Part shown: in pieces, positions 1-64,000 of the stretch
Position numbering within the stretch: position 1 is the first letter of the stretch
Layout: each line of letters starts with the position of its first letter
Origin: Chloranthus sessilifolius
Lineage: Eukaryota; Streptophyta; Magnoliopsida; Chloranthales; Chloranthaceae
Assembly: GCA_021018995.1 (NCBI GenBank)
Contig: CM037592.1
Location: 77,441,301-77,505,300 of the forward strand
Length of the DNA: 64,000 bases
Direction: 5' to 3'
Made by a program: the position numbers and the translations under genes
The notes under the pieces: generated by a model
What the model saw: only the letters and a program-made list of their open reading frames with translations
Told to the model about the DNA's origin: nothing
Databases searched by the model: none

Positions 1-690
1 CAAGGGGCAAGCACTTGCTAATCATCTAGCCGAGAATCCCTTACCTGACTACGAGCCTTTGAGAATTGAGTTCCCAGATGAAGACGTTTTGTTTATAACA
101 AAGGATGATGCAGAGGAGATAAAGATCCTGGGTAATGCACTTCGACGGAGCAACAAATGCCGGAGGTCATGGAGTAGGCGCTATTCTAATCTCGCCAAAA
201 GGATCTCATATACCAATCTCAATCAATCTCAATTTCCCTTGCACTAACAATATGGCCGAATATGAAGCCTGCGTAATAGTTTTATAGACAGCCTTGGACC
301 TGAATATAACTCATCTCAGAGTGTTTGATGACTCACAGCTGATCATTTGTCAAACCAACGGAGACTGAAAGACAAAGGATGAGAAGTTGATCCCGTACCA
401 TGAACACTTGGAAGATATGATCGCATGGTTCGAAGATGTTACCTTCTCCTATGTACCGAGAGCAAGAAACTGCTTTGCCGATGTATTAGCAACTTTGGCG
501 TCAATGGTCGAAATTCTATATGGCGTCGAGATGAAATCAATCATGATCGAGCAGAGGAACGTGCCTGCCTTCTGCCTCCAGATCAAGGGATCTGAAAAGC
601 TAGATGATGAGCCTCCATGGTTCTCAGATATTAAAAATTTCCTCAAAACTCGAGCTTTCCCTGAAGGTACATCATAGATAGATAAACAGA
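1..690 (+). pseudogene. T1 Tat-type pol: RNase H and archaeal-type RNase H remnant
   Basis: This is the 3' part of a Ty3/gypsy polyprotein of the Tat/Ogre type, entering the window already in progress. Bases 1-120 encode the end of the reverse-transcriptase-linked RNase H, with the typical QGQALANHLAE stretch and a following PDED motif. The same stretch recurs in the minus-strand T2 element near 50.15 kb. Bases 250-520 encode the second RNase H of this lineage, recognisable from MAEYEACV, DDSQLII and FADVLATLASM. RNase H removes the RNA strand during reverse transcription. The frame is broken by stops and shifts near 247, 285, 368 and 677, so no product is expected. Lineage assignment rests on the double RNase H and motif wording. 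Confidence 0.8.
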
Positions 691-714
691 CCATTCAGTG
701 TTTAGCGGCTAATT

Positions 715-1830
715 ACGTCATCTGTGGCGAGTGCCTCTATAAGCGATCATATAACAATATCCTACTCTGATGTCTAACTGAGGGCGAGGCAGCCAATGTC
801 ATGAAAGAGATTCACAAGGGAGTATGCGGGGCCCACGTCAATGGGCACATACTCACCAAGAAGATCCTACGACAAGGGTATTTTTGGACCATCATGGAAA
901 CTGACTATTGCAAACATGTGCAGAAGTGCTACAAATTCCAAGAGCACTCTAGTCTAATACATTCTCCTACCATTGATCTGCACAATATGACCACTCCTTG
1001 GCCATTTGCTACATGGGCCTCGACGTCATCGGAAAGGTCAACCCAAAAGCATCTAATAGGCATCAGTTCATCCTCTCGCCATTGAATACTTCACCAAATG
1101 AGTAGAGGCAGCATCATATACGAACATCACGGCTAATCATGTTGAGAAATTCATCAAGAATAATATTATTTGTCGATTCGGTGTACCCAAGGATATCATT
1201 ACTGACAACGACACCAACTTCATGAACAAGGGCATAAGAGCCTTCTACGAGCAGTTCAAAATAAAACATCATCGCTCACCACCATATCGGCTGTAAACCA
1301 ACGGCGTCATAGAAGTTGATAACAAGATAGTCATCCGCATCCTTGAGAAGATAGTCATCACATACCGTGATTGGAGCAAAATGTTGCACTATGGGCTTAC
1401 CGAACATCGATCTGTATCACCACAGGGGTAACACCATTTTCCCTTGTGTATGGAACCGAGGCAGTGCTACCAGTTGAGGTCATTCTCATCGAATCTAATC
1501 TATCGAAAGCTGAAAGAGAGAGGTCCCGCTCTGAGCAATTAAACCTGCTATATGAGGAAAGGCTCCTAGCCTTATGTCACACCCATGCCTATTTGAGAAG
1601 GATCGCGCGTGCTTACAACAAGCGTGTTCGCATTCGAGATTTGAAGGTGGGTGACACTGTACTAAAAAAAAAATCTTTCCTTCTCTCCATGGCGATCCAA
1701 GAGTGAAATTCAAGCCCAACTAGGAAGGACCTTAAATCATCCGAGAGGTACTCCTGGGATACGCGATCCGCCTCACCACCATGGACGAAGATCACTTTCC
1801 TGAGCCCGTCAACGCTGGATAAGGACGCTG
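715..1830 (+). pseudogene. T1 Tat-type integrase remnant
   Basis: This continues the T1 polyprotein. Integrase inserts the cDNA copy into the chromosome. The zinc-binding N-terminus is visible at 800-960 (H...H, then a C-x2-x pattern where the last Cys of CQ-type pairs reads as F). The catalytic core runs through about 990-1330: a D within the GLDVIG-type stretch near 1020, TDND near 1200, and an E in the EVDNK stretch near 1315 following a stop codon. The C-terminal part reaches the KVGD motif near 1645 and a domain end near 1800. At least five stops or frameshifts interrupt it. The strand matches the RNase H piece upstream, so both belong to one decayed element. Confidence 0.78.
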
Positions 1831-2424
1831 ATTCTACTCCTAGTCTCTACGACAAGGTAAGTATTAATAAGATGGATACGTGACTGCTTAAAGGACCCCA
1901 TAAAAGAGGCCATTTCAAAGCCAAGTAGCCAAAAAAGTGTCCCTGAACACTTATACCCTTCCAACACTCGTTGGGCCATTGGCCTTTCTTTCGTTTAAAC
2001 CCCTCCCAAGAAAAGAAGACGGAAAAAGTGTATATACCAAACAAAAAAAGTTACCATCAAAATCCAAAAAAAATTGGAAAAGTAAAATCCCAAAAAAAGA
2101 TTATCTGAAAAGAAAAAGAATGAAAAAATAGAAAGGAAAAAATGTTCTCCAAGGAAGAAGTGTATTATGGCAACTGGAACCCTATCGAGGAAACCTTCTT
2201 AACTCAAGAATGCCTTCAAAATTCCTAACCTATCCCATGGCCAAGGTACATCCTGAGAAAAAACCTTTTTAAGTTCTACGAGCAGTCACATTATCCATTG
2301 AGTCAGCACAAGCCAAGCTGAGAGACAAAATAACTCCATCCAGCCGGCTATGACGGAGTCGATGTCTATGTCGTGGCCTTTGAGAAAATAAAAAAGAAAA
2401 GAAAAAGAATACAATCTCAAAGTA

Positions 2425-2630
2425 AAATGGACGTGGTGAATACTCGCAAGGGCACTACGGGTCAAAAGAATGAGCTTGTGCAGACTAGGTGAAAACTGGA
2501 AAAGGCACTTGCGGTAAAAATGCATAACCATGTACGTAGTGAAAACCTGAAAGGGCGCTACGGGTAACAAAGAGGGCGACTACGGGCACGGAGAAAACCC
2601 TTCTTGGGCACTATGAGTAAAAGGGAAAAG
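2425..2630 (+). repeat. Short degenerate repeats around GGGCACTACGGGT
   Basis: Five imperfect copies of a word like AAGGGCACTACGGGTAA occur at irregular 30-50 bp spacing. Similar GGGCACT..GGG words follow integrase in plant Tat-type retrotransposons, which supports the T1 assignment. No function can be read from it. Confidence 0.55.
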
Positions 2631-2944
2631 GAGAAAGAAGAAAATCTTTGGTTACTCTCTTGATTACTCTTGATTCATCTAGTCGCCAACTAGGCCGCTC
2701 ATGTTAGCTCAAATCAGGTCCTGACCAGGAATATTTTCATAAACCGCACCGTCAAACATACAACCCAAGGTAAGGATAAAAGGTCGATTCAATCCGAAGG
2801 GATGGACGTTCTAAAATAAAAGATTCCTGACCCTCACTCAGACCCGACCACATGATTGGGTTCGACTATGCTCAAAAGAGGACCCTTCACCTCATCCCGT
2901 GGTTAAGGCATAAAAAAAAAAGAGAGACAAGACCCCACTTATAA

Positions 2945-3185
2945 AAGATAATGAAATTTTCTTTCCCATTTTCATGCTGTCACTATGTACCCATCTCAAA
3001 AGGATGACCAGTGTGACACCCGGCTCCTCCCTTTATAAAGCAATAAAAATAAATCATCAAAAAGAAGAAGAAAACAAAGATAATACTTGTGTAAGATAAT
3101 AAATTTTCCTTTTCCATTTATATGCCTGTACTGTGCTTACACTACATCTCAAAAAGATACTCAGTGTGATGCGTTGCTTTTACAA
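2945..3185 (+). repeat. Diverged tandem duplication, about 160-bp unit
   Basis: Two neighbouring blocks (about 2946-3045 and 3097-3190) share the order: GATAATGAAATTTTC-like, CATGCTGTCACTATG-like, ACATCTCAAAA, CAGTGTGA, followed by an A-rich spacer. The copies differ by substitutions and small indels, so the duplication is old. Confidence 0.6.
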
Positions 3186-3299
3186 AATTGAAAAAAATAA
3201 AATAATAAAAACATTTAGAAAATATATATACTAAAAGATATCTAACAGGGGTTCTTATGCCCCTTCCTATGGTGTTTTGATTTATGCAAAAAGTATGTG

Positions 3300-4414
3300 C
3301 AGGCTCAGGTCAACGAACCCAACTTGCGCTCCAAGACACGAATCTTTGTGTTTAAAGCATCCTCTTGAATATTCCGATCTGTCATCCAGCAGCCATGAAG
3401 GCCCTTATTTCGCTTCTGGGAAGCATCAGTAGCACCAAGAACATCACTCAGGGCTCCTCCCAAACGAACCTCACACTCGGCCGCACCGGCTCTTGCTTCT
3501 GCAACATTAGCCCTAACCTGTTCTTTATCCAAACGCTCGTGCAAGACCCCTTCTCATCTATCAGCAACTCAATATGGGTCCGAAGTGCTGACTCCTTCCT
3601 CGGCCAAGGCCCCTCTACACTGCTACTCTCCGCCTGATCCAAGTAACAGACAGAAGGCATATCAGATAGTAATTAAGCCTGTACCCTAGAGAAGTCAACA
3701 GAGAATCCCCTTGCTCCAAACTGTACATATGCGTCGACTGACGCGTTTATCAAAGAGCGGTTATCCTATCCAAGTCCCCTAGAGGACCCCCGAGAAAAAA
3801 TTAGTCCACACAAGGGAGGTCTCTCTGAACAAGGCACCTGCTGAATATTACCAAACTGTCGTAGCACCCGAGTGGGGAAGTAATAGGTACAATTGGTTAG
3901 GCCGAGAAGGGTGATACCCTCGTGCTCTCTAGATCGAACTATCGGGAAGGTCCTATCAAGCCATGGGAGCCTCCATACCAGCTCAGCCTCAGTTAGCCAA
4001 AGATTCAGCTCGCATATATTCCCTTGTGGTAACTTATGGCATCAACCAAAAAAGTAGCGAGCCACCTCCCCTCGAACAACATAAAAGCGGGGCACGGACC
4101 CCAAAATGGCAAGATGCTCCCTAAGCCAAACCTGGAGTAGAACAGGGCATCCTTGAAGGCACTCCACCTTGCCCAAGGCAAAGGCGTCAGGACAGCAGTA
4201 AAGCTCCGCCAGTACCAAATGCATCACGGAGCGACCCCTTCAAGCTCTGCTAGTATGTCACAGAGGACAAGAGAGAAGCTCTCCCCCAGTGTAAAAAAGG
4301 ACCTTTGAGAGAAGGCAAAGAGTAAAAACTTTCAGTTTATGGATATTCTTAACCGAGAATTTTCACAAACTTTCATCACCAAAAAGTTCTCTCAGGAATT
4401 TCATCGAACGCCTG
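3300..4414 (-). pseudogene. DUF7745-like antisense gene of T1, C-terminal half
   Basis: Read on the minus strand, this is the distal part of a gene lying antisense to T1 pol. Near 4150-4227 it encodes a stretch with LAELYCC, then LQGCPVLLQVWLREHL, matching my memory of the DUF7745 / plant-mobile-domain-related family. Near 3850 it encodes FPTRVLRQFGNIQQVP, the family-typical R-x-x-RQFG-x-x-Q-x-(I/V)P motif. Bases 3300-3620 encode a heptad-rich Ala/Glu/Arg tail (likely coiled coil), split by one frameshift near 3550. Stops near 4044 and 3770 break the frame. The N-terminal half continues at 14499-14908, on the far side of the Athila-like insertion. The molecular function of DUF7745 is unknown. 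Confidence 0.68.
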
Positions 4415-4419
4415 GTGGG
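4415..4419. other. Target site duplication GTGGG, left copy
   Basis: The 5 bp immediately left of the Athila-like LTR (GTGGG) are repeated exactly at 14499-14503 right of the other LTR, as expected for a gypsy integrase product. Confidence 0.92.
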
Positions 4420-5914
4420 TGATCATTCACATAATATACCATTTTATCACCCTTAACTTAGTGATGCTAGAACTTAGTTTTTTACTAATAAGTTATTGAT
4501 GTGAAGATATTAAAGGAAAACAACAAAAGAGAGCCAAAATATTAATATTCGTCAAAATGAACTCATAAAGCAATAAAAAGATGATTAAACCAAAAGACGA
4601 TTAAATCAAAAGATGAATCATTGCCTACTACAAAGATGAAAAATCGTGCTTAACAATTTTGCAGAACGATGCAATATAAAGTAGAAATCATAATATACGA
4701 TTCTACAAGCAAAAGCCGTTCAAAAGAGTGCGATACAAGAAAAGCGATGAATCATAATAAAGAATCGTAATGAAGAATCGTTCAATAGGAAGCTATATAA
4801 GAAAGAATAGAAAATCATGATTTATAATTTTCTAGAGGAAGTTTTAATAGAAGAATAGAAAATTGTGATTTACGATTTTCCAGAGAAGACACCTTCCAAA
4901 GTTGCTGATCACATGAGAATGAATACCGCCATTCATAAAATTAGAAGAACTCTTAAACAAAAAGTCCAGTGAATCACATATCTGAGAGATTGACGAAAGA
5001 GATTCTTAAAGGACTGTTGCTAAAATAAAGGAAAAAATCTAGTAGTAGAATAACTATAGAAAGCAAGGAAAGATAAGATTAGAAGTAGAATTATACTAGG
5101 ATAGTTTTGCTTTAGTAATATCTTTTATTAGAATTAGAAATTTTAAAAATCGACCCTTATGATCTATAAATAAGAGGCTCGACACATAGGAATAACCATC
5201 GAAAAATTTCACAGCATCAATTGATAACTGAGGTCTGTGTTTTCTTCCGATCAAAGTAGTTTAAGATTTACAAAGTAACATCGTCAACAGTTCTTCTAGG
5301 TCTTGCCTGACAACCAAGGCTGAGGAAGCTGAAAGATCAACCCTTTGGATGGTTCAACTTTTACTTTCTAGTTTAGATTTATTTTTGCTTTCTAGTTTAG
5401 ATTTATTTTATTGCAATTTACTGCTTTGTAAATATCTTCAAATTTTAATTTGAATTGATGACTCAGGCTGAAGTTTGCAAATTAGTGTAATGGTTTTCTT
5501 TTCCATCTTCAAGTTTTTATAAATTGATTGACGCCCAAGTTTTAGGAGTTGATTAGATTAAATCTGTGTTGATAAGATTTTAGTGTTAATTGACGACCAA
5601 TGCTAGGAAACTTGATATATGGTGTAACGGTACTGTTTAATTTCATAAATATCCGATAGCTGAAGATTGTGATTGCCGACCATAACTTGAAGAAGGAAGA
5701 TTTAGGATTTATTTTCTGCAATTTAGATTAAGAAACCATTCTTTTATTTATATTTTTCCAGTAGTTTAGGAACTTAAGAGATAAATATAACTTTTCAGAA
5801 AATTAATATAGATAACCTGTCTTTGTGGGAACGATCCTATACTAGCTCTACAATTTCCATTATGCGCTTGCAATAGGTTAAGACTTTATTAGACACATTA
5901 TTAGAGTTGATCAA
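4420..5914 (+). repeat. 5' LTR of Athila-like element
   Basis: It starts TGATCATTCACATAATATAC and ends TTATTAGAGTTGATCA, and is matched by 13032-14498. Between 4620 and 4890 it holds at least five AATCGT/ACGATT words, including a mirrored pair at 4860-4882. From 5300 to 5690 it holds five variants of a TGACGACCAAGGCT-like unit. No TATA box was assigned with confidence. Confidence 0.92.
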
Positions 5915-5920
5915 GTTTTT

Positions 5921-5938
5921 GGCACTGTTGCTGGGGAT
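5921..5938 (+). other. Primer binding site, tRNA-Asp type
   Basis: TGGCACTGTTGCTGGGGA starts seven bases after the LTR end. It differs at three positions from the tRNA-Asp-type PBS common in Athila elements (TGGCGCCGTTGCCGGGGA), all consistent with C-to-T or G-to-A decay. Confidence 0.8.
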
Positions 5939-6280
5939 ATCATTATATATATATATAAATTTAAGAAAATAAGTATTTATCTTTCTATTTTTAATTTTCT
6001 TTTATCACTTCTTAAATCTCTTGCAGGTTTATTCGGAGTGATGAATCAGAGTTTCAACTTTCCCTGATCAGAGAAGCTCGAGGCTTAGATTTATTCTCTC
6101 TCCCTGCCTTCTAGAATAAAAATAAAATAAAGTTAAAAATACAAAAATATAATTTTTCTTTTTGTATACATCACACCCCGATCTCGAAGCCTAGATTTCT
6201 TCGAGTGTGATCCAGAAATTAAAAGGACTCTCTTGCGTAATTTAGTATCACACCGTATACCCACAAGAGAATCCTTAATT

Positions 6281-7633
6281 ATGGCTGACGAATTGTCAAT
6301 CCAAGCACATTTCAGCCCAATAGCATTGACCGAGCCCTCTTGCATAGTATACCAGAGGTCCCTGTGGGTCAAAATTATGAAATTAAGTTCAATACACTTC
6401 AATCTATACTGACCTTTCATGGGCTTGATCGAGAAGATACCTACCTGCATCTGAGGGACTTCATAGAGCTTTGCACAATACTGCAATTTTCGACAGCCAA
6501 TAAAGAGGCCATAAAACTACATTTGTTCCCATTCTCTCTCAAAGATAGAGCGAAGGCATGGTTAATTTCATTACCTGCGAGAAGTATTACAACATGGGAG
6601 GAACTGCAGTCCAATTTTTTGGGCGAGTACTTCCCAATTGGTAAAACTAATCAAATTTGCCAAGCAATTCAAGACTTCAAGCAAAATCCAGAGGAACTAT
6701 TTGATGAGAGCTGGGAACGGATGAAGGATCTGTTACGGAAGTGTCCTCATCACGAGGTACCAAATTGGTTGATAGCGCAAAGCTTCTACCAAGGGTTGAC
6801 TGAGACTAACTAGTCTATAGTCGATGCCGTAACTGGAGGAGCCTTTATTTCTCAGAACAGCCAGCAGTCTTGGAACTTATTTGAAAAAGAAATTGGCCAA
6901 TAACTCAAAGCATAAATAAGCTCTGCTTAGATCTGATCCAGATGTCACTTGCCACACTCCACTCGCGAGGGGTAGACTTTACGATATCGGCAAAGAATAA
7001 GTAAAGAAAGAGAATGACATGAGTGTGAAAGTTTTGGCTCTTGACCAACAAATCACAACATTAATGGCTGCCAAACCTAGCACCCCGAATAGATCCTTGG
7101 CAAGCTACTCTAATTGCCAGACTAAGACATATACTGAAAACCCATCTACGCCATCCCACCAAGAGGTGGTGGAAAGCAAGCAAATAATGGCTTTTGAGAG
7201 GGGAGATTATGGAAACACATATAATCTAACATGGAGGAACCACCTTGGATTTACCTATGGTTCCATAGGCAGATCACAACTAGCACCATCAGTTGTGTAA
7301 CCTCGATTTCCTCAGACTCAAGCTTTCCACCAAAGGCCTCAAATGTCGGCTGCACAGCCCCAATTTGAACCACAGAGCAATGCACCTGATGCCACAGTTC
7401 TTCAAATCCTCTGGGATTTACAATAACAGTCGCATCAGCACTCAAAGGATTTACATGAGCTTGCTCAATTCTCTCAAGTGCTCAATTCACATACCCAGTA
7501 TATTATGAAGCTGGAAAGCCAGATAGGCCAGCTAGCTTCCCAAGTGGCGAGAAGAGAGAGTGGCCAGTTGCCTACACAGTCAATCAACAATCCTAGAGGA
7601 CAAGTGTTCTTGGGGGAGGCATTAGCCCCCTAA
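6281..7633 (+). pseudogene. Athila-type gag (capsid) pseudogene
   Basis: Gag packages the element RNA into virus-like particles. The likely start is the ATG at 6281; one frameshift before 6340 moves the reading to the main capsid frame. That frame (6340-6813) shows the conserved block YLHLRDFIELC, then LHLFPFSLKDRAKAWL, ITTWEELQSNFLGEYFP and LLRKCPHHEVPNWL, the classic Athila/gypsy gag signature. A stop at 6811, further shifts near 6900 and 7300, and a terminal block at 7440-7633 with the QIGQLASQ-type motif and PRGQ follow. No CCHC zinc knuckle is seen. It is decayed and non-functional. Unlike autonomous Athila elements, no pol follows. Confidence 0.88.
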
Positions 7634-8294
7634 AAACAAATATAGACACCTCATGGATCGTCGAGGCATCGACTCATCCGTAGTACCAATTATAAATTAT
7701 GTAAATTATATCTTTTTCTTTTAAGTTTAGGTATTATACTATGACCCAAATCGTGAAAGACGATGAATCTTAATATCATACCTACTGTACATTATAGTGA
7801 ACAATCGTATGGATTTACGATTGATCATTTAGTCTTGTCTATCAGTGTAAGCGTAGTGATTGCAATTCACTGATACGAGGGTTCATTATCGTTTAATTCC
7901 TAAAAGCTAGAATCAACCGACGATTCTAGGTCAAAATCCAAGTGACGACCGTTTCAGCAAATCATCACTGAGATGTGACCTACATGTTCGAGAGAGGATA
8001 CGTCGGCCCCATTATCTAACCCTCCATTTTTGCTATTAGTTTCCCTCTGTTTTCCAAAAACTCATTGACTAGGACTCAACCATTTTTATTTCCTAAACTT
8101 TCCTTGTATCTCCTGTTTGCTTTTCTAGTCAAGTTCTAAGTAAAATCCTAAAACTAGGGTTCATTGATTCAAGATCAAGGTAACAATCTCTATCTTTAAT
8201 GGAGGAGTCTCTGCAATTAATTTCAAATTTATACACGCAAGTTACGATTTATTAAATAATATTCTCTACACCTTGCAGAAAAAGAAATTGCAGC
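7634..8294 (+). promoter_or_regulatory. Spacer with AATCGT/ACGATT words upstream of the extra ORF
   Basis: No ORF of note. Bases 7745-7930 contain four exact AATCGT or ACGATT words, two facing each other across AATCGTATGGATTTACGATT, and further near-matches. These are the words that cluster in this element's LTRs. They lie about 370-550 bp upstream of the ATG at 8295. A promoter role is inferred from position only; no convincing TATA box was found. Confidence 0.4.
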
Positions 8295-10836
8295 ATGTCG
8301 GGAGAAACGGGCAAGCGACAGAGGGAGGAAGAAAGAGACGGAGGTAACAGTTCCGACAACTCTCCACTTATTAACCGCATCGCACGGGCTGCTGCCCTCA
8401 AGGCTAAATCAAAAGCAGCAGACCCACCCATAAAGAAAGCAAAACCCTCAGGGGATGATAAAGGTAAAAAACCAGCGACCTCCGACATTACAGCAGAACG
8501 ACTCTCAAAATCAATGAAATATCATGTTGTGGGGGCTGAAATCATAGTGGATGTTGCCTTATGGGAAGAATGTGAAATAAGTAGAGGGGCAATCCAATAC
8601 TTTAAGGCTGCTGGGTTGTAGTACTTCCTAGAACCCGGAGTCACACAAGTCTACCCAAGATTGGTACGACTATTTTAGAAAATATGGTTAATAGTAGCAA
8701 GGGTCCAAGCTCAATTTTGTCCACAACCATTGACGGATTCCCGATTGAAATAACAAAAGCAATGGTTGCTGGGGTGATGAATACACCCTTAGAAAGACCT
8801 GAAGTGACCCCTGACAATCCGAGATCAACTATTTTAAGAGAGCAACCACAGTCTCCCAGACTTTGTTCAGATGGTGACAGAGCTACTGGGAACACCCCCC
8901 AAAGACAGATTATTTTTCTTGAGAAAAGATGTAGAATCACGGAGTCTACAAATGCACTTTTTAGATGTCTTAATTCACAATACCATCCATCTAACAGGTC
9001 ATGGGACACAACGGAGAGCACTCTTCGTCAGAGCCTTATATCTTATGGCTATCTGCTACTGGTTCAGTGTCCCAGCCTACTTGTTAGAAGTAGTCAACAC
9101 CATGAGGGAAAAGTTTAACCAAGAAAAATATCAAACAAAAAGATTATGCCTACCTTTTGGAGGGTTAATTACAAACTTATTAAGAAATGTGGGATACAAC
9201 ATTGATCCCAAAGAAAAGGCTCTTCCTAGAATAGAGGATAGCCTCACCACCAAGACCTATAGGAGAACTCTAAGTTCTGTGAACAAACAAAAAATTGCTA
9301 TTTCAGCAAGCACAGAGAGTGTCCCTTCTAGGCCCAAGGGCTGAGAAGAAACTGCCATAGAGTAGCCAATAGAAATCATAGCCCCAAAAGTAGTTACGGA
9401 AGAGGGAGTGAGTACTTCTACTCAACCTCATGAGGGAGCAGAGATTGGCTCTCCAGTACCAGAGAGAATAACCGAGTTAGAACTCCCAGTTGCAGACCAA
9501 ACTAGTTTGTATGACCCTGCTTGGACTCACTAGTAGGGCCTGCTATGCCCCCTTCCACTGAGGCAGACACACTGCCAACTATTACTAAAGTGGACCCTGT
9601 GAGCCCAAATATTGAAATAACATAACAAATTCCTTCATCAATGGACCAATAGATTATTGGAATGGCTATTTCTAGCCATATCCTTGCGCTAATAGAGCCT
9701 GTTGCTCAACCTACAATTTTAGCCACTACAAAACAAACTCTCATCGTTCAAGCAGTTGAAGCAAGACCAAACTCTGAGTTACTAAGAGGGGGTTTCACAG
9801 AATTATTAAATGGAGAAGAAGTTCCCCCTATTGATCCTCCAGTCACTACCACATCAATCCTCGAGCTAGAAAGGAGATTGAAGGCAGTGGAGCAATGGCA
9901 ACTTACACATGAACCAAATATATTACCATTCCAAGATGTAGTAAGCAAATTGATGGAAATAGAACAATGGCTAAATACATATGCCCCAAACTTGGCACCA
10001 CTACCAAGTGTGGTAAAGTAATGGATGAAGGGATTTCACAGACTGAAGAAGAGAGTCTTGGATACTACTCTGACGTCTCAAGAATGCTCATAGATAATAG
10101 AAAGCTTGAAGCAGAAGGCTGCAAAAGAATAAGTTGCACAATGGAAAGTAGAGACAGAAAAGAGAATCCAAGAAGCCACCTCAACTCTTCAAGCACAGAT
10201 CACCTAGCTGCAAGAAGAGAATAAAATAATGAGAGAAAATCAGCAAGCATAAGAAGAAGAGAAGAAGGTGTATGAAGATAAAATCGCAGCTATGATTGAA
10301 CAGTTTGAAAGTTTAATGGTAATGCCAGATGATGCAGAAATTATAAAGGAAAAAGCTTTTAAAGTTTACCAGTAAAAGCTCCATCAACAACTGAGTGAGA
10401 AGGATCATCTACTGACTATAGCTGAAGGAAAAATTTTGTAACTATAAGAAGATAAAGATTCCCTAAGTTCAATCAATGCTGAAAAGAAGCAGATCACTGA
10501 TTCTCTAACAAAGAATAGCTTGGTCGCAGTAACAAGTGAATAAAATAAAGTAGAAAATTGAGAATGGAGTTACGACTAAAAGCTGTTGCGATAAAGAAGT
10601 TGACTACGGATCTAAAAAATAAAGAAGAGGTTGATAAGGAGCATCAGTGTCTGAAAGAAAGCCCCTGTAGAATGGTTGATGAGAAGGAAAACACGGATGA
10701 GGCTGAGCCCGTAACACATGGAGAATCACCTTCAGAAGAAGAACAAGATGATTATTCTATAGCTAAGGTGTCTGACTTGAAAGAAGATCCTACTATTTCC
10801 ATAATTGTATCATTCCCTTCATCACCAAGTGAGTAA
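8295..10836 (+). pseudogene. Extra ORF: putative plant transposon protein family with coiled-coil tail
   Basis: The ATG at 8295 opens a lysine-rich, likely nuclear, basic N-terminus (KRQREEERD, then KKAKPSGDDKGKKP). After shifts near 8621-8684 and 8850 comes the body of the domain I recognise as the Pfam putative plant transposon protein family: VYPRLVRLF, a DGFPIEITKAMVAGVM block, LDVLIHNTIHLTGHGTQRRA, WFSVPAYLLE, and LPFGGLITNLLRNVG. From 9360 on, a Ser/Thr/Pro/Glu-rich linker and then a long Glu/Lys/Gln-rich tail (9860-10836) suggest coiled coil. At least eight stops or shifts are present. The same family occurs at 27425-28755 in the Tekay element, sharing WF-x2-P-x3-LE. Function is unknown. 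It lies where pol or an env-like ORF would be. Confidence 0.7.
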
Positions 10837-13031
10837 ATACTACAAAACATCACAAGCCTCACAGGTATGATCACTCTAGATTTTTTTTAGGTTTATATTT
10901 TTATGTAATCAATTTTTATTTTAGTTTTTCCTTTTACTATAATATTTCTTTTTCTTGATCATTGTAAATATTCATTTAATATATAATATTTTCTTTTGAC
11001 TAACTTTCTTTTTCACTAACAGTGTAATTGTTACTAACTTTTCTTTCATTTTTGTTATTAATGTCTCTGAGAGTAATACGACAATATTTTTCTCAAATTT
11101 GGGGGGACATTCTTTACAGAATTTTTTTTTCACATCCGGTAAATAATCAGTGAATTAGTAATTTTCAGGTACATTATATTTAAGTGTCCACTATTTTTGT
11201 GCTAATGAGAGCATTGTCCGACTTAAGTTTGGGGGGATACACATCTTCTGCGTATAATAGTAGTTAATTAGTATAGTAGTATTTTAGTTAGTTTTATTAA
11301 GTTTATTTTTATAAATTTTTTCAAATTTTTAGTTTTAATAGTTGATCATTATATAGAAATTATGATAGAAGAAAATTACAAATCTTGAAAACTTACGATC
11401 CGTCATAGTAGGAGTTCAATAATCAGAGTAAAGAACAATTATAATTCATCCTTAGCTCGTTGAACACTGCATTAGAAAGAATGTTTGAAACAATAGATTG
11501 ATCTAAACAGTAAAATTTTAGACTATAGTTTCAAAAGTATAAATCAGTGAGATTTTGAGCCAAATTTTCCTTTCCTTGAGAGAGAGACTATTTCTATTCA
11601 AATAGAAAATTTCTTTGAACTTTTATTCTGTTATGAAATCTCATATTGCTGAATTTAAAATCAAGATATTCTAGGAATATGATAACCTGATTTTTTGTCT
11701 AGAGCTATCTGTTAGAAATATCAAAGCAATAAGGCATCTATGCTAGTAAATCATAAAGATGATTTAAGGCTATCTTTTATTAAATCAGAGCCAAAAAAGC
11801 TAAAATCTCAGAAAAATTTATCCTTTGAACCCATATTAGAAGCCTAAACCGAATTTCTTTATACCAAAAAAGTCTGATAAACCCTTAACCATATGTACTA
11901 CCCAAAACTTTCAACCTTTAACCCTTATAGTTTTTTAGATTTTAGAATGCAAAAGAAAGGAAGAAGAGGGAGTGGAAGGAGTAAGAAGCAAAAACAGATA
12001 AGAGGAACGTTAAAAAAAAAGGGTACAGTTGAAGAAATCAAAAGAAGAATATGGGAAGGGAGTGAAAAATCGTAAAAAAGGATGATTTGAAAAGAAGATT
12101 ACGATTCTTAAGCAAAAAACTTTCAAAGAGAATAAAAATCGTAAAATACAATTTTACAAAGCAATGGAAGAAATGGGATTTATAACAGAAACAACAAAAA
12201 TGGGAAGAAGTTATCCAATCCATGGATACTTATCGAAGTAGAAAAAAAGAAGCCTGAAAAGATAGGAAAAAGAAGAGCTAAATTCTCAGAAAAACTTTGA
12301 ATCTTTCTACCTTTTGGAACCCAAAGCCCCATTACAAGCCGAAGGAAAGACCTTTTTGATTTACGATTTGCAAAAGCATAAGCCTAGTAGAGATATGAAT
12401 AATAGATATTATGGATTGCATAGGGAATCATATGAGTAGAGTAGATTATCCTTTTCTATGAGATTAAATTTTTTTGCAATTATCTTGTGACTGAATTCTT
12501 TTTGAGAGTATGTCAATAATGAGTTTTTGAATGAAAATATTTTCTAAATTTATAGTTTAGAAAAATTTATGAAGAATAAATTGTTCACTAATGCATACAC
12601 TCCTGCTTACTATGAATTGAAATTATTGGAGTTCTAATCAAGGATGACTATTATAATGGAAAGTAAGGATAAAAGATTAGTAATTTTAGAAAATCATAAC
12701 AACTATGTGATGACCAACTTGACCAACGTGATTAACTTAGTCAACTTAGATACTTTAGATAGTGTACAAAATTAGTTGAAATATTTAACCTTTCTTTTCT
12801 TTTAAAAAATATTTTAAAAAATCTAAAAATATTTGAAGTTCGTAGGTAACTTCACTAAAAACCTTCAAGAGACTACAACTCCTCCACTAGGGATCACCTA
12901 GGGGTTTAAAGGCTTGTTGCATATGCTAAATGCAATTGTGCTCTCTACAAAAGTGACATTTAAATTTTTAGTTTAGAATATTTTATATTTTCTTGTTTAC
13001 TAGGGATTAGCAAAACGTAAGTTTGAGAGTG
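10837..13031 (+). other. Athila-like 3' noncoding region with polypurine tract
   Basis: The region is A/T-rich without coding. TTTGGGGGGACAT-type G runs at 11098-11113 and 11225-11238 resemble Athila polypurine tracts. The tract nearest the LTR is AAGTTTGAGAGTG at 13019-13031, adjoining the 3' LTR and therefore the functional position. Four AATCGT/ACGATT words cluster at 12065-12375. The ORFs at 11893-12075 and 12038-12223 are low-complexity and not credible genes. Confidence 0.6.
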
Positions 13032-14498
13032 TGATCAATCACATAATATACCATTTTATCACCCTTAACTTAGTGATGCTAGAACTTAGTTTACTACTAA
13101 TAAGTTACTGATGTGCAGATATTAAAGAAAAATAGCAAAGAAGAACGAAAATAATAATATTCATCAAAATGAACTCATAAAATAATAAAAAGATGATTGA
13201 ACCAAAAGACGAATCATTCCCTACTGAAAAGACGAAAAATCATGCTTCACGATTTTTCAGAACGATGCAATATAAAGTAGAAATCATAATTTACGATTCT
13301 ACAAGAGAAAGCCAGTCAAAAGAGTGTGATACAAGAAAAGCGATGAATCGTAATGAAGAATCGTTCAATAAGAAGCTGTATAAAAAATAATAGAAAATCG
13401 TGATTTACAATTTTCCAAAGGAAGTTTCAATAGAAGAATAGAAAATTGTGATTTACAATTTTCCAGAGAAGACACCTTTCGAAGTTGTTGATCACGTGAG
13501 AATGAACACCGCCATACATAAAATTAGAAGATCTCTTAAAGAAGAAGTCCAGTGAATCATGGATCTGAGAGATTGACGAAAGAGATTCTTAAAGGACTCT
13601 ACTGCTTAAATAAAGGAAGAAATTCAGAAGTACATCAACTATAGAAAGCAAGGAAAGATAAGATTAGAAGTAGAATTATACTAGGATAGTTTTTCTTTAG
13701 TAATTTCTTTTATTAGAATTAGAAGTTTTGTAAACCGACCCTTATGATCTATAAATAAGAGGTTCGACACATAAAAATAACCATTGAAGAATTTCACAGC
13801 ATCAATTGACAACTAAGGTCTGTGTTTTCTTCTTATCAAAGTAGTTTAGGATTTACAAAGTAACGTCATCCATATTTCTCTTAGGTCTTGCCTGACAACC
13901 AAGGCTGAGGAAGCTAAAAGATCAACTCTTTGAATGGTTCTACTTTTACTTTCTAGTTTAGATTTATTTTTGCTTTCTAGTTTAGATTTATTTTATTGTA
14001 ATTTACTATTTTGTAAACATCTTCGAATTTTAATTTGAATTGACGACCCAGGTTAAAGTTTGCAGATTAGTGTAATGATTTTATTTTTCCATCTTTAGTT
14101 TTCTAAAATTGATTGACGCCCAAGTTTAGGAGATTGTTGATTAGATTAAATCTATGTTGATAGGATTTTAGTGTTGATTGACGATCATTGCTAGGAAACT
14201 TGATATATGGTGTAAAGGTACTGTTTAATTTATTAAATATCTGATAGCTGAAGATTGTGATTGACGACCATAATCTGAAGAAGAAAGATTTAGAATTTAT
14301 TTTGTAATTTAGATTAAGAAACCATTCTTTTATTTATATTTCTCCAATAGTTTAGGAACTTAAAAGATAAATATAACTTTTCAGAAAATTAATTTAGATA
14401 ACCTGTCTTCGTGGGAACGATCCTATACTAGCTCTACAATTTCTATTGTACACTCTAATAGGTTAAGACTTTATTAGACACATTATTAGAGTTGATCA
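13032..14498 (+). repeat. 3' LTR of Athila-like element
   Basis: It matches 4420-5914 over its length and ends GTTGATCA directly against GTGGG. It keeps the AATCGT/ACGATT cluster (13235-13470) and the series of TGACGACC-like units at about 13890, 14040, 14113, 14178 and 14261. Confidence 0.92.
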
Positions 14499-14503
14499 GT
14501 GGG
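14499..14503. other. Target site duplication GTGGG, right copy
   Basis: An exact repeat of 4415-4419, directly after the terminal CA of the 3' LTR. Confidence 0.92.
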
Positions 14504-14908
14504 CCCGCCAACAAGGATTTTCTCATAATCATCTTTCTTTAAGCCTAAGGTCGTGTGGACAACTTTAGCGTAACCCGATTTTGGCACCACCCTGGCAAGG
14601 CCTCGATGTAGCCTCAAACCCGATAGATTGGAGAGCTCTTCAAGAGTTGGTGTTAACTCGCGGATCCCAAAGCGAAAGAAATGGGTTTCCACTTCCCAAT
14701 GTGAAATTGCCGCATAAATAAGGTCCCACAATAGAGGAACCTCAAGGATAGAAGTAGGATGGCCAACCCGAGTTAATCCAAACCTGCAAGCTCGCTCTCA
14801 TTCAAGCTATCAAGCCATTTTTTTACAGAAAACTAGGCCCCACACCCAAAGAGGAAAGTATAAAGGTCCCGGACCCCCAAGAGAGACGTGGTCGGAAAGC
14901 AGGTCCAT
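14499..14908 (-). pseudogene. DUF7745-like antisense gene of T1, N-terminal half
   Basis: On the minus strand an ATG at 14906-14908 starts a frame that runs to the insertion point. It has in-frame stops clustered at about residues 33-37. It then encodes RFGLTRVGHPTS, an LLWDLIYAAISHWEVETHFF stretch, and FGIRELTPTLEELSNLSGL, which fits the E-x-TPTLEE-x core of DUF7745 / plant-mobile-like proteins. It ends at the Athila-like LTR with GGPT. If the element and one GTGGG copy are disregarded, the frame continues into 4414 and downwards without a shift for about 16 codons, so this is one gene split by the insertion. A palindrome array (15073-15240) lies 165 bp upstream of the ATG. Confidence 0.68.
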
Positions 14909-15072
14909 GGTCATACAAAGACATTCAAAGAATTACAATTCAATGTAGGACAATGGACCCACCCTTGGGAAGAAAAGAAAAAAATATGGGAGCAAAATTC
15001 AGAACCCAACTCAAAATAATGAGAAATAAGTATATTCTTGGGCTTTAAAACCACACCACTATCCAAAATTTC

Positions 15073-15240
15073 ATAGCGTATGTATTACATATGCTAGGCC
15101 AAAAAATGCCCAGAATTTCCTAGCGTATGTATTACATACGCTTGGCCAAAAAACCCCAAAATTTGCTTAGCGTATGTATTACATACACTAGGCCAAAAAG
15201 TGCCCATAAACGCCAAGTGTATGTAACACACACGCTAGAC
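15073..15240. repeat. Palindrome array P1 (GCGTATG...CATACGC), four units
   Basis: Four units of an inverted repeat centred on GCGTATGTATTACATACGC occur at about 15074-15098, 15121-15144, 15166-15195 and 15212-15240. Arms are often extended by CCTA/TAGG to a 10-12 bp stem. Spacers of 20-25 bp are A/C-rich (GGCCAAAAA, then GCCCAGAATTT). The units differ at scattered positions. The array lies just upstream of the DUF7745-like antisense gene; the related array P2 lies upstream of the PMD gene. Confidence 0.88.
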
Positions 15241-15700
15241 CAAAAAGGAGGATGAAAAGGAGAGGAGGGTCTATCCTCCTTCCCTTAAACACCTATTCAC
15301 CTGCATGCAATAAACTAAGTTCTTTTTTTTTTTTTTTGGCACCCCAGGCCACGAGCTGGGACACTAGGATTTATCACTTAACCTCTATTACACTTTCTTT
15401 TTTGGCAGGGACCATTGCTCACAACAAGCAAAGAAGAAGCATATGGACCCCAGCCATTACGGCCAACGCCTCAATTAGGGGGCATTCCCCCCATTTTTTT
15501 GCCAAACTTATGGCTATCTTACAAAAGAGTACGAGATACAAAGTACATTTTCACAAGCCACCTAACATCACATTCATTTTCCAAGCAAGAAGGTCACATC
15601 AAAATGGGAAATACAAGGCAAAGAAGAAATTAAAGACATCCATTCAAAAGAGTATCCAAGGTGCGCCAAGAGGTAACATCGTTATTACTTCAAATGTGCT
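15241..15700. other. Between palindrome array P1 and the PMD gene tail
   Basis: Plus-strand ORFs here (for example 15252-15776) are antisense shadows of intron or UTR sequence of the minus-strand PMD gene. A 16-bp T run sits at 15323-15338. I recognise no separate gene. Confidence 0.4.
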
Positions 15701-17019
15701 CAAAGGTTCAAATGTTCATGAAAAAGGAAAAGAAAAGGCAACAGAGGCAGTCTCCAATCACGCTCCAGGTCCTTGAGAGTCCCTCTTCTGCGAGTGCTTG
15801 GTCCTTTGAAACGTTTGAGTGTCCCCAACACGAGACCACACCTGGGATAGCCGGCTGAGTAGCGAACGAGACTCCTTCACCCGAGCACGGTGAAGGCACC
15901 ATGTCAGAAGGATCAGTTAGGGGAAGCATAAACCGATAAAAAAGTAAAAGGGACAAACCAATATCATACTCACCACTTCAGCCTCCCGAAGGTTAGTAAT
16001 ATTATGCTAGTAGTCCGCCTACTAAATTGTTGACTCGTAAACCTACAAAGAAGACATGGAAAGATCATCAACATGGAAAGACCAGGGAAAACATATATAC
16101 CCCTAGAAAAGAGCTCACCCTTGGAATCAGCTCGATGGAGGAACTCTAACTACCTCGATAGAAAGGCGGGCATGCTTAGCAACATCAGCACATGGGGCCA
16201 GAAAGAAACACATCATCCATGCGCCTGAATGCACCCTGGGTCCTTGCGGCAAATGCCCCTGCACAAAAAGCATCCGAAGGTCCCGCACTTGTCTCCTTTG
16301 AGGGTCCCGCCTCTACACCCACACCAGGTCCCACTGCCTCATCGAACTGAAATAGAAGAGGAGAGTGAGAGACGATCAACAAAGCACTATCTTAATAAAC
16401 CAAAAGGATGAATCGATAAGCAAGGGAAGGGTAAGCAAAGTACTTGGCCCTGTGGTCCTCCAAGTGCCAGAAAGTTTAACACCAGGAACAAATAATGGAA
16501 GGAGGGTTCGATCGGGGAGGGACTTGTACCACTGGTGGTACCCCCCATATTGGAAAAGGTCGTCAACTGGAACCCCAAGATGAAGGAGTCTCCCAGTAAG
16601 CTCCTCAATTGTACCCTCTAGCGCCATGACATCCTTAGGGAGACCCAACGGTATAGCAAAAAAGTCTCAGTATTGGTTCACAACCATCTCCCCTAGATAA
16701 TAGGCTCAGACTCAGGCACCGTAGAGAAAGACGACCTGACGATCAATGAACAACCGAGATGCCCAACAGCGGCACGGTCAAGAAAAGGGTAGCCGACGTA
16801 CGGATCAAAGGCAATATACATAAGAAAGAAAAGGTCCATCAGTCAATCAATACAATCATAGCTCAAGAAATCTAATTAATAAAGAAAATGGAGAATCAAA
16901 CCTGCTCAGGGATCATCAGGTCAAACTGCGACCTCAAACCCAATTCAGGGTGCTTCATCCCCGACTCTCAACGACGGTTTGGGAGCCAGTTGCTCATAAG
17001 AGGATAGGTATACTCATCT
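15700..17019 (-). pseudogene. PMD antisense gene of T1: probable downstream exons
   Basis: Minus-strand exon candidates follow the main PMD exon. One is about 17018-16907, with acceptor TTTTCAG and donor CAG-GTTTGATTC; it carries the DEYTYPLMSNWLPNRR stretch and then a stop. The next is about 16760-16460, encoding GLPKDVMALEGTIEELTGRL and a donor-like AA-GTACTT. Another is about 16354-16190, with acceptor CTATTTCAG, encoding an FDEAVGPGVG stretch and ending in a stop. The last, about 15956-15760, encodes a Ser/Pro-rich stretch. Phases do not all agree and stops occur, so the gene is decayed or my splice choices are partly wrong. Function is unknown beyond the domain upstream. Confidence 0.42.
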
Positions 17020-17156
17020 GAAAATAGTAGGGGATGACTAGGTACGAAGTTCAAGTACCCCCAAATATGAAAAAGAGGGACAAACAAAGAACATATCAAA
17101 TCAAATAATAAGAGTAAGAAGTGACAAACCAAGAGGGGAAAAATCAAGTGGGCTAC

Positions 17157-17831
17157 CTTAATCACATGCCAAAAGCCGAGGACAGAGGCAACCTCCCCGA
17201 CCGACACCTTGGCCAGGCTATCCATCAGCACCACATAACCGGTGCCGCCCCAATCAAAACGATGCACGTTCGCCCAATTCTCCATCAAACAGAGGAGAGA
17301 CAGTGCAACACAACCTCCACTGGCATTAGCAAGAGTGGTCTTGCCCAGAAGGTAAAGAAGGGAGATGCGAGCCATCACTAGGGCCCGCTTAAGCTCAATG
17401 ACAACATCCACATTTGGCTGGTGTGAATCAACCAGCTCATTAGCCTCAAACAGACTCTCCAACCAAGATAACTTGACCTTAGTACCGGTCATGTTGTTGG
17501 AGGGGTATGCCCCGATCAGTCGAGTCACCTCCTCACAATTAGGAACGCGGGGACAGACCACAGGCATTCCCCCTATCGCAACCCCTGTGATCATAGACCA
17601 ATCTACGGGAGTGATGGTCATCTCGGCTACGGGCATATGAAAGGTCATCGTCTCTAGACAAAACCTCTCCACCAGGGCCCCCACGTAGGCTGTGTCGCCC
17701 CATATAGTAGGGCAGGATAGAAAGTTTTCAAAACTCGCTTGGGCCAGGAAAAACCTCACAGCAAAGGGGAGGTGGGCATAAAAATGTTGAAGATGAAACC
17801 AATCCCTGTGAAACATAATCTGGGGCAAGGG
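17157..17831 (-). pseudogene. Plant mobile domain (PMD) exon, antisense in T1
   Basis: This is the best-preserved accessory coding exon. On the minus strand an acceptor TTTTAATGCAG precedes an uninterrupted frame of 225 codons. It carries the PMD (aminotransferase-like mobile domain) signature: ALVERFCLETMTFHMPVAEM, then TITPVDWSMITGVAIGG, a VKLSWLESLF block, a helical ARISLLYLLGKTT block and a final VGEVASVLGFW. The likely donor is AAG-GTAGCC at 17156. PMD proteins occur both as host genes and inside plant transposons; Arabidopsis MAIN and MAIL1 are host examples linked to transposon silencing. An open, domain-complete exon in such a decayed region suggests recent origin or past constraint. 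It may be intact, but its neighbouring exons look broken. Confidence 0.78.
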
Positions 17832-17912
17832 CTGCATTAAAAGAATGGAGGATGTCAGATCCTAGATTAAAGAGCATGAACAAAAAGAGGTGATTAAAGA
17901 ACTTTCTTTTAC

Positions 17913-18783
17913 TTGGCTAGCAATCCCGAAGTTAGAGATGTGGGTGTACTGTTGATGGAGTAACCCACTGCGGGCTGCATCACCTTGCATCTCGTACCAT
18001 ATATGAGAGGATCTCTGCACCTGGATGAGACGTTCCCCCTGATACCAAAAATCACATCAGGACTCCCCTCATGGGCCTGGTCCTCATCGCTTGATAATTT
18101 TGTGTCATCCTGAAAAGAGATACACCGCCAAACTATTAAAGGACGATGAGTTAGAGAAGATACTACACTTGTCTAAAGGATCATGAAACCAAACAAAGGT
18201 AAGTATGCCTCGTTCATACTGGAATATTCAAGAAAATAAAAAAAGAGAGAGAAAAGGAGAGAAAAGAGAAGAAAAAGAACAACAAGACAAAGAGGAAAAT
18301 ATGCATAAAAATCTCCCTTTACCCTAAGAAAAATCAATGATTTTTAACCCACACATTTTCAAAAAGACCCCCATCGATCAAAATTTTCACCGAAATCCAT
18401 TTCAAACATGCCTATACATCACTGATTCAATCAAAGCATTTGTCTTCCCAAAAAAAAAAATCCATTTTAGCTTAGCCGTAATGCATTGATAAAATAATAA
18501 AAAAAAAAGAGGAAAAAAAAGAGAGAAGAAAGAGGAAGAAAAAAGAGAGAAAAGAAAGTCGAGAAAAATCCAAAAAAGGGGCATGAATCACCCAAGTTTT
18601 CACCAAAATCCCTTCAAATACACATAAAATCACAATAGGGATCACATTTGCAAGAGAAAACACCCCTTTGATCATCTAGATGTAAGAACCCTAACCACAT
18701 TGGCATAAGATCAAAGAAATTTGCAAAGAAAAGGGTTTTTAGATTGATTACCGTGGTAAAGGTTTAAGCCCTAGGTTCGACAT
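17913..18783 (-). pseudogene. PMD antisense gene: probable 5' exons
   Basis: Exon candidate 18109-17913 (minus) follows acceptor CTTTTCAG and encodes an acidic stretch beginning DDTKLSSDEDQAHEGSPD, ending at a possible donor AA-GTAAAAG. Further upstream an ATG at 18781-18783 opens 11 codons (MSNLGLKPLPR) before a donor-like GTAATC, which could be a short first exon. The phase from the second exon into the 17831 exon does not match as I drew it, so one splice site is wrong or mutated. The intervening 18115-18745 is A/T-rich intron-like sequence. Confidence 0.35.
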
Positions 18784-18960
18784 GGAAAGCACGTTCAATC
18801 GACGATAATGACACCCGCACAATGTCGAGGTTTTGAATCGGATCTAGGAAGCACAAGGTAGAACTCTCGTTTCAGTTTGGAGAGAGGGAGAGGAGGAAAA
18901 TTTGGAGAATAGATTGTTTTCGGGTCTCAGGTCGCGCCCGACCATTTTAAACCTTTTTTT

Positions 18961-19074
18961 GGCCTAGTGTATCGAATACATACGCTAGGCATAAATTTTT
19001 CAGATTTTGCCTAGCGTATGTATTACACACGCTAATCTTAATTTCCCCCGATTTTGGCCTAGCATGTCTAATAT
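18961..19074. repeat. Palindrome array P2 (same word as P1), split by Tekay-1
   Basis: Units at 18961-18990, 19009-19035 and 19057-19074 share the GCCTAGC(GTATG...CATAC)GCTAGGC plan with array P1. The third unit is cut by the Tekay-1 insertion, and its other arm (ACACAGGCTAGGC) resumes at 31879-31891. The array lies 178 bp upstream of the candidate PMD start codon at 18783. Confidence 0.85.
19070..19074. other. Target site duplication AATAT, left copy
   Basis: AATAT precedes the Tekay-1 LTR; AATAC follows the other LTR at 31876-31880. One mismatch fits later mutation. Confidence 0.7.
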
Positions 19075-19342
19075 TGTAACGTCCCAAAAATTTCATACTT
19101 AATAGTGCACCTCGGGATGCCGACCAACTGGTCAAATGTTTGATCGGGTCAATATTGACTCAGTTGACTTAGTCGAACGTATGGAGGTGATGGAGTTAAG
19201 TGAAACAAGGGTGATTGTATGTGTGAGTACATACACTTAGTTAATTGTATGTGCTTTACACCAAATTGTAAGAACATAAGTTATAAAGAAAAAAGGGGGA
19301 GAAAAGTTAATTTCTCTTTAGTTGAGTGGTTGAGAGGAGTTA

Positions 19343-19378
<36 letters not shown>

Positions 19379-21606
19379 AATGCATGGGTGATTTGTTGTG
19401 AAATGAAGAGGGAAGCAATTAATGCAAATCATTGATCTTGGCTCGCAAAGTCTAACGGATCGAGCTCGGGATCGAGGAGAGATTTAGGTTGGAGGGTCGA
19501 AAACCCTAGTGAAGGAGATCCAACTGGTCGACTTGGGTAAGAATTACAAATCTATGTTTTGTTTAAACTATTAGCTAGAGGAATTAGAATTTGTTGTGTA
19601 TTATTTAAATGTATGATTAATAGGAGAGATGATGAGGATAGATGATGAAGAGATGAGAAGAAGGGTGTTAGATCTGGAATTGGGTGAATCCGATTGAACG
19701 AAATTACATTTTGTTCAATTGATTTTGAACAAAGAATGGATAGGGAAGAAAGCAAAGGGGTTCTGAGGGGAATCGTTCGAACAAATTGTGAAATCGTTCG
19801 ATCGATTCGAACTCTAAAGAAAAACCGATCGATCAATTTAGAAATCGTTTTACCGATTGGTTGGAACCTGTGTGAATGAATTAAAAATCGTTCAGTCGAT
19901 TTTGTTATCTGACAAAGGCATGTTAGAATGGTTAATGGTGGGATCGATCGAATGAAATAGAATTCGTTCGATCGATTTTAAAAGTTTTGTTCGATCGATT
20001 TAAATTTCGTTCGATCGATTTGAAAATCGTTTGATAGATTCTGAAATCGTTCGATCGAATTGGATGAAACTCAGTTTTTGTTCAGTTTTTGCATATGAAT
20101 AGTTGTTTATTGGTGTTAAGCTTATAACCTAATGTTCTTACACTGGCAGTGATGAAAGATATGTGTTTGGTCAGGTCTAGATCGAACTGAATTTTGTGAT
20201 GGTAGAGTGCTAACATGGATTAGAGAATCCGAGTGTGTAAACGCAAGTGAGGTAGGGGAATATCTAAACGAGTACACTTTATTACGAGCATTTACGTAGT
20301 GATAGAATGTTGTTACATGATCTTTAAACATGGTTTTCATTTGTTATTAATGCAATAAGTAGAGAAATGGAAATGGTGTGCGTGTTTACATAAAAATTCA
20401 TGAGAAAACTTGTTAAGTAAGAATAAAATCATCCCAGGGATGTAAGAACACATTCGGCATCGCAGAGATGCATCAGATGACGTGACATCCCAGGGATGTA
20501 TGGTGGATGTAGAGATCCACGTTAAGAAGTAAACAGTAAACATAATTGCATGGGTTGTGAGTTACTATGTATTAACACAATCACACGGTGAATAACTATA
20601 TGTATTACACAATTTGATTTAAGGTTCAGAGAATACCTAATCGACTCGGCGGGATAACCGTGACTGACTCGGCAAGATATCCGTGACCGGTACGGCGGCT
20701 AATTCGTACACCAGAAGTCATCCCAGGGATGTATAGTAGTGGTATGCCCGTCGCCTATGAGACAGGGACGAGGACGATTTCATGAAAAATAGTCTGATTA
20801 GACGACAATGGAGGGTATTCCATCGGGGCTCGATGCTATATTGCTCGGGGATTATTTAAGTTAAGATTTAAGTCATGGTCTCAGCCTGGTTGCAACTAAG
20901 GGAACTAGTGGTCATTGCAAAATACATGAGTAGAGTAATTAATGCAGTAAAATTGTTTTATCGTATCTTAAATTTACTTTTCAAGCAATGACATATCTAT
21001 GAGTTCATATTTTATTCCTGTCATGAAATATATGTTTGTAAGAAGGATATACTTGCTGTGATATTGCCCATATTGAGCTAGGATGTAGCTCACCCTTTGA
21101 CTATATGTCACAGGTGACGATTTAGGAATTGATGATAACTTAGGAGTTGCTACCGGCGAGGGCAATCTCGGAGATTCAGAGTACTTTCCAAGGGAAGAGT
21201 TTGAGCCTCCTCCGGAGAGATTCTTTTAGAAGACTTGCTGCATACTTTGATAGTGTTTTGTAAGGAGAGAGAGATTTATGGCTTGGTATGTCTAGCCTTG
21301 TTTTTTGTAAGAACAAATACATCTGTAATATTCTTTTATCGAACCATTGAAAGTGACCTTAGCTACAGCACTGATGGTTCGAGTTGGTTCTTTTGTTCAT
21401 GCGGAGTCATGAAATTAGAACTATCTTTTGGATTGGTGTTTTGGATTAGCGTATAGTAGAATTGGAGATTTATTTTGCATTAATTTCTTGTGCTTTCATA
21501 TTGTGAATGGGGTGTACCAAGTGTTCCGCACGTACATTATGGGGCACGACCTCGAGGGCTGTGCCGATGGCACGGGTTTCGGGGTGCTGAAATCTAGGCT
21601 GTCACA
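19075..21606 (+). repeat. 5' LTR of Tekay-1
   Basis: It starts TGTAACGTCCCAAAAATTTC and ends GGCTGTCACA. It contains a GA dinucleotide run (about 19349-19376), a TTCGATCGA array (19770-20070), and three copies of the palindrome CATCCCAGGGATG (20430, 20486 and 20719). It is paired with 29235-31875. Confidence 0.93.
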
Positions 21607-21608
21607 GT

Positions 21609-21620
21609 TGGTATCAAAGA
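21609..21620 (+). other. Primer binding site, tRNA-Met type (degenerate)
   Basis: TGGTATCAAAGA follows the LTR by two bases. It matches the common plant initiator-Met PBS TGGTATCAGAGC except for two positions. Confidence 0.8.
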
Positions 21621-21710
21621 AATTCGTTAGGATTTCTGACAAGACTAAGATTTTTGTCAGAGTGAAGGGATCTTCTGCTAATGAAACTTTGGTTTCATGT
21701 GCAGAGCGCT

Positions 21711-22952
21711 ATGTCTTCTGGAGGAAGGGGTCGACCGAGAGGTACCCAAAATAGGACCCAGAGAGGTGAAACAACGGATCGTATCGCATTGGCCATGGAG
21801 ACTATGGCCGTTGCGATGGCTCAGCAGACGCAGCCGACTGCGATGCTGGCTGAGCAGATGACACTATTGGCAACTAATAATGTCAATAACGCCAATAGTC
21901 ATCAGCCACCATCACCACCACCTCCAACATTGTTGCCTTCGTCGTTTGTTGATTTTAGGAGATTGAGACCTCCTAGCTTCTATGGGCAGACGGATCCATT
22001 AGAAGCAAAGAAATGGCTGAACCAAATAGAGAAGCTTCTAGATAGGCTACAGAGTACAGAAAGTGAGAAGGTGGGATGGGCTTCCTTCAAGTTGGAGGGA
22101 GATGCCGATCCGTGGTGGAAGTCCGTGCTGAGGAAGAGGGAAGTAGAGGACCCGCATCGCCTATGGACTTGGGCAGACTTTGTGAGAGAATTCAATAGGG
22201 AATATTTCCTTAAACAAGTACGAGTACAGATGAGAAGGGAGTTTGCAATATTCAGCAAAGGGGCATGTCCGTGCGAGAGTACGGTGTAGAGTTTACGCGA
22301 TTGTCTCGGTTTGCACCAGAGTTAGTATCCACGGAAGTTATGAAAGCAACCAAATTTGAAGAAGGCCTTCGACCAAACATCCATGAAAGAGTGTCAATTT
22401 TCGAACTCGAGCGTTACGCGGATGTAATGGGAAAGGCAATTGTGGCTGAGAGGGATATTTACGATGTATACAAGAGGAGAGATCAACCGGATACAGTACG
22501 GTCAAACCATGGGAGGTTGGGTGAGTATGACTCGGGGAACAAAAAGCCGAGATTTACGACACCAACACCACTCCCTAGGCAGATAGCATATACAAATTTT
22601 TCCAGACCAGCTGGATCTGCACTGGCGAGACCCATCAGATATGAGAACTCTACAGCCACCATCGGAGTATCCGTAAGCCAAGGTTTCTCAAGGCTAGCCT
22701 CTTCTACACCAAAGGAGACTTGTGCCAAGTGCGGCAAGCCTCATTGGACGGTTGATTGTAGACGGGGTATGCAAGGATGTTATCGATGTGGAAAGATCGG
22801 CCACATCATCCGAGATTGTCTTGAGATGGCAAAGGGCAAAATGACTTCTATGCCTGCACCGAGACCAATCCAATCTAAGAAGCCGGTCATGCAGGGAAGA
22901 GCCTATGCGGTTACTGCCCAGGATGCTCAAAACTCCAACGATATCATACAGG
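21711..22952 (+). pseudogene. Tekay-1 gag
   Basis: The likely start is the ATG at 21711 (MSSGGRGRPRG). The capsid region shows FVDFRRLRPPSFYG, ADPWWKSVLRK and FVREFNREYFLKQVR. A single-base frameshift near 22260 splits it just before MSVREYGVEFTRLSRFAPEL. Two zinc knuckles follow at 22721-22815: CAKCGKPHWTVDC and CYRCGKIGHIIRDC, with all Cys and His ligands present, for RNA binding. One shift is the only clear lesion here, making this among the best-kept retroelement coding stretches of the window. A GT-AG candidate intron begins at 22953, right after the knuckle region. Confidence 0.9.
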
Positions 22953-23118
22953 GTGAGTTTTTACTTAGATTGATTTTTATCATATTAGATACCTCGAAAA
23001 TGTGATTTTGTTTTGTTTTGTTTCAAGAAGCATCCACCTAATTAATATGCATGTTGCATGAGTGTGTGTTGCACGAATGGAATGCTGAACTAGGTATAAC
23101 TTATACATACCTTGCAAG
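22953..23118 (+). other. Candidate 166-bp intron or insertion between gag and protease
   Basis: GTGAGTTTTT at 22953 and TTGCAAG ending at 23118 bound an A/T-rich stretch with stops in the coding frame. If it is left out, the gag frame meets the protease frame in phase. It interrupts a region normally continuous in Tekay elements. It may be a true intron or a small insertion that happens to have splice-like ends. Confidence 0.45.
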
Positions 23119-26100
23119 TGTATGGCAGAGGAGGTAATGTCGCATATATAGCAAGAGCGCTAATGGACCCGGGATCTACCCATTCATATGTCACACCTTG
23201 ATTCGCGAAAAAGATGAAGGTTCAGCTAGAGACTTTGGATTTTGTCTTGGCAGTGTCCATTCCGACGGGAAAATCGGTGGATACGGACTTAGTCTGCAAG
23301 TCAATGGTTGTAGCTATTAAAGATGGGGATATTTATGGGGAAGTTTTTGAGTTGCCGGTAGATTTGATTTTACTCGACATGCAAGGATTCGACGTGATCC
23401 TTGGCATGGACTGGTTGTCACAACAACGTACAGCGATCGATTATGAAATAAAATTGGTCACCTTTAGGCCAAACATGAGACGTTCTTTTAAATTTGTAGG
23501 AGTGAGGACGAAGTTTCTACCACTCGTGTCAGCTATCAAAGCGAAATGTTTGATCAGAAGTGGATGTAAGGGTTATTTGGCTTTCCTAAAGGATGACAAG
23601 GACGGGAAAAACATTGCTTTAGAGATTTCGGTAGTATGTGAGTTTGATGACGTCTGTCCAGATGAATTGCCAGGACTACCTCCGGAAAGAGAGGTTGAGT
23701 TTGCTATCAAATTGGCACCAGGAACGGAGCCGATTTCTAAAGCACCGTATCGAATGGCTCCGGCCGAGTTGAAGGAGTTGAAGGAGCAACTACAGGAGCT
23801 ATTAGACAAAGGGTTTGTGAGGCCGAGTGTATCTCCTTGGGGTGCTCCGGTCTTGTTTGTCAAGAAGAAGGGCGGGTCAATGAGACTGTGCATTAACTAC
23901 CGTCAGTTGAACAAACTCACTATAAAGAACAAGTATCCATTACCAAGGATAGATGATCTGTTTGACCAACTATAGGGGGCAAAATAATTTTCTAAGATCG
24001 ACTTAAGATTGGGATATCATCAACTCAGAGTCAAGGCAGAGGATGTTCAAAAGACTGCTTTAAGGATGAGATACGGACACTACGAATTCTTAGTGATGCC
24101 ATTTGGATTGACGAATGCGCCGGCGTCGTTTATGGACCTAATGAACCGGGTGTTTAAACCACACCTGGACTCTTTCGTCATTGTGTTCATCGACGATATC
24201 CTCATCTACTCTAAATCAAAGCAAGAACATGAAGTGCACTTGAGAACCGCTCTACAAACACTGCGTGAACGCCAGTTGTACGCCAAACTTAGTAAGTGTG
24301 AGTTTTGGTTGGAAGAAGTAAGCTTTTTGGGACACGTGGTCTCAAAGGAAGGTGTCACGGTGGATCCAGCAAAGATCGAAGTGGTAGTGCAGTGGGACAG
24401 CCTAAGACAGTGACTGATATACGCAGTTTCCTTGGTCTAGCTGGATATTATCGATGCTTTGTGGAGGGATTTTCAGCGATATCGGGGCCACTAACGAGGC
24501 TCACACGGAAGGATGTAAGATTCAAGTGGACCGAAGCTTGTGAGAGGAGCTTCCAAGAGCTTAAAACGCGCCTCACGTCAGCTCCAATACCTGCAATTCC
24601 AACAGGCAGTGGGGGTTTTGCAGTTTATAGTTACACTTCACATCATTGTTTAGGCTGTGTGCTTAACCAGTATAAGAAAGTGATTGCGTATGGGTCAAGG
24701 CAGTTGAAAGAACATGAGAAGAATTACCCAACGCATGACCTTGAATTAGTCGTAGTTATTTTTGCGTAAAAAATTTGGAGGCACTATTTGTATGGAGAAA
24801 CTTTCGAAATCTTCACTGACCATAAAAGCCTTCGATATTTATTCACACAGAAGGAGCTAAACATGCGACAACGGAGATGGATGGAGTTTCTCAAAGATTA
24901 TGACTGCTCCATCCAATATCACCCAGGTAAAGCAAATGTGGTTGCAGATGCTTTGAGTCGAAAGGGTTCAGCTCAATTGGCTAACATGATATTGGGAATG
25001 CATAGGTGGAAATTGTTTGAAGACCTGTCATTGTATGATGCGATGATTGAGGTACAAGCTTCAGGCACTCTGTTGGCCAATATTTCAGTTCGACCGATAA
25101 TTTTTGAGCACGTACACGAGCTACAGATGAAAGACTCTGAGTTAGTCAAGATTTGAAAAGTAGTGGAAGATACTAGATCGGACTTCTCTATAAAGGAGGA
25201 TAATTCCTTGTTGTTCAGAGGACACCTCTGTATTCCAACCGATGCCGGTCTAAGACAAACCATTTTGGATGAAGCTCACAAGTCTCAGTATGCGATCCAT
25301 CCTGGCAGTACTAAGATGTATCAAGACTTGCGTAAGAACTACTGGTGGAGAGGTCTGAAACATGATGTAGCAGAATACGTGTCAAAATGTTTGACGTGTC
25401 AACAAGTGAAAGTCGATCATCGGCACCCGGCTGGATTATTGCAACCTCTACCCATACCAGAGTGGAAATGGGAGTCGATATCCATGGATTTCATAGTAGG
25501 ATTGCCATGGACGGTGAAGAGGCACAATGCTATATGGGTTGTTGTGGATAGACTGACGAAGTCAGTTCATTTCTTACCCTACAATACGATGTATACTGCT
25601 GGACGACTCGTGCAACTTTATATGAAGGAGATAGTGCAGCTACACGGCATTCCGAGCAACATTGTATCTGATAGTGACCCATTAGATACCTCAAAATTTT
25701 GACAAAAATTTCAAGAAGGTATGGGCACTCAATTGGATTTTATTACAGCATTTCACCCACAAACTGACGGGCAAACGGAACGAGTGAATCAAGTGATCGA
25801 AGACATGCTCAGGGCACGTATGCTTGAATTACAAGGCTCGTGGGATCAACATCTACCGTTGATCGAATTTGCGTATAACAACAGTTTTCAAGCAAGCATC
25901 GGAATGGCACCGTATGAAGCTCTATATGGGAGACGATGCCGATCGCCCATCAACTAGGAAGAAACTGGAGAAAAATTTGTGTTGGATCCGAAAATCCTTG
26001 AGGACAATGCCATGTTTGTACGGATGATTAGAGATAGGCTTAAAGCAGCCCAGAGCCAGCAAAAGAGCTATGTTGATTTTAAGAGAACAAGCCTCGATTT

Positions 26101-26527
26101 TGCCATTGGCAATCACGTCTTTGTGAAAGTATCACCCACGAAGGGTGTGATGCGGTTCGAAAAGAAGGGGAAGTTAAGTCCTCGTTATATAGGACCCTTT
26201 GAAGTTTTGGGTCGAGTGGGTGAAGTAGCCTATCGCATTGGTTTACCTTTGATGTTTAATAGTGTCCACAATGTTTTTCACATTTCAATGCTCAGGAAGT
26301 ATGTAAAGGACCCCACGCACATTTTGGGCAGTCAACCGATAGAACTACATGAGGATATGACTATAGTTGAGGATGCTACTCAAATTTTGGATTGAAAGGA
26401 CAAGACTCTCCATACTAAAGTCATTCCATTAGTACTCGTCAAGTGGGGTACTCATCCAGTTGAGGAAGCCACTTGGGAACGGGAGGCTGAAATCAAAGAA
26501 TTGTATCCTCATATGTTTGAACAGTAG
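23119..26527 (+). pseudogene. Tekay-1 pol: protease, RT, RNase H, integrase, chromodomain
   Basis: The protease active site appears as ALMDPGSTHSY near 23163-23195, followed by a stop. Reverse transcriptase spans about 23640-24400, with [20 protein letters not shown], then a stop near 23973 and another near 23985, [17 protein letters not shown], and an intact FIDDILIYS catalytic motif. A shift near 24400 leads to RNase H (24420-24960, stop near 24767). Integrase follows: zinc finger near 25275-25410 (H..H..CLTC), MDFIVGLP, VSDSDP, TERVNQ, with stops near 25156, 25700 and 25957. The C-terminus (26140-26527) has the GPFEVLGRVG module and, after one stop at 26393, a chromodomain-like LVKWGTHPVEEATWERE ending YPHMFEQ. 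Lineage: Tekay/Del. Confidence 0.92.
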
Positions 26528-27424
26528 AGTGTGAATGCTAGTCCTAAGATTTTGTTTTGTAATTCACAGTGGAAACTTGAATTGGTATAAATGAATATAT
26601 GTGCATTAGTCTTTTTGTTTGGATGGTGTTTCGTATCGATACATGCTAATGTCTTATATTCCGGTCTAAGTGTCCATCTATTTAGGGTTGAACTGTGAAT
26701 AAGTTCGCGGCGTTGAGCTGCCACCTTGTGGGTGGAGCTAAGTTCAAGATGATTAGCTCACACAACAACCATGGATCATGGGGTGTGTCAATATACTCTC
26801 AAAGATGAAAATTTGAAAATTCGTTCGATCGAATTTCTGTAGCCTAAAACCATTGGAGTGTTGCCAGAAAATCGTTCGAACGAAATGCACAGCCAGTAAG
26901 AGTCTCAGCTGTTGCCAGTAACCGTTCGATCGATTTTTCAAATCGATCGAGCGAAATGGGTCGGCCAGTGGGGTACAATGTGACTTTAAAAAATTGTCCA
27001 GAAAATCGTTTGATCGAATTTTCAAACCGATCGAATGAAAATTGAGAGGGTATTTTAAAGACAACAATTCATTCGATCGAAATGAAATTCGTTCGATCGA
27101 ATTTCACAACTGCCATTTATACTTTTGGAAACCGATCGAATGAATTTAAATTCATTCGATCGATTTAAAACCTTATATATCTAGCGTGCAAAAATATTTT
27201 CCATTTCACTTGCATTCGACCATTTTTGTTTTTCTTCCTTCGAAGGACTGTGTATGCTGCCGGTTTTCATCAACTCCGGCCACCTCCAATCGGGTTTTTC
27301 TTCATCACAGGTAACCTTAAACTTCTTTTAGGGTTACTGTCTTTTTCAAGGGGGATCCATTTCCCTATTTTGCTAGCATTTGAGCTAGATTAGGCTTAAA
27401 ACCAAATTTTTATTTTTGCCCACG
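26528..27424 (+). promoter_or_regulatory. TTCGATCGA array and TATA-like site upstream of the third ORF
   Basis: There are no genes. Bases 26818-27168 hold about ten TTCGATCGA-type words (GTTCGATCGAATTT, ACCGATCGAATGAA and variants), the same words as in this element's LTRs. They are followed by TATATAT at 27174-27180, about 245 bp before the ATG at 27425. The layout suggests a dedicated promoter for the third ORF; transcription is not shown. Confidence 0.5.
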
Positions 27425-28755
27425 ATGCCACCTAAGACTCGCCAAGCATCGGCGAGTGCGGCACCTAAGAAGACCACTCCGGGTTCTTCTTCCCAACAGC
27501 CACCGAAGAAACCCCCTACGGGTTCTTCTTCGGCACCACCTACGCAAGCACCGCCCACACGTGAGCGACCAAATGAGTGGTGGTCTGAAAAAGGTTTTGA
27601 ACCCGAGTGGATAATAGACCCAAAAATTGTCGCCAAGCGAGATGAGACCCGGTGGGCCTTTGACTATATCTCTACTGCGGGTTTGACGGGCATCCTTTGC
27701 CCTTGTCACGATACTTTTTACCCAAGGATTGTTTGATTGTTCTATTAGAACATGGAGCTGGTTAAGGACCCGACAATCCTTAAAACAAAAATTGATAATC
27801 GACCGTACAGGTTTTCTTTTGATGACGTGGCGGACGCGTTGGAATGTTTTCATACGTACAATCATGAGGATATGCCCTGGCTGAACCTTTTCCGGCCCCA
27901 TTGGATTATAAATATGTCGCTGCTCAAATGACCCATGGCCGGACGGGTTCGGGTCATTCGATTAAATGGGTTGACTTGCCTCGCGAGCTTTGGATGCTCG
28001 ATTCTATAATACAATGCAATTTGTATCCGTTACGCCATAAAATTGAAAGAGTCGGTGAGGTCCAAATGGCACTGTTTTCGGCTTTTAGCGGTCGTTGGTT
28101 TAACGCACCGAAAATGGTACTTGAGGGAATGAAGTATGCTCACAAGAAGATGCTTAAGGGCGCCAAGAAACCGATTGATGATATGTCGTATGCCCGACTT
28201 ATTTCTTTAATGGTCAAGGATTACGCGGGGGATGACACCTACACCCTCTCTGCGAGTGAACACAAGTTGACGGGTAACGTCCAACCATTCACCATGGTGG
28301 ACTGGAACAGAACGTATGTTAAATTGACCAAGAAGCCCTTGGTGGAGGAGCCACCACCACCTGAACAACAACCTACAGACCAACCCCAAACTCCTGAACT
28401 GCCAGCCCATGACACTCCACTATATGATGAGCCTCCTCGACACCCGACACCTGAGTACATACCACCACCTTACGGAGGCGTTCCTACACCGACCGTTGTC
28501 GACCTCTATGCGTTGTTGGAAGCCAATACACTTCAGATGGCGGAGAACAATCATCTTCTCAACCGCTAGCTTGATTATTACGACTCATTGCACGCCGAGT
28601 AGATGCGTTTCATGTACCCTGACGATTATCTCCAGCGGATGGCGGCAGTGCAGGCTTGGGTCCGGGATGCTTCAACGTCGAGTGTGGGAGCTCGTGGCGG
28701 TGACAGTGCTCAGCCCGATGTTGGTACTGATCCTCCTAGTAATGAGGAGTCTTGA
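27425..28755 (+). pseudogene. Tekay-1 third ORF: putative plant transposon protein family
   Basis: The ATG at 27425 opens a basic, Pro/Ser/Thr-rich N-terminus (MPPKTRQASASAAPKKTT), then ERPNEWWSEKGFEPEW, which resembles the ERGF-type start of the family. Two in-frame stops near 27736 and 27748, and a shift near 27890, precede the core: WMLDSIIQCNLYPLRHKIER, ALFSAFSGRWFNAPKMVLE, then ARLISLMVKDYAG. A Pro-rich tail follows (EEPPPPEQQPTDQPQTPELP) and the frame ends at 28755 after two more stops. It shares the LD-x2-I, H, R, AL, WF-x2-P-x3-LE pattern with the Athila-like extra ORF at 8295-10836. Such ORFs are not part of standard Tekay elements. Function is unknown. Confidence 0.72.
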
Positions 28756-29234
28756 GGGTTCTTTTCATTCCTAAAATGAGTAATTATGGGTGTATTTTGG
28801 GGGCGGGTTCGGAGAATTTTTTTTTTTTTTATTGGAAAAATGTAAATGCTTATACCAGGTGTTTGGGAACTGATGTCCTTTTGAAAAATCGTGGCATGGC
28901 TGCCACTCACTATTAATTCCTTACTTTTGTTACTATATATATATTTTGTCTGTTCATATGGATTATACTTTGTGGTTGATCTTCTTTTGGGTATTCTATG
29001 ATTTGATGGTGTGGCTATTGGTTTGCAACTGAGTTCTTGCAGGATGTGTATTTACGCAGTTCTAGTGTATGTGATGTGTGTGTATGTATATATGTCGGTT
29101 CATTCTTGTTGAGCCTCTATGGTAATCTGTAGTTCTATGGTATGGGGGGGGGGGGCACTCCCATCCCGGTGTGTGTGGGGGAGGGGACGGTCCCTAAGTA
29201 CAATTTTCGGGGACGAAAATTCTCGAGGGGAGAA
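28756..29234 (+). other. Tekay-1 3' untranslated spacer with polypurine tract
   Basis: Noncoding. It contains a 13-base G run near 29143-29156 and ends with GACGAAAATTCTCGAGGGGAG at 29213-29233; the AGGGGAGAA at 29226-29234 is the polypurine tract abutting the LTR. This arrangement is typical of chromoviruses. Confidence 0.8.
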
Positions 29235-31875
29235 TGTCACATCCCAGAAATTTCATACTTAATAGTGCACCTTGGGATGCAGGCCAACTGGTCAAATGTT
29301 TGATCGGGTCAACATTGACTCAGTTGACTTAGTCGAACGTATGGAGGTGATGGAGTTAATTGTATGTGCTTTACACCAAATTGTAAGAACATAAGTTATA
29401 AAGAAAAGAGGGGGAGAAAAGTTAATTTCTCTTTAGTTGAGTGGTTGAGAGGAGTTAAGAGAGAGAGAGAGAGAGTAAATGCATGGGTGATTTGTTGTGA
29501 AATGAAGAGGGAAGCAATTAATGCAAATCATTGATCTTGGTTCGCAAAGTCTAACGGATCGAGCTCGGGATCGAGGAGAGATTTAGGTTGGAGGGTTTGG
29601 AAAACCCTAGTGAAGGAGATCCAACCGGTCGACTAGGGTAAGCATTGCAAATCTATGTTTTGTTTAAACTATTAGCTAGAGGAATTAGAATTTGTTGTGT
29701 GTTATTTAAATGTATGATTAATAGGAGAGATGATGAGGATAGATGATGAAGAGATGAGAAGAAGGGTGCTAGATCTGGAATTGGGTGAAACTGATTGAAC
29801 GAAATGTATGAAATTGATTGAACGAAATTACATTTCGTTCAATCGATTTTGAACAAAGAAAGGATAGGGAAGAAAGCAAAGGGATTCTGAGGACCTATTG
29901 ATCGATTTAGAAATCGTTCGATCAATTGGTTGGAACCTGTGTGAACGAATTTAAAATCGTTCAATCAATTTTGTTAACTGACAAAGGCATGTTAGAATGG
30001 TTAATGGTGGGATATATCGAACTAAATAGAATTCGTTCGATCGATTTTAAGAGTTTCGTTCAATCAATTTAATTTTCGTTTGAACGATTCTAAGAATCGT
30101 TCGATCGATTTGAATTCATTCGATCGATTTGGAAATCGTTCGATCGATTTTAAGAGTTTCGTTCAATCAATTTAATTTTCGTTTGAACGATTCTAAGAAT
30201 CGTTCGATCGATTTGAATTCATTCGATCGATTTGGAAATCGTTCGATCGATTTTAAGAGTTTCGTTCAATCAATTTAATTTTCGTTTGAACGATTCTAAG
30301 AATCGTTCGATCGATTTGAATTCATTCGATCGATTTGAAAATCGTTCGATCGAATTGGATGAAACTCAATTTTTGTTCAGTTTTTGCATACGAATAGTTG
30401 TGTATTGGTGTTAAGCTTATAACCCAATGTTCTTACACTGACAGTGATGAAAGATATGTGTTTGGTCAGGTCTAGATCGAACCGAACTTTGTGATGGTAG
30501 AGTGCTAACATGGATTAGAGAATCTGAGTGTGTAAACGCAAGTGAGGTTGGGAAATATCTAAACGAGTACACTTTATTACGAGCATTTACGTAGTGATAG
30601 AATGTTGTTGCATGATCTTTAGACATGGTTTTCATTTATTATTAATGTAATAAGTAGAGAAATGGCAATGGTGTGCTTGTTTACATAAAAATTTATGAGA
30701 AAAATTGTTAAGTAAGAATAAAATCATCCCAGGGATGTAGGAACATATTCGGCATCGCAGAGATGCATCAGATGACGTGACATCCTAGGGATGTGTGGTG
30801 GATATAGAGATCCACGTTAAGAAGTAAACAGTAAACATAATTGCACGGGCTGTGAGTTACTATGTATTAACACAATCACACGGTGAATAACTATATGTAT
30901 TGCATAATTTGATTTAAGGTTCAGAGAATACAAGGCGGGATAATCGACTCGGCGGGATATCCGTGACGCACGTGGCTAATCTAATCCGATGACATCCGAG
31001 ATGTGGATGTAGTAGTAGTATGCCCGTCGCATATGAGACAGGGACGAGGACGATTCCATGAAAAATAGTCTGATTAGACGACGATAGAGGGTATTCCATC
31101 AGGGCTCGATGCTATATTGCTCGGGGATTATTTAAGTTAAGATTTAAGTCATGGTCTCAGCCTGGTTGCAACTAAGGGAACTAGTGGTCATTGCAAAATA
31201 CATGAGTAATAAATGCAGTAAAATTGTTTTATCACTTCTTAAATTTACTTTTCAAGCAATGACATATCTATGAGTTCATGTTTTATTCCTGCCATGAAAT
31301 ATATGTTTGTAAGAAGGATATACTTACTGTGATATTGCCCCTATTGAGCTAGGATGTAGCTCACCCTTTGACTATATGTCACAGGTGACTATTTAGGAAT
31401 TGATGATAACTTAGGAGTTGCTACCGGCGAGGGCGATCCTGGAGATTCATAGTACTTTCCAAGGGAGGAGTCTGAGCCTCCTCCGGAGAGATTCTTTTAG
31501 AAGACTTGCTGCATACTTTGATAGTGTTTTGTAAGGAGAGAGATTTACGGCTTGGTACGCCCAGCCTTATTTTTTGTAAGAACAAATACATATGTAATAT
31601 TCTTTTGTCGAACCATTGAAAGTGACCATAGCTACGGCACTGATGGTTCGGGTTGGTTCTTTTGTTCATGCGGAGTCATAAAATTAGAACTATCTTTTGG
31701 ATTGGTGTTTTGGATTAGCGTATAGTAGAATTGGAGATTTATTTTACATTAATTTCTTGTGCTTTCATATTGTGAATGGGATGTACCAAGTGTTCCGCAT
31801 GTACATTATGGGGCACGGCCTTGAGGGCTGTGCTGATGGCATGGGTTTCGGGGTGTCGAAATCCGGGCTGTCACA
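29235..31875 (+). repeat. 3' LTR of Tekay-1
   Basis: The partner of 19075-21606. It differs by a shorter GA run, loss of 34 bp near 29365, a rearranged stretch near 30930-31010, and expansion of the TTCGATCGA region to three copies of a 103-bp unit (30035-30343) where the 5' LTR has about one. Confidence 0.93.
30035..30343 (+). repeat. Three tandem 103-bp units carrying TTCGATCGA words
   Basis: Units begin at 30035, 30138 and 30241 with GTTCGATCGATTTTAAGAG and are nearly identical. Each has four or more TTCGATCGA-type words. The near-identity shows the expansion is younger than the general divergence of the two LTRs. Confidence 0.92.
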
Positions 31876-31993
31876 AATACACAGGCTAGGCTTAATCTTT
31901 GCCCCTGTTGGACTTTATTTCATTTGGGGATGGACCGTCGGCCAGGTTTGAATGGTTGGACCAAGATGCACATGTTCTCAAAAAGCGTATTTA
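31876..31993 (+). other. T1 remainder and T1/T2 junction
   Basis: AATAC (TSD) and the second arm of the split palindrome (to 31891) belong to T1. The next 100 bp have no recognised feature. Similarity to T2 block B (54250 onwards) begins at about 31994, so the T1/T2 breakpoint lies close by. Confidence 0.55.
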
Positions 31994-33120
31994 TTGGTGC
32001 ACGCTTTTTCTGGGTCCCTCTCAGTCCCCGTTAAATTAGTAGCTCCAATTCTGTCCATGTGGACTCTAGCGATGTGGCGTTTGGAATGTTAGAAATAAAG
32101 GGTTTTCTAGGAAGGTTCCTAGTTTGTTGCGATCACCAGCTGCAGATATTTAACGACGCTGTAACACGTCAATGATCACGCTTTAGAGCGGGTGTAGGTT
32201 ACTTCTTTACTGAATCGTCCGCTTGCGAACGTCAGCAGCTATGTCTTTTCTTATAATTTAGATAGTTTAATTTTTCTTCCTTTCCCCTATTATTATGGTA
32301 GTTCTAATCAGTTTAGACTTCTCAATTCGCTTGTGAGTTTAGTTATGTGAGAATCTATTATGGTTTATTTAATTTAGTATTCTAATTATATCCGGAGTCT
32401 AACTAATTTTAATTTTCTAATCTTATTAGAAATCTAATTAATATTAGTGTCCTAATCTTATTAGAATTCTAATTAATTTAGTGTCCTAATATTATTAAGA
32501 GTCCAATTAATATTAGTCTCCTAATTGTACTAGGAATGCAGGTGTTTTAATTTTAATGAAACTTTAACTAAACCAAGCATGCTAGTTATACTGAAATTCT
32601 AAGTAAAGCGTGTATACTAGTTATACCAGAATTCTAATTGAAATAGAGAACTAGTTTTACTAAAACTCTAATCTAAGCAATGAATTAATTTTACATGAAA
32701 AAATAGAAAAAATCTAATTGAGGGAAACAAACTAATTTGATTAAAATTCTGATTAGAGCAATGAATTAACTGTACTTGAAATATAATTAAAGCAATGAAT
32801 TAATCATACTAAATTCTAATTAAAATAAAGGACTGATTTGACTAGAATTATAATCAAAGTAATGAATTAATTATACTAAGATTCTAATTAGAATAAACTG
32901 ATTGCTGATACTGGGGTCTAATAAAGCGAGGAATTAACTATGCTAGAATTATCTAATTCAAATAAAGAAACTAATTTTATTGGAGTTCTAATCGAAGCAA
33001 TTATTCTAAGGATTTAATTAATATAAAGCATGTAAATTGACTATACTAAAATTCTAAGATAAAATTATGGAACTGATATTATAATCCTAATTAAAGTAAC
33101 TAAGTAATTCTAAAAAAAAG
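31994..33120 (-). other. T2 block A: 5' leader region and start of pol, truncated
   Basis: This is homologous to 54250-57133 of block B (without its solo LTR). On the minus strand it holds an ATG-led start (MDRIG) near 32056 that is cut off after about 20 codons at 31994. Upstream of it is a leader with GATCACGC..GAGCGGGTG near 32175-32195. It also contains an A/T-rich stretch (32390-33110) full of TCTAATTAA-type repeats. No gag coding is visible. Confidence 0.55.
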
Positions 33121-34859
33121 GGGGTTTGGGCCCGCTATGCTAAGGAGGATTGGCCTCGTTCCCGAGTACCCTCCGTAGGCTCCCTTGGGCAAATCGGATG
33201 ACTGAGATTAAAGATAAATCGAATTTAGGATTATAAAATAGTATTTTTGGATTTTTTAGAGTCGATTTCGGAGTAATAATAATGAATGAAATTGAGAAAC
33301 TAGAATTATAGAAACTGAAATTAATATTTAGGATTTATAGAAACATTAAACTAAGAAATTAAATTAAAATTTAAATTTCAAGGACTGAATTCGGGTTCGA
33401 AATCAGAAAATCAGACCGTGTGATTAAAGACTGGTTCTAGAATCCAAGGACTAGAACCAGAAATTAATGATAGGACTAGAAATTGAGATTTTAGAACGGA
33501 ATTAAAGCCTAGGGTCGGTAAATTAGACCGTCGGATTAAGGACTGATTCTAAATTCGGAGAACTAGAACAAGATATAGAAAATTTACGGTCTAAAAAAGG
33601 GTGCTACGATCTTAGACTAAAAATTAAAACCTATAATTAAAACTAAGAAAAAGATCCTAAGTCTAAAACTAAGAATTTTACCGAGGACCGAGGCTGCGGA
33701 GAGAAACCTCGAAGATTCTGCACTTGAATTTCGAAATCGTGGTTAGGTTGCTCTATGTGCTCATTCTCGGAGTTCTCTAGTTTCAGAATCCCAAAAAAAG
33801 TCCGTTCTCTCTTGAAAATTGCTAGCCTCCCTGGGTGAATTAAGAAAAAAATCTTTTATAGGATTTTTTTCAATTAAACACCCTATTTTAGGTGTTTAAC
33901 TGAATTATGCGCCGGTCTCTTGGTGCTTAATCGCTTTGAGTCGATCACCGACTCAGTGAGCGACCGGCTGAAATGCTCAACGAGTTTTCTAGTTCTAACA
34001 AAGTTAGGACTAATTGCGCGCTTGATGTGGGGTGCGCAATTCAATTAAGTGTCTCTTTCGAAGTACTTAATCAAGGAAGCTTAGGGGTCAAGGACTGTAA
34101 GACTAGGTCGGGCGTAGGCTCGGTGGTCGGGCGCTCAATCCGATCGCACGTCTCATGAGAGACGTGTGATCGAGTCTCGAGTTGGTCTGGGGGAAGGAAG
34201 TGTGGTCTGAGAAGGGACTGATTACGCGCTTGTGATTTGGCATGTAATCGAATTGAGTGCTTGGTTTTAGGTGCTTAATTCGGGGTTGCCCGGGTTCAGG
34301 TCGGGCTTGAAATGCCAGGCTACTATTTTAGCTTGCATCTCGACTATATACTATTATTTCAGTATATAGTCTCCCTACGTCGGGATCTGAGCCACAGAGC
34401 TATTATTTCAGCCTGTATTCAGCCATGTACTATTATTTCAGTGCATGGTTCCCACATTGGGGGTATGGGGCCTGAGCCACAGAACTATTGTTTCAGCCTG
34501 TGTCCAACCATATACTATTGTTTCAGTATATGGTCCCACATTAGGGTTAGGGGTCTGAAATGCAAGACTATTGTTTCAGTCTGCATTCCAACTATATACT
34601 ATTATTTCAGTATATAGTCTCCCTATGTCGGGATCTGAGCCACAGAGCTATTATTTCAGCCAGTGTTCAACCATGCACTATTATTTCAGTATATGGTTCC
34701 CACGTCGAGGGTATGGGGCCTGAGCCACAGAACTATTATTTTAGCCTGTGTCCAGTCATATACTATTATTTTAGTATATGGTCCCACATCAAAGTTATGA
34801 GGTCAAAAGTTGATCGAACAAATTTGTATATTCCGAGAGGGCAAAATGGGATGTCTACA
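33121..34859 (-). repeat. T2 LTR, block A
   Basis: The right edge is sharp: on the minus strand the LTR starts TGTAGACATCCCATTTTGCC at 34859 next to a GAAGAGGGGCA purine tract. The left edge is uncertain and placed at the start of the conserved GGGCCCGCTATGCTAAGG block. It contains GCGC/TGATT-type words (33905-34285) and twelve constant-loop stem-loops (34311-34783). It is homologous to 57134-58554. Confidence 0.62.
34311..34783. repeat. Array of twelve stem-loops with constant CTATTRTTTCAG core
   Basis: Each unit has the loop-side core CTATT(A/G)TTTCAG (or TTTTAG) framed by complementary arms that differ from unit to unit: AATGC..GCATT, ACTATATACT/AGTATATAGT, ACCATATACT/AGTATATGGT, CCATGTACT/AGTGCATGG, CACAG/CTGTG. 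Units alternate in a regular order. Block B has only four units. The plus-strand ORFs 34312-34617 and 34560-34892 are translations of this repeat, not genes. Confidence 0.9.
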
Positions 34860-36319
34860 GATGCCCCTCTTCGGCACGCTCTTGTGAAGTAAGAATGCGT
34901 CGAAGAAGTAGACACCCCTCATTCGAGGAGTCTTCTCATTTCTCTTGTGAAATCACAAATGTGAACTGGGGATGCTGACATGACATGCTTAGCATTTTTA
35001 TCTATTAGCGCAAGCTAAAATAGAGCATTTGAAGGGCAAATGGTAGATGTCGAAGGGCACATTTCGGGTTTGTGGGTGCATGGCGCATCCCGCCGCATGA
35101 CGCAGGCTAACAGAGAGATTTTACGCAATCGAGGTACTGTGGCATCAATCAAATGTCCAAAATAAGGTCCAGGGACCGATAATAATAAAATAAAGTATCA
35201 TGTAATATCGAAGGCTTTTGCAAGTCATGCCAGACTAGGCGCGTCATTACTCACACCAATGTGCATCAGACGTTCATTTTCTAATAGGCATTTGTAAGTT
35301 TTTTGATTAAATATACTCAATATTCAGTTTCCCAAGGGAATGGCCAGTTTGGGCTGGTAATTAAGGTGGGGGTCTTGTGAGGGGCTCAATTGAATTTTGC
35401 GCAGTGCGCGCACGCTTGATTCATCTGGAGTCGGCCTCTAAGTTGGGGATTCTAGTGCTAATGTGTCAGAACAAACGATTCTGCACAGTGGAGTGTGCAC
35501 TTAATTCAATTCTGCGCAGTAGGATATGTGCTTGATTGCGAGTTCAGGGGTTTTGGGAGTTAAAGGTCAGGTTTAAGTGTAATTTATTGTGCGCGGGTGA
35601 TGGGGCGCTTAATCAATTTTTTTTTTCTTCTTTAAAGAAAGGTGAGTTGGGTCTATTTATCTTGTTTCTTTGTTCTTCTTTTCTTCTCACTTTTTTTGTT
35701 TTTAAATTTTTTTTTTTTTGGTAAGGGGATCTTGAAAATTCAGGGTTTTGAAATTATAAAATTTTAAGGATTTTAACTTAAGATCAATTCGGTGGTAAAA
35801 CGACGAAAAATGTAGCTTTTGAGACGTTGCTGAGTAGACCCAACCGTTATTGTGGTTGTCAAGACAATATTTGGCATGCCGGATACTCCGTCTAACCTTC
35901 TCGGCGAGTACTGATGATTGTCTCTTATGGGAGGATTATAGTGATTCGCGAGTCGAGAGAGACGAGTTTTAAAAATATTTGACTTAATCATAGCTAATTA
36001 TATATTTATGAGAAATATCGAGTAAAGCAAAAAAGTGGGTAGTACTTACCTGGGGGTGATACTTACTTGCATTGTGCATAGCTTGCGTAGTCTGTGATGG
36101 GACTGGTGGGTCGTTGGGATTTTTGTATAGCTGTGATGGGACCAGCTGGCTGTCGCCGTGATGTCGCGATGGGATATGGGACATGATCAATCTTTCCCTC
36201 TTGTCGTCATACTGCGTGGCATGTGTTGTCCAAGCTTTTTTTAGGTAGTGATGTTTGCGTTGGGATGTTGGCTAAGCATAGTTAGTGATGGGATGCTGAT
36301 AGGATATTTGGGTGATAGG
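34860..36319 (-). other. T2 region upstream of its 3' LTR (block A side)
   Basis: The polypurine tract candidate is GAAGAGGGGCA on the minus strand (34862-34872). Up to 35545 the sequence is homologous to 58555-59249. It holds repeated GCGCAGT..GTGC(A/T)CTTGATT words (35390-35620) and, at 36090-36310, several TGATGGGA(C/T) words that continue at 40740-41050 beyond the solo-LTR insertion. No coding was recognised. Confidence 0.55.
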
Positions 36320-37629
36320 TGTTGGCGTGTTTGCCTACCCTCAAATGAGGGTCTAAAATCATCAATAAACTAGGCAGACACATTCATACAGACTTGCAAG
36401 TATTCAGGATCTGTTGTAGCAAGCTTTAAAAGAATGGTGAGTAAGGGAATGTCCACAGGGAGGTTGGTTAGAAATATGATAAATCTTCAGATCTGTGTCA
36501 GATCTGATACCCTAACTATTACTAATTTAGCTAAAAGACAGGGGAGAGGTTTGAAATGAATTGTCACTTAAACTAAGCTAAATTGGATCGAGTTTAGGAG
36601 CTTAGATCTTGCAGGGGAAGAGAGTAAAAAGCAGAAAATGGAGAAGAGTAGCTTGGAGGTTGGTTTTCACTGAAATCGGATTTGATTAATCATGCTACCG
36701 AGGTTCAGAGCACACAATTCCCTCAACTAACTATAAGCACAGCTGCAGGGTATAAATTCCACTCCAAATCACAGATCCACCTGGTCTTAAGGCTATGATC
36801 TATCCACTTTAATGGTCACAGACCATCCTATAGACTTTATCGAATCCATGGATTGCAGCAGATGAATTCAATTGGAGCCTGAGCTTAGATTCATCTTAAG
36901 GTTATGATCTGTCTACTTTAATGGTCACAGACCATCCTAGGGATCTCCTTCAAAGCCAGAGCATCAATTAGAATAATTAAAACCACTCTGAGATCTGCAA
37001 TTCGATGTCTGAGACTCAAGGAATCACAGGAGCATCAGATCCAGGGAGATCAGATGGTATCCAAGAGGTCTACTAAGTGGGTGAGCTGAAATACAGACTC
37101 CACTACACAGATCCGATCGATCACCAAATGGAACCAAAGGAAATTTAAATCTAATTAAAGCATTAAAAATAGCATTATCATTGCAAATAAGGTTACTCTA
37201 CAATGGAAATACTCTCAGATCTGTAGTTTGTGCAGCTAGGAACCTACAATAGCACTCTTAACCTTACCCAATTACATATCTAACTTCACTCCTCGCTACT
37301 CCAAGGGACTTAGCCAACCATGGTTGGGCTAAAGGAGGGAAATGGAATTTCTCTATAAGATCTAATCTCTAGAATTTTGGCTCAGATCTCGATCCCCCTT
37401 CAATTGCAATTAGGGGTCTCTATATATAGCTTTCTCCTCTGTTTTTCCCGCCAAAAATTCTTTCTAGAAGGTCGTCAGAGTTTGTTAGAGTTTTGTTAAA
37501 GCATGTGGGTCAGTTAGGGCTTTTTAAGGCATTTTTTGGAACTGTCGTGCTGGTCACCAAGTGCCTCGGGTTGCGTGCAGCAGGTCACTGAATCACAACG
37601 TGTGCACAGCTGAATTTTTGAGAAGTTCT

Positions 37630-38150
37630 GCACATGATTTCGACAGGTTCAGAAAGCTTTCGACAGGTTAGAGTCAAGCATTTTGTTCCTTTCATTAGGT
37701 TCTCAGATCCGTTCGATAGATTTCGATAGGATGAATCTTCGCTTAGAGTTCCAACCTTCTTAGTCCTTGGTTTGGAGTATTCGACAGGTTGGAAAACCAT
37801 TTCGACAGGTTCCGCTCTGCATTCTGCCATTTCGATAGTTTTGCTTTCAGTCTTATCGAAAGGCTCAATCACCCTTCGATAGGTTCTGTTCCAGCATTCT
37901 CATCTCGATAGGTTCAAGAAACCATTCGATAGGTTCCTTTGACACTTCAGACAGGTTTTCGATAGGATGAGTTCTTCTTTCCTTTCGGCTGCTCGATAGG
38001 TTCTGAGATCCTATCGAACTCCTTAATCCACATGAATTCATCATTCTTCTGCCTTCAGATCCTATCGAAGACCTCTTCAACTGCACGAATTCTTCCTTTC
38101 TTGCTTTCCGCTCCTATCGAAGTCTTCAGGTGACCAATCGATAGGACATT
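37630..38150. repeat. Array of TTCGATAGG / CCTATCGAA words in solo LTR 1
   Basis: About fifteen copies of TTCGA(T/C)AGGTT or its complement occur in 520 bp. Some face each other, such as CGATAGGTTCTGAGATCCTATCG near 37995. In the related solo LTR 2 the corresponding region instead uses CTTTTCGAA / TTCGAAAAG and TCGATC words. Confidence 0.85.
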
Positions 38151-38214
38151 CTCAGCCTATTTTCACTTCCTTCGCCTTGCCCTGTTGTAGCCACGTGCTC
38201 CAAGGGTCCAGTGA

Positions 38215-40397
38215 TGTCACAACTGCAGATTTTTGAGATGAGTGCACGGCACGCATACACACATAGGTATATGTGTTTCACAAGGAGACCAAAACGACCC
38301 AAATACATTAAGTGTGTACGTGGGAAACACACTAGTATATCCCTAAAATTATAGATATAAAAGTGAAGGAGAGAGAGGAGCCCTTACGTAACTCTATTCT
38401 AACCTAAATAGAGAGAAGGAGAATATAAAGAGAAAGAAGAAAAGAGCCTAGTAGAGAACTAGGGTTCGTCGAGACTTAGGTCGGCAAAGGAGATTAGAGG
38501 AAAGGACTGGAGGAAGAACCAGGGAGGCCAGCTAGTCTAGTGGAGTTTCGAATTATAAATCGAACCTGTGCGTGACTCATCGTCGGAGGTACGTTAAAAA
38601 CATGATATACGCCTAGGAATGTTTTGAATAGTAGGAAGAATGTTGGATAAATGTTGCTTTGTATGAGATTAAGGTTAAAGGATGGATGGAAATCTGTTCT
38701 CGATCTGATCGAGGGACAAATCAGTGTTCCTCGCTCGAGCGGTCCAAAAAGGCTCGCTCGAGCGAGGATGAACAGAGAAAAATATGACTCTGGGCTCGCT
38801 CGAGCGGTCCCTAAAACTAAAGGGAAGCTCGCTCGAGCGAGGGTCTGCAGTATAATTCGAAAGCTCGATTTAACCGCTTGAGCGACCTCGATTTAACCGC
38901 TCGAGCGAGGTCAAGAGACCGCTCGAGCGAGGTCAAGTGACCGCCGAGTAGTATAATGGTCATGGCGAGCGAGGTCTGGTGACCACTCAGATCTTGGTTT
39001 TCGAATGTAAGAAACTTGGGAGTCACACACCCCAATGACTTTAGATCGTTCTAAAACTATTTTTTAAAATGTAGGTTGATGCATTATAACCCTCTACGAG
39101 CAGGCGTGCCTTGAGATTCGTCGAGGTAGGGAATATTCTTGAAACATGTGCATTATTCCGTGAACTCATATGCGTAGTATAGTCTATTTAAATAGTTATA
39201 TATTCCATGAACCCTCATGATAAGGGTGTGTGTGTGTGTTGCAATGCGAAAAATCCTGAGGTCCCCAGGGGATGAAAAATCAAGTGGTTAAATCAAAGAA
39301 GGGTGAAATAGAAGCATGGGGCATCCCAGGGATGCGTAAGAAAACTAACAGAGAAACAAAGGTAACGTGATAAGGCCTAATGTAATATATTTAGCACAAT
39401 CACGGTGAATAACTATATGTAAAGCACATTGATATTTTTATTATTTAAGGTTGATTAGAATACCCCATCGACGTGGTGGGATACCCACGACTGACACGGC
39501 AGGATACCCGTGATCGGTACGGCGGCCAATCCGTACATTTATGGCACATCCCAGGGATGTAGATTGAGAATAGACCCCGCCGCCTATGAGAAAGGGGCAG
39601 CAAGATTCGGGAATACATATAACAACTGTCTAGTTAGACGCAGCGATGGCCATGGTATTCCATCTGGCTCGATGCTATATTGCTCGAGGACTACTTAAGT
39701 TAAGATTTAAGTGATTAGGCCAAATTCACAACCAAACTAATAAGGAGATTAAACAAAACTATGCTAAGTAGTGGTCGAAAATTATTGGGTTATTCCTGTT
39801 ACTCAAATTATTGTCCATAAGTGACTTCTTGAAAATTCTATGCTTTTTAAGTTGCTGACATATGTGTGAAGGTTGATCTATATGTTCTTTTGTTTTCCCT
39901 ACGGAGCTAGGATGTAGCTCACCCCTTAGACTATACGTCGCAGGTCCAGGACTAGCGGCAGCAAAGACTTCGGGAGAAGTTAATCCAAGGGCCTCGGTGT
40001 TCGTGGCCACAGAAGAGTCAGAACCTCCTCCTGAGGAATTCTTCTAGGAAACCCGCTGCATACTCTGAGAGTGAGTTGAGAGAGTACTATGTATGGCGTG
40101 GTATATCGAGCCTCTTTATTTCGAATGCTTTAATTTCTGTCTCTTGATAAAACATCTAGGATGAATAATTATCATTTAACTTTTGGGTAGGTCCTTATGT
40201 CAATGAATTGGCATGGGACAAGGACAGCCTTGCGAGACCAAATATATTGTTTTGAGATTTCGATTTAGGGTAGCTACGTGTGCTTCAATTTCAGTTTTGG
40301 CTTGTATATATCAATGTGTTGTAAAGGACCCAGGGCACGGCCTTGAAGGTCGTGCTGATGGCACGGATTTCGGGATGCCGAAATTCGGGCTGTCACA
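38215..40397 (+). mobile_element. Tekay-2 solo LTR nested in solo LTR 1
   Basis: It begins TGTCACAACTGCAG and ends GGGCTGTCACA, with exact 5-bp duplications AGTGA at 38210-38214 and 40398-40402. It is related to the Tekay-1 LTR through shared blocks: GACACGGCAGGATACCCGTGA, GTACGGCGGCCAATCCGTAC, CATCCCAGGGATG, and the stretch from TAGGATGTAGCTCACC to the end. It differs completely in its variable array, which here is CGCTCGAGCG (38729-38960). Confidence 0.93.
38729..38960. repeat. CGCTCGAGCG palindrome array in Tekay-2 LTR
   Basis: Six exact CGCTCGAGCG palindromes and one CGCTTGAGCG variant occur in about 230 bp, mostly within GCTCGCTCGAGCGAGG or ACCGCTCGAGCGAGGTC contexts. It occupies the part of the LTR where Tekay-1 has TTCGATCGA words. 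Confidence 0.92.
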
Positions 40398-40611
40398 AGT
40401 GATGTGCTACCCTCTGGTGTGCTGTTGCTGAGTTTGTCCTGTGCTAAGAGATAACTCCTTTTTGGGCATTCTTGAGTGCTTTTCTGCATTAGTATCTTCT
40501 TTTGTTACTGTCTACAAAATGCACTTGACAAAAGCTTATTAGTGTGCTCACAGTCTATCAATGGTCAGGTTATAGGATGAAAAGTGACATTTTTCACCAC
40601 TTAACAATAGG

Positions 40612-43600
40612 TGTGTCCTGTTTCTTTCTTTTGCAGATCTTAGGTTAAAAAAAAATCACGTTGTGGTCGCATCGTGATTGACTTAGTTTTTTTTTTTTAA
40701 AATTTTAAATTTTCTTTTTTTTGGCGGTGTGCCTTTGGCTTTTCGCGATGGGACATGAGGGCATGGCTAATTTATTGCGATGGGACTGGATATTGAGGTG
40801 GTATCATGTGTGTGCATGTTATCGCGATGGGGCATGTGTGATCGGGTTATGCGATCGGATAGGGGTAAGTGGAAAGTGACTCTGATCATGAGGAGCGGAG
40901 TAGTGTGTTGGTTGCTTTTACTGTGTCATGATAGGGGGTGTTATTCATGTCGATGATATGTGTGTCCTGTCATGATGGGACAAGGGGTGTGGTCAATGCT
41001 TCCTTCTCATGTAAGGGTACGCGATTGGATAGGTGAATTTTGATTGCGATGTGATTAAAAGGTGTGAGGGTGTAAATTTCATCCAAAGTCAGGTATTGCG
41101 CGCCTGTTTTAGGTCGCTCAATATGATTGCACGCCTATTTTTGGGCGAGTGATCTAAGGCTTGAGGGGCTGTTTATGCATGTCTGAGTGTGCGTGTGATC
41201 ATATTATGCGCTATAATCATAGCGAGTGATCGAGGCGTCACCAGGTCAGTGTGCGGGCGACCTTTCATGTTGCGCGGTTGCAGTGTGTCATTTAATGCAA
41301 TTGCACGGTCCATAGGTTGCACGTGACTGGAGCGTCACCAGATCACTGTGTGGGTGACCTTTCATATTGCGCGGTGTGAGTCGGTCATTTGATTGGGTCA
41401 CACGGTATATAGCTTGCGCGTGATCGGAGCGTTGCGCTGTTGGCGTAGGCGATGGTTTCATTGAGTGCTTGGGTCATAGCGTGTGTTTTGGATTGTGCGT
41501 AGTGTTCCTAGCGCGTGATTGAGTTAAACGCATGTGCTCTGGCGCGTGATTGAGTCCGTACTCTATATAAGTGACGGAGCCTTCATTTATTTTTCATTCT
41601 CTGCTTTAGTCACGAGTTTTGACCTTTTCTAGATATCTTATATTCTAAAATTCGTGTTTTATGATATTGGGCGATCTAACCGTTCGATTGGGATGTCGTT
41701 TCTTCCTATATTTATTATTTCGCATGATCTCCGTCCCGAGGTGATCCTCATGGACGACATTATTCTGAGAGTGGGCGGTACTGGGAATGAGGGCGCTAGT
41801 CTTCACATCGGTCCTTTTTAGGGAGTAGTGAAGGCAGCATTGAGGGGGCAACAGTGGAGGAGGTGAAGATAGCGAAAGAGAAGGAGTAAAAAGTGGAGGG
41901 ATGTGTTTCCCAACCAATTCTCCCTGAAGCCTCCGATTGGACGCTCCGAGCGAAATCTGCTCCTTGCTTCATCTCAGTTTTGAACCCAGTCTTCGTTTTA
42001 GGTTGTAGGTTAAAGTTTTAGGTTTTTGTTTTGGATTGTAAATTCAGGAGATATGCCTCCGGTGACACTTGTAAAACTTTTGAGTTATGAATAAAGAGGC
42101 ATTTATTTATTTATTTTGTCGTGCTTGTTTATTTGTTTAAACTTATTAGCCGATTAGTTGGATTTATCTGATTTGTTTGACTTATTTCAAGATTTAGTTT
42201 AGCTTGGAGTATAGTTTATTTTATGGGGTTTGTTTAGAGGGTTTACTTGGTTTTGATAGGTTTGGTTGGGGCATTTTTCTTGGTGGGGTCCCAAACAATT
42301 TAGGGTTTCATTTTTTAGAGTAAAGTTTAAGGTACTTTGTTCTAGTCTTTTGTTTGACTTGAGGTGACACTTGTTAAAAGGTGTGAGTTTTCAAAAGTTT
42401 TGGATGGGTGTTAAGTGTTCAAATCCTATCGGCTTGTTTACTTTGCTTTGGGATTTATATTTCCTTGAAGGGGTAAGTGTTGTGTGATTATTGGTTCATC
42501 TGAGTCTGTCATGAATTATGGTATTTCAAAGGGGGTATGTGTTTGGATTAGATTTAATTAGATTGGAAGGGTTTAAAGGTGTGACACTTGTCATTTGGAA
42601 ATTCAGGAGGTATAGTTTATAAATGTTTGAGCTAAAAGTTTTGGGTTCTTATTGTTTTAAATTTTATTACAAGTTTGGGGTTAAAAGTTTTGGGGCATTT
42701 TTGTTTTGGGCATTTTCTTGTTCATTAATGTCTTTTCTTTCTTTCTTTTTTTTGTATCCCGGTGTTGGACCCGAAGAGTTGTGTTTATTGGGTGAATTAT
42801 TGAGAATGGATGGGATTGGGAATGCAAGGTAGCAGTCGAATTGCTGCCATGCTAAGAGAAGAGGTGGAGGAGAAAAAAGAGGTAGAAAGGAAACCAAAGG
42901 ATAAGGCAGGGTCAGAAATCTCGTGACAGATGCCTATTATTCCTCGTTAAGCTCTGCGGATTCCGTGTTAGTTGCTCTTCCTTGTTATGGTTTCTAAGGT
43001 GAGCTTCTAAGGGTGGATCTCGCAGGTCCTGGGTGGCTTTTCATGAGCCATTCTTTTTTTTCTGCCGGCTCATGGCAAGGGGAAGAGGTTATTACGGCTA
43101 GAATTCGTTCAGAGTGCTTCCCTCCTCGGGGCTTCTCTGAGATTTCTAGTTTTCCGAATAAATCCGGATTCGGGCATTGCCTGAATGGGCTATTTTTTTT
43201 TTTAGTTTCTTGTTTGAAGTTGTATATTCAAAAGGTATGCCCTCGGCGTATTTTGTAATTATTTATTTATGAAGTGATTATGTTTTTAATTTCTTTTGTA
43301 AATTCAGGTTTAGTTTATTTTGTAACTTATTTGATTTGTTTTGAGTGTGAGGTTTACTTGTTTAATTTATTTATTTGGGATCGAGCCATGTTAGGAGCAT
43401 TTTTTTGTTCTGACTTAGTTTGGGCTTAGTTGGAGTGTATGAATGATGGAGATATTTTTCTTGTTTAGTTTCGCCTCAGTTGAGGCAAGTTTTTTTCTTT
43501 AGTTTTGGAGTGCGTAAATGGTGTCGGGGCATTGTTTTTTAGTTTGGTCTTAGTCTGGAGCATTTTCTTTTAGTTATCGGGGTGCATATTTCTTTAAGTC

Positions 43601-44197
43601 TAGAATATTTTGGATCGGGCTTAACAAGGGCGTGGTTTAGGTTAATAATTAGTATCGGAGATCACCCAATTTAGGCCGGTGAACGTGCTATCTTTTTTTT
43701 TTCTTTGTGTTTCTGGGGAATTACGTGCTTCACTCCGAGCGTATACATTAATTGCGCGCCAGAGGGTGGACGCGCGTTCAGAGTGTCAGAACGTCGTTAA
43801 GCACCAGTTTTTGGTCATTTGACCGAGTTAAACACATGGTATCGGGCGCGTGATTAGGGCGGTGGTTGGTCACTGTACGGGTGACCATTGGCATTCGCGT
43901 GCCACTGTGTGGACGCTTGAAGTGATTACGCGCCTAGTAAACTACGTGCAACCAGATGGTCGGGTTGGTTTGAGCGGGCGACGATTAGGTTATGCGCTCA
44001 AGATCGGTCGTGTGATCTGAATTAAGCGTAGTTAGAGTGGTGTGTGATTGGTTTGACCGCATGAATTTATGCTCGCGATTTTGGTGTGTCCTATAAATAG
44101 TTTAAAACTTTCCATTTTTGTCGCGTGATCCGTTTTAGTCTTTGATTCTCTATTTCCTTATTTCTTTGTGCTCTAATTTTCATGTTTTCATGATATT
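40612..44197 (+). promoter_or_regulatory. Upstream region of the T2 antisense gene with two TATA-like sites
   Basis: There is no clear coding. TATATAA lies at 41564-41570 and TATAAATAG at 44092-44100; both are followed by pyrimidine-rich leaders. GCGCGTGATTGAG-type words cluster upstream of each (41090-41560 and 43740-44060), including two tandem copies of a unit of about 105 bp (41225-41440) with GCGTCACCAG..TCACTGT. AATAAA at 42090 and similar A/T-rich blocks near 43260 could be old polyadenylation sites. The two TATA neighbourhoods look like diverged copies of one promoter. Confidence 0.45.
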
Positions 44198-46611
44198 TTG
44201 CTATCCTACCATCCGTTTCCTTCGTTCTCTTTAGTTTTTCAAGCTCTTCGTTCTAGGATTGAGGGTGAGGGTATTGGTGGGCGCGATCTTACTGTTTCTG
44301 AGTTGGAGAGGATGTTAGGGGCGGAGATGGGTGAGACTTTCGAAGCTCAGACCGACGTTGTCGAGGAGGTGGTTAGAGAGGAGGTACTAGAGGTTGACTA
44401 GTCGGGAGTCAGGGAGGAGGTGCTCAAGATTGAGCAGGGGGTCGATGAGGATGAGGGTGAGAGGGTTGAGGGTGAGATACCTGAGGGTGTGGCTGAGGAG
44501 GATGTGGGTGTGCCAGTGATTCAGTCTGGTTGGACCTTCTTTGATGTGGACATATGGGTTCATTGTTTTTAGTGGGTGGAGAGGGCCCATACATCTTGAG
44601 TGGTATGGCAGCTGGGGCTCGTTTAGGGAGTCCCTTCAGAGATTCGCCACAGAGTGGCGAAGAGGATGACCGGCCCTCCTGGCCGGAATTTTATCGAGCG
44701 GATGGAGCTTCAGATAGTAGATTTTAGAGCTAGGAGAACCAGGGCTACAGGGGTGCATGATGAGGCGGACGCCTGGGAGTATGTGCGGTGGTTTAGTGCA
44801 TTGGGTGGCGGGCGCCTCTTCACACGTCCCTGCCATGGGAGTGGCTCTTTCGCGAACGGTGGGCCAGAGTTGGCGTCAACTTTGAGGGAGAGGTTGGCTG
44901 CGTTGGAGTAGGGCCATCTCACTGCGAGCGCGTGGAGGGCATTAGACGCCCTCCATAGGGAAATGGAGTGGATGGGGTGTGCTCCTCGTTCAGATGAGGA
45001 GATACTGCACTCCTTAGCCTCCTCGGTTGCTCAGGCTAGGGCGGCGAAGGATGAGTCGGGGGCTCGACTAGCGGAGACTCGACGGCTCCTGGTGAGTTAA
45101 TTTATGAGTTTTTTGTATTATGTAGACTCGGTCTTTTGGTCATTCTGACATGGTTGTGGTGTCTCATTTTATTTTATTTTGGATAGTCTGAGAGGGAGGG
45201 TGAGGTTGCTCGTCAGGCGGCCCTGCTAGATGTCTATCGCAGTCAGCAGCTGGCTGACTGGGAGGTAGCTGCTAGTCTACATTCTGAGGTCGATTGATTA
45301 GTAAGTATCTTTACAAATATGGTTTTATTAACTGTTAGCATTGTGAGCTTGCCAACTGATGTGTTTATTGTTATTCGTAGAGAGCTGAGCTCGTTGCTGG
45401 AGGCCCCGTTCGGGCATTTGATCCATCTTCAGTTGCTTCCTTCAGTCGAGAGGATCCAGCGATGGCTCAGCTTTGGGTCGAGCTAGATCATTGGGTAAGT
45501 TCCATTCAATCTTTTATCTTGTTTATGTCGTTGCATTAGTTTATTGGGTATCATTGTTTCACTTTCTTAGTAGCTTACTAATATCGTGCAGTATTTTAGC
45601 GTCGGGTTGTCGAGGATCTTAAGGTGACGGAGGCGACTGCTGCCTCTCTACACCCGGAGAGTCAGGTATAGGTTTTTTGATGTGGTGTAATTCTGTTTAG
45701 GTTATTTCATCTTTATTTTATTCTGACATGTCTTGTGTTGGTTTGTTGATTCTTTGTGTAGGCTATTCCAGACTCTGCTCCCGAGGGTCCCCCTCAGGAG
45801 TCTGTTCCTATCCCTACTCAGGTATGTTTTAGTTATTGTGTTCATGTTTATTTGTCATTATAGTATTTTTCTGATATATTTGTTTGTTCTTGTTGCAACC
45901 TTCCCTGCCGATCCAAAGGAGATCCGAGACTTGCCAATTAGGCGACTCTTGGAGGAGAGGCTGGATCTTGTATAATCCCTTTTCTTTTCAAAGTTTCTTA
46001 TTCTGTTCATTTATATATTAGTTTTCCTTTGACTTGGTATGGTTATGCAGGTTTGTCAGCTTGAGGAGGCGCGTCTAGAGGCGGCACGAACATGCGCCAC
46101 TCCCGAGGCGAGACGGGTCCTTGTGGAGACACAGAGTTGCGAAGACCTATTTGTCGAGATGATGGCTGTGCAGAGGACTCAGGCTGAGGCATTGGAGGTA
46201 GTGCGTCGAACGATGTGGGCAGAGTCGCAAGTGACCCTAGATCAACTACAGTATCATTTGGCGAGGAGTGAGTGGGGGATACATAGGATGGCTTGTCAGC
46301 TTGGTGGATCGGAGTCGAGGGCTATGGGTCGGTCGGGCAGTCTTGTTACACGTCCCATGATCGTGTTAGGGGTGATGCTTTTGAGGATTCTGTTGTTCGT
46401 GAGGTTCTTGCGAGATATTCTCCTCATTTGCAATCGAGGAGATCTGTTAGTCAGGCAAGTAAGGGGGTTTTGTGGCAGGCCTCATCATCTAGAGGTTCTG
46501 AGGACTCCAGGTGCTGGGATTGTGTTTTTAGAGGACCAGTCTACGAACCTCCGAGCTGATGATACCGAGGACAGCGGTGATCGACCATCCCAGCGACAGC
46601 ATAGGGAGTAG
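44198..46611 (+). pseudogene. T2 antisense multi-exon gene with coiled-coil product
   Basis: This lies antisense to T2 pol, between integrase and the T2 LTR. Exons I can read: 44198-45091, 45187-45300, 45381-45494, 45600-45665, 45762-45821, about 45900-45967, and 46051-46611. Introns are short (80-120 bp), nearly all GT-AG, and several exons are whole codons long (66 and 60 bp), so phase 0 prevails. The products are Glu/Arg/Ala-rich heptad stretches (LEEARLEAARTCATPEARR, TQAEALEVVRRTMW) plus a block MELQIVDFRARRTRATGVHD. At least four nonsense codons (44399, 44567, 44588 and 44909) and a shift near 46355 inactivate it. The family is not recognised. Its position matches the extra antisense ORFs known in Tat-type elements. 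Confidence 0.6.
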
Positions 46612-48205
46612 GGGTACATGCGTGTATTTTTGTATCCATGATATGTGTGTTGTATATATAGGGGGGATGTCCCCAGTGATAAGTGTAAAAAAAAATGAGA
46701 AGATTTTGACATATATAGAGAGATTTTTGGTTTCGATGTACCTGATTGGCTCCTTTTCTTTTAGTTACCTCTTGTGTCTACTTTTGCTTTTTAGTTGCTT
46801 TAGCGCCATCGACGGTCATTGGGACTTGGATGCTTCTTGAGCTAGCCCGGTGATGGTTGAAGGTTGCTTCGTGTCTGCACATGTGAGAGTAATGCTTTTA
46901 GTAGTTTTTGTTCTCCCTCTTACTAGTTTTCAAGGGGGGTAAGTGTCTTAGACCAGAGTCTGGTAGCAAAAGATAGATATGTGCTTTTTTTTTTTTTCTC
47001 ATCTTCTTTGAAATGACAAGAATGCAATAGGGAAAGTAAATAGCTAAGATAGAAATAATAACAAAATAATAAAAATAAAAATACCCCAGTGTAGGAGCGT
47101 GGTAGGATTGGTAGTATGGTATCTTCGGTAACACTTTTCGAATGGTAACTTCGTCGTTCCTTATCTTCTTTGTGAATAAGCTAGCGCTTCTGATATGATT
47201 CTTCTTCTAATCCAAAAAATGCCCCAGCATCAAGATGCAATGGAGGTTTTCTGGGTTTTGAGATGAGCACATTGGGTCTATAAGCAGTCATGGGTATTTG
47301 GTGAGTTAGTTTTGAAGAAAAGTTGATCGATACTGTCATCGAACCGGGGAAGTCTCTTTGATTAGGTTAGTTATATACAGGGGTCTATCCTAGGGTAGTG
47401 GCCATCCTATCCCATCATTATTAGGGAGAAGTATGGTAGGTATAGTAGATGATTGCATCAATCATCAGTCATCAGTTTTCAGTTTCATTCCTAGGAGCAT
47501 CCTGTAAGGCTTCTGATTTATCATTTGAAATAAAAATAGAAGAGAGGGGGTAAGGCACAGTGATATGAGGAATAGTTTGTATCTAATGCTTCCCAAAAGG
47601 GATAAGTAATAATCTTTTTCTCAGAGGGATATGGGGTGCCATAATTGAGCTCTTCGCCATATTTCGGTATCATCAAAATCTCATATTCTATGATTAGCAG
47701 GAGTTTTTCCTCCTCCCGCCACCTTACGACGACATCTAGTAGTATGGGGACATCAAGGACGCCCTCGCAACTTACTTATACACTTCTAGTAACGTTACCA
47801 AGGATGTCCTCATGGTCTGCTTATGCTTCCCTGAGCTCATTGACTTGTTCATTCCTCGTAATGCTCTCACTCAAATTTTTTAATGTATGTATTCTTGAAA
47901 GAATCTTGCTAGCGTAAGAATAATGAGTTTTGATTGAACTTAACATCTTTATTTTTTTTTGCTCTAACATCTCCTTCAATGACGAGAGAAGGAAAATGAG
48001 GATTCGGTGTTACTTATGTTTTTGAAAGAGGTTAGATAGGTCACTAATCCTTTAATCAGATTGCCCGAGTGAGAAAAGGTAGGCGATAAATCGAAGGTCT
48101 TAAGGATATTCTGAGAATTGAAGGCGTACGACCAATGAATAGGTCGTGACGACTACGGGGGTGATAACTATAAATATTTAACTACTGGATGTGATGATCA
48201 CAGGG
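46612..48205 (-). other. T2 region between antisense gene and integrase end
   Basis: Mostly noncoding. A T-rich tract (46987-47000) and purine-rich stretches occur. On the minus strand 47640-47930 has a decayed frame with VNELREA and DVVVRWREEEKLLL-like text that may be a coding relic. It is not assignable. Confidence 0.35.
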
Positions 48206-49440
48206 CTAAGGGTAATATTTTCTAAGGTACATGACATTCCAAGGGCTAGGGAGTTCTTCCTCGTCTCGGTTCGTAAGTTTGTAGGCATTTCCAGGGTATG
48301 TGGCTGCTATGACATAAGGGTCTTCCCAGTTCGATTTCAGTTTTCCATTCGGATGGGCGTGCTTGGAAGGCATGATTTTCTTCAAAACTAATTCCGAAAT
48401 ATTAAAGGTTAATTCAAGGACTTTCTTATCGTAAGCCTTGGCCACTCTCCTCTGATATACCTGAGTGTGATCAGCTGCCCTTAGACGTGTTTCATCTAGT
48501 TGCTCTAGCTACGTGAGTAGGGTAATTCTCCTCTCATCTAAGGATAGCTTATCATCTAGTTGAATCCGTAAGGATGGTACTTGTATCTCATATGATAGGC
48601 CTGCTTCCATCTCGTAGGAAAGGAGGTAGGGAGTTTGGCCAGTGGCCGTACGAATAGAGGTCCTATAGGCCCAGAGTGCTTCTGGTAGTTATTCAGGCTA
48701 GTCGGCTCCATTGCTCATTTCTACTGTGCGTTTTAAGATTCGAATTAGTATTTTGTTCATAGCTTCTGCCAGTCCATTGCCTTGAGGGTAGAACGGTGAT
48801 GAGTGGCATAGACCGATGCCGTACTTCTTGCATAACTTTTTCGTCTTCTCTGCGATGAACTGTGGTCCATTTTCAGTGACAAACATCCTGGGTACTCCAA
48901 ATCTGGTGATGATATTCTGAATGATAAACTTTACAAGTGTTGAAGCCATGATTCTGACATAAGATTCAAGTTCTAGCCATTTAGTGTAGCATTCGGTCGT
49001 TATAAGTATGAATGCATGCTTGTGAGTGTTTCCAACGGTGTCTGTGAAAGGTCCAATGACATTGAAGGCCCACATCGAAAATGACCATGACGAGGTCATA
49101 GTATTCAATACAACTAATGGAGCTTTGACGAGTGTAGTATATTCTTGGCATTGCTTGCAGGATTGGACGTAGAGGTGGCAATCTCTGATCATTGTCAACC
49201 AGAAGTAGCCTTGTCATATAACTTAATTGGCGAGTCTCTGTCTACCGGAGTGGGCACTGCAGGCACTGGCGTGTGCTTCTCGGAGGATGTATTGACTTTC
49301 GACAGCCATAACACATCGTAGTAGTACTCCTTTAGTGAAGGCCTTTTTGTATAATGTTTCGCTGAGTATATAGAATCGGACACATCGGTTCCTTATAGTC
49401 TTCTGTTCGATCTTCGTGGCATATGAAGGGACGTGTTGAT
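48206..49440 (-). pseudogene. T2 Tat-type integrase
   Basis: On the minus strand the zinc-binding domain (49440-49130) keeps EAHASACSAHSG and CKQCQ. The core (49080-48700) reads MWAFNVIGPF, FVTENGPQF and YPQGNGLAEAMNK; the first two catalytic Asp positions appear as Asn and Glu, so catalysis is lost. The C-terminus (48445-48206) has the GKLKSNWEDPYV module and ends LRKYYP followed by a stop, the usual end of Tat-type integrases. Confidence 0.85.
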
Positions 49441-49679
49441 GTTTCAAGAAATTCCAGATGTCGAAATACCATAGTTGTTCATCGTCGGTTAGTGATTTTT
49501 CAAATCTAAACATAGCAACTTCAATTTCTGTCTTGTCGTACTTTTTCGGAGTGATTGCTTCTTTCGGTCCTGTACTTGTGGGGAGGACGGGTAATTCTCT
49601 CTTGACGGTCCATGCTACCTCGTGGGCGGGTACTATCAGCTTTTCGGTGAAGAAGGTGTTAGTATTTTACCTGATGGGT

Positions 49680-49985
49680 ATTTGGATGACCGAGGCTAGC
49701 GTGGCTAAGAAATCTGCGAGCTTGTTTTCTAATCTTAGGATGTGCATGAAAGAGATTCTTTCAAATTTCTTTACTAAATATTGAGCGATTTCTAGATATT
49801 CCATTAGTCTCAGTTCCTTAGTTTTCCATTCTCCTATGACTTGTGAAATTACTAGTTTGGAATCACTAATGGTTTTTAATTGTTTAACACTTAATTGTAG
49901 TGCTACTCATAATCTAGCTATAAAGGCTTCGTATTCTTCAACATTGTTAGTGACAGGGAAATCTAGTTGATAAGTCTTAGGTATG
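49680..49985 (-). pseudogene. T2 archaeal-type RNase H remnant
   Basis: Minus-strand translation gives EEYEAFIARL, SDSKLVISQVIGEWKTK and LADFLATLASV, with one stop. This is the second RNase H that marks the Tat lineage, in the same position as in T1 (250-520). Confidence 0.75.
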
Positions 49986-50099
49986 ACAACTCATTCTTAG
50001 CTTAGGAGGACTATCCCGATGCCTTTTTCTTTGTTATTTAGAGTGTGTCAAAATAAAAGATCCATGAGGTCTTATCAGGCTCTTTGTTATGAATCGTGA

Positions 50100-51881
50100 A
50101 TAGGTCCTCATCAGGGAAATCCATATGCACAGGCTCATCACTCGATAGTGGGAGATCTGCGAGGTAATTGGCGACTGCTTGTCCTTTGATCGATTTCTGT
50201 GTGACGTAAGTGATATTGAATTCTTACAGGAGCATATGCCAGCGAGCGATCTTTCCTGATGTTGTGGGCTTTTCGAATACGTACTTCAGAGGGTCCATTC
50301 GGGCTAGTACTAGTATTTTATGTGCTCCGAAGTAGTGTCGTAATTTGGTAGAGGCCCACACCAATATGAGGCCAGTCTTCTCCATTAAAGTGTATTTTCG
50401 TTCGTATTCGACCATCATCCTACTAAGATAGTAGATAGCCTTCTCTCTTTTGCCGTCTTCTTCATATTATCTCAGAATTACTACCATTGCTTTGTCGTTC
50501 ATTGAGAGGTATAGAATTAGGGGTCTTTCGGGGACTGGTGGTGATAGTATTGGCAGGTTAAGGAGGTACTTCTTGATATTGCCGAAGGCTTGCTGACACT
50601 GATCATCCCATTTGTATTCAGTTCCTCCTTTAAGTAATCTGTAGAAAGGATCGCATCTGTCCCAATGCTGGGAGATAAATCTTCTGATGAATTACAATCT
50701 TCCTATCAGGCCTCATAACTCTTTGATATTACTGGGAGGCGGCATCTCGAGGATAGCTCTAACTTTGGAGGGTCAACTTTGATCCCTCGCTTGCTATCTA
50801 TGAAACCAAGTAATTTTCTAGAAGTGACCCCGAAGACACATTTCTTTGGGTTCATTTTTAGCTGGTATTTCTTATCTTTTTGTAACACCAGTCGGAGCAC
50901 TTCAACATGTCCTACTCACGTTTGGGACTTCACTAATATGTTACAGACATAGACTTTTACAGACTTATGCATCATGTCGTGAAAGATAGCTATCATGGCG
51001 CGTTAATACGTGGCTCCTGCGTTCTTGAACCCAAAAAGCATAACGACGTAACAATATGTTCCCCATGATGTGGTGAAGGAAGTCTTCTATTGGTCAGACT
51101 CTAATTTGATCTAATATATCAAGAGAAACCGTCCATAAAGTCCAGCGGTGTTGTCGACTAGAGTGTCAATGTGTGGAAGTGGGAAGCCATCTTTTGGGCA
51201 TGCCTGGTTGAGGTTTCAAAAGTTGATGCAAACTCGCACTCTGTTGTCTTTATTGGTGACAGGTACTATGTTGGCGACCCATTTGGGGTAGAGGACGACT
51301 CAAATAAATTTTGCTTTGTGTAACTTGTCGACTTCCTCTTTAACTTGGAGGGCGGTTCGTGGGTGCATCCTGCAGAGTTTCTGCTTAATAGGCTTTGCAT
51401 CGGGTTCTTAGATGAGGTGATATTCTACTAAACTTGGGTCTAAATCGGGCATGTCCTCGTAGGACCATGAGAAGGAATCGAGGTGTTTTTGCAGGATTCA
51501 TGCAATTTGTTGGCATTCCTTGGAGTTGAGCATTGCGCTAATCAGTAGCTTCTTGGATTTCTCTTCAGTGCCAAAGTTAAGTTCTTCCGTGGGTTCTGCG
51601 GCAGCTTGGGTTTTCTTATCAAAATGCTTGATAACCCATTGGGAGTCCAGTGCCTCCTCCACAACTGGTGTTCTTTCTTCATCCTCGGTAAGTTCGTATA
51701 CTGTGAAATTACCACACTGGGGATCTGAGTTTGCGAAAGGTAACCCTTCATCGGCACAATTTATGACTGAGAGATCTTTGGTAAGGTGAAGGTCAAGACT
51801 ACTGATTCTTCTCTCAAAATCACAAAGTATCTCGTTCGGTATGATCACTGGCTTGTTGTTTAGCGAGGATGCTTCAAGCAC
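50100..51881 (-). pseudogene. T2 Tat-type reverse transcriptase and RNase H
   Basis: From 51881 downward the minus strand encodes an acidic linker. The RT entry LDPSLVEYHL and KQKLCRMHPRTALQVKEEVD comes next (near 51430-51330), then WVANIVPV, FKNAGATY and KVYVCNILVKSQ. The normal YVDD catalytic motif reads YVCN, so the enzyme is dead. LGFIDSKRGIKVDPPK follows. RNase H (about 50640-50120) ends with GQAVANYLADLPLSSDEPVHMDFPDED, closely parallel to the first 90 bases of T1. More than ten stops or shifts are present. Confidence 0.85.
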
Positions 51882-51884
51882 TAT

Positions 51885-52500
51885 TAGATCAAGAAGATGA
51901 ATTTGATACCGTCTTTGGCTCTAACCTTGAAGGATGGGAATGTCCTTGGGGATCCCCTTGCATTCTTTACCATTATCAACCTCGCTGCCGAGCATGCGCA
52001 CTCATCCTAATATATTATGAAGATCAAGGAAAAAAACTCGCTACCCCTGAGGATCCTTTGGGAGATCCCCCTTGGTGGGAAGAACAACATTATTACAACC
52101 CATAGGATGATAGTTCAATTGACTACGATCTCCAGAGCTTCTTTGAAGAAGAGGCGATCAATGTGGTAGGAGAAGTTCACGCATTGGTGCCGCTGTCACC
52201 AGCATCACTCATTCAAAAGATTTCATTAGATGAGGACTCTAAAAAAAAAATGCCAAATTCACAACAAGTCCGCATTTATCGAAGAATCGCCCAAACGGCT
52301 CCAGCAGTCGTCTCACTCCCTCAACTAGAAGAAGCAATTCTCCCGGCGCCCCTTGAGGCGATCGACCCTGTACCATATTTATTATTAAAAATAAAAAAAT
52401 AGAAAAAATGGAAAACCCAAAAAATTCAGAAATATAAAATCCAAAAGAATCATAAAACCCAAGAAAAGAGAGGGAACTCTTTGTCCAGAACCAAATTTGT
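51885..52500 (+). pseudogene. Inverted copy of the T2 protease-RT linker
   Basis: On the plus strand 51886-52402 encodes LEGWECPWGSPC, YHYQPRCRAC, PPWWEEQ and EEEAINVVGEV. The same text, diverged, is encoded on the opposite strand at 53003-52900 (LEGWDCPWDSPC, YPYQPCCREC). It therefore lies inverted between the RT and the rest of the linker and disrupts pol. It ends in an A-rich stretch (52390-52470). Confidence 0.7.
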
Positions 52501-52529
52501 GGCCAACAGGGAGACTTTTCTTCTAAGGT

Positions 52530-54290
52530 TTCTATTCCATTCCCCGCACGAGGATGTAAATTGGCTTGCTTCGCTAACTCAAGTGCCGGGAGGTCTATCC
52601 AGTAGTCCTCGTCATCACTCGGGGGAGGTTGCCACTCTTCCTCTAGAGATTTCTAAAATATTTGGAATTGCGACGAATATGAGGATGTAGAAGTGTCTAG
52701 TTCAAGTTCCTCTTCAAATTCTATGAGGGCGATGCGAGTGTTTCCCCCTAGGTCAATTGGATGACCGTTGGGATTTTCTACTTCTTGTGTCAATAGCTGA
52801 GCTGGTAGGTCATTACTTGGGTCGGTGGTCACGAGGTTGGAGTGATTCGATTCTGCTATCGTAGAGTGTCGGGTCCAACTAGCGAAGCGCTCTAATATGC
52901 TGGCACATTCCCTGCAGCAGGGTTGGTATGGGTAAGCGATACAAGGAGAGTCCCAAGGACAATCCCATCCCTCAAGGCCAAGGCCGAGGCGGATGCCATA
53001 CAAGTTAGTATTTTCTTATGGAGTATCATCTTTTTCTCATGTTAAGCGTAAGTGCTCTTCACTATCATGCAAGGCTGCTATGTGAAAATCTTCGTCGTCA
53101 ATGGATTCCCAGTCTTCTACTTGTGGGTTGAGTTCTGGAGGTTTTTCTTTACTCTCTTCTGCAAATTCCTTAGTGTCAAACATGGGCTTGACTCCTTCGA
53201 GCGATTTATCAATATCATCATTTAAATTGGTTAAATCATTGAACACTTAAGTCATTTGCTCAATTTTCACTTCTTGGGATCTAGTGAAGGACACTTCCTT
53301 ATGCTTTGCCACATCTGCTTTCTCAGTGGTCCCATAGGCAAAGTGGTCATATAGAGACCATTTTGGTGAGGTAGGGGACAAGTTGGCTTGCGAGCCATCC
53401 GATTGGTAACCTAACCCTATGTGCTTACGCATTTGCATTGGGACAACGGGTCCTACACGACCTTGCTTATTTTTATCGAGTTCTGTGTAGGAAACGTATC
53501 CATATTGGTACATAAGATTCCACCCTTTTATCGCGGTAGGGTTAATGACATAGAGTTTGGCGAGGTCTGGGCTAACCCCTCTTCTCATTAATTTTTGTCG
53601 AGGCATTAGGGGAAAGCTAGGAGGGATAAGGGGACAGACTTCCGCAACGGTTGTCTCATCAGGGATTCGAGTCTTTTGAATATGACCCGTGTTCAACACA
53701 TAATTGTGAGCGGTTGGTATGCTCGCTGCATAATCAGTATCCATCTCCTGGAGGGGTGCATCAACGTATATACGGATGATGGAGTCCATGTATGAGAATT
53801 TAACCCATTGATGGTATGTGGATGCGACGACCTTCATTGACTCCAACCATTTTTTTCCTAAAATGGGATTGTACGTACTAGCGGAATCAGAAGCATAGAA
53901 GGTAACGTCTTTCGTTACAAGTTCGAGGTGAACCTATAGCTTGATGATTCCTTTGACAAAGTGACGTGACCTATCATAAGCTATGAGTGACAGTGCAAAG
54001 GGCCTGACATCCTGCTCCGTGTATTCGAAGATTTTTAACATGGTGAGAGGGCAGATGTTAAGTTTTGCTCTCGTGTCAACGAGTGCGTGTGGTACAGAGA
54101 ATCCTCTAATTATGGCCGTAAGATAGATGGGGGTCGCAGTCTCGCAGAGTAACTCTTTAGGCATGTCTATGTCTGTAAAAGTGATTGTCGGAGGTTGCGC
54201 CATGACCAAAGTGATTTGGTGAAGCTCATCTAAGGTCATATCTGTTAGTGCATGCTTTTTCTGGGTTCCTGTTGAATCAGTGGCTTCCAA
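52530..54290 (-). pseudogene. T2 protease and protease-RT linker
   Basis: The start region near 54290 encodes TDSTGTQKKHALTDMTLDEL. The retropepsin-like domain follows: ATPIYLTAIIRGFSVPHALV, then DTRAKLNICPLTML, where the catalytic D-T/S-G reads D-T-R and so is inactive. Bases 53850-53250 encode the post-protease fold (MYQYGY), with RKHIGLGYQSDG resembling a G-patch-like Gly motif. An acidic linker (53246-53040) and a Cys-rich block (53003-52900; C-x5-C-x8-C-x2-C) lead to EEEWQPPPSDDEDYW near 52640. No gag coding is seen between this and the LTR of block B. Confidence 0.72.
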
Positions 54291-54691
54291 TTCTGTCCTA
54301 ATGGACTCTAGCGATGCGACATTTGGAGTAATTAAAGTGAAAAAAATAATGACAGGGGTTTTCTAGGAGGATCCTTGGTTTATTATGATTGTCAGCTACA
54401 GATATTTAGCGACGCTGCAACACGTCAATGATCACGCCTAAGAGCGGGTGTGGGTTGCTTTTATTCTGAATCGTTCGCATGCGAACGTCAACAGCGTTCT
54501 GTTTCTTTGGATTAGATGGTTTAATTTCCTTTTTATTCTCCTTTATAGTTATGATTCTGGTAAGTTTAGACTTCCCTGATTCTGTTATGAATTTAGTTGT
54601 ATAGGTTTGTTCCAATTTGGTTAAGAGTGTTGTCGCTCCAAGTGTGCCATAATTGTGTGCATTATGAATCAAAAATTAAAGAATTAAAGAA

Positions 54692-56476
54692 TGCTAGGTT
54701 ATATGGATGTTAACTTATGAAAGGGATATCAGCACATTGGGGCTAACACTGGCCTGCAAGATCAGGGCCAATTGTAGCAAGTTTTAAAAGTAAGTATTTC
54801 AAGATCGTCCACAGAGAAGTTTGTCTAAACAGAGAGATAAACCTCCAGATCTGTGCTACCAGATCTGGCTCTATAATTATCTAAAATAAAGAATAGATAA
54901 AAGAGAGTGTTGGATTGTGTCACATTTAACTATAAGCAAATAAAGAAAAGAACTAACTACATGATCCAGATCCGAGTTGGGGAGGTGTTTAAAATAAGAC
55001 AAATGCAGAAATAATAGCTTCATGTACTTTAGCCTCTGAATTTTAATGGAGAGTCAGTAGTTCAACAGAGCAGATTCAATCTTCATCGGCTACCGACAGA
55101 TGTAAGAGAAATAAATCCAATTAAGGAATAGGTTTAGACTTATGGTCGTGATCATCCCACTTAAATGGTCACAGATCATCGACTAGTCGTGGCCTATTCT
55201 TTAGTTCGAACATGAATCATCAGAATGCCGCTTGAATTAGGTTACCAACGCTAATTCGCACAGGGATGATGAATTAAGGAAGTTGGATGCGGATGAGTGA
55301 ATCTAAAGAAGTCTAATGCACTAAGGTGAACATTGGAACCCTCGACATGACTCCAATGGAGAAGACACAAATTACAAAGAACCTTTTAAAATCCAACGTT
55401 ACAATTACAGAGCACGGCTTTAGAGAGCCCTCGGACTTATCGAGCTTCTCAGAGCCCTCAGATTCTGATCTTGAATCCGAACTTGGAAGTACAAATCACT
55501 CACAATGGCTCTCAAAGGTAAACTACAAGAAGGGATTACGGGGGTTCAGATAAGCTATCCGGACCAATGAGGGAAACAGAGATGAAAACTCTAAAACTGG
55601 ATGCCACAATTGGGCAAATGTCTTCTATTTATAGCTTTCCTTGATCCTTGCACTGAATTGACCAATCGAAGTGTTCGATCTGGATTGCCCAATGGCGATT
55701 GAGCACGGGATCCAGATCTGTTCGCCAATGAAAATGCTCGATCCGTTCCCAATCGCTAGAAGCATCAATTACATTATGGAATTCAAAAATCTGTTTGAGC
55801 TTCTAGAAGTTCACGCCAAGTGATTTCATCTTTGCGCTCACATGGGTTGGAATATGCTTTTGGATCTTGATTGGAATCTTCGAAATGTCCTCGGTCATTA
55901 AATGCATTAGGGGCGTAGATCTTGAAATGCCCTTTAAACAAGGTAATTCCCGAATGTCCTTCGTGAGAGTTTAAGTGCCTTTTCAAAAAGTGTTTTGGCT
56001 CCGGAAGTTCTTTTCGCAAAAGCAATTTGGCTTGAAAGTCTTTTCGAAGGACTTCTCCCGGATCTTCTATTCGAAAAGGAAATTTCAACTATTCGAGCGA
56101 ACATGGTTCTTTTCGAGTAGTTCATTCTGACTCGTAATCAATTGAATGCGAACTTTGACCTTTTCGAACAGTACTTTTTACTTTGCGATTTGAACTTTTA
56201 ACTTGATTTCTTCTTTGCGAATGGATCCTTCTTCTTCTTCAGGTCTTTTCTTGCTCTTTTAGGACCTTTTTAGCCATTGCTGAGGCTATTTCTTCACTCC
56301 CTCTTTGAGCTTGACATGAGTTGTCAGCTTTTTGATCATTTTAGGATGCTTTTCGGACTTGGACCTGTCTAATTGGTTAGCTGTAAAATGCACACTAAAG
56401 CACTTATTTAGTCTTCTCAAGGGTCTTTCAAAGCTCATGTTTAGGGGTGAAAAATGGTATTTTTCACTACTTAACA
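54692..56476. mobile_element. Unclassified solo LTR 2 in T2 block B
   Basis: It begins TGCTAGG and ends CACTACTTAACA, with near-duplications AAGAA (54687-54691) and AAGAG (56477-56481). Block A supplies the empty site: its TATTAAGAGTCCAATTAA at about 32493-32510 is uninterrupted. Related to solo LTR 1 by the GATCTGTG..CAGATCTGG block near the start and the TTTTTCAC-TACTTAACA end. Its word array (55660-56130) uses TTCGAT/TCGATC and CTTTTCGAA / TTCGAAAAG. Confidence 0.78.
55660..56240. repeat. TCGATC and CTTTTCGAA-type word cluster in solo LTR 2
   Basis: Words such as GTTCGATC, GCTCGATCC, CTTTTCGAA, TTCGAAAAGG, CTTTTCGCAAAAG and CTTTTCGAG recur at 15-50 bp spacing. The words differ from the TTCGATAGG words at the same place in solo LTR 1. 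Confidence 0.65.
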
Positions 56477-57133
56477 AAGAGTCCAGTTAATGTTGATTTC
56501 TCAATCCTATTAGAGGTCTAATTAAAATTAGTTTCTCAATACTACTAGAAGTCCAATTAGTTTCAGTCTCCTATCGATACTTGGAGTGCACGTGAATTAA
56601 TTTCGATAAAACTCTAATTAAATCAAGCATGCTAATTATACCAGGGTTATAAATAATGCAAGTATACTAGTTGTATCAAAATTGTAATCAAATCAATTAT
56701 GACAGTCCTACTAGAATTCTAATTGAAATAGAATACTAATTTTACTGAAACTCTAATTCAAGCAAATAAATTAATTTCATTAAAATCTAATTAAAACAAA
56801 TAAATTGATTTTTGTGTGAATCAATTGAACTAAATGAACTGATTTTATTTAAACTCTAATTAAAGCAATGAATTAACTATACTAACTATCTAATTAAAGC
56901 AATGAAATTGATCATACTAAATTCTAATGAGAGCAAGAAATTAATCAATTAAATTCTGATTTAAAGCAATGAAATTAATCATACTAAATTTTGATTTAAA
57001 GGGATTAATCAATCATACTAAGGTTTAATCTACTTAATTAATTAAATATGTTGGAATAATATAAACCTATTAATTAATCATAGTAAAAGGATAAAACAAA
57101 AGCAATTAATTAATCCTAAAATTCCTAAATAAA

Positions 57134-58554
57134 GGGGTTTTGGGCCCGCTATGCTAAGGAGGATTGGCCTTGTTCCCGAGTACCCTCCGTAAGCTCCCTT
57201 GGGCAAATCGGGTGGCTAAGATTGAAGATAAATTGATTTTAGACCATGAGATAATATTTTTAGGCTTTTCAGAGTTGATTTCGGAATAATAATTATGGGT
57301 TAAACTGTAAAATTAGGATTATAGAAACTGAAATTATATTTAGGGTTTTTGGAGATATTAAAATAAGAAATTAAAATTAAAATTTCTAGGACTGAATTCG
57401 AGTCCGAAATTAGAAAATTAGACCGTATGATTAAGGACTGGTTCTGAATCAAAGGATTAGAACTAGAGATTAATGATAGGACTGTAGATCGAGATTTTAG
57501 AACTGAGTTAAAGCCTAGGATTAGTATATCATACCGATAGATTAAGGACTGGCTCTAGAAACAAAGAATTAGAACCAAATATATAGAATTTTGGTCTGAA
57601 AAGGGTGCTACGGTCTGAAAATAAATAAAATAGACTTCCTAGATCTAGAGATTAGAAGCTATGGTCGGAAACTAAAATTGAATCCTTACCTAGGGTCGGG
57701 GCTGTAGAGGAGAATCACCCGAAGCTTGGAATTTGAATCTCGGGATCATGGCTTGGTCTCTCTCTGTGTTAGATCTATTTTTGGAGTTTTCAATCACTCT
57801 AATTTTGAAAAAAAGTCCAAAAAAAGTCCAGCTCTTCGTGTTGTGTTTTTCTGAAATTAAAAAAAATATTTTATAGGTTTTTCTTCAATTACGTGCCATG
57901 TTTCGGGCACTTAATTGAATTACGCGTCAGTTTCCTGGCGCTTAATCGCTTTGAGTCGGTCACCGACTTAGTGAGCGACCGACTGACTTGCTCAACGAGT
58001 TTCCCAGTCCTAACAAAATTAGGGCTAATTGCGCGCATGATGGGAGGTGCACAATCTGATTAAGCGGTTCTTCAAAAGTGCTTAATCAAGGAAACTTAAG
58101 GGTTAAGGATAGTGAAACTAGGTCGAGCGTAGGCCAATTGCACGCTAGTTTTGTAGCGCTCAATCCGATCGCGCATCTAATTTCAAGCGCATAATCGAGT
58201 CTCAGATAGGTCTGAGAAGGGAAGTTTGGTTTGAAAGGGGGATTGATTGCGCATTTATGGTGTGGCGTGCAATCAAATTATGCGCGGGGTTTCATGCGCT
58301 TAATTCAGAGTTGTTCAGGTCTGATCTCTAGAATGAAATGCAAGACTATTGTTTCAGTCTGCATTCCGACTATATACTATTGTTTCAGTATATAGTCTCC
58401 CCATGTCGGGATCTGAGCCACAGAGCTATTATTTCAGCCTGTGTTCAACCATATACTATTGTTTCAGTGTATGGCTCCCATATCAGGGTTAAAAGGGGTC
58501 AAAGGTTGACTGCACAAAAAGTATATTTCGATCTGGCAAAATGGGGTGTCTACA
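57134..58554 (-). repeat. T2 LTR, block B
   Basis: Homologous to block A. The minus strand starts TGTAGACACCCCATTTTGCC at 58554, again beside a GAAGAGGGGCA tract. It has GCGC-type words (57890-58300) and only four constant-loop stem-loops (58335-58477). The left edge is uncertain, as in block A. Confidence 0.62.
58335..58477. repeat. Four constant-loop stem-loops (block B)
   Basis: Same CTATTRTTTCAG core as 34311-34783. The arms are AATGCAAGACT/AGTCTGCATT, ACTATATACT/AGTATATAGT, CACAGAGCT/AGCCTGTG and ACCATATACT/AGTGTATGG. The ORF at 58338-58667 only translates the repeat. Confidence 0.9.
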
Positions 58555-59249
58555 GATGCCCCTCTTCAGCGCGCTCTTGCGAAGTAAGAACACGTCAAAG
58601 AAGTAGGCACCCCTCATTCGAGGTGTCTTCTCGTTTCTCTCAAGAATTCACAAATGTGAATTGGTGATACTGACATGACATGCTTAGCTTTCTTATCTAT
58701 CAGCGCAAGCTAAAATAGAGTATTTGAAGAGCAAATGGTAGTTGTCGAAGGGCACATTTCGAGTCTGTGGGTGCATGGTGCATCCCGTCGCATGGCGCGA
58801 GCTAACATAGAGATTTTACGCAATCGAGGTACCGAGGAGTCAATCAAATGTCCAAAATGAGGTCCAACGACCAATAATAAAAGAAGAGATAAAGTATCAT
58901 GTAATATCAAAGGCTTTTGCAAGTCATGTTAGACCGGGCGCATCATTGCTCACACTAATGCGCGCCAGGCGTTCCTTTTTTAATAGGCATTTGTTAGTTC
59001 TTAGATTAAATACAGTCAATACTCAATTTCCCAGGGGAATGGTTGATTTGGGCTAGTAATTGAAGTAGGGGACTTATGAGGTGTGCTCAGTTGAATTCTG
59101 CGCAGTGGCATGTGCGCTTGATTCATTTGGAAATCGGAGGTCGATAAATTGGGAATTTTACTTCTAGTATGTATGAATTAATGATTCTGTGCAGTGGCAT
59201 ATGCACTCGATCAGATTCTGTCCAATGGGATATGTGCTTGATTGCAAGC
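58555..59249 (-). other. T2 internal sequence beyond LTR block B
   Basis: Homologous to 34860-35545. Such sequence belongs upstream of a 3' LTR, yet here it lies outside what should be the 5' LTR of the T2 copy whose pol is at 48-54 kb. It stops abruptly at the T3 LTR. Noncoding. Confidence 0.6.
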
Positions 59250-59674
59250 TGTAGACACCCAAATTTGGCCCAAGGCTCGATCGAAATACCTTTTGAGAGA
59301 GGTGCAATTCTGAGCTTTTAATGACATGTATGGAACCTTTAGGAACCCTCCTAAAACCCTTAAGAACCTTTCTAAACCCTTAGGAATCACCCTAAATCCC
59401 TTAAGAACCTGACCCGAACCTTTAGAAATCAATCTCGACCCTTAGAACCCATTCTAAACCTAAACCTAACCTTATCAAGTAAATGGTTGAGGAGGGGTGC
59501 ACTGGAACTAGCTACAACCCTCTACTATGATTGAATCTCATACCATTGAAAAGAAGAGGTCGTCAGCTTTTCAACGGTTCAAGAATCGCCCCAATAGGAG
59601 GTATACATCAAAAGATATGGCAGACCGAATCCGGAGGGCAGAAGTGTAAATTTGTGTGGGCCCCCCTAGGGATT

Positions 59675-59884
59675 TGGCGCAACTAATAGTTGCACCAGTT
59701 ATAATTTTTCCTGGCACAACTATTAGTTATGTTAGGCCAATTCTCCCAGATTTTAAGCCTAGCATAACTATTAGTTGTGCCAAGGTTAAAGGTGGGGCCC
59801 ACCCTCGCGAACAAACTTCCTGGCACTATTTAAAACTGTTTTACTGTACATTTGCCTCCTGGTGCAACTATTAGTTGTGTCAGG
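59675..59884. repeat. Palindrome array P3 (GCGCAAC...GTTGCGC type), four units
   Basis: Units at about 59675-59697, 59711-59738, 59758-59785 and 59859-59884 are variants of GGCGCAACTATTAGTTGCGCC. Flanks such as GTTAGGCCAATTCTCCCAGA resemble the spacers of T1 arrays P1 and P2, although the inner palindrome differs. The array lies about 280 bp upstream of the LTR TATA box. Confidence 0.88.
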
Positions 59885-60165
59885 CATATAAATAGTAACC
59901 TCTAGATTTTATCCTGAAAATCGTGATTGGGGTTTGAGTTGTTGACCACCTTAACCTTTGGAGTGTGTTTTGCTATTTCTGTTGCACCCATTCCCTACCT
60001 ATTTGTAACCATTCAAGTGGCTTAAGGCCTCACCCCATCATCCACCATTGGAGGACCTTCTCACACATCTCAAGACTCTAAAAATCCTAGGAATCCTTAG
60101 ATGTGAGATTACCTAATTGCTAAACCCATTTAGCTCTTAAGTGCTCTCCTAATCTACCCTTTTCT

Positions 60166-60174
60166 TATAAATAG
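60166..60174 (+). promoter_or_regulatory. TATA box of the T3 LTR promoter
   Basis: TATAAATAG within TTTCTTATAAATAGAACCCG, a strong plant TATA match located mid-LTR, where a U3/R boundary is expected downstream. Confidence 0.75.
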
Positions 60175-60897
60175 AACCCGCCTCCCCTTGGTTTAAGGGT
60201 TGAGAAATTTGCTTAAGAGAGAAAGAGCTCAAAGTGAGAAGCTCTTCCTCCCTTTTATACACCATTTTCACCTAAATTCCAGAATCTTCCAACCTCATTT
60301 CAAGCTTGTTCTTCCATCCAAAACCCTTATCCTAGGTGCGTGTGATCCCCTAGCCTTCCTTCCCTACCTCTTAGCTTCAAGCCTTAGAGGTTAGAACCCC
60401 TCTTTCCACCATACAAGCCTTCAAGAGCTCATCAAAGCAGGCCACGCAAGACTCTCCTACAGTGCTACAAGGGCCCGAGGGCTCCAACTCTCCCCTTTCT
60501 TCTCTTATCTCTTTCTAGCTCCCTCCATCCTACCATTTGTGTCGTTACGCCACCGACTTTTCGGTAGGAACAGAGGGGCACAAATAGGATTCTAACCCCT
60601 TTTGAGCAAGAGGAAGCTATTTTCCTTTCTTTTGCTTCATTTTATTTTTGGCCATAAGTAGAGACCGCGTTAAGCGAGTTGATCGGGTGCCTAACACCTT
60701 CCCGATCGATATCCGAAGTCCCTACCCAAGAGCCTTTGGTGTGGACCGGATTCAGAGTCATATTTTTAGCACTTCAGTGCTCATAAAAATGATATAGGTA
60801 TCCCAGGACACCGAAAGCTCCGGGTGGCGACTCTATATTTTTTGCAAGCGAGCGCATCGCCGCGACGGGATCATAGAAAATCCCATGGTTGCACAAA

Positions 60898-60915
60898 TGG
60901 CGACTCTGCTGGGGA
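60898..60915 (+). other. Primer binding site of T3
   Basis: TGGCGACTCTGCTGGGGA begins two bases after the LTR. I recognise this as the PBS form common in Tat/Ogre-type elements; I did not assign the tRNA with certainty. Confidence 0.85.
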
Positions 60916-62300
60916 AAGCTTGTAGAGCTTCTCCTTGAAGTTTGGCCCTTTATTTTTGATTTTACTAATCATTTTTGCTATTTTTTACTATTTTTTATTT
61001 TATTTTTCTTACCCCTACTTTTTCGTCATTTACGAGCCTTAGCCGATTGGCGGGCCTACATGCGCATTGTCTTCTAAATTTCCTTACTTTTCTGTCATTT
61101 TAGTGCCTTAGCCAATTGGCGGGCCTACTTGTACTTTGTCTTTTAATTTCATTTAAATTTCCATCATTTAAAGTGCCTTAGCCGATTGGCGAGCCTACAT
61201 GCACACTCATATTCCAACAGCGGACGCCGTCCCGTAGTGGGGTTGGGCTTTAGTATGGCGGCAGCCCCTAGTGGTGATGATCCAGAAAAGTCTCAGCCCA
61301 CCTAGTATCTGAGAAGGCGCTTGCCCCTGAGGTATATCGGGTGGGTTTCCATTTCGAAGCTTAAAACCCTTGGGGAGTGCGCTAGCGAGTTATACCGGAC
61401 TCAAACCCTTTAGGTGCGGTGAGGAGAGAATCGATCACCAAAAAATCGCTCAATTCCCGGAAGCCTAGCTTCCAGAAAAACAAAAAAAAGAGACTTATTT
61501 CGGGTGTTGGTGGCTGCTGTCATCAGTTCTGGAGCATCAATTATTTCCTGGCGCAAGTATTAGTTGCGCCAGTGTAAAAAACTGGAATTTATAACTGGCG
61601 CAACTATTAGTTGTGCCAGCTTTAAAATCTAAGTTTTTACCTTGGCGCAACTAATAGTTGAGCCAGTGTAAAAACGTGCCTCTGCCACCTGGACGTAGGT
61701 ATTAGTTGCGCAAGGTCTGTTTAACACCACACTAGCCCGAATCTGTGGCCTTCTCCACTTCCCGAATCCCCCGATCAGTGTGCTTAGTGCCTTATTTAGG
61801 CCCCACCATCTCCGACGCCCAATACGCCCCCGCCGATCAAAAGAGGGCAACTTCTTTTTGGCTCATTTCGGGAGATGGGGTTGTTTACCTCGATTTCCAT
61901 GCCTTCAATAGATCGAAGGTTCTCCTTCGATTCTTCCAATGTGCTTCAGAATCGTGGCCGCGGGTCTTGAAGGTACGAGGGCCACCCGAGAAGGGAATTT
62001 CAAGGCCTCGGAACCTTTGTTTTTCAAAAAATCCAAAAAATATATATAAATCAAAACCCAAAAAAGATAATAGTTTGTGGTGCTGGCACAACGGCATCAT
62101 CTTACCCTCCGCCGTCCCATAGGGGAAGAAGGAGGAGGATTTTTGGGCCTTATCCAAGGCACCCTTACCCAACCCGTTCCCAAAGAATGTTGTGGGTAGT
62201 GGACTCGACTTACGCTGATCTCGACTCATCCCCGCCACATTCTCAAACCCACTCCCATTCGGGAGAAGTTTTTTCTACCATCCCCCTCACCCAACCCCCC
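60916..62300 (+). other. T3 leader (5' UTR) with minisatellite
   Basis: Three tandem units of about 65-75 bp (61013-61205) share GCCTTAGCCGATTGGCGGGC. Next comes a conserved leader block with GCGGCAGCCCCTAGTGG (61258) and ATATCGGGTGGGTTTCC (61333). Palindrome array P4 is at 61547-61715. ORFs here (61745-62122 and shadows) show no family motif. Confidence 0.65.
61547..61715. repeat. Palindrome array P4, same word as P3
   Basis: Units at about 61547-61573, 61592-61620, 61641-61666 and 61688-61715 are variants of CTGGCGCAACTATTAGTTGC plus its closing arm. The first unit is an almost perfect inverted repeat. The array lies in the leader upstream of gag, about 1.9 kb from the matching array in the LTR. 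Confidence 0.88.
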
Positions 62301-62405
62301 TTTACCGTTACCGGCCCGTTTGGCGCCCCCATTTTTCCAACTACTACCTCCCAAAATATCTAAAGCCCAACCCCCCATTCTCCATCTTTTGCCCAAACCA
62401 TACCC

Positions 62406-64000
62406 ATGCCAAATCCAACCCATTTCCCATCCACATCCATACAAAACCCAAACCCATTCTCCCAATCCACATCCATGTCCCATTTTCCATCTTCCTCCTA
62501 TAGGCCCGATCCACCCACATTCACATACACCACTTCCTCCCTATCCAACCCCCCACAAGTCCCCTCATCTACCCAGGTCATGCCCATTTTTACCGGAGCC
62601 ATGCCCGGTTCTTTTCAAGCATGCACCCCTAACATCCCTAATCCTTCCACATCCTTTGCCCCTCCTCAACTCTCCAATCCATCCCATACCCTACCACTTA
62701 CCATGACCACTCCCGATCATACTAGGGCCATGCCCAATTTCCCCTCCACCCCATCTCCACCACCCACATCCAATCCTCCCTCCATGACCATGATGGAGGA
62801 GATGTTCCAAGCCTACTCCATATGGAAGGCTTCTCAAAACACCTCCCCTCCTCCACACCCCATGTCCCTAAACCCATCTCACACCTTAGCCAATCTCCAT
62901 GCCTCACTCCTCAATGACCCCCATCAACTCCCCATAATCCACACCATCCAAACTCCCATTACCCACATGCCCCAAGGCCCCATGGCCCAACCTCCCACTA
63001 CTCATACACCCCAAGGCCAAATGGCCCAATCTCCAACCTCTCACATACCCCAAGGCCCATTGGCCCAAACCCCGTTTTCCCACATATCCCAGGGCCTCAT
63101 GATCCAATACCCCACCACCCAAACCTACCCAGGGCCCATGGCCCAGACCTATCAAGGGCCCATGGCCCAGACCCACGAAGGGCCCATGGCCCATACCCAC
63201 TAAGGCCCATTGGGCCAAACCCACCAAGGGCCCATGGCTTAGACCCATCAAGACCCATTGGCCCAAACCCATCAAGGGCCCATGGCCCAGATCTACCCAG
63301 GGCCCCTAGCCCAAACTCATCAGTGGCCCATAGCCCAAAATGACCAAGGCTTCGTAGCCTAAACCCAAAACCCACACTCATACCTTCCACATTTAACCCA
63401 ACATTCACAGCCAGGTCAAACCCATGCCATACCCCAAACCCAATTTTTCCATGGCCCCACACCCTAAGGCCATCTCCAAACCTTCCCCCATACCCAATGG
63501 CCCCATCAAGCCCCACTTCTAAACCAAAATCCCATCACCCAACAAACCCTCCCTCACCCCCAATGGGCTCACCCAACCCCCACTCATGTCATTCCCATCC
63601 AACCCGTGCAACAACAATAGGAAAATCCCACCCTCACTGCACAATATGCCGACCAGCAGTACGAGGAGGACGAGATTAGAAATAGCGGAGCCTACGCTGG
63701 GACATTAACCAACCTTAACCCTCCTCCCATAATTGCCCACCCCCTGGTGGCCCAGAGTGAAGTCCAACTAACGGCTGAGAAAGCTGCCCCTATATTAAAA
63801 GAATCAGAGCAGCTGAAAGAATAGTTGGACAAAATACAAAAGCAGTTGATGAAAATGGGTAGTGCTGAAATCCACGCCACGGACTTCACAGATTTATGCT
63901 TGTTTGTTGAGGTCCCCCTTCCCCCCAATTTAAAATGCCTGCCTTCGACAAATATAATGGTACGGGCAATCCTATTGCGCACTTGAAGTCCTACTGTGGG
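62406..64000 (+). pseudogene. T3 gag: Pro/Gln/His-rich N-terminus and capsid start (partial)
   Basis: One frame can be followed from an ATG at 62406 (the true start may be further upstream) to about 63920. It is very rich in Pro, Ser, Thr and His, then carries about fifteen tandem units around QGPMAQTH (62965-63360; DNA core GGGCCCATGGCCC). After these comes a Glu-rich helix (KAAPILKESEQLKE) and the capsid entry DLCLFVEVPLPP near 63895, the Tat-type gag start. In-frame stops occur near 63201, 63240, 63360, 63465, 63620 and 63820, and a shift near 63930. The rest lies outside the window. The repetitive N-terminus is unusual for a gag. Confidence 0.68.
62965..63360 (+). repeat. Coding minisatellite, QGPMAQTH units
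   Basis: About fifteen units of 24-33 bp with the core CAAGGGCCCATGGCCCAGACC. The GGGCCCATGGGCCC-like centre is itself near-palindromic. Units are freshest near 63130-63300. Confidence 0.85.

What the first reader, a model, noticed from the sequence alone, without database searches (positions are those of the whole stretch)
4420..31875. Element-specific self-complementary words shared between LTRs and the region upstream of accessory ORFs
Seen: in the Athila-like element the words AATCGT/ACGATT cluster in both LTRs and again in 7745-7930, 370-550 bp before the accessory ORF at 8295. In Tekay-1 the unrelated word TTCGATCGA clusters in both LTRs and again in 26818-27168, before the accessory ORF at 27425. 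Each element thus uses its own word in both places. Known: VANDAL DNA transposons of Arabidopsis carry non-coding arrays of short family-specific motifs bound by their own VANC protein, which counteracts silencing; motif and protein diverge together. Inference: these retroelements may hold an analogous module of target words plus accessory protein. I know of no described equivalent in LTR retrotransposons.
Basis: partly seen in the sequence, partly recalled or inferred. Interest (0 to 1): 0.9.

Follow-up and report, generated by a model that had tools for sequence, protein, structure and literature searches.

The report
Shared switch sites in retrotransposon promoters
Related plant retrotransposons carry the same array of regularly spaced, mirror-symmetric DNA sites in their end repeats and in what looks like a second, internal promoter of an extra gene, which suggests that one DNA-binding factor controls both.

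Summary
In Tekay-1 the word is the core of a mirror-symmetric site (CGWTCGAWCG), arrayed in both LTRs and before the accessory ORF, absent from gag-pol and the ORF. Of 21 family members, 19 show both arrays (one LTR array decayed); the other two lack the region. Internal sites are phased near 10.3 bp. A TATA box follows them at +9 to +11 bp in 21 of 23 arrays, and at +31 in two. The block is therefore probably an internal promoter sharing its operator with the LTR.

The site variant differs between two accessory-protein clades and matches between block and LTR. The words are not unrelated: Athila's is a dyad too, AATCG-N7-CGATT against N6. Nor are they element-specific: the Tekay site lies in LTRs of other families where no accessory relative was found.

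The nearest working analogue is the foamy-virus LTR/internal-promoter circuit, then VANDAL. Whether the accessory protein or a host factor binds is open. The Athila family could not be surveyed.

The parts
4419..5868 (+). Athila-like 5' LTR (approximate ends); AATCGT/ACGATT half-sites at 4597-4877, upstream of a TATA box at 5165; 5 dyads AATCG-N7-CGATT (at most 2 mismatches) in 4419-5160
7641..8259 (+). Athila block before accessory ORF: 5 AATCGT/ACGATT (7749, 7803, 7817, 7920, 8244); full dyads not significant; the only TATAWA lies before the words (7691)
8295..9344 (+). Athila accessory ORF, broken; 8838-9341 weakly matches PF20167 Transposase_32 (E 0.035, 14.4 bits against a cut-off of 45)
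12068..12368 (.). third Athila cluster of the word, between accessory ORF and 3' LTR
13031..14454 (+). Athila-like 3' LTR (approximate ends) with 5 AATCGT/ACGATT and 6 dyads of spacing N7
19067..21600 (+). Tekay-1 5' LTR (approximate ends); 9 palindromic sites (at most 1 mismatch) at 19691-20057
26822..27162 (+). Tekay-1 internal array: 10 palindromic sites CGWTCGAWCG (at most 1 mismatch), starts 51, 50, 21, 63, 21, 42, 20, 43 and 20 bp apart
27174..27180 (+). TATA box 21 bp after the start of the last site; proposed internal promoter of the accessory ORF
27425..28758 (+). Tekay-1 accessory ORF region, broken by a stop and frame changes in this copy
29235..31850 (+). Tekay-1 3' LTR (approximate ends); 15 palindromic sites at 29836-30352, including a 103-bp unit repeated 3.2 times (30029-30353) that was not reported as such in the 5' LTR

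Best explanation
These elements have two promoters under one operator. Arrays of a mirror-symmetric 16-bp site (AWYCGWTCGAWCGRWT in Tekay; AATCG-N7-CGATT in Athila) sit in the LTR and again directly upstream of an internal TATA box that would make a separate mRNA for the accessory ORF. A dimeric DNA-binding factor that binds side by side on one face of the helix controls both, so that the accessory gene and the genomic RNA switch on together. The most likely element-borne binder is the accessory protein (PF20167-like), acting as activator or anti-silencer on both promoters, as foamy-virus Tas does on its LTR and internal promoter. Families without the ORF would borrow the factor. Shown by sequence: arrays, phasing of the internal array, TATA position, clade-wise variants, more change at synonymous than at other codon sites. 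Inferred: transcription from the internal TATA, dimeric binding, identity of the factor, direction of the effect. Separate estimates: shared operator of two promoters 0.85; accessory protein as binder about 0.4, host factor about 0.5.
For: 19 of 21 Tekay-1 copies (20 fetched of 39 non-window places listed, plus the window) have both arrays at up to 2 mismatches. L047 shows no LTR match and L051 only part of the ORF in the stretch; the LTR array of L048 is decayed, with no place within one mismatch of TTCGATCGA. Internal sites fit one period of 10.3 bp, R 0.94, 16 sites. TATAWA lies +9 to +11 bp after the last site in 18 and +31 in 2 of 20 array-bearing copies, and +10/+11 in 3 of 3 divergent families. 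In L003, L004 and L005 the array lies between pol and a related accessory ORF, and an LTR array was found for 3 of 3. Tekay-1's block gives no blastn match over 70 bp in them, and synonymous sites of the ORF are near saturation (pS 0.79-0.92) while pN is 0.22-0.41, yet the site persists. Sites with A at both inner positions: 0 of 248 in block and 17 of 203 in LTR for Tekay-1 with L005, against 13 of 22 and 14 of 22 for L003 with L004 (Fisher tests). The accessory proteins split the same way: 61% and 67-70% identity within clades, about 40-51% between. Athila and Tekay-type accessory proteins are distant relatives (E 3e-6 and 7e-10 in single comparisons), and their sites share the AATCG half.
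Against: The same array occurs in LTRs of other families in which six accessory fragments found no relative (L006/L059, L007/L061, L008/L060), and those use the L003-type variant. Pfam scans of accessory fragments found no known DNA-binding domain, and none of 20 copies has a full-length ORF. CpG decay in arrays equals that elsewhere. Phasing in the LTR array is weaker (best period 10.1, R 0.75; long spacings alone p 0.13). In the Tekay-1 LTRs no TATA box stands at a fixed distance after the array (65 to 687 bp, or none within 700 bp), so the LTR promoter itself was not located. In the L004 LTR (L065) only one of six steps is near 21 bp. The clade comparison is one contrast, its sites are not independent, and block and LTR arrays might be homogenised by recombination. 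Athila support rests on one copy, has no TATAWA after the words, and its block dyads are not significant.
Confidence: 0.5

Rival explanations
1. Host-factor enhancer: the dyad arrays bind a host transcription or chromatin factor. Several gypsy lineages acquired them in the LTR, and the Tekay group also in the internal promoter of the accessory gene, as stress-responsive elements carry clusters of host sites (recalled). The accessory protein does something else.
For: The site lies in LTR-like places of other families where no accessory relative was found, 104-118 bp before a TATATAAGG box in five arrays at three loci (L006/L059, L007/L061, L008). Pairs at short distance are abundant genome-wide (1629 forward and 1803 reverse matches, some places matching on both strands; 0 + 0 for the pattern read backwards, which lacks the CpGs), with spacing 19-23 bp in 75 of the first 100 listed.
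Against: Block and LTR share a clade-specific variant that follows the accessory-protein clade. No host factor with such a site is known to me (recalled; no motif database was searched).
Confidence: 0.45
2. VANC-like anti-silencing module: the accessory protein binds the arrays to remove DNA methylation rather than to activate a promoter.
For: Arrays of short sites in non-coding regions, tandem-repeat expansion (103-bp unit), clade-wise co-change of site and protein, as described for VANDAL elements (PMC5735166, passages).
Against: A promoter reading explains the TATA position without it. CpG decay in arrays is no lower than elsewhere. Accessory fragments show no match to DUF1985 or DUF287. 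VANC21 sites are described as lying in one orientation, whereas these are palindromic.
Confidence: 0.2
3. Passive origin: the internal array is a fragment of the LTR copied inward, with array growth by slippage and no function.
For: Tandem duplication is real in the 3' LTR; related elements can exchange sequence.
Against: The order of spacings differs between block and LTR. Arrays persist in families in which the rest of the block gives no match over 70 bp. A TATA box sits +9 to +11 bp after the array in 21 of 23 arrays and at +31 in the other two.
Confidence: 0.05

Closest known systems
Foamy virus (spumavirus) LTR plus internal promoter, both activated by Tas
   Same: Two promoters, LTR and internal, one factor acting on both (PMC8670036 and PMC4929722, abstract beginnings in the listing; that the internal promoter serves the accessory genes is recalled).
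   Different: Here no binding, activation or transcription has been shown; relationship of the accessory protein to Tas was not tested; arrays are long and helically phased; host is a plant (inferred from retroelement content).
VANDAL/VANC anti-silencing system of Arabidopsis Mu-like DNA transposons
   Same: Dense arrays of a short site in non-coding DNA of the element, tandem expansion, protein and site diverging together (PMC5735166, passages).
   Different: LTR retrotransposons; palindromic sites; site shared across families; no DUF1985/DUF287 match in accessory fragments; demethylation unknown.
Plant LTR-retrotransposon additional ORFs (Athila 3' aORF with Transposase_32; Tekay 5' aORF of sunflower)
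   Same: Accessory ORFs weakly matching PF20167; in Tekay-1 between pol and 3' LTR (PMC11728184 passages).
   Different: The sunflower Tekay ORF is 5' of gag with no known domain; no operator arrays or internal promoter are described in the passages I read.
Retand elements with antisense TRP28 ORFs, and maize Grande gene23 with its own promoter
   Same: Accessory ORF between pol and 3' LTR, with internal tandem repeats (Retand) or a dedicated promoter (Grande), regulatory role proposed for Retand (PMC11963269 passages; PMC7264820 section 8).
   Different: Antisense ORFs; no shared site between LTR and internal promoter described in what I read.

Membership tests
VANDAL/VANC anti-silencing system | arrays of short family-specific motif in non-coding DNA | tested here: inconclusive
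   Arrays present, but the site is shared across families
VANDAL/VANC anti-silencing system | VANC protein with DUF1985/DUF287 | tested here: not met
   Pfam scans of accessory fragments (no full-length ORF at hand) give only weak PF20167 or nothing
VANDAL/VANC anti-silencing system | protein binds motif and induces loss of methylation | not testable with these tools
   Only indirect: CpG decay in arrays not reduced
Foamy-virus-type dual promoter circuit (works like, not member of) | promoter-like sequence before the accessory gene | tested here: met
   TATA +9 to +11 bp after the array in 21 of 23 arrays; ATG 262-290 bp after the array in the 11 of 20 Tekay-1 copies where the exact start string was found; transcription not tested
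Foamy-virus-type dual promoter circuit (works like, not member of) | same sites in LTR and internal promoter | tested here: met
   19 of 21 Tekay-1 copies; three further families
Foamy-virus-type dual promoter circuit (works like, not member of) | accessory protein binds both and activates | not testable with these tools
   needs binding and reporter assays
PF20167 (Transposase_32) accessory proteins | profile match above curated cut-off | tested here: not met
   best E 1.1e-4, 22.6 bits against a cut-off of 45 (L005 fragment); Athila piece 14.4 bits; no match for the Tekay-1 fragment of L048 at E up to 10
PF20167 (Transposase_32) accessory proteins | relationship of Tekay-type and Athila accessory proteins | tested here: met
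   23% over 120 and 133 aligned columns, single-comparison E 3e-6 and 7e-10
Tekay lineage (chromovirus) | placement by RT/IN phylogeny and chromodomain type | not tested

The most novel reading that the evidence does not exclude
Plant gypsy retrotransposons encode their own sequence-specific regulator: the PF20167-like accessory protein binds helically phased dyads built on AATCG in both the LTR and its own internal promoter, forming a feedback circuit in which site and protein diverge together, while families without the gene keep the sites and use the factor in trans.
Probability: 0.38. Interest if true: 0.92.

Novelty: new variant of a known kind. Interest (0 to 1): 0.8.

Why it matters
Many plant LTR retrotransposons carry additional ORFs whose roles are undetermined (PMC7264820 abstract; PMC11728184 passages). 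A shared operator in LTR and internal promoter gives a concrete, cheap test of function (does the protein bind these dyads?). If true, it would be a self-regulating circuit of the foamy-virus type in plant gypsy elements. If the binder is a host factor instead, many phased arrays in this genome mark one unidentified host regulator on which several retroelement families depend. Either way the sites are a handle on how these elements are switched on.

Tried and rejected
Lasting protection of arrays from methylation: CpG-to-TpG/CpA decay 13-29% in the array bins of block and LTR, against 14-28% in the accessory ORF bins with five or more CpG sites; rejected as visible in old copies (L051 left out, and L043, L047, L048, L056 also left out of the LTR piece). 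Tekay-2 of the window as another example: its repeated LTR word is not found inside the element, and 32900-59200 holds only 4 scattered single sites. L064 as a counterexample (no array after the ORF of L005): its match to the 5' LTR copy L066 ends at 995, just before the array there starts at 1023, apparently at a CACTA-like insert (judged by eye from the sequence). L063 was the wrong side of L004 (pol). Protein homologues in the public protein set: none of 1174 candidates for the L048 fragment. Structure prediction: switched off. Text search for the word with retrotransposon: 0 papers. In one search two further weak sites (steps 35 and 14) of L050 and L054 were left out of the block list. In one search the query named ath_acc_8290 was translated one base out of frame; it matched only itself and is not used.
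Full report
Setting. The window lies in a 2.17-Gb genome of 32 contigs, a plant by its retroelement content (inferred). I kept these names; the lineages were not tested by phylogeny.

The observation. Word counts per region against 1000 dinucleotide shuffles confirm both clusters, with zero words in gag-pol and accessory ORFs. For Athila the look-elsewhere problem was handled by scoring every 6-mer for joint enrichment: AATCGT is first, with 0 of 1500 (5' LTR) and 1 of 1500 (3' LTR) shuffled pairs as high. AATCGT is, however, also enriched in Tekay-1 LTRs, and Athila has a third cluster near 12.1 kb.

What the word really is. In Tekay-1 it is the middle of a palindrome with three CpG at 4-bp steps, CGWTCGAWCG, flanked mostly by AAWY and RWTT; letter frequencies are alike in block (284 sites) and LTR (261 sites, up to 2 mismatches). 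In the window there are 9, 10 and 15 sites (at most one mismatch) in 5' LTR, block and 3' LTR, and none in 4960 bp of gag-pol, 1334 bp of accessory ORF and 476 bp after it.

Family. A DNA search with the accessory ORF scored 40 of 823 candidate places. I fetched 20 of the 39 non-window ones and added the window. Nineteen of 21 have both arrays at up to 2 mismatches. L047 has no LTR match in the stretch, L051 only part of the ORF, and the LTR array of L048 is decayed. This search was anchored on the ORF, not on the word, so the arrays are not there by selection. None of 20 copies examined (L051 left out) has a full-length ORF: the longest is 309 codons, against about 443 expected from the length of the region.

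Spacing. Distances between internal sites are 20-21, 41-43, 50-51 and 62-63 bp. One period of 10.3 bp, the best of those scanned from 7 to 16, fits 16 sites with R 0.94, and the long distances alone are phased with p 0.001 against uniform distances. The LTR array is phased less clearly (period 10.1, R 0.75; long distances p 0.13). Genome-wide, the pair pattern with gaps of 0-30 has 1629 forward and 1803 reverse matches (some places match on both strands), against 0 + 0 for the pattern read backwards, which lacks the CpGs. Of the first 100 listed, all on one contig, 75 have spacing 19-23 bp, 8 have 16-17, 4 have 24-25, none 26-36, and 13 have 37-40. This is what side-by-side binding on one helix face would need (inference).

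An internal promoter. In 20 of 20 array-bearing Tekay-1 copies a TATAWA box follows the last site, at +9 to +11 bp in 18 and at +31 in 2. In three divergent families it is at +10 or +11. The ATG lies 262-290 bp after the array in the 11 of 20 copies where the exact start string was found. In the window the TATA box starts 21 bp after the start of the last site, the same step as between sites. I take the block to be the promoter of the accessory ORF. Transcription was not measured. In the Tekay-1 LTRs no TATA box stands at a fixed distance after the array, so the LTR promoter was not located.

Other families. A pattern search with the word (51 matches) brought eight loci. Three (L003, L004, L005) are related elements with about 73% pol DNA identity, the array between pol and an accessory ORF. 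An LTR-side array, which did not bring them in, was found in all three (L062 15 sites, L065 7, L066 9, at most one mismatch). Their accessory proteins are 41-61% identical to Tekay-1's. Tekay-1's block gives no match over 70 bp in them. Synonymous sites of the ORF are near saturation and pN is 0.22-0.41 (some terminal residues of L004 there look misaligned). So protein and site were kept while the rest changed.

Co-variation. Tekay-1 and L005 rarely have A at both inner positions (block 0 of 248, LTR 17 of 203) and allow A at -2 and C at -1. L003 and L004 mostly have T at -2, almost no C at -1, and A at both inner positions in 13 of 22 block and 14 of 22 LTR sites (Fisher p 1e-16 and 7e-9, sites not independent). 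The split matches the accessory-protein split.

Against a closed module. L006/L059, L007/L061 and L008 have the same array, brought in by the word itself, 104-118 bp before a TATATAAGG box (five arrays at three loci); L001 has like sequence after its array but TATGTAAGG instead. L008 carries an integrase piece and a chromodomain; that the others are gypsy families of the same kind is inferred from the like sequence after the array. None of these loci shows a relative of six accessory fragments at E up to 1e-3. L006/L059 is held from the array of one LTR to that of the other. They use the L003-type variant. So the factor works in trans, or is the host's.

Athila. Accessory proteins of Athila and the Tekay group are distant relatives (weak PF20167). 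A scan of AATCG-Nn-CGATT over n = 0-25 peaks at n = 7 in the word-bearing regions of Athila (18 sites, both LTRs counted; shuffle mean 1.6; none of 1000 shuffles reaches 18 at any n). In Tekay-1 the dyad stands at n = 6, with an inner overlap at n = 2. The two words are thus variants on one half-site. In the Athila block itself the dyad is not significant (2 sites, 65 of 1000), there is no TATAWA after the words, and the genome search for further Athila copies did not complete. Athila remains suggestive.

Literature. Seen: passages of PMC5735166, PMC10398659, PMC11728184, PMC12844716, PMC11963269; abstract and two sections of PMC7264820; beginnings of abstracts of foamy-virus papers in a listing. 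PMC12844716 and PMC11728184 already raise the VANDAL parallel for LTR-retrotransposon accessory ORFs; neither describes, in the passages seen, shared sites or an internal promoter. The rows listed by searches (20 of 70 papers shown; 1; 0; 4; 1) name no paper on such sites in plant LTR elements, judging by titles and abstract beginnings; most subscription papers are not held.

Verdict. The element-specific VANC-like reading is partly right but should be recast: one operator, two promoters, a binder not yet known.

Noticed in passing
window 16968-17861 (-): 297-aa open frame with plant mobile domain (PF10536, E 1.4e-20) upstream of the Tekay-1 5' LTR.
   Followed up: no
window 12068-12368: Third cluster of Athila dyads between accessory ORF and 3' LTR, significant on its own (0 of 1000 shuffles for the N7 dyad in 11901-13030); perhaps a promoter of an antisense gene now lost (guess; only short antisense frames there).
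   Followed up: partly
window 30029-30353: 103-bp unit with several sites repeated 3.2 times at 99% in the 3' LTR, not reported so in the 5' LTR: array expansion at or after insertion.
   Followed up: no
window 34303-34797 and 58329-58575: Second LTR pair with a 248-bp unit duplicated in one LTR, holding CTATTATTTCAG six times against once in the other; no matching internal cluster.
   Followed up: partly
Tekay-1 family copies, after the internal TATA: Two different leader sequences follow the TATA box at the same distance (for example L039-type and L044-type, by eye), as if the leader had been exchanged while the promoter stayed.
   Followed up: no
window 15063-15246: Satellite-like 47-bp tandem repeat, 3.9 copies.
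   Followed up: no
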